The translations under genes were made by a program, and so were the position numbers. This document shows, piece by piece, positions 1 through 33,626 of a stretch of DNA of 33,626 nucleotides (positions are counted from its first letter, which is position 1; each line of letters starts with the position of its first letter). Under the pieces are notes generated by a model. It saw only the letters and a program-made list of their open reading frames with translations, was not told where the DNA came from and ran no database searches. This stretch comes from a virus. The stretch is taken from positions 1-33,626 of IMG/VR virus record IMGVR_UViG_3300032322_001267. The stretch is one strand, 5' to 3'.

Positions 1-65
1 AGCACGTCCCACCCGTGCCGCTCTATGGCGTCCAGTCGCTCGGTGTCGGTGCGTTCAGCGGCCAC
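1..65 (-). CDS. Unknown phage protein, N-terminal fragment cut by the window edge
   Basis: A GTG start at 65 follows a good Shine-Dalgarno (TTGGAGGCGAGCC before GTG) and reads 21 codons, beginning (M/V)AAERTDTERLDAIERHG, before the sequence ends. The start lies 8 bp inside the stop region of the upstream small membrane gene, so translation is probably coupled. The visible part is charged and helical-looking, with no motif that identifies a family. I chose GTG because no ATG fits and the ribosome-binding site is among the best in this region. Function unknown. Confidence 0.55.
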   Translation of the reverse strand, partial: MAAERTDTERLDAIERHGWDV

Positions 66-213
66 GGCTCGCCTCCAACGCTCGCAGCACCGCCTCGGCC
101 CGGCGGCGATCGTACTCGATCTGCGCCGCCCGCGCCTCCCGAACACGGCGGGCAAACCAGGCGGCGATGGCGACCACCATGCCGAACAGGCCGAACAGGA
201 CAATGGCACTCAT
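55..213 (-). CDS. Small single-pass membrane protein (52 aa)
   Basis: This short gene starts at ATG 213, two bases after the stop of the upstream Ala/Trp-repeat gene, with a Shine-Dalgarno GGAGGACG about 8 nt ahead. Residues 3-20 form a hydrophobic helix (IVLFGLFGMVVAIAAWF), followed by an Arg/Glu/Ala-rich amphipathic tail (residues 21-52) that should lie in the cytoplasm under the positive-inside rule. No family is recognised. Small membrane proteins like this in phage early regions can be host-takeover, exclusion or holin-like proteins, but nothing here decides among them. The reading frame continues upstream through the low-complexity repeat as a longer open frame; the SD-linked ATG is the better start. 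Confidence 0.65.
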   Translation of the reverse strand: MSAIVLFGLFGMVVAIAAWFARRVREARAAQIEYDRRRAEAVLRALEASRGR

Positions 214-215
214 GG

Positions 216-821
216 TCACGCGTCCTCCGTGCAAAACAGACGGCGGAACTCGGCAGCCTGCACATCCCGTGCCACAGCCCATGCCGCATCCCGTACCGCA
301 TCCCCTGCCGCATCCCCTGCCGCAGCCCATGCCGCAGCCCGTGCCACATCCCGTGCCACAGCCCGTACCGCATCCCCTGCCGCATCCCCTGCCGCAGCCC
401 ATGCCGCAGCCCCTGCCGCAGCCACTGCCGCAGCCCGTGCCGCAGCCCATGCCGCAGCCCCTGCCGCAGCCCATGCCGCATCCCGTACCGCATCCCCTGC
501 CGCAGCCAACTCGTCATTCGTGGCCAGACCGTCCGCGTATCGCTCGGCCACATCCAGCGCGGCGATGCTGCGCGGGTCGCTCATGAGATGCTGTACCTGT
601 CGCGCACACCAGACGGCATAAAGTCGGATGGCGCGGTCGTGTCCCGTGACGCACCGCAGCGCCCACAGCGCGTCATCCAACCCGTTGCTGTCCAAGATCG
701 TGGCGAGCGTCACCGGCTCGTCGTCCGGACCAGTCTTGCCGAGATGGGCCAGCAGCTTCTGCCAGCCAGAAGCGCATGGTTCGTGAACACGGATGGCGTT
801 CAAGGTCGTCGTCAGCATCAT
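216..821 (-). CDS. Phage protein with conserved N-terminal domain and Ala/Trp tetrapeptide-repeat C-terminus (201 aa)
   Basis: Residues 1-105 form an ordinary globular-looking domain (motifs LATILDSNGLDDALWAL and AVWCARQVQHLMSDPRS), while residues 106-190 are built of AAW/AAG/AAR/AGD units in four-residue steps, predicted to be one long Ala-rich helix. I recall proteins with this same two-part plan from other tailed phages, where they have no assigned function; that is memory, not a search result. Start ATG 821 (a second ATG at 818) is preceded by GAGGA at about 7 nt. The DNA repeat leaves most reading frames open, so long ORFs in other frames across 260-510 are artefacts. It is followed directly by the small membrane protein gene. 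Confidence 0.75.
   Translation of the reverse strand: MMLTTTLNAIRVHEPCASGWQKLLAHLGKTGPDDEPVTLATILDSNGLDDALWALRCVTGHDRAIRLYAVWCARQVQHLMSDPRSIAALDVAERYADGLATNDELAAAGDAVRDAAWAAAGAAAWAAARAAAVAAAGAAAWAAAGDAAGDAVRAVARDVARAAAWAAAGDAAGDAVRDAAWAVARDVQAAEFRRLFCTEDA
261..508. repeat. Degenerate 12-bp tandem repeat inside the Ala/Trp-repeat gene
   Basis: About 248 bp consist of roughly twenty imperfect copies of a 12-bp unit, on the plus strand close to CCGCAGCCCATG, with variation at two or three fixed positions (CAG/CAT, ATG/GTG/CTG/GTA). It encodes the Ala-rich tetrapeptide repeat of the gene on the minus strand. The periodic variation suggests expansion by slippage or unequal recombination, so copy number may vary between related phages. 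The boundaries are approximate to a few bases. Confidence 0.85.
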
Positions 822-836
822 GGCGAATCCTCGGGG

Positions 837-968
837 TTAAGGTGTAACGTCTGGCAGCAGGACAACAGTAACGGCAGCGCCGGGGTTCTCCTTGTCAACA
901 CCAGCCATGTACCAGAACTCTTGCCGCACCTGCGAATCGTCCCACCAGACGGCGTCAGAACCGTTGAT
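837..968 (-). CDS. Possible small gene with non-canonical start (30-43 aa)
   Basis: Between the membrane-protein stop (955) and the repeat-protein start (821) one frame reads as protein-like sequence, including DAVWWDDSQVRQEFWYMAGV, and ends at TAA 839-837. It contains no ATG early in the frame. Options are an ATC codon at 968 preceded by AAGAGACGCG (43 aa), GTG at 929 (30 aa) or ATG at 908 (23 aa). The upstream in-frame stop lies about 70 bp before the ATC. Aromatic and acidic residue content is unlike the Arg/Pro-rich composition of shadow frames in this GC-rich DNA, which is why I list it. Function unknown; it may also be a decayed gene that lost its start. Confidence 0.35.
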   Translation of the reverse strand: MNGSDAVWWDDSQVRQEFWYMAGVDKENPGAAVTVVLLPDVTP

Positions 969-1197
969 CGCGTCTCTTGACCTGCTTGCTCCAGTTGAGG
1001 TCCCGGCGGCGGCGGTCGGGCTCCCGGACGGCGACCATCAGCAGCACCGGCCCCGTGGCGCGCTGCCACTTGGCCTGCTTGGCGTCCAGCAGGGCGGTGA
1101 CGATGGCGAGCGCCACCACCCCAGCCCAGATCACCAGAATCAGCGCGAGCGTGGCGAGCGCCCGCCAGGCTACGTCCCACGTCATGCCCGACGTCAT
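955..1197 (-). CDS. Small membrane protein (80 aa)
   Basis: ATG 1197 overlaps the stop of the upstream winged-helix gene (ATGA), so the two are translationally coupled. Residues about 10-37 (ALATLALILVIWAGVVALAI and following) form one long hydrophobic segment; a second weaker one, TGPVLLMVAV, sits near residues 48-57. The C-terminus is strongly basic (RRRRDLNWSKQVKRR), consistent with a cytoplasmic tail. No family assignment is possible. It is one of several tiny membrane proteins at this end of the window. Confidence 0.65.
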   Translation of the reverse strand: MTSGMTWDVAWRALATLALILVIWAGVVALAIVTALLDAKQAKWQRATGPVLLMVAVREPDRRRRDLNWSKQVKRRDQRF

Positions 1198-1505
1198 GCG
1201 CCGGTCACCCGGTAGCGGAACACCCGCCGGGGCGGGCCTTGCAACCGCTGGTAGGGCACCCGCGCCTCCCGCGCCTCCTGCTTGGCGTAGTAGATGCGCG
1301 CCCGGACGTCCTCGTCCGTCTCCATCTCGCGCTCCACCACGCCCGCGGCCAGCATCTCCAGCAGTTGCTTTGAGACGTGGGCGGGGCTCATGTCAAGCCA
1401 CACGGCAAGCTGGGCGGCAGTGCACCACCGGTCGCCCATGCGGGCCACAAGGTCGGCTTTGGTGTCGTCCGTTGACCGCCGGGGGATGATCTTGCTCAGG
1501 CTCAC
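1194..1505 (-). CDS. Winged-helix DNA-binding protein (103 aa)
   Basis: The GTG start at 1505 shares its G with the TAG stop of the upstream gene (TAGTG) and has AGGAG 8 nt ahead. Residues about 15-70 show a winged-helix pattern: helix, turn and recognition helix in WCTAAQLAVWLDMSPAHVSKQL, then GVVEREMET and a beta-wing ending in ARIYYAKQ. The C-terminus is basic (LQGPPRRVFRYRV). Such proteins bind DNA as regulators or accessory recombination factors. It belongs to a run of three winged-helix genes in this early region. The target and effect are unknown. Confidence 0.7.
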   Translation of the reverse strand: MSLSKIIPRRSTDDTKADLVARMGDRWCTAAQLAVWLDMSPAHVSKQLLEMLAAGVVEREMETDEDVRARIYYAKQEAREARVPYQRLQGPPRRVFRYRVTGA

Positions 1506-1990
1506 TAGGCGCTCCTGCGATGAATGACGCCCCGAGCGTCTCGGGTAATGACCGGTTCCTTGATTGCGGCGTCCCCCCAGCCCAGCAGGTGGTACAGGAT
1601 TCTGGTGTGGGTGCGGTGCTCGGCCATGGTCCACTGCTCGTAGGGCTTGCCCCACTCGCGCTCTAGTCGCACGCGGGTGAAGTCAAACGGGTTTTTGGGG
1701 GTCCAGCCGCCCGGGGGCTCCTCGGCCACCATCTTGGCCTGCATCGGCCCGTTGCCGCGCAGGCCATACCGCTTGGTATCGCGCAGCCGGTGGCACTCCA
1801 GGCACCGCCAGCAGCCGGTCAGCGGGCGGTTGGGGCGGTCGCGCACGTAGTACGCCAGCCGGTCGGGCGGGTGGTTGTGCAGGCAGATCGGTTGCGACCG
1901 GCGCAGCGCCAGGTACCGACCGTCCGCGTCCAGGCGTGGCCGCGGCACCCAATCAGGCGCGGTGGTCAGGCTATAGCGGACGGTCGGCAT
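1505..1990 (-). CDS. Cys/His zinc-binding protein, possibly HNH-like (161 aa)
   Basis: ATG 1990 begins 2 bp after the stop of the upstream winged-helix gene. A compact zinc-binding arrangement is visible: C36-x-H38-N-H40 and then C60-x-x-C63-x-x-C66-H67 in the segment CWRCLECHRLRDTKR. This resembles the treble-clef core of HNH nucleases and some phage zinc fingers, but the diagnostic second half of HNH (Asn and His spaced about 30 residues on) is not clear. The C-terminal half (FDFTRVRLEREWGKPYEQW, then ILYHLLGWGDAAI) looks helical. Zinc binding is well supported; nuclease activity is speculation. Confidence 0.6.
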   Translation of the reverse strand: MPTVRYSLTTAPDWVPRPRLDADGRYLALRRSQPICLHNHPPDRLAYYVRDRPNRPLTGCWRCLECHRLRDTKRYGLRGNGPMQAKMVAEEPPGGWTPKNPFDFTRVRLEREWGKPYEQWTMAEHRTHTRILYHLLGWGDAAIKEPVITRDARGVIHRRSA

Positions 1991-1992
1991 GG

Positions 1993-2349
1993 TCAGCGCC
2001 CGAACACGTCCGCGCAGGCAACCGCGCCCGCGTCGGTGAGGCCGTACAGGGCCAGCGTGCCGCGCCCGCTGCGGCGCGGCTTGTGAATCTGCACCACGAG
2101 CCCGCGGTGGCGGAGCTGCGCGAGGTTGGCGCTGGTCGACTCGGTGGTGGCGTTCAGGATTTCGGCCAGCTCGCCGCACGAAATGAACGGGCAGTCGGGG
2201 CGGCTGGCGTCCTGCGCCGTGATCCAAAGCTGCCGGGCGAGCCGCCCCATCTTGGTGAACGGGTGAGGCACGAACTGCCGCGTGCGCGAGGCCGCGGGCG
2301 TGGCGGCGGGCTCGGTCACGGTCTCGGGGATGGTTTCGAGATCGGTCAT
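1993..2349 (-). CDS. Winged-helix (MarR-like) DNA-binding protein (118 aa)
   Basis: After a Pro/Thr/Glu-rich disordered N-terminus (residues 1-24), residues about 30-110 look like a winged-helix domain: ARQLWITAQD helix, FISCGELAEILNATTESTSANLAQLRHRGLV as helix-turn-helix, then HKPRRSGRGTLALYGLTDAG as the wing. The Ala-Asn-Leu-x-x-Leu-x-x-x-Gly-Leu-Val pattern is typical of recognition helices in MarR/ArsR-type folds. It starts 2 bp downstream of the Gp157-family gene stop, so it sits in the same transcript. A likely role is regulation of early genes; no operator was identified. Confidence 0.7.
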   Translation of the reverse strand: MTDLETIPETVTEPAATPAASRTRQFVPHPFTKMGRLARQLWITAQDASRPDCPFISCGELAEILNATTESTSANLAQLRHRGLVVQIHKPRRSGRGTLALYGLTDAGAVACADVFGR

Positions 2350-2351
2350 AA

Positions 2352-2858
2352 TCAGCGGACGCGGAGGGATTGGGTGGTGGTGAGCGTGGCGCCGTCGATG
2401 GTCTCGCCACGCTTGAGCGCGTCCCGGATGGCCGTCTTATCCGGCTCGCGCTGCTCGGGGATAGTGCGGACGTACTGCGCGGGGAGGGCGTCAACACCCA
2501 CGGTGATGGAGACGGACGGCGGGTTGTTTTGCACCGCCAGGGTGAACAGGTCGCCCGCCACCTTGGGGCGCTCCATGCGCTGGAGCGCCAGCAGGCCGTA
2601 TTGCTTGAGCTTGGCGGTGCGGGCGATCACGGCCCGGCGGCGGGCGGTCAGGCGGGCGATCTCCGCGGCCAGCGCCTCGTCCTGCGCCTCCAGCCCGCAC
2701 AGGTAGCCGCCGAAGGCGTCGGCCTTGGTGGCCAGCTTGCCCGCCAGCTCGGTGGCCAGCGCCTCGGCCTCGGCGGTCCACTCGCCGTCGTCCATAGCCA
2801 GCAGGTCGTCCAGCGCCACGGCCTCCTCGGCCAAGTCGTACAGGTGCAGGGCGGTCAT
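2352..2858 (-). CDS. Siphovirus Gp157-family protein (168 aa)
   Basis: The layout matches the Gp157 family (Pfam Siphovirus_Gp157), found near recombination genes of siphophages and first linked to phage resistance in Streptococcus thermophilus. The N-terminus is HLYDLAEEAVALDDLL, then a long Ala/Glu coiled coil (about residues 30-90, with EAQDEALAAEIARLTARRR), a C-terminal beta segment FTLAVQNNPPSVSIT, a conserved EPDKTAIRDALKRGE and the final GATLTTTQSLRVR. ATG 2858 overlaps the stop of the upstream winged-helix gene (TGATG). Its place next to ERF is the usual one. The molecular function is not established. Confidence 0.88.
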   Translation of the reverse strand: MTALHLYDLAEEAVALDDLLAMDDGEWTAEAEALATELAGKLATKADAFGGYLCGLEAQDEALAAEIARLTARRRAVIARTAKLKQYGLLALQRMERPKVAGDLFTLAVQNNPPSVSITVGVDALPAQYVRTIPEQREPDKTAIRDALKRGETIDGATLTTTQSLRVR

Positions 2859-3220
2859 CAGCGGGTCTCCGGGGTGTGGTCGGTGGTGGTGAGGGGGGCG
2901 GCGGGGTGGCTGCCGGGGCGGACGGCCACCCACACCTGCTGGCGGTCGCGGATGCCCGCGGGGGCCACGAGCCCCATGCGGGTCAGCTCGGTGCGGCGCT
3001 TGCGGGCGGTGGACGGGCGCAGATCGTCAAAGGGGGTGGCGTTGTCCAGCTCGTCGTCGGTCAGGCCACGGGAGCCCACGGCGACGAGGTAGGTCAGCAC
3101 GCGGGCTTGCGTGGCGCTCAGGCGCTGGCCCACGCGGGCGGCGGCGGCGTGGCTGGTGGCCGGATCGTCCCGGCGCACCAGCGAGCGGACCGCGGTGGTG
3201 ATGCAGTCGACGGGGCGCAT
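2858..3220 (-). CDS. Winged-helix DNA-binding protein (120 aa)
   Basis: Start ATG 3220 overlaps the stop of the ERF gene (TGATG). Residues 18-30 (DDPATSHAAAARVG) carry the D-P-x-T-S-x-x-A-A motif common at the start of small phage winged-helix proteins. Residues 34-85 hold the fold: LSATQARVLTYLVAVG, GLTDDELDNATPFDDLRPST, then ARKRRTELTRMGLVAPAG as recognition helix and turn into the wing (QQVWVAVRP). The C-terminus is Pro/Thr-rich. These proteins are frequent beside recombination genes of siphophages, where a regulatory or replication-accessory role is assumed but not shown. Confidence 0.75.
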   Translation of the reverse strand: MRPVDCITTAVRSLVRRDDPATSHAAAARVGQRLSATQARVLTYLVAVGSRGLTDDELDNATPFDDLRPSTARKRRTELTRMGLVAPAGIRDRQQVWVAVRPGSHPAAPLTTTDHTPETR

Positions 3221-3942
3221 CAGAACGGCAAGCTCCCGGGAAGGCTGTCCATATAGCCGTCACCGCCGGGCTCGTCCGCGGCCTCGCGGGCTGCCTGGAT
3301 GGCGTCGATGGCGGCAAGGATGAAGGCGTTCCCCTTCTCCTCGGCCCACGTGCGCAGCTTGTCGAGGCGGTCGTCGTCCATGTCCACCAGCCGCTGGCCC
3401 TTCAGCTCGACCGTCTCGGCCTTGGCGAGGCTCATGCGCTCCGGGGGCGTCTCGGGTACCCGGTCATGCAGCCGCTGGCCCGGGGCGGGCGCCGCGGGGG
3501 CGGGCTTCGCGGGGGGCTTCGCGGGCGGAGCCTTGGCCGCGGCGTTGCCGTCGTCGTCCTCGTCCGTAGACAGCGCCAGCAGCGCCGACAGCCCATAGCG
3601 GCGCCCGTAGCTCAGGGCCGAGCCCAGCCCGTGGGCATCCCCCTTGGCGACCGGCACCGGCACCACGGACGCCAGCCACTCGCCCGATTGGTGCACTAGG
3701 CGAGTCTCGACCATGATGCCCACCAGCCGCCCGCCCTCGCCCGTCTCCGGGTGGATCACGCCCTGCACCACGGCCAGCCCGTGCGCGGCCAGCGCGGGGC
3801 GTACCGTCTCCATAATGCCGTCCAGCGTGGCGTAGCGGCTGCGGAAGGCGGGGTTCTTGCCGTCCTTGGCGATGGGCTTCAGGCCCGCCTGCGCGGCCAC
3901 CAGCGCAGCGCACAGGGTCGCGGTCGTCTCGGAGCTAGTCAC
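3220..3942 (-). CDS. erf: ERF-family single-strand DNA annealing protein (240 aa)
   Basis: ERF proteins anneal complementary single strands during phage recombination and genome circularisation. The domain fills residues about 8-130: LCAALVAAQAGLKPIAKDGK, NPAFRSRYATLDGIMETVRP, AHGLAVVQGVI, then the signature GSALSYGRRYGLSALLAL followed by DEDDDGN. A Pro/Ala/Lys linker (about 137-160) precedes a C-terminal helical region ending DSLPGSLPF, an acidic/hydrophobic tip of the kind that in other annealing proteins and SSBs contacts partners (the role here is inferred). Start GTG 3942 overlaps the upstream stop (GTGA); no upstream ATG fits. An exonuclease partner is not visible in the window. Confidence 0.88.
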   Translation of the reverse strand: MTSSETTATLCAALVAAQAGLKPIAKDGKNPAFRSRYATLDGIMETVRPALAAHGLAVVQGVIHPETGEGGRLVGIMVETRLVHQSGEWLASVVPVPVAKGDAHGLGSALSYGRRYGLSALLALSTDEDDDGNAAAKAPPAKPPAKPAPAAPAPGQRLHDRVPETPPERMSLAKAETVELKGQRLVDMDDDRLDKLRTWAEEKGNAFILAAIDAIQAAREAADEPGGDGYMDSLPGSLPF

Positions 3943-4403
3943 GGCTGGGCCTCGCGGGTCGGGGTGTGGAAGGGGCCGTGGTCGCGGGCGTAGGCGGCAC
4001 GCTCGACGTCGGCGGCGGTGCAGCCCCACAGCTCGGGGTGCTCGGACCAGTCGAGCGTATCGCGGCGGGACCACTCGGTGGGGATGTAGCCGATCATCCG
4101 GTGGGCCGTGTCTACGGCGTGCCGCGCCGCCTCTAGCGCCGTGATGGCGGCGTACAGCTCATCGTAGGCGGCAGTGATGATGGCGTGGACGGGCTCGCGC
4201 TCCTCCAGGGCGATCCGGTAGTCCCCGGTGACCTGCTGCGCGGTCGGGCGGCGCACGGCGAGGATGCGGGCGCTGGTCATTGCCAGGGCGATGCCGCGGG
4301 CCATGTCCTCCCGGGCGCCGCGGGTGTCCTCGCTCCAGCGCAGCATGGTGCGCCCGGCGAGCGGGCCGTGCGTGGCCTCGCTGGGGATGGTGTAGCCGGT
4401 CAC
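3939..4403 (-). CDS. Phage protein of unknown function (154 aa)
   Basis: GTG 4403 overlaps the upstream stop (GTGA), and this gene in turn overlaps the ERF start, so it is firmly inside the operon. The sequence is helical and rich in Trp, Arg and Glu, with segments REDMARGIALAMTSARILAV, AIITAAYDELYAAITALEAA and MIGYIPTEWSRRDTLDW. No catalytic or nucleic-acid-binding motif is recognised. Its position immediately before ERF suggests a recombination or early accessory role by association only. A longer in-frame reading from 4715 runs through the neighbouring gene and is not favoured. Confidence 0.65.
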   Translation of the reverse strand: MTGYTIPSEATHGPLAGRTMLRWSEDTRGAREDMARGIALAMTSARILAVRRPTAQQVTGDYRIALEEREPVHAIITAAYDELYAAITALEAARHAVDTAHRMIGYIPTEWSRRDTLDWSEHPELWGCTAADVERAAYARDHGPFHTPTREAQP

Positions 4404-4627
4404 GCCCACACCCCGCCGCTCGACGCCAGCCGGGCCACATAGGCTTCGTAAGCGTCCTCCACCCGGCGCCAGTCGATCTCGGCCACGATGGCCTCGCGCT
4501 CGGCCTGCATGGCGCGCAGGGCCGCGGTGCCGTACTCGGCGCGGTGCTCGGTCGTCTCGGCCCGCAGGAAAGTCAGGCGGTCGCGCAGCTCGCGGTTGGC
4601 GGCGTTGCGAATCTCGTACTCGGTCAT
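4400..4627 (-). CDS. Small coiled-coil protein (75 aa)
   Basis: ATG 4627 is the first gene after a candidate promoter at about 4690-4715 and has CACGGGAGA 6 nt ahead. Nearly the whole protein is predicted helical with heptad-like spacing (MTEYEIRNAANRELRDRLTF, LRAMQAEREAIVAEIDW, RVEDAYEAYVARL). No family is recognised. It shares its leader design with the genes at 5189 and 5535, suggesting co-regulation at translation or transcription. Confidence 0.65.
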   Translation of the reverse strand: MTEYEIRNAANRELRDRLTFLRAETTEHRAEYGTAALRAMQAEREAIVAEIDWRRVEDAYEAYVARLASSGGVWA

Positions 4628-4724
4628 GGTGCGTCTCCCGTGGTGGTGGTGCGTGGCGCCCGACAGGCGGGCCGAGCGCCGTCCCTAGTATTGCACTAAC
4701 TCTAGCAAAGCGCAATAGGCATCG
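4628..4724 (-). promoter_or_regulatory. Candidate sigma70-like promoter and hairpin leader
   Basis: On the minus strand a -35-like TTGCGC (4715-4710) and a -10-like AATACT (4692-4687, 4 of 6 consensus bases) are separated by 17 bp. The leader then carries a perfect 5-bp hairpin GCCCG/CGGGC (4658-4672, 5-nt loop) and the ribosome-binding motif CACGGGAGA (4642-4634) just before ATG 4627. The AT-rich stretch stands out in this GC-rich genome. It is weaker than the promoter upstream of 5535 but similar in arrangement, with a leader of about 50 nt. Confidence 0.5.
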
Positions 4725-4973
4725 TCAGTCCTCCGTCTCGGTGAGGGCGCACGCGCTCCCAATGGCGACGCGCTCAGCATCAGTGACCGTGATGCCTAGC
4801 GCATCGTCGGCAGTGCGCAGCACGCGCCACGCGGCGCGCTCATCGTCAAATGCCTGGGCGAGGTTGGTGCGCGTGCGCTGCGCGGCGCTCAGTGCGCGGC
4901 GGGCGTCCCAGTAGTTGGCGCGGGCGTGCTGGTACTGCGCAATGATGCGCGCGCGGCGGCGTGGGCTCGGCAT
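4725..4973 (-). CDS. Small basic helical protein (82 aa)
   Basis: ATG 4973 lies 3 bp after the stop of the upstream gene. The N-terminus is very basic (MPSPRRRARIIAQYQHARAN), followed by Ala/Arg-rich helices (ALSAAQRTRTNLAQAFDDER) and an acidic end (ALTETED). It is perhaps nucleic-acid binding because of the charge, but no motif supports that firmly. It lacks its own CACGGGAGA leader and is probably co-translated with its neighbour. Confidence 0.6.
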   Translation of the reverse strand: MPSPRRRARIIAQYQHARANYWDARRALSAAQRTRTNLAQAFDDERAAWRVLRTADDALGITVTDAERVAIGSACALTETED

Positions 4974-4976
4974 GGC

Positions 4977-5189
4977 TCAGTCCTCGTGTACGGTGATGAC
5001 CCAGCACGGCTCGGCGGCGGCGGTGTCGAAGTAGCAGAGACCGCCCACGGTGCATATCCGGTATCCCATCGAGCGCGCCAAGCGGCGGGCGGCAGCGACG
5101 CTCGCTACAGTCTGCCTGGTCACAAGCTCGATGCGGCTGCTGTTATCAGTGACAGCAAGGATGTGCAGGGGGGCGGCGGTCTTCGGCAT
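4977..5189 (-). CDS. Small conserved-looking phage protein (70 aa)
   Basis: ATG 5189 has CACGGGAGA 7 nt ahead, which decides this start over in-frame codons upstream. The protein reads as alternating strands and one helix: HILAVTDNSSRIELVTRQT, then VAAARRLARSMGYRICTVGG, YFDTAAAEPCWVITVHED. The order strand-helix-strand suggests a small alpha/beta fold. No family is recognised. It is preceded by a strong 11-bp hairpin. Confidence 0.6.
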   Translation of the reverse strand: MPKTAAPLHILAVTDNSSRIELVTRQTVASVAAARRLARSMGYRICTVGGLCYFDTAAAEPCWVITVHED

Positions 5190-5196
5190 GGTCGTG

Positions 5197-5244
5197 TCTC
5201 CCGTGATGGTAGCAGTGCCGGGGCTGGCGGCGTCCAGCCCCGGC
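5197..5244 (-). promoter_or_regulatory. Leader with 11-bp hairpin and CACGGGAGA ribosome-binding motif
   Basis: The arms GCCGGGGCTGG and CCAGCCCCGGC pair perfectly over 11 bp (5217-5227 with 5234-5244) around a 6-nt loop. On the minus-strand transcript the hairpin is followed about 12 nt later by CACGGGAGA (5205-5197) and ATG 5189. A shorter version of the same hairpin and the same ribosome-binding motif precede ATG 5535. There is no U-tract, so simple intrinsic termination is less likely than RNA stabilisation, processing or attenuation. Confidence 0.6.
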
Positions 5245-5253
5245 GGTGGTGGT

Positions 5254-5535
5254 TCAGGCGACAGCGGCCCAGCCCAGCACATCGGCGGCGCGCTCTTCCT
5301 TGCGCAGCGCGTCCTCGATGTAGAGGCAGGCGGACATCAGGTTGGCTTCGGGATTGATCGCGCTGGGCGCGGTCAGTCGCAGATAGGCGGCAGCGCGGCG
5401 GTCAGCCTTCGCTTGGCGGCGCAGCTCCTTGGCAAGCGCCTTGCGGGCGGTGCGCTCGTCGCGCACCGCGGCGGCGGCATCGTCAACGAGCTTTGCGGTG
5501 CGGGCGGCGCGGGCGGAGCTGTTGGCGTTGGTCAT
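5254..5535 (-). CDS. Small Ala/Arg-rich helical protein (93 aa)
   Basis: ATG 5535 follows CACGGGAGA by 7 nt and sits about 55 nt after the strong promoter at 5597-5624. It is therefore the first gene of this early transcript. An in-frame start at 5637 would place the promoter inside the gene and is rejected. The N-terminal half is a charged coiled coil (LVDDAAAAVRDERTARKALA, KELRRQAKADRRAAAYLRL), and the C-terminus contains ACLYIEDALRKEERAADVLG. No family is recognised. Confidence 0.65.
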   Translation of the reverse strand: MTNANSSARAARTAKLVDDAAAAVRDERTARKALAKELRRQAKADRRAAAYLRLTAPSAINPEANLMSACLYIEDALRKEERAADVLGWAAVA

Positions 5536-5624
5536 CGTCTTATCTCCCGTGGGCGTTTCTTCTCGGCTGGTGGCGTCCAGCGTCTCGACACTAGGGAATA
5601 TAGCCCGTGGACTAGTCTTGTCAA
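5536..5624 (-). promoter_or_regulatory. Strong sigma70-type promoter with hairpin/SD leader
   Basis: The minus strand shows a perfect -35 TTGACA (5624-5619), a 16-bp spacer and a -10 TATATT (5602-5597, 5 of 6 consensus bases). The leader of about 55 nt contains the hairpin GCTGG/CCAGC (5566-5581, 6-nt loop) inside GCTGGACGCC(A)CCAGC, then CACGGGAGA (5551-5543) before ATG 5535. This is the best promoter seen in the window and probably drives the early genes toward the left edge. It implies a host with a standard housekeeping sigma factor. Confidence 0.8.
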
Positions 5625-5644
5625 TAGGCCCGGGCAAACTCTTT

Positions 5645-6118
5645 TCAGTGGGCGGGCTTCGGCTTGTCGAGGCCGTGTTTCACGCAGATGGCCCGATGCT
5701 TGGCCTTGGGCCATGTCCCGCCGCAGTGGGCGCAGCGGGCATCCTGCGCCTTTTTCGCCGCATTGGCCTTTCGGCGCTGTGCCGCCTTGGCCCGCTGTTC
5801 GTGCAGCGGCAGGAACGTCATGTTGGGGTGATAGTGCCCGTGGCAGTCGAGGCAAACGAGCTGCAACCAGTCGAGCGGCTCGTGCCCGATCACCTTGCCG
5901 TACCGCAAATGGTGAACGTGCTGGCCCCGGCGCATCCGGCACCGCTCGCATCGGCCCTGCGCCCGCAGGATCACTTCCCGTCGCTTCTGTTGCCAGGCAG
6001 GCCGGTCAACCGGCAGTCCAGCGCGTCCGCTCATGTTGATAACTTTGGGCTTGGGTATGACGGGGCCATGTCCGGGCGCTGTTTGGGGAATGAACCCCAG
6101 CGCGTCGAAGGTGGCCAT
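5645..6118 (-). CDS. HNH-family endonuclease-like zinc protein (157 aa)
   Basis: The HNH core spans residues about 44-100: CERC (57-60), HVHHLRYGK (67-75), then VCLDCHGHYH (88-97), matching the Cys-x-x-Cys...His-His...Cys-x-x-Cys-His pattern. A basic helix (about 104-125) is followed by a second zinc element, CAHCGGTWPKAKHRAIC (129-145). HNH proteins nick or cut DNA and in tailed phages often assist packaging when near terminase; others are homing enzymes. Here it lies far from the terminase, after the lysis genes and before the early promoter. No clear ribosome-binding site precedes ATG 6118; ATG 6034 (MSGRAGLP) is an alternative start. Confidence 0.78.
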   Translation of the reverse strand: MATFDALGFIPQTAPGHGPVIPKPKVINMSGRAGLPVDRPAWQQKRREVILRAQGRCERCRMRRGQHVHHLRYGKVIGHEPLDWLQLVCLDCHGHYHPNMTFLPLHEQRAKAAQRRKANAAKKAQDARCAHCGGTWPKAKHRAICVKHGLDKPKPAH

Positions 6119-6428
6119 TGGGTGAGACTATGGCGAGTCTGTGCGGTCTGGAAACCGATAGTGCCAGCCCTGGGCCCCAATCCGTTGTCATCCGGCGATG
6201 GGTACAGGGGAAGGCTTTCAGGGCCTATCGTGAACCTATGGGGATCCGCTCTGGCGTCAGCGCCCGACCAACGTTGTAGGCCGACAGTTGCGTGGATTTG
6301 TTTTGTAGCCAGAGGGCATCGGGCTCAGGATTGTTGTGTGAGCTGCCAGTACAGCCCGCGCAGGGGAGAGCGTATTAGGCCCCTGCGGTCCTGCGACATT
6401 GTGCGATAGGCGGCTTCCTCGAAAGCAC
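6119..6428. other. About 310 bp without a supported gene
   Basis: No frame on either strand in this stretch shows protein-like composition with a ribosome-binding site. A long plus-strand open frame crosses it but only as the shadow of minus-strand coding DNA to its left. The base composition is a little less GC-rich than the surrounding genes. I found no tRNA, convincing promoter or repeat. By position (between the late-gene terminator and the HNH/early block) it could hold a regulatory region, replication origin or packaging site, but no sequence signal proves any of these. Confidence 0.45.
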
Positions 6429-6499
6429 GAGGCCCCCGCTTTGTGATGTCAGGCCCGCACGGCCTTTGCGGGCTGCGCGGCATCACTAGCGGGGGCCTC
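6429..6499. terminator. Three-tier 71-bp palindrome, probable bidirectional terminator
   Basis: Three nested perfect stems are visible: GAGGCCCCCGCT with AGCGGGGGCCTC (12 bp, 6429-6440 with 6488-6499), GTGATG with CATCAC (6443-6448 with 6481-6486) and GCCCGCA with TGCGGGC (6453-6459 with 6467-6473). They are separated by short bulges and capped by a 7-nt loop. It follows the lysis genes, where late transcription should end. The minus-strand flank GTGCTTTC gives only a weak T-tract, so termination may rely on the stem alone or on a factor; a structured RNA is the alternative. Confidence 0.65.
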
Positions 6500-6681
6500 T
6501 ATTGTGTGCTCATGTCGCGGATGGCCTGAACACCCGCAACACCAATACTCACCCGTTCCGCCATTTCGTCAAGGCCGGAAACGCAAACCCCCCGGCGCAC
6601 GGCCGAGGGGATGCGCTGCCGGGGGACCCCCAGCATTGCCATGCTGACCGCGCCACGGGAGCAGCGGGCCAGCTCCACCAA
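6499..6681 (-). CDS. Doubtful small ORF after the spanin-like gene (60 aa)
   Basis: A TTG-initiated frame (or GTG one codon later) begins 2 bp beyond the stop of the gene ending at 6683 and ends with TAG at 6501-6499, exactly at the edge of the palindrome. It reads MVELARCSRGAVSMAML... and finishes GVQAIRDMSTQ. The sequence has a moderately protein-like mix (Met, Val, Glu) and could be a short helical protein. There is no good ribosome-binding site and no family match, so it may be spurious. Confidence 0.3.
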   Translation of the reverse strand: MVELARCSRGAVSMAMLGVPRQRIPSAVRRGVCVSGLDEMAERVSIGVAGVQAIRDMSTQ

Positions 6682-6682
6682 T

Positions 6683-7150
6683 CTACCGCGCCAACAGCCC
6701 CAGCGCCACCCCGCCGCCCGCCGCTGCCGCGTGCGTCCACCAGCTCCGGCGCGTCGGGGGCTGCACCGACAGCCGCCGCGCCTCGGCCTCGGCCAGCTCG
6801 GCCCGCCGGGCCTCCAGCGCCACCCGCTGCTCGCAGGTCAGCACCGTCTTGACGCACGCCCGGATGGTCGTGTCGGCCGCCGCCAGCGTGCCGCGCACCC
6901 AGGCAGTGTCCGTGATCCGCTCGGTGATCCGGGTCGTGTCGTACAGCGTGTCCCACGCGGTCACCCGCCGCCACAGCCGCAGGGTATCGGTCAGGTACAC
7001 CGTGTCCAGCACCGCCAGCGACTCGACCACCACCGTGCGCTGCGCCCTGAGCCCTGCCACTTCGCCGCCCCGTCGCCCGAGCTCGTAGGCCGTGCCGACC
7101 ACCGCCGCCGCCAGCCCCAGCCCCACCAGCACCAGCCGCGCCTGACTCAT
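6683..7150 (-). CDS. Two-helix membrane-anchored protein, spanin-like candidate (155 aa)
   Basis: An N-terminal hydrophobic anchor (about residues 5-21, RLVLVGLGLAAAVVGTAYEL) is followed by a long hydrophilic region rich in Thr/Asp/Arg. A helical stretch ALEARRAELAEAEARRL comes next, and a C-terminal hydrophobic helix (AAAAGGGVALGLLA) closes the protein. The position right after the endolysin, the anchor and the coiled segment fit a spanin, which disrupts the outer membrane in Gram-negative lysis. Against a classical Rz/Rz1 pair: there is no lipobox and no nested second gene. A general lysis accessory or membrane protein is the alternative. If it is a spanin, the host has an outer membrane. 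Confidence 0.55.
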   Translation of the reverse strand: MSQARLVLVGLGLAAAVVGTAYELGRRGGEVAGLRAQRTVVVESLAVLDTVYLTDTLRLWRRVTAWDTLYDTTRITERITDTAWVRGTLAAADTTIRACVKTVLTCEQRVALEARRAELAEAEARRLSVQPPTRRSWWTHAAAAGGGVALGLLAR

Positions 7151-7159
7151 ACCGCCCCC

Positions 7160-7672
7160 CTAGGTGTAGTCGTGCCGGTAGAAATTGGGGATCAGCGTCG
7201 GGTCACGCTTGCGCCCCGGCGAGATCATCGCATGGGTTAGGATGCCTTCGATGCTGGGATAGCGTGCCCGCCAGTCCTCGATCAGCCAGCGGGCCGCGTC
7301 GACCTGGGCGTCGGTCAGCCGCTCCAGCCCGTCGTGCCGGTTGCCGAAGGCTAGCGACAAGCTGTGCCGGTTGAGCCCCACCACCCCGCCGTACTCGCTG
7401 GCCCCGCAGGACCACGCCGCCCGGCTGTCCACCACGAACCGCGTGACCTTGCCGTCCCGGTGGACCAGCGCGTGGTAGCTGACCTTGGACGACGCCGACA
7501 GCAGCCAAGAAACCGTCGACGACTCCCGCGGGGACACGTCGGCATGAAGCACGATCCACCGCACCGCCGCGCCGCGCCGCTCGCTGTGGTGCGTCGAGCG
7601 CGCCCAGACGATCGGCGGCGCCGCCCGCGTCCCGAGCTGGTCGACCTGCGCAGGCCCCGGGCTCAGTCCCAC
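7160..7672 (-). CDS. N-acetylmuramoyl-L-alanine amidase endolysin (170 aa)
   Basis: The Amidase_2/PGRP-type fold cleaves the bond between MurNAc and L-Ala in peptidoglycan. Visible signature: RWIVLHADVSPRESS with zinc-ligand H43, VSYHALVHRDGKVTRFV (residues 64-80), AWSCGASEYGGVVGLNRHSL, and the C-terminal THAMISPGRKRDP with zinc ligand H147 and D157 in the third-ligand position. No signal peptide or cell-wall-binding domain is present, so release depends on the holin. GTG 7672 overlaps the upstream membrane-protein gene by 10 bp. The single-domain size is typical of phages of Gram-negative hosts. Confidence 0.88.
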   Translation of the reverse strand: MGLSPGPAQVDQLGTRAAPPIVWARSTHHSERRGAAVRWIVLHADVSPRESSTVSWLLSASSKVSYHALVHRDGKVTRFVVDSRAAWSCGASEYGGVVGLNRHSLSLAFGNRHDGLERLTDAQVDAARWLIEDWRARYPSIEGILTHAMISPGRKRDPTLIPNFYRHDYT

Positions 7673-8007
7673 GTCACGTCCCGGTCATCCGGGCCCCGCT
7701 CGTCCTGGTCCATGCCGGCAAACGGCGGGCTGGTGGCCGCGCCCAGCGCGCCCATGGCCTTGGGGAGCGCCGGGGCCAGCAGCCGGGCGCGGTCAATCGG
7801 AACCTTGATGATCGCCAGCAGCAGCACGGACACGGCGTTATAGCTCAAGGCCGCAAGAAAGGCCTGTTTCCCGTGAAACAGCGAGGCCACCACCAGCACC
7901 ACGCCCAGCCCCAAGTGCAGCGCGAGGAACAGCCACAGCGGGTCGAGCTCGCCCGCCTGCGTGTACAGCCACGTCCCCCGCCGCGGGCTCGGCCCGGGGC
8001 TAGACAC
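7663..8007 (-). CDS. Two-helix membrane protein, holin/antiholin candidate (114 aa)
   Basis: Two clear transmembrane helices are present: about residues 24-43 (LWLFLALHLGLGVVLVVASL) and 49-68 (AFLAALSYNAVSVLLLAIIK). A charged C-terminal tail ends DQDERGPDDRDVTWD. This topology and the position between another small membrane protein and the amidase fit a holin or antiholin. GTG 8007 overlaps the upstream stop by 8 bp, with GGGGCGAG ahead. No specific holin family is recognised, so which of the two membrane proteins is the holin is undecided. Confidence 0.65.
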   Translation of the reverse strand: MSSPGPSPRRGTWLYTQAGELDPLWLFLALHLGLGVVLVVASLFHGKQAFLAALSYNAVSVLLLAIIKVPIDRARLLAPALPKAMGALGAATSPPFAGMDQDERGPDDRDVTWD

Positions 8008-8302
8008 GCTCGCCCCGCGGGGCGCCCCGCCGTTCCATCGTCCCTTCGATGCGGGCCACCCGCTCAGCGGTGGCGTGCGTGGTCTCCCGGATCGCGGCCA
8101 GCTCGCGGGCGAAGTCCGCCACCTGGCGGTTCAGCGTATCGACCGCGCCTTTCAGGATGCCGTAGGCGATGCCAGCGCCCAGCAGCCCGGACACGACCGG
8201 CACCACCATGGGCAGCGCGGACGGCTGCGCCTGCTCGATCGCGACCGAGCCGAGCGCGGTCAAGACGCCGACCTTGAGGGCGGCAATGGTCTCTGTGGTC
8301 AT
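8000..8302 (-). CDS. Small membrane protein with cytoplasmic coiled coil, holin candidate (100 aa)
   Basis: ATG 8302 follows the Shine-Dalgarno AAGGGGGAG. A hydrophobic segment occupies about residues 30-52 (LPMVVPVVSGLLGAGIAYGI), preceded by a weaker one (LKVGVLTALGSVAIEQ) and followed by an amphipathic coiled coil (NRQVADFARELAAIRETTHATAERVARIEG). Similar one- or two-helix plus coiled-coil proteins occur directly upstream of endolysins, where some act as holins. It starts 14 bp after the glycosyltransferase stop. Confidence 0.6.
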   Translation of the reverse strand: MTTETIAALKVGVLTALGSVAIEQAQPSALPMVVPVVSGLLGAGIAYGILKGAVDTLNRQVADFARELAAIRETTHATAERVARIEGTMERRGAPRGERV

Positions 8303-8316
8303 GCGTCTGCTCCCCC

Positions 8317-9429
8317 TTACCACCCGGTCGCCGGGAAGCGCCCGGCACGCAGCGGCTCTTGCACCGTGCGAAAGATGTCCGCGTAGGTTTGTCCCACCGT
8401 CTCCAGCCGATACCGCTGCCGCGCCAAGCTGCGCACCGTGCCGCGGTCCAGATGTCCCACCTCGTCCAGCGCCCGCGTGAAATCCGCTAGGGTGTTGCAC
8501 CGGATGCCGGTCTGCCCGTGCAGCACCGTCTCGGCGAACGCCCCGAAGTCCGACGTGATGGCGGGCGTGCCGCACAGCGCCGCCTCCACCACGGCCCCGC
8601 AGAACGGCTCCGCGTAGCGGCTCGGGGCCACGATGGCCGTGGCGTTGCCCAAGAACTCGGCCCGCTCCGTGGTCAGGGGTCCGACAAATTCGACGTTCGC
8701 GGGCGCCTCGCCGAAAGCGTCCGGGTCACCCTGTCCCGCCAGGCGGAACCGCAGGTCCGGGCGGCGCCGCGCCAGCTCCAGCACCACGCCGACGCCCTTG
8801 CCCTCGGTCAGCCGCCCAAGGAAGGCGATGTAGTCGCCCTTCCCGCGCCCGCGGGGCCACTCGTCCACGTCATAGTAGTTAGGCGCCACGAACTCCAGCC
8901 GCGGCGAGTCGAGCTGCACGCCGTGCCGCCCCTCCTTGGCCATGACGCCATGCCGCACCGCGTAGCTCTCGTAGATGCGCCACGGCAGCAGGCAGTCGTA
9001 GTACCCGATCCCCGACTCAATCGCCCCGGCGCCAGCGGCCAGCACCGGCAGCCCGCGGATGGCCGCGGCGTGCGCGTGGCCGAACGGCAGCAGGATCAGG
9101 TCGCCTGGTTCTACCCGCTCCTTGAGCTCCTCGCGGGCATACAGGTTCCACTGACGGTAGACCGGCGAGCCGTCCACGGCGTCCGCCCCGTAGAAGCCGC
9201 GCCCGACTTCGTGGTAGGCGTGGCCCAGCAGCGCCTGGTGCTCGTCCTGCTCCATCAGCACCACGTCCTCGGTCGCCCCCGTCTCGCTGCCCGCGACCCC
9301 GTAGTGTATCACGCGGTAGCCGTGCGGGAACAGCATGGGGCCGAATCGGGCGCACTTGGTCGTAAACGCACAGTGCGAAAAGTCCCGGTGCGTCACGGTA
9401 TGCGGCACGGAAAGCAGGTGCAGTTGCAT
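8317..9429 (-). CDS. GT-B fold glycosyltransferase, GT4-like (370 aa)
   Basis: The C-terminal half carries the nucleotide-sugar binding half of a GT4-type enzyme: DYIAFLGRLTEGKGVGVVLE (about residues 197-216), FRLAGQGDP, NVEFVGPLTTERAEFLGNAT, AIVAPSRYAEPFCGAVVEAALCGTPAIT with the E-x(7)-E-like segment, then GQTGIRCNTLADFTRAL. These enzymes move a sugar from an activated donor to an acceptor in the cytoplasm. ATG 9429 begins 2 bp after the stop of the large tail protein; TTG 9435 is an alternative. Position between tail and lysis genes suggests modification of virion proteins or of host surface glycans; the acceptor is unknown. Confidence 0.85.
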   Translation of the reverse strand: MQLHLLSVPHTVTHRDFSHCAFTTKCARFGPMLFPHGYRVIHYGVAGSETGATEDVVLMEQDEHQALLGHAYHEVGRGFYGADAVDGSPVYRQWNLYAREELKERVEPGDLILLPFGHAHAAAIRGLPVLAAGAGAIESGIGYYDCLLPWRIYESYAVRHGVMAKEGRHGVQLDSPRLEFVAPNYYDVDEWPRGRGKGDYIAFLGRLTEGKGVGVVLELARRRPDLRFRLAGQGDPDAFGEAPANVEFVGPLTTERAEFLGNATAIVAPSRYAEPFCGAVVEAALCGTPAITSDFGAFAETVLHGQTGIRCNTLADFTRALDEVGHLDRGTVRSLARQRYRLETVGQTYADIFRTVQEPLRAGRFPATGW

Positions 9430-9431
9430 CG

Positions 9432-12400
9432 TCAAGTCAGGAACGTACCGGCTCGAAAGCGCGACATCAGCACCGTGTCGCTGGAGCGCGCATAAACCGT
9501 CATCTGGTAGGTGGGGCTCACCCCGATAGAATAACCGCTGGTCACCGTCACCGGGCTCGTCTGGTTGGTCAGGAAGCCATCTTCCACCGTGCCGCCCGTG
9601 GTCACCGTGCGGTACTGGAGGTCGTATTGCGTGCCGCTTGGGAAGCCGCTGCCCGTCCAGCTAAACTCGTACTCGTTGGTCACATCGTCCGCGTTCTGGG
9701 TACCGATGGTAATGCTGGCCGACGTGGCGTCCTTGGCGGGGACGTTGACCGACTCGCCGATAGTGATGCTGTCCTTCGTCGCCTTGAACGAGGCCACCTT
9801 GGCCGCGCCGCTGAAGTCGTTGCGGGTGATGGTCTCGGTCCGCGGCGAGGTCCAGCCGCTTACCGATTGCGTTGCGCCATCCAGGGCGTATTCAATGGTG
9901 CCGGTCCACGTAATCGCCAGCGAATAGCTGGAGCTGCCCGGCGTGGTCACGATGTTGAGACTCGGCCCCACCCGCTCAATCGCGGGCACGTCCACCGAGT
10001 CGCTGACCGCGGCCCGGTCGGTTGCCGTCACAAGGAAGGTGATGCGCCCCGTGTTGCCGCCGATGGCGGGCCTGTCCACCGTCACATCGACGTAGCTGCC
10101 CACGGGCTCGGTGACCGTGGTGTTGGTCTCCGGGGTCACCGTCGCCGGGCTCAAGGGGATGGTCGCCGCCAGCGCGTCGGTGACCCACGAGACCGTCGCC
10201 GTATTGGGCGACAGCGCCACCGGACTGGCGACCGCCATGCGGATCGTGAGCTGCGTGCCGCTGTTGGCGACCACGCGCGCCCGCCCGATCAGGGATTGCG
10301 TGGTGGCCACCGGGGCGATGGCCACCGGGTCCGTGTCCGCCGCGTATCCGGTCGCCGTGGCCGTAAAGGTGATCATACCTGCCGGGGCGCCGACCGCAGG
10401 GCGGGGCACGTCGAAGTCGATGAAACTGAGCGCCGTTTCATTCGGGCTGGCAAAGTTGCCCGTCCCGGTGGTCACCGTGTTGCCGCTAGAGTCTGCGGGC
10501 AGGACGCCCGTGAGCCCCTGTGTGGTGTACCGGATGGTCGCCGTGGTGGCCGTGTACGGGTCCGGTACGTTCACCGCCACGCGCACCTTGGCGACCGTCG
10601 CCGTGCTGGTAGACAGCTCCCGCGCCCGCGAGATCACCGGCTTCGTATCGCGGCCCTGTTCCACGATGGTGAACGTGTCGTCGTCGGTCTCGTTCGTCAG
10701 CGTGGCCGACCGGCGCGCCTTGAACGTGGCAAAGCTGTCCCCGCTGAGCGGGGTACCGCGGTTCCAGACCCAGCTCGCTGGGGCACTCGTCCAGACCCCG
10801 ACCGCTGCGCCGCTCGACAGGCTGGCCGCGCCAGACGACGGGCCATTCAGGCCGACGAGCTGTACCTGCGCCCCCGAGATGGCGGCACCCGTGGGGTCTG
10901 TTGCGCTCACCGTGCTCGTGACCTGCGTCGGGCTGCTCGCCGACTGCACCGCCAGGCAGATGATGCCCGAGGCGCCCCGCTGGAACTGGTACTCGAAGAG
11001 CCCCGACTCCGTGCCGCCGCCGTTAATAGCGGTATACGCCAGGCACGAGACGTAGAAGATGGCCCCGATCTCGTAGGGGCCGCTGAAGGTGGCCGAATAG
11101 TTGCGGGCGTTGATCGGGGTCTGCCCCTGCGTGGTCGCGAGGTTGGGTTGGCTCGCCGTGCTGGTGGCAACCCGGATTGAAGCCGTGTCCGTATCGGCGC
11201 TGACGGCTAGTATGAAGTTGCCGTTGATCCCGAACGTCCCGACCACAGACGCCATGTCCGCCGCCGTGCCAGCGTCGAAGCTCTCAATCCCTCCCGCCAC
11301 CACGCGATCCACGCCGTCCACATCGTAGGCCGACACCTCGTATTCGATGTCAAGGAAGCCAGACGACGGCAGGATGTCGATAAGCTGGTACGGCGGCGTG
11401 GTGTCAATAACCCAAACGGACCACGCGCCGCCGTTTGTCCTGCTGCGGAACCGCACCTGCGTCAGCCGCCCTTGCGGGTCGGTGATTACCAGGGTAACGG
11501 TGCCATGAATCGCCGTTTCGGTGGTCTCGACTCGAACAATGACGCCCGTAGGCGCCGGGCGCAGCAGCTCGGCGGGCACACCCCGTGCGATTCCCGACAC
11601 TTCCCCGGTCGCCGCGCTGGTGACGAATCCGCCGAGCGCGTGCTTGGCGCGGTAGTAATAGGTGGTGCCATCACGCGGCAGCCGGTCCACATAAATGGCC
11701 GCAGAGCCGGGTACCCGGGCAATCTCGGCGAACCCGCTGCCGCTGGTCGTGCTGCGCTCAATCACAAAATCCAGCGTCTGGTCGGACGCATAGAGCCCGA
11801 GCGCGATACCCTGCTCCAGTGTGGCGTCATCCAGCAAGGGCACAAACGCAATGCCCGCCGGGCGCGTGGCCGTGCTGCCCGTCCCGCTGGTCGTCACGCT
11901 GGCGGTCGCCACCGGGCCACGCCCGGTCGGCGTGCTATAGGCGATGGCGAGCTGGTACGTGCCCGCCTCCAGCGTCCGGATCACGGTCGACGTGGAGCCG
12001 GGCGGCAGCGTGGTGACCAGGTACGGCTCCCATTGCGCCGGGGCCGAGCCGCCAAGGTAGGCAAACACGAACAGCGGGTAGGCGGTGCTGGTGTTCGTCC
12101 ACGAGATCGCCACGCTGGTGGCGGTCGTGGTGCCCACCGAGATGGCGCCCGGGGTTGGAATCGCCGTCAGGGTGACGCTGGCCCACGCCGTCCAGGCGGA
12201 TGGGCGCCGCCCCGTCTGCGTGGTCCGGGCGCGGGCATAGACCGTCACCCCCGAGCCGACCACAGCGGGAAGGTCCACCGCCCCGGTCGGCACCGTTCCG
12301 GGCGCGTAGGTGGCGAAGGCCGCGCCGTTCGTGGTCGGCGTGCTGGAGCCCGTGGCCCACTCCACTTCGACCGACAGCACCCCGCCGCTATTGATGGTCG

Positions 12401-14258
12401 CCGCGTTTGTGATGGTGAACTGCGCGATCAGGCTGGGGTGGTTGGTGTTGGCCCCGATCGTGATCGTGGCCGCAGGGCTGACGGGCTGCGCGTTGATCCC
12501 GCTGTCCAGCAGCCGAAACTGCGGCCCGGTCGGGGTCTCGGTGCGCCGGATCACCTGCATGATGCGGGCACCCACCGTGCTTTCCCCAATCCGGTAGTTG
12601 CGGTTGGGGTAGTGCGGGGCCTCCAGGTACACCTCGTCCCCGACCTGCGCCGCCGCGCTGGCCGCGCTGGCCAGCACCTGCACCTCGGCCACCGGCGAGC
12701 CGCGCCCGAACCGCGGCAGGATGCCCTGCGCGATCACGTTCAGCGTTTCGGCGGGTGTCGGCTGCCAGTCAGTCGCGGTGTGAATCATCCCCGGCACCGC
12801 GAACGTCACGTCCCGCGCCGCGAACGTGCTGGTCGCCGGGTCCACGTAGCGGCCCGTGATGCTCAGCGGCAGCGTGACCAGCCCGTCCGCCGGGATGCTG
12901 GAGCCCGTCGCCCCCGTCGGCGGCGCGCCCTGCAAGGTCGCCGGGGCCAGCGTCTGCTGCGTCAGCGTGACGGTGTTGATCGCCGTCCGCTCGTCCAGAT
13001 CAAACACCACCGGATCGGCGCTGCTCAAGTCGCCAGCCGCGATGGTCAGCGACGGCACGGCGGTCGTCAGGATGCGGGTGCCGACCAGCTCTTGGTCGCC
13101 CGCGCCGTTGGTCCGTACCGCCAGCCCAAAGGGGCCGCAGATAGCCGATTCCAGAAAGTCCACGATAACCGGCGCCTCAGTCAGCTTGAGCGCCAGCCGC
13201 ACCTGCGGGCCGACCAGATTGCGCAGGGTATTTATCCACGCGCCGCCGGTATCGTACTTCACCCGCGCCGCCGTCCAGATGGCGGTCACGATGTCCACCG
13301 GGTGCGCGTCGATGTACAGCGGGCACAGCGCCGACACCTCGCTGGTCACCAGGCTAATGGTGACCGTGTCGCCGTTCGACACCGTGGCGCTGGGCCAGTA
13401 GAAATAGAGCCGGTTATACCCCAGCGTCTCGCCCGTCAGGACGCTGGAATAGCCGCACAGCGTGGCCGTGCTCAGCGTCCCGTTGACGTAGACCAGTACG
13501 TTCCGGTAGGCCGTGACGTATTGCGACTGGCTGGACCCGAACAGCGACACCGACGCCGGGTTGGCGATGGCCCGCGCCGCGATGGTGTCTACCACCGTCT
13601 GGTTCACCAGCGGGCGCCAGTCCTTGACAATGGGCGCCCCGATGTACGGCAGATAGCCCGATTGGAACTCGGCAAACCAGTCGTCGGTCGCCCCCACCTT
13701 GTAGATCTTGTACGTCCAGCCGCCGCGGGCCACGACCGGGCCGAATGTGGTCGTTACCGGACCACCCGTCAGGCAGCCCCGGGTGGCATAGCTGCCGAGC
13801 GCGTTGCCCGTAAAGATCGGCTGCGTCTGCTCCACCCGCCGCGTATCGCCCACCGTGATGGCGTACCGCGCCGGGGCCACCAGCCGAATGGACAACACAT
13901 AGCCCGTCGTCAGGCTCGTCCAGCTCCCGCCGTTGGTTCGCGTCTCCACATACGCCCGGCGTCCCAAAAGCTGCTGAAGGTAGCCTGCGTCCTCCAGCGC
14001 GTTGGTGACCACCCGGATCGTGCCCGTCCCGTCCGTGCCCGTGGCCGCGTCGACCACCTCCACCACATACGAACCCGTCCGGGTCTGCCCCGTCACCGGG
14101 TCGATCTCCTGCCCGTCCCCGCTCGGCGGTCCCGCCAGGTACGGGTTGGTCCCGCCCGCCACACTCGAAATGCTCAGCGCGTCCGCGGTCCCGTTGGGGT
14201 CTGTGACGGTCGACGCATTGCGGATGCGCAGCCGGTACTCAATCAGGTAGTTAGGCAT
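9432..14258 (-). CDS. Large tail-tip/fibre protein with fibronectin-like domains (1608 aa)
   Basis: Residues 1 to about 600 form a hub-like region, with GSYVVEVVDAATG and YLQQLLGRRAYVETRTNG early and LTEAPVIVDFLESAICGPFG later. From about 630 onward it is a chain of beta-sandwich modules: VEWATGSSTPTTNGAAF, TTTATSVAISWTNTSTAYPL, IERSTTSGSGFAEIA with YYYRAKH are typical fibronectin type III-like strands. Two tandem copies of a module of about 110 residues sit at about 1205-1316 and 1316-1430. The last ~180 residues form another beta-rich unit. Its place after tape measure and distal tail protein matches the central tip/receptor-contact protein. The start overlaps the previous stop by 8 bp. Confidence 0.8.
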   Translation of the reverse strand: MPNYLIEYRLRIRNASTVTDPNGTADALSISSVAGGTNPYLAGPPSGDGQEIDPVTGQTRTGSYVVEVVDAATGTDGTGTIRVVTNALEDAGYLQQLLGRRAYVETRTNGGSWTSLTTGYVLSIRLVAPARYAITVGDTRRVEQTQPIFTGNALGSYATRGCLTGGPVTTTFGPVVARGGWTYKIYKVGATDDWFAEFQSGYLPYIGAPIVKDWRPLVNQTVVDTIAARAIANPASVSLFGSSQSQYVTAYRNVLVYVNGTLSTATLCGYSSVLTGETLGYNRLYFYWPSATVSNGDTVTISLVTSEVSALCPLYIDAHPVDIVTAIWTAARVKYDTGGAWINTLRNLVGPQVRLALKLTEAPVIVDFLESAICGPFGLAVRTNGAGDQELVGTRILTTAVPSLTIAAGDLSSADPVVFDLDERTAINTVTLTQQTLAPATLQGAPPTGATGSSIPADGLVTLPLSITGRYVDPATSTFAARDVTFAVPGMIHTATDWQPTPAETLNVIAQGILPRFGRGSPVAEVQVLASAASAAAQVGDEVYLEAPHYPNRNYRIGESTVGARIMQVIRRTETPTGPQFRLLDSGINAQPVSPAATITIGANTNHPSLIAQFTITNAATINSGGVLSVEVEWATGSSTPTTNGAAFATYAPGTVPTGAVDLPAVVGSGVTVYARARTTQTGRRPSAWTAWASVTLTAIPTPGAISVGTTTATSVAISWTNTSTAYPLFVFAYLGGSAPAQWEPYLVTTLPPGSTSTVIRTLEAGTYQLAIAYSTPTGRGPVATASVTTSGTGSTATRPAGIAFVPLLDDATLEQGIALGLYASDQTLDFVIERSTTSGSGFAEIARVPGSAAIYVDRLPRDGTTYYYRAKHALGGFVTSAATGEVSGIARGVPAELLRPAPTGVIVRVETTETAIHGTVTLVITDPQGRLTQVRFRSRTNGGAWSVWVIDTTPPYQLIDILPSSGFLDIEYEVSAYDVDGVDRVVAGGIESFDAGTAADMASVVGTFGINGNFILAVSADTDTASIRVATSTASQPNLATTQGQTPINARNYSATFSGPYEIGAIFYVSCLAYTAINGGGTESGLFEYQFQRGASGIICLAVQSASSPTQVTSTVSATDPTGAAISGAQVQLVGLNGPSSGAASLSSGAAVGVWTSAPASWVWNRGTPLSGDSFATFKARRSATLTNETDDDTFTIVEQGRDTKPVISRARELSTSTATVAKVRVAVNVPDPYTATTATIRYTTQGLTGVLPADSSGNTVTTGTGNFASPNETALSFIDFDVPRPAVGAPAGMITFTATATGYAADTDPVAIAPVATTQSLIGRARVVANSGTQLTIRMAVASPVALSPNTATVSWVTDALAATIPLSPATVTPETNTTVTEPVGSYVDVTVDRPAIGGNTGRITFLVTATDRAAVSDSVDVPAIERVGPSLNIVTTPGSSSYSLAITWTGTIEYALDGATQSVSGWTSPRTETITRNDFSGAAKVASFKATKDSITIGESVNVPAKDATSASITIGTQNADDVTNEYEFSWTGSGFPSGTQYDLQYRTVTTGGTVEDGFLTNQTSPVTVTSGYSIGVSPTYQMTVYARSSDTVLMSRFRAGTFLT

Positions 14259-14691
14259 AGTCGCACAGCATGTCCGCGCCCGGAGACGCCAGGTTGACCA
14301 GCGACACCGACAGGGTGTAGGTCAGGAACGTAGCGTCTTGGAACGCCAGCTCGACGGTGCCCTCCGGGTCCAGCCCGCAGGTGGCGTAGGTGCGGGCGCT
14401 GTTGTCGCTGGTCGTCACGCTGCACGTCCCGCCGCCTTGCAGGTGCCGGATCAGCCGCAAGGCGGTCCCTTGGTTGGTCGCCGGGATATCCCGCATCTCG
14501 AACCGCGCCCCGTAGTCGATGCGGAAGGTGAACATGGACCGCGCCCCGGTGGCGAGCGCCACCGCGGTGTCGCCCACCCGCCGCGTGAACGGGGTCCAGT
14601 TGGCGAAGCGCGAGCCGACCGCGCCCGCCACCCCGGTGGTGCCGTTGTCGAGCGTGGCGCTCGTGCCGTCGTTGAATCCGATGGAAGCCAT
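14251..14691 (-). CDS. Distal tail / minor tail protein candidate (146 aa)
   Basis: The gene lies 3 bp after the tape-measure stop and before the large tip protein, the classical position of a distal tail protein or gpM/gpL-like minor tail protein. The sequence is beta-rich: ASIGFNDGTSATLDNGTTG, then ARSMFTFRIDYGARFEMRDI, RLIRHLQGGGTCSVTTSDN and LTYTLSVSLVNLAS. No catalytic motif is seen. Assignment rests on order and size rather than a named domain. Confidence 0.6.
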   Translation of the reverse strand: MASIGFNDGTSATLDNGTTGVAGAVGSRFANWTPFTRRVGDTAVALATGARSMFTFRIDYGARFEMRDIPATNQGTALRLIRHLQGGGTCSVTTSDNSARTYATCGLDPEGTVELAFQDATFLTYTLSVSLVNLASPGADMLCDYA

Positions 14692-14694
14692 GGC

Positions 14695-16662
14695 CTAGAC
14701 GATGGTGGTCCCGCCGCGCCGCTGGGCGTTGCGCAGCAGCTCCTGCATCTGCCGCTGGGCGCTCGGGTCGTTGGGGCCGATGATGGTGACGTTCATGGGC
14801 TGCATGGGCGAGAGCCCGCCCGCCGCGGCGGCAGCCATGGTCGGGCCGAAGGTCAGCCCCGGCAGCGTGATGCCGCCCTGCCCGCCCGCGGTGTAGCCGA
14901 ACCCGCCCGAAGAGACCGGCGCGCCAGCACCCGTGGTGGTCATGCGGGACGCCACCCCCTTGAGCGCACCACCCAGCGCGATCACGGCCAACGATGCCGC
15001 GATGCCGGTGGGAGTGAACAGGGTCTGCAACATCGTGTTCACCGCGATGGCCGCGGCCAGCGCCTTGGTCCCGACCTGAATAAGCATATCCCCGAGCCCG
15101 GACAGCACCGTCTGGCCCAGCGCCTTGAACGCGTCCCCGATGTTGCCGCCCTTGGCGGTCAACGCCTGGAAGGCATTGGCCACGCCCGCGCTCAGAATCT
15201 GGCCGAGCTGGTTGCCCATCTCGCGGGCGGGCTCCAGCACGTTGCGCTCGTAGGCGGCGATCATCTCATCTCGCCGAGCGTCAAGCCCTGCGATCATCGA
15301 CGACATCAGCGGGTCCGGTGCCGCCGCGATGGATAACCCGATCTTCTTCTGTGCCGCCTGTATTTCCGCAAATGCCGCAGCCACGAGCGCGTTCAGCGGG
15401 CTGGCCGCAGGGTCTGTTGCCGACGCTGCGGTCTTGCCGCCGGTCAGCTTCTTAGACTTGGCCAGCAGCTTTTCCAGCTCAAGGCTGTAGTTGCGCGTCT
15501 GCCCGGCACCCTGCTGCGCCGTCTGCGCCTGCTTCATTGTGGACGTTGCCATCGCGTCCATGCTTTTCTGTACTTGCCCGCTAATCAGCTTATAGGCGCC
15601 CAGCCCAGCGGCCATGGCCGCCACCGTGGCCAGCACCTTGGCAGGCCCACCCGCCGCGCCGAGCGCGATCTGGGCGAAGGCGATGCCGTCCGCCACCGTC
15701 TTGACGGTGCGGGCCAGCGACAGCAGGGCGGAAATCGTGCCCGCACTGCCGAGAATCGCCGTCGTGGCCGAGGCCGCGAACGCCGCCGCTTGATAGCCCG
15801 CCCACGCTCCCGCCGCCGCCGCGATCAGTCCGGCGATCTCGGGTAGGTTGCGGCGCAGGGTGTCCACCAGCCTCGCGAACATCCCCGTGATGTCGGCGCT
15901 CTTGTTGATCTCGCCCGCCAGCATGACGAAATCGTTTCGCAGCGTGGTGATCTGCTGCGACATCGTGGGCACGAACGCGGCGAACTGCTCCGACACGGTG
16001 GTGTTGGCCAGCATCGCCGTGGCGAACATCTCCGACGACAGCTTGCCTTCCAGCGCCAGTTTCCGCAGGCCCCCAGACGCCAGCCCCAGCGACTTCTCCA
16101 CCGCCTGAATCAGCGCCGGGGCGCCTTCCTGTATGCTGTTGAACTCCTCAGCCCGTACCGTGCCCGCCGCGAACGCCTGCGAAAGCTGCGTCAGCGCGCC
16201 CGCCGCGGCCTCGCTGCTGCTCCCGGATACGGCGATGGCCTTGCCGACGAACTCCGTCAGCCGCCCCACCTCGGCCTGCGACAGCCCAAGCGTCTCGGCG
16301 CTCCGGGCCGTCTTGGCATACAGGTTGGCCACCTCGTTGATCGGCTGCCGCGTGAGCTGCGCGATCTGGTACACCTCGGCCTGCGCCGCGGCCAGCCCTT
16401 CGGCGCCCGTGGACGCCAGCTTCAACTGGTTCGTCAGGTTCGTGTAGCTATCCAGCGCCACGCCAATCTGTTGCGCGCTGAAGGCCGCGCCCACCGTCGC
16501 CGCCAGCGTGCGGAACGAATCGCTCAACCCCTTGGCCGCGTTGTCCGTGCTTTGCAGCTTGCCCGACGCATTGCTGGCCGCCTTCCCCAAAGAGTCCAGC
16601 GCCGACTGCACCGCCTTGGCGCCGATCTCCTTGATCGCCACCGCCACGCTCATCACGTCCAT
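14695..16662 (-). CDS. Tail tape measure protein (655 aa)
   Basis: The protein sets tail length and is packed in the tail tube. It begins with the tape-measure domain (residues about 1-230): SVAVAIKEIGAKAVQSALDS, LASTGAEGLAAAQAEVYQIA, PINEVANLYAKTARSAETLG, GKAIAVSGSSSEAAAGALTQ, QLSQAFAAGTVRAEEFNSI. Hydrophobic segments follow (PEIAGLIAAAAGAWAGYQAA, about 275-300; AVNTMLQTLFTPTGIAASLA, about 540-560). At 655 residues and roughly 1.5 Å per residue the tail would be around 100 nm (rule-of-thumb inference). ATG 16662 follows GGGGAGGG. No lytic or peptidase domain is visible. Confidence 0.9.
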   Translation of the reverse strand: MDVMSVAVAIKEIGAKAVQSALDSLGKAASNASGKLQSTDNAAKGLSDSFRTLAATVGAAFSAQQIGVALDSYTNLTNQLKLASTGAEGLAAAQAEVYQIAQLTRQPINEVANLYAKTARSAETLGLSQAEVGRLTEFVGKAIAVSGSSSEAAAGALTQLSQAFAAGTVRAEEFNSIQEGAPALIQAVEKSLGLASGGLRKLALEGKLSSEMFATAMLANTTVSEQFAAFVPTMSQQITTLRNDFVMLAGEINKSADITGMFARLVDTLRRNLPEIAGLIAAAAGAWAGYQAAAFAASATTAILGSAGTISALLSLARTVKTVADGIAFAQIALGAAGGPAKVLATVAAMAAGLGAYKLISGQVQKSMDAMATSTMKQAQTAQQGAGQTRNYSLELEKLLAKSKKLTGGKTAASATDPAASPLNALVAAAFAEIQAAQKKIGLSIAAAPDPLMSSMIAGLDARRDEMIAAYERNVLEPAREMGNQLGQILSAGVANAFQALTAKGGNIGDAFKALGQTVLSGLGDMLIQVGTKALAAAIAVNTMLQTLFTPTGIAASLAVIALGGALKGVASRMTTTGAGAPVSSGGFGYTAGGQGGITLPGLTFGPTMAAAAAGGLSPMQPMNVTIIGPNDPSAQRQMQELLRNAQRRGGTTIV

Positions 16663-16665
16663 GCG

Positions 16666-17399
16666 TTAGCCCTCCCCGATCACGGCTAGCCGCTCGTGCT
16701 GCGCCACCAGCGCCAGCGCCCGCGCCTTCGCCTGGTCGATCATGGACGTCAGCCGCCCCGCCGCCTTCAGGTAGCGCAGCTCGGCCTGCTGGAGCTTGCC
16801 CGGCTCGTGAAATGCCACGGCGACGAGGCCCGCCAGGTCCGTTCGTTCCCCCATGCGCTCCACCGTCGCCTCCCGGTCCATCGCCATAATCTCGCCCCAC
16901 GTCCACAACGTCAGGGCGAACGAGTCCCGCGCCACCTCGGCCACCGGGCGGGCCGTCGCCCGCGCCACCTGCACCACCACCCGCGCCACGTACTGCGAGA
17001 CTGACCGCGGCACCGAGACCGTCGCCCCGGTGCCCACGGTCAGTTTCCCGCCGCTGGCTCCGCTCCGCTCCGCTCGTCCTGCCCGGCGTCCTGGCTCGCC
17101 AACTGCGCCTCCACCTCCGCCACCGCGCCCCGCGTGAGCTGCACCAGCGCGCCGAGCTGGTCCACCGTCAGCCGATCCACCTCCGCCGCGGTCAGCTCGG
17201 GGCACGAGGCTCGCACCACGTCCAGCAGGGCGCCCATCAGCGACACCCCGGTGGGGTCCGCCTCCTGCGCCACGGCCAGCTTGTGCGCCGCGGCGCCGGA
17301 AATGGGACGCACCGTCACCTCCCGCCCGAACAGCCGCACCCGCGGCAACCGGGCGTCCGACACCAGCGCGTCGAGGTCCACTACCTTGGCGGTCAGCAT
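16666..17399 (-). CDS. Tail assembly chaperone, -1 frameshift fusion (lambda gpGT-like, 244 aa)
   Basis: The downstream frame (17043 to 16666, 125 residues) has no convincing start of its own: the only nearby GTG lacks a good ribosome-binding site, and the ORF extends backward in a Gly/Arg-rich shadow of the upstream gene. It joins the 119-codon chaperone at the slippery heptamer GGGAAAC. The fusion reads ...EPAAGN-LTVGTGATVSVPR and continues through ARDSFALTLWTWGEIMAMDR to LALVAQHERLAVIGEG. Such long chaperones bind the tape measure and recruit tail-tube subunits. Expected to be made at a low ratio to the short form. The stop lies 3 bp before the tape-measure start. Confidence 0.85.
17001..17049 (-). 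promoter_or_regulatory. -1 ribosomal frameshift signal: GGGAAAC plus nested hairpin
   Basis: The heptamer G-GGA-AAC (17049-17043) is in the correct zero frame and is followed immediately by the TGA stop of the short chaperone (17042-17040). Eight nt after it a perfect 7-bp stem GGCACCG/CGGTGCC (17034-17028 with 17015-17009, 12-nt loop) forms. It is enclosed by a second perfect 7-bp stem CTGACCG/CGGTCAG (17043-17037 with 17007-17001). Heptamer, spacer and stem match known tail-chaperone frameshift sites; lambda uses GGGAAAG at the same gene position. Confidence 0.9.
17040..17399 (-). CDS. Tail assembly chaperone, short form (lambda gpG-like, 119 aa)
   Basis: ATG 17399 shares a base with the tail-tube stop (TGATG). 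The protein starts MLTAKVVDLDALV, contains LPRVRLFGREVTVRPISGAA and helices EADPTGVSLMGALLDVVRAS and EVDRLTVDQLGALVQLTRGA, and ends in an Ala/Glu/Gln tail (EVEAQLASQDAGQDERS). Location between tail tube and tape measure, size and the frameshift site at its end identify it as the short tail chaperone. It would be the main product, with the fusion as the minor product. Confidence 0.85.
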   Translation of the reverse strand: MLTAKVVDLDALVSDARLPRVRLFGREVTVRPISGAAAHKLAVAQEADPTGVSLMGALLDVVRASCPELTAAEVDRLTVDQLGALVQLTRGAVAEVEAQLASQDAGQDERSGAEPAAGN

Positions 17400-17962
17400 C
17401 AGACGGCGGCGAGGTACTCGATCCGGTACGGCATGTCGCCGACGTTGGCGCCCGAAACGGTCATGTCCAGCCGCGCCTCGATCTCGATGGCGATGGCGAT
17501 CTCGGCGGCGTCCTGCGAGGTCATGTCGTACTTGGTCAGCAGCGCCGCCGGAAACCGCACCTGCACGAACGCCCCCGAGCCGCGCAGCCAGATGGCCCGC
17601 ACGTCGGTCAGGTAGTCGCCCGAGGCTAGCAGCGAGCCCGCCCGCTTGCCCTGGTAGCTGGTCGAGCCGGTCCACGCGCCCGACGCCACCACGGTGGCCC
17701 CCGGCTCGATCTGGCCCACGTTCGTGGTGCTGAGCTGGATCATGGTCCCGGTCAGCTTGGGCATGGTCGCCGCCTTGCGGTCCAGCCCGCGCACGGGCGA
17801 GCGGCGCCCGTCGAACTCGATGGCCCGGTACTCGGTGCCGGGGTCGAACTTGAGCCCGCCGGTCATCGCGCCCAGCACGCTGGAGCCGATGTACAGGACG
17901 CCCGAGTCCAGCAGGACGTCGGTCGGGAGCGAGCTGGTGTAGCCAGTCAGTGGGGCAGTCAC
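17399..17962 (-). CDS. Major tail tube protein (187 aa)
   Basis: GTG 17962 follows GAGGTGA, a strong ribosome-binding site, after one of the few intergenic gaps of the operon, as expected for an abundant protein. The sequence is beta-rich with TGYTSSLPTDVLLDSGVLYI, GGLKFDPGTEYRAIEFDGRR, AATMPKLTGTMIQLSTTNVG and RFPAALLTKYDMTSQDAAEI followed by IAIEIEARLDM. This pattern matches phage tail tube subunits, which stack in rings to make the tail. Context agrees: tail terminator upstream, chaperones downstream. Confidence 0.8.
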   Translation of the reverse strand: MTAPLTGYTSSLPTDVLLDSGVLYIGSSVLGAMTGGLKFDPGTEYRAIEFDGRRSPVRGLDRKAATMPKLTGTMIQLSTTNVGQIEPGATVVASGAWTGSTSYQGKRAGSLLASGDYLTDVRAIWLRGSGAFVQVRFPAALLTKYDMTSQDAAEIAIAIEIEARLDMTVSGANVGDMPYRIEYLAAV

Positions 17963-18044
17963 GGGTCACCTCGGTGGTTGGGGTCGCCGCTGGGGAAGCT
18001 ATCGGGCGCAGCGGCACGCGCCCACGGCTGGCACGTGGCCACAG
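17963..18044 (-). other. Intergenic gap with small GC hairpin before the tail-tube gene
   Basis: This 82-bp gap is one of the largest in the late operon. It holds a 6-bp hairpin GGGCGC/GCGCCC (18004-18009 with 18018-18023, 8-nt loop) and the palindrome GTGGCCAC near 18035-18042. No clear promoter is seen, although TTGACT occurs without a matching -10. The hairpin could protect the 5' end of a processed transcript for the highly expressed tail-tube gene, or act as a partial terminator; neither is proven. Confidence 0.35.
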
Positions 18045-18536
18045 TCAACGGGTCGTCAGGACGGTGGGCCACAAGATCAGGTCATAGGTGGCGACCACGC
18101 CCACCACGGTGCTGTCGGCGGGGTCGGTAAACTGCGGGATGGTGTTGCGCGTCCGCGTGCGGCCAACCATCAGCCCCGCGCCGCTGTCCGTCAGGCTGAG
18201 CAGGCAGCCGTCCACGATGTCCATGGCCGACTCGATCACCGGGAGCTGCGCTTCGGGCTGGCCGATGGCCTGCACTTCGAGCTGGGCCGTCTCGCGGTAG
18301 CCCGACGCCCATGGCGTGGACGCCCGATCTAGCCGCAGGGTGAGGTACGGGAACGTCGGCGGCTGCGGGTGGGCGCGCACCCAGATGTTGTCGCTGCCCA
18401 GGTAATCGGCCAGCCGCTCGCCCTGCGGGGTCCGGTGCGCCAGCAGCAGCGACCGGATGCGGGCGTAGATGGCCACCGTGGACCCGGTGCCTTGCCGCAG
18501 GTTGTTGTTCGGGACCACCCACTTCGGCTTGGTCAT
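18045..18536 (-). CDS. Tail terminator / tail completion protein candidate (163 aa)
   Basis: ATG 18536 overlaps the upstream stop (ATGA). The protein opens with a helix after a short lead (TGSTVAIYARIRSLLLAHRT). It then has strand-rich segments FPYLTLRLDRASTPWASGYR and TAQLEVQAIGQPEAQLPVIE, a second helix SAMDIVDGCLLSL, and finishes GVVATYDLILWPTV. This helix-strand-helix-strand plan, the size and the location before the tail tube agree with phage tail terminator proteins (gpU / DUF3168-like). The family call is by architecture, not by an exact motif. Confidence 0.65.
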   Translation of the reverse strand: MTKPKWVVPNNNLRQGTGSTVAIYARIRSLLLAHRTPQGERLADYLGSDNIWVRAHPQPPTFPYLTLRLDRASTPWASGYRETAQLEVQAIGQPEAQLPVIESAMDIVDGCLLSLTDSGAGLMVGRTRTRNTIPQFTDPADSTVVGVVATYDLILWPTVLTTR

Positions 18537-18979
18537 ACTTCCCACCGCTTCATGTACCGCTTGACCGTCTTGGCGTACTCGGCGCCCAGCGCCGGGGTCG
18601 CCTCTACCCCGGTGGGGCGGAAGATCTCGCGCCGCTCGTGGCGTCGGGTGAAGATGTTGTAGTGCCCCAGCTCCCAATAGAGCGGCACCATCCACGCCTT
18701 GCCCCGCTTGACGCCCGCCGCCTTCTCCTGTGGATCGCCGAACTTCGGCCCGACGCGGATCTCGTAGCCCTCACGCCCCGGCGTCGGCGCGTCCTCGCGC
18801 TGGATAGACGCCTTCACCTTGAGCGTGTCGCGGAACCGCCCGCCTTTATAGTAGCCCGCGCCGAAGGCTTTCTTGAGCCGCCGCACGAGCAGGTTCCCGC
18901 ACGCCACCACGCCGTTGCGCCGCGCCTTGTCCAGATCGCCCACGAACCGGGCCGCGTTGTTCGTGAACTTGACGGGCAC
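18533..18979 (-). CDS. HK97 gp10-like head-tail/tail completion protein (148 aa)
   Basis: Start GTG 18979 shares a base with the upstream TAG (TAGTG) and has GAGG about 8 nt ahead; longer in-frame readings from 19774 are shadows. N-terminal helix FVGDLDKARRNGVVACGNLL with VRRLKKAFG is typical of gp10 proteins. It is followed by GGRFRDTLKVKASIQRED, a beta stretch GYEIRVGPKFGDPQEKAAG and PLYWELGHYNIFTRRHERRE, with the LEFG-like ELGHYN segment. It ends with the helix GAEYAKTVKRYMKRW. It joins head and tail assembly lines. Confidence 0.75.
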   Translation of the reverse strand: MPVKFTNNAARFVGDLDKARRNGVVACGNLLVRRLKKAFGAGYYKGGRFRDTLKVKASIQREDAPTPGREGYEIRVGPKFGDPQEKAAGVKRGKAWMVPLYWELGHYNIFTRRHERREIFRPTGVEATPALGAEYAKTVKRYMKRWEV

Positions 18980-19332
18980 TAGAGGTACCTCGGCTGCTCG
19001 ACCAGCAGCGGCACCACGCCGTCCAGGTCGGGGATCAGCGCGTTCGGTCCCATGCGGACCACCTGGTAGATCGTCTGCCCCGCGTAGGGGATCAGCAGAT
19101 TCGTGCTGGTGGGGTCGATCTGGGCGTAGTAGACGCCCGCCACCCCTTCGGTCAGGGCGAAGTTGCCGAGCCCCGGAATGACGCTCGCCCCGAGCGCGTC
19201 GGTGCAGAAGCTCACGAACCCGTTCGTCCCCGTCCACGTGACGTAGGCGTTCGTGGCGGGGTTGTACCGCGTCAGCTCCACCCGCGCCAGGTACGTGTTG
19301 CGGGGCTGGATTGTCTTGCGCGACTGGCTCAC
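18979..19332 (-). CDS. Small structural protein, beta-rich (117 aa)
   Basis: GTG 19332 overlaps the upstream stop (GTGA). After RNTYLARVELTRYNPATNAY the sequence runs VTWTGTNGFVSFCTDALG, LTEGVAGVYYAQIDPTSTNL and YAGQTIYQVVRMGPNALIPD. The 'GVYYAQID... Y.G..IYQVVR' arrangement resembles a small immunoglobulin-like or carbohydrate-binding sandwich, and such proteins often decorate phage particles. No specific family is recognised. Located between the GAY-LTGQ repeat protein and the gp10-like gene. Confidence 0.6.
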   Translation of the reverse strand: MSQSRKTIQPRNTYLARVELTRYNPATNAYVTWTGTNGFVSFCTDALGASVIPGLGNFALTEGVAGVYYAQIDPTSTNLLIPYAGQTIYQVVRMGPNALIPDLDGVVPLLVEQPRYL

Positions 19333-20075
19333 GGTGCTCCCTCCGAAGTATCGTACGCCACATAGTAGGCGCCGCTGCCCTCCACCAGCGCATAGGCTGG
19401 CCCGCTGCCGTCCACGGCCCGCGCCCGGTAGATCGGCCCCGCCACCAGCCGCGCCGATTGCCCTGTGAGCAAATAGGCGCCCGCCGCGGCCCGCTGGCTA
19501 AGGCGCAGCGCCGCCACCTGCCCGGTGAGCCCATACCCCGGCATCCCGGTCGTCGAGCTGCCCAGCGAGGCCATGGGCGCCGACGCCAGGGGCGGCTGCG
19601 GCCCGCCGGTGCCCAGCGCCGCGGCGTCCCCGCGCAGCACGTAGCGCGCCCGTGCCGGTTGCCCGTCGACCTGGTACGCACCCGCCGCGCCGACCAGCGC
19701 CACCCCGATACGGAAGATGGCGGGCTGCCCCGTGACGGCGACCGCGCCCGCGTCTGCCGGCATGGTGCGCCCACGGCCGAGCGTGGCGTCCTGCCCGGTG
19801 ACCGTGTAGGCGCCCGCCGCGCTGGCCCGCGTGAGCCGCAGGCTGGCGGGCTGCCCGGTCAGGTAGAAGTCGCCCGTCTGACACCGGAAGAACAGCGACG
19901 GGTCCAGCTCGGCGTCTTGCCCGGTGAGCGTGTACGCCCCTGCCCCGCCGCCGACGCCCAGCCCCCAGGTGGCGTCCTGCCCCGTGACGGCGTAGCTGCC
20001 CGCATCGCCTGCCAGCGCAATCGCCAGCCCGAGCGAAGCGAGCGGCGCCGCCGCCATCGGGGTGAAGCCAAGCAT
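19329..20075 (-). CDS. Structural protein with eight 'GAYxLTGQ' repeats (248 aa)
   Basis: About eight copies of a ~20-residue unit are visible, each with the core G-[AS]-[YF]-x-[LV]-[TD]-G-Q-x-A: AGSYAVTGQDATWG, AGAYTLTGQDAELD, GDFYLTGQPASLR, AGAYTVTGQDATLG, AGAVAVTGQPAIFR, AGAYQVDGQPARAR, PGYGLTGQVAALR, AGAYLLTGQSARLV. I recall similar repeat proteins from tail regions of uncultured-phage genomes, without known function. The regular Tyr/Gly spacing suggests a beta-solenoid or fibre-like rod. The N-terminus is Ala/Leu-rich; the C-terminus (ALVEGSGAYYVAYDTSEGAP) is tyrosine-rich. Start ATG 20075 lies 1 bp after the previous stop. Confidence 0.7.
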   Translation of the reverse strand: MLGFTPMAAAPLASLGLAIALAGDAGSYAVTGQDATWGLGVGGGAGAYTLTGQDAELDPSLFFRCQTGDFYLTGQPASLRLTRASAAGAYTVTGQDATLGRGRTMPADAGAVAVTGQPAIFRIGVALVGAAGAYQVDGQPARARYVLRGDAAALGTGGPQPPLASAPMASLGSSTTGMPGYGLTGQVAALRLSQRAAAGAYLLTGQSARLVAGPIYRARAVDGSGPAYALVEGSGAYYVAYDTSEGAP

Positions 20076-20076
20076 G

Positions 20077-20334
20077 TTACGCCGCGTCCTCGGCGACGAG
20101 CTGCGGGCGCGTCTCCACCGGCACGGGCACCAGCAGGGACCACGTGCCGCTGTCGTGGTGGAAGGTGGCTGCCTGCCCGCTCAGGCCGTGCGCGTCCAGA
20201 ACGACGGCAAGGCGGGCGTTGGCGCTGGCCTGAATCTCGGCCTGCGCCCGCTGCGCCCACGCGGCGACTTCCGCGACCAGCGCTTGCTCGACCGGGGACA
20301 GCGCCACCGGCACCGGCATCGTCTCGGCGCTCAT
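20077..20334 (-). CDS. Small phage protein (85 aa)
   Basis: ATG 20334 overlaps the stop of the previous gene (ATGA). A helix PVEQALVAEVAAWAQRAQAE is followed by NARLAVVLDAHGLSGQAATF and a strand pair GTWSLLVPVPVETRP. It is acidic overall and probably cytoplasmic or virion-associated. No family recognised; position between the fibre gene and the repeat protein hints at a fibre-assembly or minor structural role, by association only. Confidence 0.6.
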   Translation of the reverse strand: MSAETMPVPVALSPVEQALVAEVAAWAQRAQAEIQASANARLAVVLDAHGLSGQAATFHHDSGTWSLLVPVPVETRPQLVAEDAA

Positions 20335-20666
20335 GCCGCGCCCTCCACGGCGTCCACGGCGTCAGCGGTCTGAGCGGCGTCCACGGCGCCAGCCGCTGCC
20401 AGCTTCGCCGCCTTCGCCTCCTCCCACACGACGGGTCCGGGCGCCACGCTCACGTCCGCCACGTCCACGTCCAGCTTCGCGGCGACGGCGGCGCACAGGT
20501 CGGCGTCGGTCCAGTCGGGGCCGAGGTCGTCCGACGCCAGCGAGACGCTGCGCCCGACGTAGGTCGTGCCGATGGTGGGCACGTCCACCGCCACGCTGCA
20601 CTGGCAGTCGGTGGTGCCGGACGTGTAGTTGATGCTGGCGGTCGAGATGGTGATGAGGGTAGACAT
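20331..20666 (-). CDS. Small phage protein with Ala/Asp-rich C-terminus (111 aa)
   Basis: ATG 20666 begins 14 bp after the tail-fibre stop; the earlier in-frame start at 20699 would overlap the fibre gene and is disfavoured. The N-terminal half is beta-rich with two Cys (TLITISTASINYTSGTTDCQ, then CSVAVDVPTIGTTYVGRSVS), then a helix DADLCAAVAAKLDVDVADV, and an Ala/Asp/Val tail (AVDAAQTADAVDAVEGAA). No family is recognised. The Cys pair could bind metal or form a disulphide outside the cell. Confidence 0.6.
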   Translation of the reverse strand: MSTLITISTASINYTSGTTDCQCSVAVDVPTIGTTYVGRSVSLASDDLGPDWTDADLCAAVAAKLDVDVADVSVAPGPVVWEEAKAAKLAAAGAVDAAQTADAVDAVEGAA

Positions 20667-20680
20667 TGTCAGGTCTTTGG

Positions 20681-22657
20681 TTAGTGAAGATCGACCCACG
20701 CGCCCGCTGCACGGACGCGGAGCTTGTTGGTGCCGGAGTCGTAGTACACATCGCCATCTTCGACGTTGGTAGTCGGCGCTGAGGCAAGCGGGAGGAAACG
20801 CACCTGCCCCGGTCCTTTGATGCGAAACCGTTCGTTGATCGCCCCGGACACACCTGCATAAAACTCAATCTGCGAGTTCGTTGCGTCCGCCGTTCCTGCA
20901 AAAATGCGCGTGGCGCGGCCTACCCAGTCAAAGCCGCCGTACGCACCGGAAAACGTCGATAGCGTGTTGGTTGTAGACAGCGTCGTGCCAGCAATGGCAA
21001 GTTTGGCCGCACCGACCGTGCTAGTCAGCCCCACCAGCAATTCGCCCGCCGTCGTGATGCGCGCGCGTTCGGCGTTGTTGGCGTAAAGAAGTACCGGGTG
21101 GTTGGATGTCGTCCCCACAAGTGCGCCACCGAGCGATGGCGCAACGCCAGATAGCATGGCGTATGTGCCATCAGACGTGCGAACGTATGTTGCCGTGCCG
21201 CCAGACTTGACTACATCAATGCCGTTGACCGATGGCGAAGTCGCCCCCACGCCCAGATTCCCGCTCGTGTCCAAAACCATCTTGGCGTTACCGAACGCTA
21301 TGGTGTCGCCCGGATTGGCACCGGCTGCGGCGCTAAACCACCGATGGTTGCCCGTGTCTTGTGCGTAGAAACTGGCAACGGCTGCGGTCTTGTATTTCCA
21401 GTTGCTGCCGTCAAAATGCGCGTTCGCCCCAAGGTACACTTCCGGCAGCGTGGTGCGTGCCGCAAGGAACGAGCCGCCAGTGCCAAGCTGCAACGCCGGA
21501 ACCAGCGTTGCCCACGCACTCGGCGTCACCCCGAGGCCGAGGTTGCCGGAGGCGTCGAGGGTGGCGTTAATGCTGCCGTTCGTGTTGAACAGCATGGCGT
21601 TGGTACTATGCTCGTAGTTAATCTGCCCCGGCGTTCCAGCCGTATCGCTGAACAAAATACGAGACGCACCTGCCGTTCCTGTGGCAAAGATATTGACCTT
21701 TGCAATGCCGCCAGTATCCGCAGCAGCAACACGAAGTTCCGTCCCGGCTCCACTGACATCCAGCGCCACACCCGGCGTCGCCGTCCCCACGCCCACGCGT
21801 TTGTTCACCGCGTCCACGAACAGCGTGTTGGTGTCGACGGCGAGGTTCCCGCTCACCGTCAGGCTCGACAGCGTGCCGACGCTGGTCAGGCTGGACGCCG
21901 TGACGCCCGACGCCAGCGTGGTGCCCGTCAGCGTGCCCGCTGCCGCCGTCACGGTGATGTCCGCCGTGCCGTTGAAGCTGACGCCGTTGATGGTGCGTGC
22001 CGTCTGCAAGGCGGTCGCCGTCGCGGCGTTGCCCGTCGTGCTGCCGCTGCTGCCGCTGACGCTGCCGGTGATCGTGTTCGTGACCGTCAGGTTGGTCAGC
22101 GTCCCCACCGACGTGAGCGACGACGACACCACGTTGCTGGCAAGGGTCGTGCCCGTCAGCGTCCCGGCGGCAGCCGTCACGGTGATGTCAGCGGTCCCGT
22201 TGAACGACACGCCGTTGATGTTGCGCGCCGTCTGGAGCGCCGTGGCGGTGCTGGCGTTACCGCTGAGCGTCGCCGTGATCGTGCCCGCCGCGAAGTTGCC
22301 CGAGCCGTCGCGCTGCACCACCGCGTTCGCCGTGTTGGCGCTCGCCAGGTTGTCGGTCAGCACCAGTCGAGACGCCGGGACCGAGCAGAACACGTCCTTG
22401 GTGCCCGCGCTAAAGGTCACCTTGGTCGTGCCGCCCGCGCTGCTGCCGATCACCGTGTCCCGCGACAAGGTGCCCGCGCCGGTCGTGCCGATCCCCACCT
22501 CCCACTCCGCACCGCCCGCGATCACGTAGTACACCGCAACGCCGTTGCCGAACGCCGCCGTGAATGACCGGAACCCCACCGCCGCACCGGCGAGCGTGAC
22601 GGTCCCCTGCCCCGTGGTCGCGGTGCTCTCCTTGACGCGATCCGCCAACGCCGCCAT
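20681..22657 (-). CDS. Tail fibre protein with internal repeats (658 aa)
   Basis: The N-terminus (residues 1-100) is a compact attachment region (TGQGTVTLAGAAVGFRSFTA, GTLSRDTVIGSSAGG). Residues 134-270 hold two 76-residue repeats centred on ALQTARxINGVSFNGTADIT, a motif common in trimeric phage fibres and side-tail fibres. Downstream are several fibre-stalk motifs of the G-[VI]-G-T-x-x-P type (RVGVGTATPGVALDVSG, NLGLGVTPSAW, NLGVGATSPSVNGIDVV). The protein ends DGDVYYDSGTNKLRVRAAGA. No S74 chaperone domain is visible. It should bind the host surface. ATG 22657 follows AAGGGGGCGG. The distal half has visibly lower GC, suggesting module exchange. Confidence 0.85.
   Translation of the reverse strand: MAALADRVKESTATTGQGTVTLAGAAVGFRSFTAAFGNGVAVYYVIAGGAEWEVGIGTTGAGTLSRDTVIGSSAGGTTKVTFSAGTKDVFCSVPASRLVLTDNLASANTANAVVQRDGSGNFAAGTITATLSGNASTATALQTARNINGVSFNGTADITVTAAAGTLTGTTLASNVVSSSLTSVGTLTNLTVTNTITGSVSGSSGSTTGNAATATALQTARTINGVSFNGTADITVTAAAGTLTGTTLASGVTASSLTSVGTLSSLTVSGNLAVDTNTLFVDAVNKRVGVGTATPGVALDVSGAGTELRVAAADTGGIAKVNIFATGTAGASRILFSDTAGTPGQINYEHSTNAMLFNTNGSINATLDASGNLGLGVTPSAWATLVPALQLGTGGSFLAARTTLPEVYLGANAHFDGSNWKYKTAAVASFYAQDTGNHRWFSAAAGANPGDTIAFGNAKMVLDTSGNLGVGATSPSVNGIDVVKSGGTATYVRTSDGTYAMLSGVAPSLGGALVGTTSNHPVLLYANNAERARITTAGELLVGLTSTVGAAKLAIAGTTLSTTNTLSTFSGAYGGFDWVGRATRIFAGTADATNSQIEFYAGVSGAINERFRIKGPGQVRFLPLASAPTTNVEDGDVYYDSGTNKLRVRAAGAWVDLH
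21848..22258 (-). repeat. Two-copy 228-bp tandem repeat in the tail fibre gene
   Basis: Residues 134-194 and 210-270 of the fibre (DNA 22258-22076 and 22030-21848) are nearly identical in protein sequence, for example ALQTAR(N/T)INGVSFNG and TAAAGTLTGTTLAS, and in DNA. The spacing is 76 codons. Such duplication allows the fibre stalk to lengthen or shorten by recombination. Confidence 0.85.
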
Positions 22658-22669
22658 GATGCCGCCCCC

Positions 22670-23095
22670 TTACTGAATGGTGAGCACGCCCGTGCTCGGA
22701 TCGAAGTCCACCGAGAACGTGTCGCCCGCGCCCAGCGTGATGCTGGTGCCGTAGTCCCACCACGCGATCAGGTTCTTGCTCGCCGCCGTGTCGTTGTACA
22801 GCACGGCATAGCGGAAGGGGCCGATGCTCCCGCCCGCCGCCGTCCACGTGGCGGGGTCCGCCAGGACGAGCTTGTAGACGCCCGCCGTCTGCGACGAGCT
22901 GGTCTGCGTGGCGGTGTTGCCGCCCGCCGTGTAGCCGTTGCCCGCGCTAATCTCCGCCAAGTCCGCCTTCACGGCATCGTTCGCCGCGTCGGGCGTGGCG
23001 TTGCTCAGGTACACCTTCAGGGTATCGCTGCCGAGGTTGTGCACCTTCTCGGCCAGCGCCTCCACGAATGCGTTGAACTTGTTGTAGGTCGCCAC
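22670..23095 (-). CDS. Virion structural protein candidate (141 aa)
   Basis: GTG 23095 is chosen because AAGGGGGAACG lies just ahead; longer in-frame reading is a shadow of the neighbour. The protein begins VATYNKFNAFVEALAEKVHN, then LGSDTLKVYLSNATPDAAND, a Thr/Ser/Gly-rich middle and GVYKLVLADPATWTAAGG, FRYAVLYNDTAASKNLIAWW, ending AGDTFSVDFDPSTGVLTI. I recall similar genes in environmental-phage structural regions, often called head or tail structural proteins; this is memory, not a search. It probably forms part of the capsid decoration or the fibre base. Confidence 0.65.
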   Translation of the reverse strand: MATYNKFNAFVEALAEKVHNLGSDTLKVYLSNATPDAANDAVKADLAEISAGNGYTAGGNTATQTSSSQTAGVYKLVLADPATWTAAGGSIGPFRYAVLYNDTAASKNLIAWWDYGTSITLGAGDTFSVDFDPSTGVLTIQ

Positions 23096-23109
23096 CGTTC
23101 CCCCTTGGG

Positions 23110-23664
23110 TTAGGTCATGAAGCCGACGCCACTGAGCGTCAGCACGGAAGCCGTCATCGCCGTCGTGTCGCTGTCGTTCTTGACCACCACCGAGATGATG
23201 TCGTCCTCGGCAATGGGGATCAGCCCGGACAAGAACACTCCCGCCGGGTTGCCGCTCAGGTTGTGAAAGTAGGCGGTGAACGCCAGCCCGGGGATCGCTA
23301 CGCCGTTCTTGGCGAAGGTGAACGTGTAACGCTTGTTGTTGCCAGCAGGCAGTACTTCCAGCGTAGCCTGCGCGTTCAGCACGTGGGTGCTTGCCTTCTC
23401 CCACCGAAGCTGACCGTTGGCGGGCATGGACACACAGCTCGTGCAGACCGCCGTGTCCAGCGCCGTGGTCCCCGCCACCGGCACATAGGTGCCGCTGCTG
23501 GCGAACGTGGTCGCCACCGCGCCGCCGCTTGCCAGCTCAAGCTGGCCCCGACTCGGGTAGAGCGAGACCGTCAGGTCGCGCACCACTTGGGCGGTGATGT
23601 TGCCGCTCGTGTTGTCGGCCAGCAGGGCCAGCAGCGCCGACAGCGTGCGTGGGGTGTCAGCCAT
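23110..23664 (-). CDS. Virion structural protein candidate, beta-rich (184 aa)
   Basis: The N-terminus is helical (RTLSALLALLADNTSGNITA, QVVRDLTVSLYPSRG) and the remainder is beta-rich: GTYVPVAGTTALDTA, NAQATLEVLPAGNNKRYTFT, FAKNGVAIPGLAFTAYFHNL, DDIISVVVKNDSD. The order helix-linker then Ig/jelly-roll-like strands is common in head fibres and phage structural proteins that attach by a short helix. ATG 23664 shares a base with the upstream stop. No exact family is recognised. Confidence 0.6.
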   Translation of the reverse strand: MADTPRTLSALLALLADNTSGNITAQVVRDLTVSLYPSRGQLELASGGAVATTFASSGTYVPVAGTTALDTAVCTSCVSMPANGQLRWEKASTHVLNAQATLEVLPAGNNKRYTFTFAKNGVAIPGLAFTAYFHNLSGNPAGVFLSGLIPIAEDDIISVVVKNDSDTTAMTASVLTLSGVGFMT

Positions 23665-24104
23665 CAGGCGAAAGCCTCGTCGAAGGCGGAAGAAAACTCG
23701 TCGGTGGTCACCAGATGCACGCCGTCCAGCGTGGGCAGCGCCTCAAAGCCCGCGAACTCCACCGCGTCGGTCGGGGCCACCGCCTCCAGGTCAAGCCGCT
23801 GCGACCGGAGCTGCCGCTGCGGCACCACGCCCCGCACCCAATAGACGGCCTCGTCCCCCTCCAGCCGCACGAGCCCCGCCAGCGGCACCGGCACATAGTC
23901 CGCCACCGTGGCCCGCGCCGTGGTGCGGTACGAAATGTGGCTTTGCGGGTCGGTGCCCACGTTCTGGCCGTCGCTGATGGCGTCTATGCGGCCCCAATAG
24001 GTGCCTTGGTAGGCGTAGACCGGGCGCATGAACCCGTCCGCGCCCGCGTCCTCGCGTGCCCACAGGCTCACCCGCTGGTCCAGCCGCCCCGCCACCATGG
24101 TCAT
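23664..24104 (-). CDS. Head-tail joining (head closure) protein candidate (146 aa)
   Basis: ATG 24104 overlaps the upstream connector stop (ATGA). The N-terminus AGRLDQRVSLWAREDAGADG FMRPVYAYQGTYW fits the opening strand motif of phage head-tail joining proteins (L-x-x-R-V-x-[LIF]...D-G-[FY]-x-x-P-x-x-x...W). It is followed by further strands (ADYVPVPLAGLVRLEGDEAV, YWVRGVVPQRQ) and a C-terminal tail ending SSAFDEAFA. These proteins close the portal after packaging and dock the tail. The size agrees with the family. Confidence 0.75.
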   Translation of the reverse strand: MTMVAGRLDQRVSLWAREDAGADGFMRPVYAYQGTYWGRIDAISDGQNVGTDPQSHISYRTTARATVADYVPVPLAGLVRLEGDEAVYWVRGVVPQRQLRSQRLDLEAVAPTDAVEFAGFEALPTLDGVHLVTTDEFSSAFDEAFA

Positions 24105-24661
24105 TGGGCCACCCCCAGCCGGAACAGGCGCAGGCTCTTGACCACCCGCGCCACCGTCTCCCGGCTCGCGTCCCAGCTTATCGTGGTGTCGCCCGCCTTC
24201 TCGCTGGCCGCGCCCGGGGTGCGGCGCTGGTACAGGTCGGCAGCAAGGTCCAGAATCATCTCGGTCAGCAGCGGCTCGATGCGCGCATAGTCCGACCGCA
24301 GGGACAGGCCGCAGCTCGCGGTTATCGTATACGGCCCGTTATAGAAACTGGTCAGCGGCTTGGCATAGATCATGCCTGACGCCCCATACACGGTATACGT
24401 GGTCGGGTCCACGGTCGCGCCCTCGCTGTCGGTGATGCTGACCGACGCAATCGGACGCCGCGGGAAGATCAGGCTGGTGACCGGCTCGTCCAGCGACTCG
24501 GCCCGGTCTACCGCGGTCTGGCTCTCGGCGGTGATCGGGCAGTCGATCCACCCCTCCACCATCGCCTGCGCCCGCGCCACCAGCGCGGCCAGCAGCGCGT
24601 TCTCCGCGTTGGTCTCGATCCGCAGGTACGTCTTGAGGTCGGTGCTAGTCGGCAGCGCCAC
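24101..24661 (-). CDS. Head-tail connector (gp6-like adaptor) (186 aa)
   Basis: Start GTG 24661 lies 17 bp inside the glycosyltransferase gene, and longer in-frame readings are its shadow. Residues 3-40 (ALPTSTDLKTYLRIETNAEN, LLAALVARAQAMVEGWIDCP) match the N-terminus of gp6-type connectors: D-L-K-x-Y-L-R-I-x-x-x-x-[DE]-[ND]-x-L-[IL]. A beta section (SLIFPRRPIASVSITDSEG, TVDPTTYTVYGASGMIYAK) and a C-terminal helix (IEPLLTEMILDLAADLYQRR) complete the fold. The protein forms the ring under the portal. Confidence 0.82.
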   Translation of the reverse strand: MALPTSTDLKTYLRIETNAENALLAALVARAQAMVEGWIDCPITAESQTAVDRAESLDEPVTSLIFPRRPIASVSITDSEGATVDPTTYTVYGASGMIYAKPLTSFYNGPYTITASCGLSLRSDYARIEPLLTEMILDLAADLYQRRTPGAASEKAGDTTISWDASRETVARVVKSLRLFRLGVAQ

Positions 24662-26030
24662 GGACGGCCTCGCGCAGGATGGTGGCGTACTTGGCCCCGA
24701 CGACCGGGTAGTCGTGGTGGGCCACGGTGTAATCGTATACGCGGCGCGCCTCGGCGGCGTAGTGGCCACTGTCAACGCACAGCCGCCGCACCGCCTCGCG
24801 CAGCTCCTCGCGGCTGTCGGCAAACGTCCACGGGCACGGGATGCCCAGCTTCGCCAGGTCGTCCACGGCGCCATGATCGCCCGCGATGACCGGCAGCCCC
24901 ATCGCCGCGCCCTCCAGCCCCGAGCCCTGCATACCGAGCCAGAAAGAGTCGAACACCACGTGGCACGTGGCCTTGAGCGCCAGCGCCTCGCCGTGGCTCA
25001 TGTCCTCGATCAGCACCGGCTCCACGGGCAGGCCGTAGTCCTTGAGATAGCCCATGACGGCCAAGAAGTCCGACGTGCCCTTGATCTCGCGCCGGGTCGG
25101 GCTGTGCGCCACGCGCAGCCGCCCGCCTTCCCACGGCGGCGGGTAGCGCGTCACGCTCGCCCGCAGCGCCTGGTAATTCTTCACGGGCATCGGGATCGGC
25201 AGCCAATGCTCCACCCCGTGCCGGTGGTGGTAAGGCCGCGCCCCGAACGTCACGCTGCGCAGCTTCTCGTCCGTGTCCCGGTCGCGGTACGTCACCCGCG
25301 GGTCGCCCGGGGGCAGGCTACCGTGGTAGGTCACCGCCACCCGCTGCCGCTCGGTCGGGGCTACCCGCAGCTTTTGGAACAGGCCGCGGTAGTCCATGTG
25401 GCAGTGAATCACGTCAGCCGTCGCGGCCAGCACGTCCACCGTCACCCGGTGGGCGTCCCCGTCCCACTGCCGCCAGTGGCAGTGCGGGTTGGTATAGTCG
25501 TAGCGTACCAGCGCCGACAGCACGCCCGGGGCCGTGTTGGCCGCGGAATGATAGCGGTAGACCGAGCTCCCCGGATCGTACTCGGTGATCTGGAGCACGC
25601 GCAGCGCGTCCGGGGTCGGGTCCGCCGCGGTGTAGTGCTCGGGCACCTCCGGGGGCGACAAGATCCGCCCCGTCCCGCCCCACAGGCGAGCGATGCCCGC
25701 CTCGTCCACCACCAGCGCGTTCGTGGCCAGCCCCGGGGACATCTGTGTGGCGGCCTCCTCGAACGCGGCCCGCAGGCTGGCGCCCATCGCCCACGCCATC
25801 GGATGCGACAGCACCAGCCCCCACTGCACCAGATCGCCCACCCGGTCGGCGGGCACCTCGAACACCTCCCGCGCCGCACGCCGCACGCCACCAATGATGC
25901 AGGGCTGGATCGCCATGACCTTGGCCGCGGCGGGCGCGGGCGTCGGGGGCACTACGGCCTCGGCCACCGGGGGGAGCGCCCCGGTGGCCTTGGCCTTCCT
26001 GCTTGCCGCCTTACGAGCTGGCGGGGACAT
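24645..26030 (-). CDS. Glycosyltransferase with N-terminal phage domain (461 aa)
   Basis: ATG 26030 lies 20 bp inside the capsid gene end. Residues 1-37 are Lys/Ala/Pro-rich. Residues about 38-75 (MAIQPCIIGGVRRAAREVFE, VPADRVGDLVQWGLVLSHP) look like a small domain often encoded on its own next to phage capsid genes. Residues about 140-450 look like a GT-B enzyme: LRVLQITEYDPGSSVYRYHS, ADVIHCHMDYRGLFQKL, RVAVTYHGSLP in the N-half; GRLRVAHSPTRREIKGTSDF, CHVVFDSFWLGMQGSGLEGA with AMGLPVIAGDHGAVDDL in the C-half. A sugar-transfer role, perhaps on the capsid, is inferred. Donor and acceptor unknown. Confidence 0.8.
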   Translation of the reverse strand: MSPPARKAASRKAKATGALPPVAEAVVPPTPAPAAAKVMAIQPCIIGGVRRAAREVFEVPADRVGDLVQWGLVLSHPMAWAMGASLRAAFEEAATQMSPGLATNALVVDEAGIARLWGGTGRILSPPEVPEHYTAADPTPDALRVLQITEYDPGSSVYRYHSAANTAPGVLSALVRYDYTNPHCHWRQWDGDAHRVTVDVLAATADVIHCHMDYRGLFQKLRVAPTERQRVAVTYHGSLPPGDPRVTYRDRDTDEKLRSVTFGARPYHHRHGVEHWLPIPMPVKNYQALRASVTRYPPPWEGGRLRVAHSPTRREIKGTSDFLAVMGYLKDYGLPVEPVLIEDMSHGEALALKATCHVVFDSFWLGMQGSGLEGAAMGLPVIAGDHGAVDDLAKLGIPCPWTFADSREELREAVRRLCVDSGHYAAEARRVYDYTVAHHDYPVVGAKYATILREAVRGAAD

Positions 26031-27369
26031 CCAGCACGACGAACGGGCTGTGCGGATCGACCTTCACGCCCGCCACCGTCTTGTAGGCGTAGGTGGACGT
26101 GGGGATCGGGATGCCGCCACCACGCGCCAGGAAGCGATACGTGGTGATATCCTGCACGAACTTCACGTGGATCGAGCTCTCCACCGTCAGGGCCTGCCGC
26201 AGCCCCATGGCGTAGAAGTCGCCGTTGACCAGCGCCACGTCCCCCTTGGTGCCCAGCGAGTTGAGCAGATCGGTGACGATGACCGGCAGCCCGAGGAGCA
26301 GCATGGTGGGACGGTCCCGCAGGTTCGCGATCCAGGTGACCATCGTGTTGTTCGTGGTCTGCATCGCGAAGAGCTGCGCCAGCACCCGGCGCGAGATCAT
26401 CCACGCCGAGTTGGGGCCGATGGTGTGGCGCTCGTACATGGCGAAGGCGTCCGCCGCGACGAACTGGTTCGACGTGGTGCGGTTGACCGAGATCAGCGCG
26501 CCGTTGTTGCTGTTGAGCGCGCCGAGCGGCTGGGACGAGCCCGTGCCGTCGATGGTCAGGTCTTCGTTCAGCTTGTTGATGATCTGCCCGCCGACCGCCG
26601 TGGTGACCTCGCTGGGCAACTCGCCCGTGAAGTCGTCACCGAGAATTTCGTCGCCGAACTCGGTGATGGCGGCGTACTTGTAGATCTCCAGCAGCCGCTG
26701 GCCGAACACCGGGTCGCGCTCCGGCTTGGTCCCGCCCTCGCCCACGATCGTCACGTTCGCGATCTTACCCGCCATCGGGCGGTTCAGGGTGGTCGTGCCC
26801 TCGTCCTGGATCAGGTACGGGATGCGCAGCGACCGGCCCGGGACGTTGTACCGGCGGGCGTACTGGAAGATGCCCGGCTGGGCGTTGCTGACCGAGAAGA
26901 TCTCGGGCACCTGCGTCAGCGGCAGGAGGTACTCGCCGCCCGACGTGGAGCCGGTGATCGTGCGGGTCATCTCGGCCACGCGGCGCAGCCCCTCGATCTC
27001 GCGGGCGTTCTTGGTCCCCTTGGCCGCGGCGCGCAGGTAGGCGCCGAGCGTCGGGAAGTGGTTCACCAGCACCTTCTTGACGTCCTCCATGGCGTCCTTC
27101 ATGCCGCGGAACTCGGTCCGCTCGGCCTCGCCGCCCACGTCCACGCGGGTCAGCCCCTCGGCCCCGCCCTGCCGGTCAATCTCGGCGTCGGGCGTGAACT
27201 CCGCCGCGGCCTGCGCCCGCATCTCCAGCGCCACGATCCCGTCCGTGCGCGCCTTCACCTCGTCCGCGCTCAGCGTGAGCGCGGGGTCCATCAGCTCGGC
27301 GCGCAGCTTCTGCGCCTGAGCGCGCAGCTCGTTCGCGGCGCGGTTCTTGGTCACCAGCGTGTTCTGCAT
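26011..27369 (-). CDS. Major capsid protein, HK97 fold (452 aa)
   Basis: ATG 27369 follows a near-perfect GGAGGAGACG and gives the expected layout; an upstream in-frame start would overlap the protease gene. Residues 1-120 form a charged helical delta/scaffold segment (RAANELRAQAQKLRAELMDP, LSADEVKARTDGIVALEMRA) of the type removed by the prohead protease. The capsid fold follows: TRTITGSTSGGEYLLPLTQV, IFQYARRYNVPGRSLRIPYL, KYAAITEFGDEILGDDFTGE, LNEDLTIDGTGSSQPLGAL, AWMISRRVLAQLF, LLLGLPVIVTDLLNSLGTKG and the closing VDPHSPFVVLDVPASS. It builds the icosahedral shell. Confidence 0.92.
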   Translation of the reverse strand: MQNTLVTKNRAANELRAQAQKLRAELMDPALTLSADEVKARTDGIVALEMRAQAAAEFTPDAEIDRQGGAEGLTRVDVGGEAERTEFRGMKDAMEDVKKVLVNHFPTLGAYLRAAAKGTKNAREIEGLRRVAEMTRTITGSTSGGEYLLPLTQVPEIFSVSNAQPGIFQYARRYNVPGRSLRIPYLIQDEGTTTLNRPMAGKIANVTIVGEGGTKPERDPVFGQRLLEIYKYAAITEFGDEILGDDFTGELPSEVTTAVGGQIINKLNEDLTIDGTGSSQPLGALNSNNGALISVNRTTSNQFVAADAFAMYERHTIGPNSAWMISRRVLAQLFAMQTTNNTMVTWIANLRDRPTMLLLGLPVIVTDLLNSLGTKGDVALVNGDFYAMGLRQALTVESSIHVKFVQDITTYRFLARGGGIPIPTSTYAYKTVAGVKVDPHSPFVVLDVPASS

Positions 27370-27382
27370 CGTCTCCTCCAGT

Positions 27383-28171
27383 CTATACGGAATAGGTCTG
27401 CCGCACGGCTGCGAGCCGGTCGGCCATCGTGACCGCGGCATCCTCGCGGGCTGGCGGCGGCGTGGGCGGGGCGCAGCAATCCGTGCGCGTGCCCGGGGCC
27501 ACATCGTCCAGGTACGGGGAAGCGTAGGCATCCAGCACCGCCTGCCGGTCGGTGACGCTCAGGGCGTCGAGCGCCGTGCGGGCGGCAATCATGAGCAGGT
27601 CGCGGTCCGTGCGCACGGAGTCGCGGGGCTGCTCGGGAACATCGGTGGTGCTCTTGTCGCTGCGCGCCCCCAGCACGTCGGTGCCGGGGACGCTGGGCAT
27701 CGGGGTCAGGCTGACCTCGCGCAGCTCGATTTCGAGGAACCGATCGACGGTCTTGCCGTCCACCACGGCCATCTCGGTGCGCTTGGGGACGAACCCGATC
27801 GACAGCCCGGTGACGGCGCCCGCGGCCATGACGGCCTTCACGTAGTCCCGCGCTGCGCGCCCCGCCTCGGTGTCGAACAGGTCGGCCACCATGACCAGCC
27901 CGTCGCCCGTGTCGGTCAGGCTGGCGACCACGCCGACGTGGGCGTCCACCTCGCGCTCGTGGTCCATCAGGAAGGGGACGCGCCGCGCCTTGACCTTGGT
28001 GTCAATGGTCCGCTTGGCGCAGCCCCGGGCGAAGACGGTCCCGTAGGTGTCCACCTGCTCGTAGGTCAGGGCCACGCCGGTAATGCGCCCCGCGATCCCC
28101 TCGGGCAGTCCTTCCTGGCGGGCTTCGAGCGCCACCTCGCGGCGGTACAGCGTCACGGTGTCGATGGTCAT
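27383..28171 (-). CDS. Prohead maturation protease, HK97 family (262 aa)
   Basis: The enzyme cleaves the capsid delta domain during maturation. The family motifs are present: GRITGVALTYEQVDTYGTVF at the start, FLMDHEREVDAHVGVV with catalytic His71, then FDTEAGRAARDYVKAVMAAG, VTGLSIGFVPKR with catalytic Ser124 and EIELREVSLTPMPSVPGTDV. The residues after about 165 form a flexible C-terminal tail, including a paired Cys (TRTDCCAPPTPPPAREDA). ATG 28171 overlaps the portal stop (ATGA); a longer in-frame start is rejected. Neighbours portal and capsid confirm the role. Confidence 0.9.
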   Translation of the reverse strand: MTIDTVTLYRREVALEARQEGLPEGIAGRITGVALTYEQVDTYGTVFARGCAKRTIDTKVKARRVPFLMDHEREVDAHVGVVASLTDTGDGLVMVADLFDTEAGRAARDYVKAVMAAGAVTGLSIGFVPKRTEMAVVDGKTVDRFLEIELREVSLTPMPSVPGTDVLGARSDKSTTDVPEQPRDSVRTDRDLLMIAARTALDALSVTDRQAVLDAYASPYLDDVAPGTRTDCCAPPTPPPAREDAAVTMADRLAAVRQTYSV

Positions 28172-31062
28172 AGGACGCCCTGCGCCTCCTCGGGGGTCTC
28201 GGTGTAGTAGACTAGGGTGCAGCGGCAGTTGATGACCTCGCCAGCGGGGCCGCGTGGGTCCAGCGGGTACAGCAGGCCGTTGCCGAACGGGTCGTCGATG
28301 CCGATGGGCGGCTGGGCGCCCGCGGCGGCGTGCGTCGGGCGGGTCTTGCGGTCCTCGAAGGCCAACCATTGCTTGGCCCGGAACAGGTCGCCTTCGGCCT
28401 TCGCTTGGTCCCACGAGCCCTGCGACTGCGCGCCCGCCACCTCGGTCTTGGCGATCCGCGTGGCCCGCACGTCGGTCATCTGCTCGCCGTACACGCTGGC
28501 CTGAATCAGCCGCGCCGTCTCGGCCACGCTCAGCTCGGCCAGCTCGGCGCTGCGGATCGCCGCAGTGACCTGCTTCGCGGTCGTCTCCCCGATCAGCTCG
28601 GCCAGCCGGTCGGCCCGGTTGGCGATGGCCTGTAGCACGCTGGGCGGCTTGAGCCCGAAGCTATAGCCTGCGCCCATGACCTCCTGCGCGCCGAAGAGGT
28701 ACATGCGCTCGATCAGCTCCAGATACGCGGCCCGCCACGCGGCGTAGTATTCCCCGCCCCGGGCGTAGTTTTCCCGGATCTGCCGCTCGATGGCGTCCAG
28801 CACGGGGTCGTCCGCTCGGGTCGCCCGGTCAAACAGCCGCGCCACGGACGCCGCGTCCTCGCGGAACCGGGCGCGGGCGGTCGTATAGAATGGCGCCTCC
28901 TGCCGGTCCATCTCCTCCATCTGCCGCACCCAATAGCGGTACAGGATGTGGTCCTCGTCGGGCTCGCCGTCCTCGCGGTAGAGCGGGGCGCGCAGCACCT
29001 CGGGATGGTGGACCCACCACGGGCGCCCCTGCTCGTCTACCAGGGGGCTGGCATTCCGTACCGGCGCACCAGCGGGAGCCGGTGCCGCATCGTCCGCTGC
29101 CACCGCCGCCACGGCGACACGCGCCGATAGGGCGGCACCACCTGCCGGAACACGTTGCGCCGCACGGTCAAGCGCCTCCTTGGCTTCGTTGATGACGGCC
29201 CGCATCCCATCCAGCCCGATGTCGCCCACCACGAGCCACTTCACCTGGGCGATCACGCCCGCAATCCGCTTGTTCCCCCGGTGCCTCGCCCCCCACGCCT
29301 CGCGCAGCCGCACGGCCCGCTCCTCGGCGGGGCTGTTGGGCGCGCCGCCACGCTTGGCCAGCGGGGCCAAGATGGCGAACTGCCGGTTGCCGCGGACGTT
29401 GCCGCCCTTGCGCCAGATTTCGGGGTACTCGCGCTTCAGGGTCTCGGCCTCGCCCACGGGGAAGCGCCCCCACTGGCTGTTGCGCAGGCTGACGGCCTTG
29501 TCGTCCCCCTTGGCGGGGAAGTCCGTCGCCGGGTCGGCGCGATCCTCCTCCTCGTCGTCCAGCTCGTCGTCGTCCTCGTCGTCCTCGTCCTCCAGCTCCT
29601 CCTCGTCCGTCTCGCCCTGCAACGCCGGGGGCGGGCCGTCCTGCGCGGGGGCCTGCTCCATGACCGCCCGCGGGTCGATCACGGCCACCGCGGCGGGGGT
29701 CAGCGTGGCCCCGGCGGTGACCAGAATCGTGTCGGTGGGCTCAGGGATCGGGGACAGCCGCAGCGCCCGCCGCGACTCCTCCCACGTCCGGAGTCCGTCG
29801 CGGAACTCGGCCCGCACGCGGGTGCTCGTGGCGCTGTCGTCCTCGACCAGCTCGCGCAGCAGATCATGGTCGTAGGTGATCCACACGTCCCCGAACTCGG
29901 GGGCCAGCCAGTGGTTCAGCTCGTCCTCGATCGCGGCCAGCATGGGCTCGATGGTGTGCTGCACCAGCCGTGCCCGCGCCTCGACATACTGCGCGCCCGA
30001 CAGCCCGGCGTCGGACGTGGCGCTCGCGATCCCGATCATCCGCGGGTCCACCCCGAAGGCGGCGCAGATGTCCTCGCGGGACACCCGGCGCAAGTCGGGG
30101 AACTCCAGGTCGGACAGCGTGAACCCCAACGGCTTGATGTCGCGCACGGCCCCGAAGAACGCAGGCGTGCCCCGCTTGCCGCGGTCGACCACGCGGGCCT
30201 TGTAGCGGTCCTGCATGGCGGTGGCGTCATCCTGCGTGGCCTCGTCGGCCAGCAGCACGGCGAACGTGGGGGTGCCGTCGTTGGTCACCACCTGGCGCAC
30301 GTACTTGGTGGCCTCGTTGTCTGCCGCGATGGACGCCAGCGCCGTGGCGCCCCGGGGGAACCCGAAGGCGTCGGGCGTGAAGGGGCGCGGCATCTCCAGG
30401 TCGCGGACGTGGATGATGTCCGCCACGTCCCGCTGCACGATGATCCCCGACCAGTTGGCGTAGTCGTACCGCCGCGGGTCGCCGTCCGCGTCCACCCACA
30501 CCGACTGAAGCGACTCGGGGTTGATCGCCCCCAGCCGCCGCGGCAGGCCGACGCCGGACGGGCCGCGGTCCATCTCCAGCATGGCGTTGCCGTAGCCCAG
30601 AAAATCAATCGCCAGCCGCGCGCGCATGGTGCGGGCGGTGAACCGGGGGCCGGGGTAGTCCAGCAGCCGCTGGAGCGGGTGCGACTCGGGCACGCGGCTC
30701 TCGTAGTCGCCCCGGGCGCGCAGCACGACGAGCGGCACCGACGCCACCACGTCGGCGATCACGCGCATACACGCATGGACGACCGGGTGCTTGCTGAACC
30801 CTTCGGCCCGGATGCTGGCGCCTTCCGGCTTGTACTCCTGCGGATTGGCCGTGCGCACCAGCGACATCTGGGGCGTCCCGCTGGCCAGCCCGTTGGGCGG
30901 CTGCCCGCTGCTTCCGGCGATGGCCGGGAAGTTGGGGTACACCAGCGGGATCACGGCGCGGCTTGCGTCGGGCGCGGTGATGTCCCCGCGCAGCGCCTTC
31001 AGGGCGAGCCCCACGCGCTCGCGCAGGGTCGGGACGGCCACAGGGGCCGGGGCGTCAGCCAT
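28168..31062 (-). CDS. Portal protein fused to MuF-type head morphogenesis domain (964 aa)
   Basis: Residues about 60-460 are an HK97-type portal (SKHPVVHACMRVIADVVASV, PLQRLLDYPGPRFTARTMRA, DIIHVRDLEM, GLSGAQYVEARARLVQHTIE). The portal is the dodecameric DNA gate of the capsid. An acidic Asp/Glu run (about 485-507) leads to KAVSLRNSQWGRFPVGEAET and a ~110-residue helical domain (NVRGNRQFAILAPLAKRGG, then AGVIAQVKWLVVG, about 515-635). The C-terminus (about 866-954) is a Mu gpF-like domain: ATRIAKTEVAGAQSQGSWDQ, WLAFEDRKTRPTHAAA and GEVINCRC. Usual portals have about 400-550 residues, so this is a fusion. Start ATG 31062 is preferred; GTG 31080 is possible, and neither has a strong SD. Confidence 0.88.
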   Translation of the reverse strand: MADAPAPVAVPTLRERVGLALKALRGDITAPDASRAVIPLVYPNFPAIAGSSGQPPNGLASGTPQMSLVRTANPQEYKPEGASIRAEGFSKHPVVHACMRVIADVVASVPLVVLRARGDYESRVPESHPLQRLLDYPGPRFTARTMRARLAIDFLGYGNAMLEMDRGPSGVGLPRRLGAINPESLQSVWVDADGDPRRYDYANWSGIIVQRDVADIIHVRDLEMPRPFTPDAFGFPRGATALASIAADNEATKYVRQVVTNDGTPTFAVLLADEATQDDATAMQDRYKARVVDRGKRGTPAFFGAVRDIKPLGFTLSDLEFPDLRRVSREDICAAFGVDPRMIGIASATSDAGLSGAQYVEARARLVQHTIEPMLAAIEDELNHWLAPEFGDVWITYDHDLLRELVEDDSATSTRVRAEFRDGLRTWEESRRALRLSPIPEPTDTILVTAGATLTPAAVAVIDPRAVMEQAPAQDGPPPALQGETDEEELEDEDDEDDDELDDEEEDRADPATDFPAKGDDKAVSLRNSQWGRFPVGEAETLKREYPEIWRKGGNVRGNRQFAILAPLAKRGGAPNSPAEERAVRLREAWGARHRGNKRIAGVIAQVKWLVVGDIGLDGMRAVINEAKEALDRAAQRVPAGGAALSARVAVAAVAADDAAPAPAGAPVRNASPLVDEQGRPWWVHHPEVLRAPLYREDGEPDEDHILYRYWVRQMEEMDRQEAPFYTTARARFREDAASVARLFDRATRADDPVLDAIERQIRENYARGGEYYAAWRAAYLELIERMYLFGAQEVMGAGYSFGLKPPSVLQAIANRADRLAELIGETTAKQVTAAIRSAELAELSVAETARLIQASVYGEQMTDVRATRIAKTEVAGAQSQGSWDQAKAEGDLFRAKQWLAFEDRKTRPTHAAAGAQPPIGIDDPFGNGLLYPLDPRGPAGEVINCRCTLVYYTETPEEAQGVL

Positions 31063-31111
31063 GGTCCGAACGCTAGGCACAGCGTCTGCCGTGCGCCACC
31101 CGTGCAGTTGA

Positions 31112-32362
31112 CTAGACCACGAACGCTTGGACCTGCTTGAGCATCAAGCTCGACAGCGCCCAGACCAGCGCGTCCACGCGGTCGGGGCTGCCGTCCATGG
31201 CGTCGGGGCGGAAGCTGCTCATCTGCTGCTCGAGGATCGGGAGCTGCCCGACGTGGAACACTCGCCCTTCTTGGTACAGCGCATAGACCGGCTCGGCGCG
31301 GGCCAGCTTTCCCTTCGTGGCCCGGACAGCGACGATGCGGACGCCGTGCGCCTTGTCACCTTGCGCGGCCAGCACGCTGCGGACCATGTCACCGCCTTGG
31401 TTGACCTCGGCCACGATGCTTCCGCCCCACCGCCGCGCAGCGTCGATGGCGACCGCGCCCCATTGCGCGGGGCTATAGCGCCCGCTCAGGTCCTCTAGGA
31501 CGTACCCCCGCTTGTCGCGCCCCAGCCCGACGACGACGATGCCCGTCTCGTTGCTCGCCGTGTTGGCCGTGACGGCGGGGTCCACGCCCACCAGCACGCG
31601 GGCGAAGGTGTCGGGGGCCTGCTCGACGCGCGCTCGCACAATGTCTGCCCCCGTCCACAGCAGCCCCTCGGTGGCGTGCGTCCACTCGCCGAGAAAGACG
31701 TGCCGGTAGCGCTGCGGGTTGGTATCGCGCAGCCGCTCGGCCTGCTCAATGAAGCTAGGCGAAAGGTTGTGGGCGTTCTGCTCGTAGGTGGTGTGGATGT
31801 ACAGCGTGTCGTCCCGCCGCGCGGCCACGAACCGCTCATAGAGAAAGTGCGTCCGCGCGGCCGGGTTGAGGACGAGGACCACGCGGTTCGGGCGGTCTAC
31901 CTGGCGTATGCTATAGTCGATCGTATCGAAGCTTTTCGGGTCCACCAGCTCCTCGGCCTCGTCCAGAACCCAGGTCGTCACGCCCTGAATCGACTTGAGC
32001 CGCGCCGATTGGTTGCCGCTGCTGGTCTTGATGCCGCGGAACAGGATGGCCGAACCGGTGCGCCGGTTGCGGATCGTGTCGCGCGTCACGTCGAAGTCAT
32101 CCGCCAGCCCAAGCAGGTCGATCTTGTCTACAAACTCAGGGATGATCGAAATGCTGGCCGCGACCATCGTCCAGCGGGTAAACAGGATGACGTGCCCCGC
32201 CTCGTAGGTGAGGTTGAGCAGGAACAGCGCGATGTGGAATGACTTGCCCCCGCCGCGCCCGCCCGTCAGGAAGGCATAGCGCCACGCGGGGGCGGGGTTA
32301 AACAGCGGCTGGTAGGCGCTCAGCAGCTCCAGCGGGCGGGGCTCACCCGGCGCGCTGCTCAT
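31112..32362 (-). CDS. terL: Terminase large subunit (416 aa)
   Basis: The motor-nuclease packages DNA through the portal. The ATPase half shows the Walker A LTGGRGGGKSF (about 33-42), FTRWTMVAASISIIPEFV, the Walker B VTTWVLDEAEEL (128-139, D134/E135) and LVLNPA coupling motif (163-168). The nuclease half shows ARVLVGVDPAVTANTASNET (D261), VLEDLSGRYSP (D291) and GSPDRVDALVWAL (D394/D397), the three acidic sites of the RNase H-like fold. Start ATG 32362 overlaps the methyltransferase gene by 20 bp; an earlier in-frame start (32422) is less likely. No intein or interruption is seen. Confidence 0.93.
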   Translation of the reverse strand: MSSAPGEPRPLELLSAYQPLFNPAPAWRYAFLTGGRGGGKSFHIALFLLNLTYEAGHVILFTRWTMVAASISIIPEFVDKIDLLGLADDFDVTRDTIRNRRTGSAILFRGIKTSSGNQSARLKSIQGVTTWVLDEAEELVDPKSFDTIDYSIRQVDRPNRVVLVLNPAARTHFLYERFVAARRDDTLYIHTTYEQNAHNLSPSFIEQAERLRDTNPQRYRHVFLGEWTHATEGLLWTGADIVRARVEQAPDTFARVLVGVDPAVTANTASNETGIVVVGLGRDKRGYVLEDLSGRYSPAQWGAVAIDAARRWGGSIVAEVNQGGDMVRSVLAAQGDKAHGVRIVAVRATKGKLARAEPVYALYQEGRVFHVGQLPILEQQMSSFRPDAMDGSPDRVDALVWALSSLMLKQVQAFVV

Positions 32363-32978
32363 CCATATAGATGGTGAGGATGTGATCGGTGGCCGGTCGC
32401 GCCCAGCTATAGCGCAGGCCACGCGCGGTCAGCCACGCCTCTAGGCGCGAGCGGCTGTAGACATTGCAATAGGTGCCGTGGGCGAGCGTGCGGTCAATGA
32501 CCACCGAGTCTTGCTCGCCCTCCCCGAGCTGGAAGAACACCACGATGACGGCGCGGCGCGCATGGGCCAGCAGCGTCTCCAGCGCGTTGTGGTAGCCGGG
32601 CAGGTGCTCCAGCACATGCCGGCAATATGCCACGTCAGCCTGCCCGTAGTGGTCGACGCTGGCGATGCTGCCGATCGCCACCTTGGCCCCCAACCCCTGC
32701 CCGTAGGCGACCAGCTCGGGGGTAAGCTCCACGGCCCGGTAGCCGATCCACGGGTGGGCGCGCCAATACGTCTGGTAGTCAAGGAACGTGCCGGGGCCGA
32801 ACTCCAGCACGGTCTTGGCCCCGAGCGTCTCCACCTGCTGGAACACGGCGCGGCGGCTGTGCGGGTCCGATTGCTCCAGCCAGCCCGCGAAGGTGCTGCC
32901 GGTGATACCGTGCGCGGCGATGTGGTGCGACCACCAGACTTCATGTGACGCGCGCGAGGCGCTGGTTGGCTCGGTCAC
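32343..32978 (-). CDS. SAM-dependent methyltransferase (211 aa)
   Basis: A class I methyltransferase fold is indicated by motif I TVLEFGPGTFLD (about 56-67, the SAM-binding glycine loop), acidic residue in YRAVELTPELV (motif II), GSIASVDHYGQADVAYCRHV with LEHLPGYHNALE (motif IV/V region) and HARRAVIVVFFQL. There is no NPPY or DPPY typical of DNA adenine methyltransferases and no PC motif of cytosine enzymes, so DNA is not the clear substrate; small molecule, sugar or protein methylation is more likely. The HVLEHLP motif resembles enzymes acting on glycans or small molecules. GTG 32978 overlaps the small terminase stop (GTGA). Confidence 0.8.
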   Translation of the reverse strand: MTEPTSASRASHEVWWSHHIAAHGITGSTFAGWLEQSDPHSRRAVFQQVETLGAKTVLEFGPGTFLDYQTYWRAHPWIGYRAVELTPELVAYGQGLGAKVAIGSIASVDHYGQADVAYCRHVLEHLPGYHNALETLLAHARRAVIVVFFQLGEGEQDSVVIDRTLAHGTYCNVYSRSRLEAWLTARGLRYSWARPATDHILTIYMDEQRAG

Positions 32979-33289
32979 TTGGGCGGCTCCACATGGGGGA
33001 CGGTGATCCAGCTAATGGGCGGGGTAGCGATCGGCTTGTCCCCGCTGGTGACGTCGGTGCGCTGCACGGCTTTGCCGAACGCCCGGTCGAGCAGGGCTTC
33101 GGCGGCGCGCACGTCCCCCTTGGTGGCCTTGGCCCGGAGCGCGCGCAGCGTAGCCTCCAGCGCGGTCACGCCGTCCTTCTCCTCGGCCAACACCTTGGCT
33201 AGCGCCTCGCGGATGTCGGGTAACTTGGGGCGCCCCTTTGGGTTGCCGGACTGCCCCTTCTTGAATGGCTTGAGGTTTCGCGTTGACAC
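32975..33289 (-). CDS. Terminase small subunit-like protein (104 aa)
   Basis: The N-terminus contains KPFKKGQSGNPKGRPKLPDI, the G-x-S-G-N-P-x-G-R-P motif of the DUF5681-type phage proteins that precede large terminases. A helical region follows (ALAKVLAEEKDGVTALEATL, RALRAKATKGDVRAAEALLD), ending in a proline-rich tail (ITVPHVEPPK). The start is GTG 33289 with GGGGGA ahead; an earlier ATG/GTG at 33337 overlaps the HTH gene. The protein probably binds packaging sites and loads the large terminase. The exact contact site on DNA was not found. Confidence 0.75.
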   Translation of the reverse strand: MSTRNLKPFKKGQSGNPKGRPKLPDIREALAKVLAEEKDGVTALEATLRALRAKATKGDVRAAEALLDRAFGKAVQRTDVTSGDKPIATPPISWITVPHVEPPK

Positions 33290-33302
33290 TGTTCCCCCAC
33301 TG

Positions 33303-33626
33303 TTAGAATGGGCGGATGGACGGCACGCCAATCCCATAGACCCGGGCGGGCATGGGCGGCACGGGCGGCACCTCGGGCGGATGGCTAGGCGGCACGTCCC
33401 ACGGGATAGGGCCGACCGGCTTGTCCTGCCACGCCCGCTGGTCGCGGTAGGCTAGCACGTCCGCGGTGTCGAGGTGCAGGACGATGCGCTGAGCGTGGGG
33501 CGGGCTCACGACGATCGTGCGGAACACCGGGGGGACGGCTTCGCACAGCTTGTGCACGGCTTGGCGCGAGACCCCGATGAGCGCGGCGGCTTCCGGGATG
33601 GTCAGCCAGGCGGGGCGGCTGGGCAG
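33303..33626 (-). CDS. Helix-turn-helix protein, 5' end outside window
   Basis: The frame is open to the window edge and ends with TAA at 33305-33303, so at least 107 residues are visible. WLTIPEAAALIGVSRQAVHK and the next residues LCE form an excisionase/MerR-like helix-turn-helix. A beta segment (FRTIVVSPPHAQRIVLHLDT, ADVLAYRDQRAW) follows, then a Pro-rich tail. The apparent GTG at 33557 is an internal codon (V of the HTH), because the HTH starts before it. It lies 13 bp before the small terminase start; a regulatory or packaging-initiation role is possible. Confidence 0.75.
   Translation of the reverse strand: MPSRPAWLTIPEAAALIGVSRQAVHKLCEAVPPVFRTIVVSPPHAQRIVLHLDTADVLAYRDQRAWQDKPVGPIPWDVPPSHPPEVPPVPPMPARVYGIGVPSIRPF

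Follow-up and report, generated by a model that had tools for sequence, protein, structure and literature searches.

A glycosyltransferase-like fusion in the head operon and a matching capsid C-terminal serine suggest that an uncultured phage family may glycosylate its own particle

To our knowledge, virion glycosylation has been shown for few phages. The mycobacteriophages Che8, Corndog and Myrna are reported to glycosylate their virions with phage-encoded transferases (Freeman et al. 2023, as cited in PMC12363180, PMC12619734 and PMC11256854), and two of these sources locate the glycans to the C-terminal ends of capsid proteins and tail-tube proteins (PMC12363180, PMC12619734). In Clostridioides difficile, the enzyme SgtA is described as putting O-GlcNAc on Thr residues of the collagen repeats of BclA3 (PMC7157674). 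Here we analyzed an IMG/VR virus record of 33,626 bases (IMGVR_UViG_3300032322_001267; called the window throughout, meaning this whole stretch of DNA at its full length), in whose late operon an earlier note had seen two glycosyltransferases and a methyltransferase and had proposed an undescribed set of enzymes that successively add and methylate sugars on capsid and tail proteins. The word 'undescribed' goes too far, since glycosylation of both capsid and tail-tube proteins is already reported for mycobacteriophages (PMC12363180, PMC12619734); searches of open-licence papers listed none on a fusion between a head gene and a glycosyltransferase, or on a C-terminal Ser rule.

According to its record, Che8 has a major capsid protein (MCP) and a tail-tube protein that both end in Gly-Ser, and the window MCP likewise ends in Ser. 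The similarity does not extend to the enzymes, however, as Che8 gp108-110 do not match the models of the two window glycosyltransferases, GT1 and GT2, or of the methyltransferase (best E 0.007, for gp108 against the methyltransferase model), and they are encoded at the far end of the genome, whereas GT2 is a predicted GT-B enzyme with a fused small domain, encoded in the head operon. Unlike in the mycobacteriophages, the window tail-tube protein also lacks a constant terminal Ser among the relatives of this protein, g18b. As the Che8 enzymes are unrelated to GT1 and GT2 by these models, the window would represent a parallel solution rather than the same enzyme family.

All confidently assigned window genes share the minus strand; their order is DUF5681 protein, methyltransferase, terminase large subunit (TerL), portal with a head-morphogenesis end, MCP, GT2, adaptor and head closure, followed by fibre genes, tail proteins, tape measure, g22, GT1, and lysis and replication genes. 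The three enzymes, GT1 (8317..9429), GT2 (24645..26030) and the methyltransferase (32343..32978), are real genes, as the earlier note held: all are open frames on the same minus strand as the structural genes, with the codon-position GC pattern of real genes and with family or fold matches, and the PHROGs and Pfam assignments of their neighbors comprise DUF5681, TerL, portal, MCP, adaptor, tail fibre, tape measure and amidase. Their described spread over packaging, head and tail modules is borne out, with the methyltransferase before TerL, GT2 after the MCP and GT1 after g22, and so is their coupling to upstream genes: the ATG start of GT1 (9429) lies two bases downstream of the g22 stop, the last 20 nt of the MCP gene are shared with the start of GT2, and the GTG start of the methyltransferase overlaps the stop of the gene upstream. 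The MCP (26011..27531, minus strand) is of HK97 type (Pfam PF05065, 4.6e-20; TIGR01554, 1.5e-30), and its true start is probably downstream of the first start codon. Start codons are also uncertain for the head-tail adaptor (24101..24874, minus strand; phrog_442, 5.7e-20) and for TerL (31112..32422, minus strand; Pfam Terminase_3, 1.2e-26), which overlaps the end of the methyltransferase gene; the DUF5681 protein (32975..33337, minus strand; Pfam, 2.4e-16) is encoded upstream of the latter. A genome scan for the host matched two MAG contigs, an 'Actinomycetales' one of 3.8 kb and a 'Burkholderiales' one of 38 kb; each of the two could be phage DNA binned by mistake.

GT2, encoded on the minus strand, is a fusion of a 36-residue disordered lead (disorder being predicted for residues 1-31), a small head-module domain (about residues 37-76; 25803..25922) and a predicted GT-B glycosyltransferase domain (about residues 142-457; 24660..25607). 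Its Pfam match (9e-4) is below the cut-off, and a Protein Data Bank sequence search with GT2 and the methyltransferase returned no match at E 1. The structure model, built on 22 relatives (pLDDT 82), is matched by Foldseek to GT-B/GT4 enzymes at 1.7e-11, with many GT4 matches and GT4 types as the best ones; viral matches of GT2 are mostly annotated as transferases, and relatives were found down to about 40% identity. On the basis of this model, GT2 is predicted to be an enzyme of GT-B fold. The T4 alpha-glucosyltransferase is also found among the GT-B structure matches, and glycosylation of DNA has frequently been suggested as the role of transferases in aquatic phages (PMC10202952, PMC7029224). 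That GT1 and GT2 would glycosylate the phage DNA, as the T4 enzyme does, against host nucleases is nonetheless highly improbable: GT2 is closer to plain GT4 enzymes, no base hydroxylase, hydroxymethylase or nucleotide kinase turned up in those window genes that were searched, with the caveat of a possibly incomplete record, the genes sit among MCP and tail genes, and the match with an MCP Ser presented below would be left unexplained.

The alignment of 22 diverse GT2 sequences features sixty invariant columns, with almost no variation at the putative donor-site residues or along a DSFWLGxQGSGxE stretch; conserved residues of the GT-B domain are Arg314, Glu373 and, in most rows, Lys317. Glu373 is the second Glu of the E-x7-E motif, of which the first Glu is missing in the 22 sequences, and GT2 is filed here as a GT-B protein rather than as an established GT4 member. 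Because of the missing Glu, GT2 could be inactive, and a catalytically dead fold that helps to build the head as a structural component or chaperone, with the MCP Ser tail as its binding site, would be in line with the fusion to a small head-module domain. We consider this distinctly unlikely, as the near invariance of the putative donor-site residues and of the DSFWLGxQGSGxE stretch over the 22 sequences is more than would be expected of a scaffold.

In a scan anchored on the MCP rather than on GT2, the content of the slot between MCP and adaptor was scored in the best 80 of 178 loci, which revealed three states: the full fusion (68 loci), the small domain alone (two loci, L162 and L169) and an empty slot with the adaptor directly after the MCP (five loci). 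The slot was cut off in the remaining five (L131, L153, L172, L024 and L143), with L024 and L143 ending before the GT-B domain. Records G004 and G026 also carry the small domain alone after the MCP, without a GT-B domain, and together with L162 and L169 they identify the small domain as a gene of its own where others carry the fusion. Its matches to phrog_2616 are weak (E 0.008 for the copy of L105 and 0.11 for that of L250). Among distant relatives with visible context, GT2 is located between MCP and adaptor except in L109 and L110, where it follows the adaptor.

The state of the slot is mirrored at the MCP C-terminus. A motif scan with the pattern KVxxHSPFVxLD yielded at least 96 distinct MCP sequences whose tails were read, 64 of them from loci with GT-B, 27 from loci without it (16 with the small domain alone and 11 with an empty slot) and five from cut, unscored ones. 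Among the matches listed, a Ser at position +4 of HSPFVxLDxxxS is present in 64/64 distinct MCPs with GT-B and in 0/27 without, i.e. the two states coincide in all 91 scorable distinct tails; a tail of the Ser type reads HSPFVVLDVPASS and a GT-less one HSPFVVLDEPAA. In the window this residue is Ser505 (+4 of LDVPASS; codon at 26017..26019, minus strand), the proposed O-glycosylation site. Position +4 is occupied by Ala, Thr or Gly, or has no residue, in the 27 GT-less rows among the matches listed, with Thr in two GT-less tail types, and the Ser codons in the 64 GT-B rows of the same matches come from both codon families (TCN in 49, AGC in 15). The +4 Ser holds in MCPs as distant as L101 and L296, and L197, which has GT-B, ends in EPAS where phages with the small domain only end in EPAA or EPGA; the most distant GT2 carriers (L102, L103, L105 and L106), outside the motif sample, end in FVYLQ or FVYLN and have no Ser. 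No other tail position agrees perfectly with GT-B presence, and neither does any of 300 MCP body columns used as a control (best agreement 0.895 vs. a base rate of 0.709).

In a tree of the MCP body from which the tail was left out, 86 of the 96 rows could be scored (L252, L205, L236, L302 and L324 were dropped as too short, and five more have no GT-B state). All 86 agree, 61 with both GT-B and Ser and 25 with neither, and on the best tree GT-B and Ser each change five times. Both of the two independent pairs on well-supported branches are concordant (sign test p 0.5), in a test for which significance is out of reach with so few switches. The tail coding sequence runs into the start of GT2 in most GT-B rows, and this overlap may constrain the tail sequence there. 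The overlap is not the explanation of the Ser, however, because 20 of the 64 GT-B rows among the matches listed have no GT2 ATG within the last 24 nt of the MCP gene (ATG starts only were counted), yet carry the Ser, and because the small-domain-only clade keeps the MCP/gene overlap with Ala at +4.

As the MCP tail adjoins the slot, the two may also move as one recombination block, and the Ser would then mark the block and not the acceptor. L260, whose MCP body is near the small-domain clade and yet has a DATS tail and GT-B, is what would be expected of such a recombinant. We nevertheless judge linkage alone to be an unlikely explanation: among the matches listed, the 13 distinct GT-B tails vary at +1, +2, +3 and +5 but always have Ser at +4, none of the seven distinct GT-less tails has it, and neighboring tail positions of the same block are not in perfect agreement with GT-B.

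We favor a model, to which we assign a probability of roughly 55%, where two phage enzymes with separate targets glycosylate the virion, GT2 acting on MCP Ser505 and GT1 on the tail protein g22. GT2 would be made together with the capsid protein, act during assembly and move a sugar from a host nucleotide sugar to the hydroxyl of Ser505 in the MCP C-terminal tail, and many shell C-termini would end up carrying a glycan. The N-terminal small domain is likely to keep the enzyme attached to the precursor of the head, and the benefit to the phage may be of the kind of shielding or altered adsorption. The virion glycosylation proposed in the earlier note is thus retained as the best reading chiefly for GT2 and the capsid, where the gene is fixed next to that of the MCP and the Ser matches its presence; for the tail tube no such C-terminal pattern is seen, as a constant Ser/Thr C-terminus was sought among g18b relatives and not found, the window protein itself ending in YLAAV.

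The third enzyme, encoded on the minus strand between DUF5681 and TerL, is assigned as a class I SAM methyltransferase of the small-molecule O-methyltransferase type. It matches Pfam Methyltransf_23 above the cut-off (1.8e-8) and features a Rossmann fold with SAM motif I in a VLEFGPG stretch, while its model (pLDDT 72) matches small-molecule O-methyltransferases (RedM, 7.8e-10). No DNA methyltransferase is named among the 50 structure matches listed, and the earlier note had likewise seen no DNA-methyltransferase motifs in this protein. Relatives down to 35-44% identity occupy the same place between DUF5681 and TerL. Such a methyltransferase could act on cell-envelope sugars, and the modification of host surface glycans, with a block of superinfection or a change of receptor as outcome, has been proposed for other phages (PMC10202952, PMC7029224). 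For the enzymes described here we regard this as very unlikely, given that they are late genes coupled to those of MCP and tail, that GT2 has a small head-module domain fused to it, and that the MCP Ser matches GT-B presence.

Across whole records with native TerL, the window included, GT2 and the methyltransferase are both present in nine (the window, G006, G013, G014, G015, G023, G024, G028 and G030), both absent in six (G001, G003, G025, G031, G032 and G033, the last two being 10-kb fragments) and mixed in none; G040 has no methyltransferase and a cut GT2 slot, and G037 has GT2 with the methyltransferase region off the contig. Because the six double-absent records belong to one MCP clade, apparently a single lineage that has lost the two genes jointly, the link is essentially one event. 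Where TerL is foreign (G002, G005, G007, G008 and G022), GT2 is kept without the methyltransferase, GT1 is kept without either of the others in G001, G003 and G025, which belong to the double-absent clade, and G017, G018, G020 and G021 have GT2 with no match to GT1. These patterns speak against the earlier idea of a single set of three enzymes that work one after the other on shared substrates, as the genes part company in relatives, and the expected co-occurrence of the three families gives way to one where GT1 tracks g22, GT2 tracks the MCP and the methyltransferase occurs only with GT2. Because no relative examined was seen to carry the methyltransferase without GT2, this enzyme would probably cap the capsid sugar with a methyl group; with a joint loss confined to one clade and GT2 persisting without the methyltransferase, this role is a guess of modest support.

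GT1, also on the minus strand, is placed firmly by its Pfam and PHROGs matches as a predicted group-1, GT4-type transferase of the phrog_3408 family (Glyco_trans_1_4, 8e-18; PF13692, 65.5 bits with a cut-off of 27; PF00534, 64.7 bits with a cut-off of 26.4; phrog_3408, 8e-52), and both Glu residues of its E-x7-E motif (Glu276 and Glu284 in P0001 numbering) are invariant in 14 aligned sequences. The phrog_3408 enzymes of cyanophages S-CBWM1 (gp122), ACG-2014f (gp018) and S-CAM7 (gp016) share, among the matches listed, 31-39% identity with GT1 over 96% of the length, and their genes adjoin tail-fibre genes, as does GT1. In ACG-2014f, a collagen-repeat protein and a 2OG-Fe(II) oxygenase are found among the neighbors, whereas in the window no oxygenase and, within g22, no collagen repeats were found.

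Directly before GT1 lies g22 (9432..14258, minus strand), a Ser/Thr-rich tail protein of 1608 residues and the proposed GT1 acceptor. A scan anchored on g18b gave 76 loci, with the slot visible in 30 and either off the contig or without a detected g22 in the remaining 46. GT1 is tied to g22 by the succession of the two genes in 29/30 visible slots; in the exception, L240, g22 is present and GT1 absent over the whole record. Of 32 distinct g22 proteins, five are followed by two GT1 copies, and each of these five has 53-89 triplets of collagen type, rich in Gly-x-Thr. The other 27 have no collagen-like run of six or more, although in some single-copy rows the contig ends inside GT1 and may hide a second copy. 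The extra GT1 copies of L188 and of L217/L050 do not form one clade (AU p 0.007, with long branches), and the pairing of a collagen-like g22 with a second GT1 therefore arose twice. SgtA and BclA3 parallel the extra GT1 in these phages, but belong to a spore protein system, and the window g22 is itself free of such repeats. Since collagen-like Thr repeats accompany the extra GT1, and with BclA3 as precedent, g22 is probably the acceptor of GT1, which would modify this adjacent tail protein separately from the capsid. A C-terminal acceptor shared by g22 proteins was sought among relatives and not found, their ends varying widely.

A more elaborate form of the favored model, which we put forward only as a doubtful possibility, would have GT2 tethered to the capsid, with a docking head-module domain fused to GT-B, a self-encoded C-terminal sequon with one Ser, LDxxxS, decorated on all subunits and subsequent methylation of the sugar. 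Once the enzyme is lost the Ser would be lost after it, the phages thus carrying enzyme and site as a matched pair, and an extra GT1 and a Thr-rich, collagen-like g22 would form a parallel pair gained at least twice on the tail.

If correct, the favored model would describe an uncultured phage family in which the enzyme, the exact acceptor residue and natural losses of both are readable from sequence. It would further imply that unrelated phages came to glycosylate their capsid C-termini with enzymes that are themselves unrelated, and a terminal Ser next to an adjacent transferase would provide a search rule for other cases.

The presence of an additional GT1-family gene follows the composition of the Ser/Thr-rich tail protein (g22) encoded directly before the GT4-type glycosyltransferase GT1 (8317-9429), as it was found in 5/5 phages with collagen-like g22 repeats versus 0/27 without them. 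At these five loci (L038, L039, L050, L188 and L225), in which the repeats are of the form Gly-x-Thr, the second copy lies directly before GT1. In the cyanophage ACG-2014f locus L071, the stretch 2178-7666 holds a GT1 relative next to genes for a 2OG-Fe(II) oxygenase and for a protein with collagen repeats, a possible cassette for hydroxylation and subsequent glycosylation of a cyanophage fibre. The window's own tail fibre (20681-22657) features recurring 'TARxINGVSFNGTADITVTA' stretches.

Among the head genes, a single 970-residue open reading frame (28168-31080) carries both the portal protein and a head-morphogenesis domain in an apparent fusion, and the major capsid protein shares 63% identity with one encoded on the 38-kb contig L249, which was binned into a Burkholderiales MAG (putative host assignment). 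In relatives G002, G005, G007, G008, G009 and G022, the large terminase is foreign or undetected beside the same capsid and tail genes, which suggests that their packaging module was swapped and that the methyltransferase (32343-32978) was lost in the same exchange.

Follow-up and report, generated by a model that had tools for sequence, protein, structure and literature searches.

It was found that a tail chaperone gene of an uncultured phage very probably undergoes programmed −1 frameshifting of the lambda G/GT type, as judged by comparing its sequence with related loci. The gene lies in the IMG/VR record IMGVR_UViG_3300032322_001267, whose 33,626 bases (G+C about 69%) are called the window below. 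The initial annotation, made from the letters of the window, had described the junction as a −1 frameshift cassette in tail chaperone genes. This description is strongly supported by the heptamers of 57/57 related loci, the frames, the hairpin arms, and the gene order, but the accompanying idea that an outer stem tunes the frameshift is not.

Layout of the chaperone locus

The minus strand of the window holds the identified head and tail genes, encoding terminase, portal, protease, capsid, head-tail connector, major tail protein, chaperone, and tape measure. Both overlapping frames of the chaperone sit between the major tail protein and tape measure genes, and the start codon of the chaperone overlaps with the stop codon of the major tail gene (TGATG). 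In the −1 frame, GGG AAA is followed by 125 codons (17043-16669), and 3 bp separate the final TAA from the tape measure ATG at 16662, just as the initial annotation had it. The 119-residue part and the 125 codons make a fusion of 244 amino acids. Every position given in the initial annotation was confirmed.

Table 1. Features of the chaperone junction and its neighbours in the window
Feature	Position	Strand	Remarks
Major tail protein	17399..17962	−	phrog_885, E 6.7e-15; 5′ of the junction in 47/47 relatives whose sequence extends far enough
Short tail assembly chaperone (G-like), 119 aa, predicted	17040..17399	−	ATG 17399, stop TGA 17042-17040
GGAG, Shine-Dalgarno-like, possible 5′ stimulator	17058..17061	−	ends 8 nt 5′ of the heptamer
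Slippery heptamer G_GGA_AAC	17043..17049	−	final two sense codons of the short chaperone
Zero-frame stop TGA	17040..17042	−	adjoins the heptamer
Inner hairpin, probable frameshift stimulator	17009..17034	−	arms 17034-17028 / 17015-17009; lengthened in the minimum-energy fold
Outer helix, lineage-specific extension of the same stem	17001..17043	−	arms 17043-17037 / 17007-17001
−1-frame extension (T-like domain, putative)	16666..17043	−	125 codons CTG..GGC + stop TAA 16668-16666
Tape measure protein	14695..16662	−	PF20155, E 5.6e-53; 3′ of the junction in 48/51 relatives whose sequence extends far enough

The short protein is a predicted tail assembly chaperone, and the strongest support for this identity is the gene order of major tail protein, chaperone, and tape measure, which is kept among the relatives. 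All of the 12 representatives of the short chaperone matched phrog_893, a family without a name. The AlphaFold model of the short chaperone (pLDDT 82) had the HK97 tail assembly chaperone 2OB9 as its top PDB match, a weak one (E 0.49), and its top BFVD matches include several named viral tail assembly chaperones, again weak (best E 0.01). A sequence search of the PDB gave no match for the short chaperone and only chance-level matches for the second-frame protein. A T-like function of the latter is suggested by its position, since family profile searches matched it to no known family and its AlphaFold model was poor (pLDDT 60).

Neither chaperone part matched a named phage isolate by tblastn, the genome_contigs search found no relative, and the Rfam search gave no match of note. 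Most isolates with a match to the tape measure infect bacteria. AXL_3 and JG054 were set aside as comparators; they share the tape-measure domain, but different proteins (a phrog_3817 chaperonin, Neck1-like) precede their tape measure.

Some other features of the window are recorded here. In a 970-aa protein (28171-31080, minus strand), a single chain combines a portal domain (PF04860) with a Mu F-like minor head domain (PF04233) at its C-terminal end. A 1,608-aa ORF without a family match follows the tape measure region, and directly after it comes a gene matching Glycosyltransferase, group 1 family (8320-9435, minus strand, E 7.9e-18). The second-frame and major tail proteins of the relative L045 (contig 3300033979_000277) are about 98-99% identical to those of the window, but the tape measure proteins share only about 60% identity in the best segment, versus 93% for L046. 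This suggests that the tape measure gene changes rapidly or is exchanged among near-identical phages.

Heptamer, stop codon, and inner hairpin

Related loci were collected from viral contigs with the second-frame protein as a query, yielding 36 and then 65 loci, of which 57 were examined. An in-phase heptamer lies at the same junction, where the conserved second frame begins, in 57/57 of these loci; the relatives are not independent, and many contigs are near-duplicates. In the window, GGGAAAC is in the right frame directly 5′ of the short-chaperone stop on the minus strand, as first annotated, and its zero-frame phase (G GGA AAC TGA) is the canonical X_XXY_YYZ. Most relatives have AAAAAAC, and the remainder have GGGAAAC, GGGAAAA, or GGGAAAG. 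Of the 6,738 other in-phase positions of both frames, counted over 30 distinct representatives, a single one has an XXX(AAA/TTT)N. On a tree built from both proteins with the junction left out, there were at least three switches between GGG and AAA and at least five heptamer switches. The letters of the heptamer vary, and the slip rule is retained.

Protein conservation follows the zero frame up to the heptamer and the −1 frame from the heptamer on, which shows constraint on both frames; the −1-frame protein is conserved in 13 representatives (A1). In L090, L098, L101, and L104, a −1-frame stop codon ends exactly at the start of the heptamer and a zero-frame stop codon follows the heptamer. 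Thus, the heptamer is the sole connection between the frames. In L057 and L088, the −1 frame has no start codon from its last stop codon to 60 nt past the heptamer. Independent initiation therefore cannot supply the full second frame in these six relatives. It is in the relatives that the second frame is seen to be start-less; the window alone does not decide this.

It was revealed that the stop codon immediately follows the heptamer in 51/57 loci and in 27/30 distinct relatives. Neither this abutting stop, as a feature, nor the GGAG described below had been pointed out in the initial annotation. On the tree, the triplet after the heptamer changes its identity about 13 times. Most of these changes exchange one stop codon (TGA, TAA, TAG) for another, so that CTG or CTA is usually the first codon read in the −1 frame. 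The leucine codon CTA accounts for 13/25 at this site versus 34/686 elsewhere. In three lineages (L054-L056, L057, and L106-L107), the stop codon comes one to eight codons later, the heptamer is kept, and the hairpin is present in most. Across the related loci, the comparison shows that the stop adjoining the heptamer is maintained.

The perfect 7-bp stem reported eight nucleotides past the heptamer was found as described on the minus strand (GGCACCG/CGGTGCC). In the relatives, the 5′ arm starts at p5-p9 (4-8 nt past the heptamer), most often at p8 (7 nt), with a single exception among 26 distinct sequences. The stem here, 7-8 nt downstream, fits the published stem-loop spacing of 5-9 nt (PMC8211752). 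The arms diverge widely, as seen in GGCACCG/CGGTGCC, GGCACGGC/GCCGTGCC, GGCGACGG/CCGTCGCC, CGCAACGGA/TCCGTTGCG, and ACGCGACC/GGTCGCGT. Nevertheless, they match within each relative: in an arm-swap test, own arms scored 24.7 versus 17.7 ± 0.8 for swapped arms, and 0/5,000 permutations were as high, a figure that is somewhat optimistic because the sequences are related. Compared with synonymous recoding under local codon usage, the junction had a mean z of −1.95 in 30 representatives, versus −0.81 to +0.11 at 13 control positions in the same genes. Measured against the protein, the register of the hairpin differs from clade to clade, so that its conservation lies in position and strength more than in homologous pairs. 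Pair counting among six ungapped near relatives is not informative alone, because these relatives are too similar and the inner-stem register shifts; this is why the arm-swap and synonymous-recoding tests were used. The only pair changed on both sides in those six belongs to the inner helix. The initial annotation had proposed a search for covariation in both stems; the arms of the inner stem match within each relative, and the outer stem has no compensatory change.

A GGAG sequence usually lies about 8 nt 5′ of the heptamer in the relatives. The family-average pairing with the anti-Shine-Dalgarno sequence is strongest at this GGAG across the whole region from −200 to +60, and its excess over synonymous recoding is modest (mean z −0.64, negative in 27/30). 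The resemblance of the GGAG to the −1-stimulating internal Shine-Dalgarno sequence of dnaX is only suggestive. In the clade of the window, the GGAG is part of short tandem GCGGA repeats (gagcggagcggagcggag, 17058-17074, minus strand), which are absent in most relatives.

Alternative readings and the outer stem

Could the two frames be explained without ribosomal slippage? Translation of the second frame from an internal start codon is highly improbable. The −1 frame of the window stays open for 137 codons 5′ of the heptamer and contains GTG codons, which would allow such a start, but the relevant stretch is devoid of start codons in L057 and L088, the heptamer of L090, L098, L101, and L104 is immediately preceded by a stop codon, and the conservation of the heptamer would be left unexplained. 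Transcriptional slippage on an A run, generating mixed mRNAs, might be imagined for the many relatives carrying AAAAAAC. It is implausible because the window and its clade have GGGAAAC with only three As, and the heptamer class, the phase, and the hairpin distance fit ribosomal slippage. The reading given the least credence of all, in which the layout is due to chance or to a single disrupted gene with a sequencing error, is refuted by conservation, since the 57/57 loci come from many metagenomes and all share the two-frame layout. Programmed −1 frameshifting is the preferred reading. The stop codon may itself belong to the signal: slow termination, or competition with the release factor, would let the P-site Asn-tRNA slip, and the protein ratio would respond to the level of release factor. 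A later stop codon would equally end the short protein, yet the stop abuts the heptamer in 27 of the 30 distinct relatives and its changes go mostly from stop to stop; moreover, AAC is a poor codon for tandem slippage in E. coli. Against this, the three lineages with a later stop codon keep the heptamer, and the conservation of the full XXXYYYZ pattern argues for two-tRNA slippage, which precedes the entry of the stop codon into the A site. On balance, such a role for the stop is considered unlikely. A broader version, in which the stop at an AAC-ending heptamer works in the signal so that the host's capacity for termination (release factor) is sensed through the ratio of the chaperones, with further modulation by the enclosing stem in the clade of the window, is doubtful.

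The initial annotation had also described a double nested hairpin, and suggested that its outer stem, whose start falls within the heptamer, could compete with the ribosome and tune the frameshift ratio. Both 7-bp stems exist at their described positions; the outer one (CTGACCG/CGGTCAG) begins with the last base of the heptamer. However, in the minimum-energy fold (−46.7 kcal/mol, z −6.2) they make up one long imperfect stem, with a bulge of 1 nt and a loop of 4 nt, instead of two hairpins, and the predicted stem even reaches past the heptamer (GCGGGA/TCTCGC). As a tuner, the outer stem would occlude the slippery site and the stop codon and thereby set the ratio of short and fused chaperones. 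In favour of this, its seven pairs are perfect in the window, none of 1,000 synonymous recodings folds as well as the whole window structure, the pairing is completed by a TCA serine codon that is otherwise unused in the two frames sampled, and the pairing extends upstream of the heptamer, whose probability of being paired is 0.70. However, all seven pairs of the outer helix formed in 57/1,000 (5.7%) synonymous recodings with the protein fixed. Positions p1-3 and the heptamer are predicted to be strongly paired only in the window and the three contigs nearest to it, L046, L047, and L048, and about half in L049; in most other relatives that keep the heptamer and the inner hairpin, the outer stem is absent or weakly predicted, and the heptamer is paired little or weakly. 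Outer pairs lose pairing in L048, L049, and L053, with an uncompensated mismatch in L048, and L047 has a U-G pair. In addition, a ribosome whose P and A sites are occupied by the heptamer should, by established geometry, cover most of the outer 5′ arm, and so should already have melted most of the outer stem. Because of the limited lineage distribution, the formation by chance, the lack of compensatory change, and the ribosome cover, the tuning idea is unsupported, and a functional tuner is improbable. Most probably, the outer helix reflects an incidental elongation of the stem that is specific to this lineage.

Probable mechanism and relation to known systems

Programmed frameshifting at this junction would proceed as follows. 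Most ribosomes would read GGA-AAC-TGA and terminate, producing the 119-aa chaperone. A minority would pause at the hairpin, whose base lies 7-8 nt downstream, and the abutting stop codon and an anti-Shine-Dalgarno contact of the GGAG, some 8 nt upstream, may perhaps add to the pause. The P- and A-site tRNAs would then slip from GGA/AAC to GGG/AAA and continue with CTG, generating the 244-aa fusion. Two-tRNA slippage would give the junction ...SGAEPAAGN-LTVGTGATV..., with SGAEPAAGNLTVGTGATVSVPR as a diagnostic peptide, and slippage in the P site only would give ...AAGK-LTVG..., with the peptides SGAEPAAGK and then LTVGTGATVSVPR. By analogy with lambda gpG/gpGT, the short form may coat the tape measure protein and the fusion may recruit the major tail protein.

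The −1 frameshift of lambda G/GT and its conserved counterparts were reportedly described by Levin (1993) and by Xu, Hendrix and Duda (2004). The lambda heptamer ends with AAG, while the heptamer here ends with AAC. Like lambda G/GT, the locus has a short chaperone gene just 5′ of the tape measure gene, a −1 heptamer near the 3′ end of that gene, a start-less second frame, and a heptamer of the GGGAAAx class. Unlike in lambda, the stop codon abuts the heptamer and the hairpin is conserved at a fixed distance, and both chaperone parts have no detectable sequence similarity to named isolates. Lambda G/GT and its counterparts are reviewed in PMC5009743, where low-level −1 frameshifting in a chaperone gene 5′ of the tape measure gene is described as widespread in long-tailed phages; 2,397 annotated tail assembly chaperones were used for the PRFect tool (PMC10885494).

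In E. coli, heptamers ending with AAG are the best and those ending with AAC are weaker (PMC4066793, PMC5009743). Thus, the shift frequency may be low in the host. A hairpin is not always present in bacterial −1 signals (PMC4066793). The E. coli dnaX signal is similar in having an A_AAA_AAx-type heptamer and a downstream stem-loop, and its upstream Shine-Dalgarno-like element has a possible counterpart in the GGAG, but its heptamer ends with AAG, its Shine-Dalgarno sequence lies 10 nt upstream (PMC5009743), and the gene function differs. Upstream stimulators of the dnaX type lie at 9-14 nt (PMC5009743), whereas the GGAG here ends 8 nt 5′ of the heptamer, with the modest z given above. The haloarchaeal viruses HCTV-1, HCTV-2, and HCTV-5 have G_GGA_AAC and A_AAA_AAC in the equivalent tail genes (PMC5009743), but their hosts are archaea and there is no sign of an archaeal host here.

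The frameshift mechanism is already known; what is new is the phage family and its clean hairpin and stop layout. With this locus, a family of uncultured phages is added to the cases of lambda-type frameshifting in tail chaperones, and the comparative evidence for its downstream hairpin is unusually clean. The near-universal layout of heptamer and stop codon, together with the AAC preference, makes this family a natural series on how a heptamer, a hairpin, and a stop codon set a fixed protein ratio.

What the first reader, a model, noticed from the sequence alone, without database searches (positions are those of the whole stretch)
28168..31062. Portal fused to a MuF head-morphogenesis domain with an inserted SLRNSQW domain and acidic linker
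Portal, an acidic run of more than twenty residues, an extra helical domain (about 515-635) and a MuF-like C-terminus form one 964-residue reading frame with no break. MuF proteins are usually separate minor capsid proteins present in few copies; fusion would place one per portal subunit (12 per virion), probably inside the capsid. The SLRNSQW-type domain in the linker has no known role I can name.
Basis: partly seen in the sequence, partly recalled or inferred. Interest (0 to 1): 0.7.

Follow-up and report, generated by a model that had tools for sequence, protein, structure and literature searches.

The report
Movable domain inside phage portal fusion
A virus's DNA-gateway protein is fused to an inner head protein and carries between them a small, previously undescribed domain that related viruses hang, one per genome, on different proteins of the head interior, which suggests an interchangeable tool that works inside the virus head.

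Summary
On the minus strand, 28168-31080 (964 aa from the ATG at 31062) is one open frame: HK97-type portal, acidic linker, helical domain, MuF. The portal-MuF fusion itself is ordinary: PHROG 2662 spans it, and isolated phages such as Geobacillus GBK2 have it.

The inserted domain, here called SLR, is the real finding. It has no match in Pfam, PHROGs, NCBIfam or PADLOC, and no PDB sequence match. AlphaFold2 gives a confident six-helix bead (pLDDT 91.6) between two disordered tethers. It is common in viral contigs (at least 592 matches in one capped scan) but nearly absent from cellular genomes. It sits on several proteins: portal-MuF fusions, MuF alone, either end of the S78 prohead protease, DUF5824-type proteins, or solo genes. 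All 24 records checked hold exactly one copy. The gene lies downstream of the portal in 111 of 111 loci where a portal is visible. Close relatives with 95-96% identical portals lack it by a clean in-frame gap of roughly 370 bp. The domain reached the protease N-terminus at least twice (AU p = 0.002).

Best reading: a portable accessory domain of the head interior. What it does there (DNA contact, ejected helper, assembly) is inferred, not shown.

The parts
28168..31080 (-). Whole portal-SLR-MuF frame (970 aa from GTG 31080; 964 aa from ATG 31062)
   Evidence: no stop; tblastn relatives over full length
29767..30786 (-). HK97-family portal domain, aa 99-438
   Evidence: Pfam PF04860 E 8.5e-47; Foldseek to HK97 portal 8cez E 7.9e-13
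29494..29715 (-). Low-confidence tether, aa 456-529, containing the acidic run (aa 487-517, net charge -21)
   Evidence: AF2 pLDDT under 50; charge
29155..29523 (-). SLR domain, aa 520-642: undescribed six-helix domain, start motif TDFP..GDDKAVSLRNSQW
   Evidence: AF2 pLDDT 91.6; 48-sequence alignment A3; no library match
29047..29154 (-). Second low-confidence tether, Ala/Pro-rich, aa 643-678
   Evidence: AF2 pLDDT under 50
28498..29010 (-). Helical region preceding MuF, aa 691-861
   Evidence: phrog_2468 'head morphogenesis' match starts at aa 804; AF2 helices
28213..28497 (-). MuF domain, aa 862-956, ending INCRC
   Evidence: Pfam PF04233 E 3.3e-10; C952-R953-C954 invariant among 34 relatives
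27383..28171 (-). S78 prohead protease, next gene; its ATG overlaps the fusion's TGA (ATGA)
   Evidence: Pfam PF04586 E 1.3e-12; sequence
31112..32422 (-). Terminase large subunit, preceding gene
   Evidence: Pfam PF04466 E 1.2e-26
26011..27531 (-). Major capsid protein frame, next after the protease
   Evidence: Pfam PF05065 E 4.6e-20

Best explanation
The gene encodes an HK97-type portal whose C-terminal end, which faces the prohead interior in known portals, is tethered to a folded SLR bead and then to a MuF minor capsid domain. SLR is a portable accessory domain of the head interior: each phage keeps one copy, encoded just downstream of the portal, on whichever interior head protein is available. 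Most likely it works from inside the head on the packaged or entering DNA, or is ejected with it, and is not needed for basic assembly. Shown: the anatomy, the domain family, one copy per record, the changing carriers, presence/absence among near-identical relatives, and purifying selection. Inferred: location inside the capsid, copy number of 12, action on DNA or after ejection.
For: Portal and MuF assignments. SLR folds as a confident independent bead between two low-confidence stretches in the full-length model. Carriers among 139 distinct domains: portal-SLR-MuF 61, SLR-S78 20, portal-SLR 11 (mostly cut by contig ends), SLR-MuF 10, S78-SLR 7, the rest solo or unassigned; several unassigned ones are DUF5824-type proteins. 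Exactly one SLR in each of 24 records (G014's two hits are one domain cut by the contig ends). Portal upstream in 111 of 111 loci with a visible portal, none with a portal downstream. In-frame presence/absence of roughly 370 bp beside 95-96% identical portals, with similar terminase and protease identity in SLR+ and SLR- relatives. No SLR elsewhere in 13 records of relatives lacking it. dN/dS about 0.1-0.28. Net positive charge in 45 of 48 copies. L076 carries an SLR 67-72% identical to the window's on its protease, with an unoccupied portal-MuF linker. SLR-S78 as one clade is rejected, AU p = 0.002.
Against: No structural or biochemical data place SLR inside a capsid or on DNA. S78 proteases normally digest themselves and leave the head, so SLR on a protease is hard to reconcile with a role that lasts in the virion unless it is cut free and retained. 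Viral records are often incomplete, so 'absent' and 'one per genome' are per record. Positive charge is not universal (-5 in L148, -6 in L139, 0 in L146).
Confidence: 0.55

Rival explanations
1. SLR is a prohead assembly factor: a core or docking domain that brings portal, MuF or protease together with capsid protein or scaffold, and can do so from any of them.
For: Encoded between portal and protease in most arrangements (79 loci with both visible); solo genes lie between the neck gene and the protease in larger phages (L191, L184, L228); always on head-morphogenesis proteins.
Against: Relatives with 95-96% identical portal and about 97% identical terminase lack the domain entirely and still encode the rest of the head module. 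Portal and protease do different jobs, so one docking role for both is not obvious.
Confidence: 0.27
2. SLR is an ejected effector, for example an anti-defence or host-modifying domain, carried in on an interior head protein and freed by the prohead protease or at ejection.
For: Other effector-like domains are fused to MuF and portal (PBECR, 2H; PMC5512222); phage P1 packages DarA/Hdf against the inner capsid wall (PMC12810830); SLR is virus-restricted, patchy and strongly conserved at polar residues (R593, E594, R599, H600, K614, N561). This overlaps the best explanation, which does not decide between the two.
Against: No match to any known effector, toxin or defence model. No cleavage site was shown. 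The usual MuF toxin layout (C-terminal domain plus small immunity gene) is absent.
Confidence: 0.25
3. SLR is a passive or selfish insert tolerated in linkers.
For: It sits between disordered tethers and is present or absent among close relatives.
Against: dN/dS about 0.1-0.28; many invariant polar residues; one copy per record; solo genes exist; no nuclease or splicing motif seen.
Confidence: 0.06
4. The long frame is a sequencing or assembly artefact joining separate genes.
For: None in the window; one MAG relative (L149) does break inside SLR at a run of ten A.
Against: The same full-length frame occurs in many independent contigs, at 90-98% identity in the nearest ones.
Confidence: 0.01

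Closest known systems
PHROG 2662 portal proteins / portal-MuF fusions (e.g. Geobacillus phage GBK2, Streptomyces phage mu1/6)
   Same: HK97-type portal and MuF in one protein, followed by the protease or prohead protein
   Different: GBK2's fusion is 685 aa, with no SLR match; in the phage collection SLR was found only in Salinibacter phages
SPP1 gp7 / Mu gpF (MuF minor head proteins)
   Same: MuF domain with C-terminal CRC signature; MuF acts at the portal
   Different: There MuF is a separate protein, 1-2 copies per capsid for gp7 (PMC5576092); here it is fused, so up to one per portal subunit
MuF polymorphic toxins (PMC5576092) and MuF/portal fusions with PBECR or 2H domains (PMC5512222)
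   Same: An extra domain carried by MuF or portal, thought to ride in the head
   Different: SLR lies before MuF rather than after it, matches no toxin or RNase model, has no immunity gene, and also occurs on proteases and solo
Packaged head-interior proteins such as P1 DarA/Hdf (PMC12810830) and T4 internal proteins
   Same: Accessory proteins of the head interior; P1 Dar proteins are ejected with the DNA
   Different: No sequence match found; SLR is mostly a domain borrowed by structural proteins
Mimivirus sulfhydryl oxidase R596 C-terminal ORFan domain (3td7; PMC3509050)
   Same: Best structural match: Z 7.5, rmsd 3.4 A, 111 residues aligned, six helices; next match Z 2.4
   Different: 9% identity, different carrier; Z under 13 for an all-helical domain can be a common arrangement

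Membership tests
HK97-family phage portal (PF04860) | Portal domain above curated cut-off | tested here: met
   160.3 bits against 39.1; Foldseek to HK97 and GTA portals. The stricter NCBIfam TIGR01537 is below its cut-off, 90.8 of 112.05
HK97-family phage portal (PF04860) | Dodecameric ring at one vertex | not testable with these tools
   No oligomer prediction available
MuF / Phage_Mu_F (PF04233) | MuF domain above curated cut-off with C-terminal CRC signature | tested here: met
   41.1 bits against 29.6; CRC invariant in 34 relatives
MuF / Phage_Mu_F (PF04233) | Separate gene directly downstream of the portal | tested here: not met
   Same frame as the portal. This is the usual context, not a requirement
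PHROG 2662 (portal-MuF fusion) | One profile spanning both parts | tested here: met
   aa 92-963, E 2.3e-76
MuF polymorphic toxin | Toxin domain C-terminal to MuF followed by a small immunity gene | tested here: not met
   MuF ends 14 residues before the stop and the next gene is an S78 protease
PBECR / 2H effector fusions | Recognisable PBECR or 2H domain | tested here: inconclusive
   No such family among the Pfam or NCBIfam matches; no dedicated profile was run
R596 ORFan-domain fold | Same helix order and packing over the whole domain | tested here: inconclusive
   Z 7.5 over 111 residues; Foldseek alone found nothing significant; not confirmed with a second model

The most novel reading that the evidence does not exclude
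SLR belongs to a guild of small domain families (SLR, DUF5824-like, a 'GMT...GGDxGxxWA' domain, and others) that environmental phages swap among portal, MuF and protease as interchangeable head-interior tools, ejected with the DNA and acting against host barriers.
Probability: 0.25. Interest if true: 0.8.

Novelty: new variant of a known kind. Interest (0 to 1): 0.55.

Why it matters
The domain is widespread in uncultured viruses yet absent from the family libraries searched. Its pattern (one copy, moving between interior head proteins, dispensable among close relatives) suggests that being inside the head matters more than the carrier. That makes the role of phage head-interior accessory domains testable, and a cultured system exists: 183 Salinibacter ruber phage records carry it.

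Tried and rejected
PDB sequence search with the SLR profile: nothing up to E 10. Foldseek against PDB with the SLR model: nothing significant. BFVD: only two clear hits, both unnamed viral proteins. PADLOC: one weak LmuB hit (E 0.004) in the L176 solo protein, over its C-terminal end; rejected as chance. Acidic run as partner of SLR: rejected, it is also present without SLR. Mutual exclusion of SLR and the small NGAQ helical module: rejected, L029 has both, L012 neither. SLR moved elsewhere in the genome of SLR-lacking relatives: no copy in 13 records. Prophage or cellular origin: only 2 loci in 84,980 species by pattern scan, and 1 of 387 and 1 of 393 genomes by profile. The regex tally of distant relatives misses an SLR (L024) and was not used. 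The capsid-protein frame used was wrong, so its MCP identities were not used, and its SLR+/- labels are reliable only for L001-L057.

Full report
WHAT IS THERE. The finding lies on the minus strand. Frame 28168-31080 gives 970 residues from GTG 31080, or 964 from ATG 31062, with no stop. The window is one whole IMG/VR record of 33,626 bases. Gene order on this strand is terminase large subunit, portal-SLR-MuF, S78 prohead protease, major capsid protein. The protease ATG overlaps the fusion's TGA as ATGA. Pfam gives Phage_portal at aa 99-438 (E 8.5e-47) and Phage_Mu_F at aa 862-956 (E 3.3e-10).

THE FUSION IS KNOWN. PHROG 2662 'portal protein' runs from aa 92 to 963 (E 2.3e-76). Isolated phages such as Geobacillus GBK2 and Streptomyces mu1/6 have one protein matching both ends. 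Iyer et al. (PMC5512222) describe MuF and portal fusions with effector-like domains, so the fusion itself is not the news.

THE INSERTED DOMAIN. Residues 520-642 match nothing in Pfam, PHROGs, NCBIfam or PADLOC, and no PDB sequence by profile. With 48 relatives, AlphaFold2 gives six helices at mean pLDDT 91.6, pTM 0.83. In the full-length model the domain stays ordered while 456-529 and 643-678 fall below pLDDT 50: a bead on two tethers. Invariant residues include W556, G560, N561, G564, R593, E594, W596, R599, H600, Q612, K614, W615. Net charge is positive in 45 of 48 copies. dN/dS is about 0.1-0.28, similar to or lower than MuF in most pairs.

FOLD. Foldseek finds no significant PDB match. 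VIA-align gives one match well above the rest: the C-terminal ORFan domain of mimivirus sulfhydryl oxidase R596, Z 7.5, 3.4 A over 111 residues, next Z 2.4. Its authors called that fold new, with best earlier Z 3.6 over 64 residues (PMC3509050). All-helical matches at this Z can be chance, so this is a lead only.

DISTRIBUTION. Among 84,980 prokaryote species the pattern scan found two loci, both in head-gene context. Profile searches of about 390 genomes in each of those two phyla found only the known ones. Among phage records only 183 Salinibacter phages match. One read in detail carries SLR upstream of an S78-like protease region in the same protein, behind a separate MuF gene.

CARRIERS. 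Of 139 distinct copies: portal-SLR-MuF 61, SLR-S78 20, portal-SLR 11 (mostly contig-cut), SLR-MuF 10, S78-SLR 7, the rest solo or unassigned. DUF5824 co-occurs in several of the unassigned ones. Each of 24 records holds exactly one SLR whatever its carrier. The portal gene lies upstream in 111 of 111 loci where it is visible; 79 lie between portal and protease.

MOVEMENT. Near relatives with 95-96% identical portals carry SLR only, an NGAQ helical module only, or neither; the more distant L029 carries both. SLR is a clean in-frame block just after the acidic run. Thirteen records of relatives lacking SLR in the portal fusion have no SLR elsewhere. L076 has an SLR 67-72% identical to the window's on the N-terminus of its protease, while its portal-MuF linker, in a protein about 40% identical to those of relatives, has none. 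On the domain tree the carrier label needs 7 changes. Holding all SLR-S78 copies as one clade is rejected (AU p = 0.002); holding the portal/MuF-side copies together is not clearly rejected (p = 0.067).

INTERPRETATION. All known carriers work on the inside of the prohead (established knowledge of portals, MuF and S78 proteases). The shared factor is location, not carrier. Together with dispensability among near relatives and strong purifying selection this points to an accessory function exerted inside the head or on DNA entry. Whether SLR contacts DNA, is ejected as an effector, or helps assembly cannot be decided from sequence.

OTHER MODULES. The same carriers hold other small domains. A GMT...GGDxGxxWA domain occurs in the portal-MuF linker of L067/L068, and in proteins annotated prohead protease in HGTV-1 and portal or head morphogenesis in Halorubrum virus 28. 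DUF5824-like stretches occur beside SLR in L138, L144, L164, L241 and Salinibacter phages. This hints at a wider toolbox that was not mapped.

LIMITS.

Noticed in passing
window 8317-9435 and 24645-26030, minus strand: Two glycosyltransferase-like genes in the structural region; the first is a clear group 1 glycosyltransferase (Pfam E 8e-18), the second a weak match lying directly after the capsid gene.
   Followed up: partly
L149:3263-6077: In a Verrucomicrobiales MAG the portal-SLR-MuF frame is split inside SLR at a run of ten A, leaving overlapping portal-SLR and SLR-MuF frames; slippage, programmed frameshift or sequencing error.
   Followed up: partly
L067, L068 linkers; phage records KC292026, MZ334528: A separate ~95-aa domain (RGMTAVGIARARDL...GGDDGFAWA) occurs in portal-MuF linkers, a prohead protease and other head proteins, like SLR.
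   Followed up: partly
L138, L144, L164, L241, L143, L069: DUF5824-like stretches (WAYARVNSFLYALRNG...HDTDLLP) sit beside SLR or on the portal C-terminus.
   Followed up: partly
L011 and L031 (contig IMGVR_UViG_3300044858_003100, 36245 bases): One SLR is split over the two contig ends, suggesting a circularly permuted genome of about 36 kb; the window at 33.6 kb may be nearly complete.
   Followed up: no
window 19329-20075, minus strand: Open frame made of repeats around (Y/V)xLTGQDAxL; not examined.
   Followed up: no
L176:3986-4408: Solo SLR protein ends in a CxxC tail (RCLTCGRRLTRPEQ), possibly half a zinc site.
   Followed up: no
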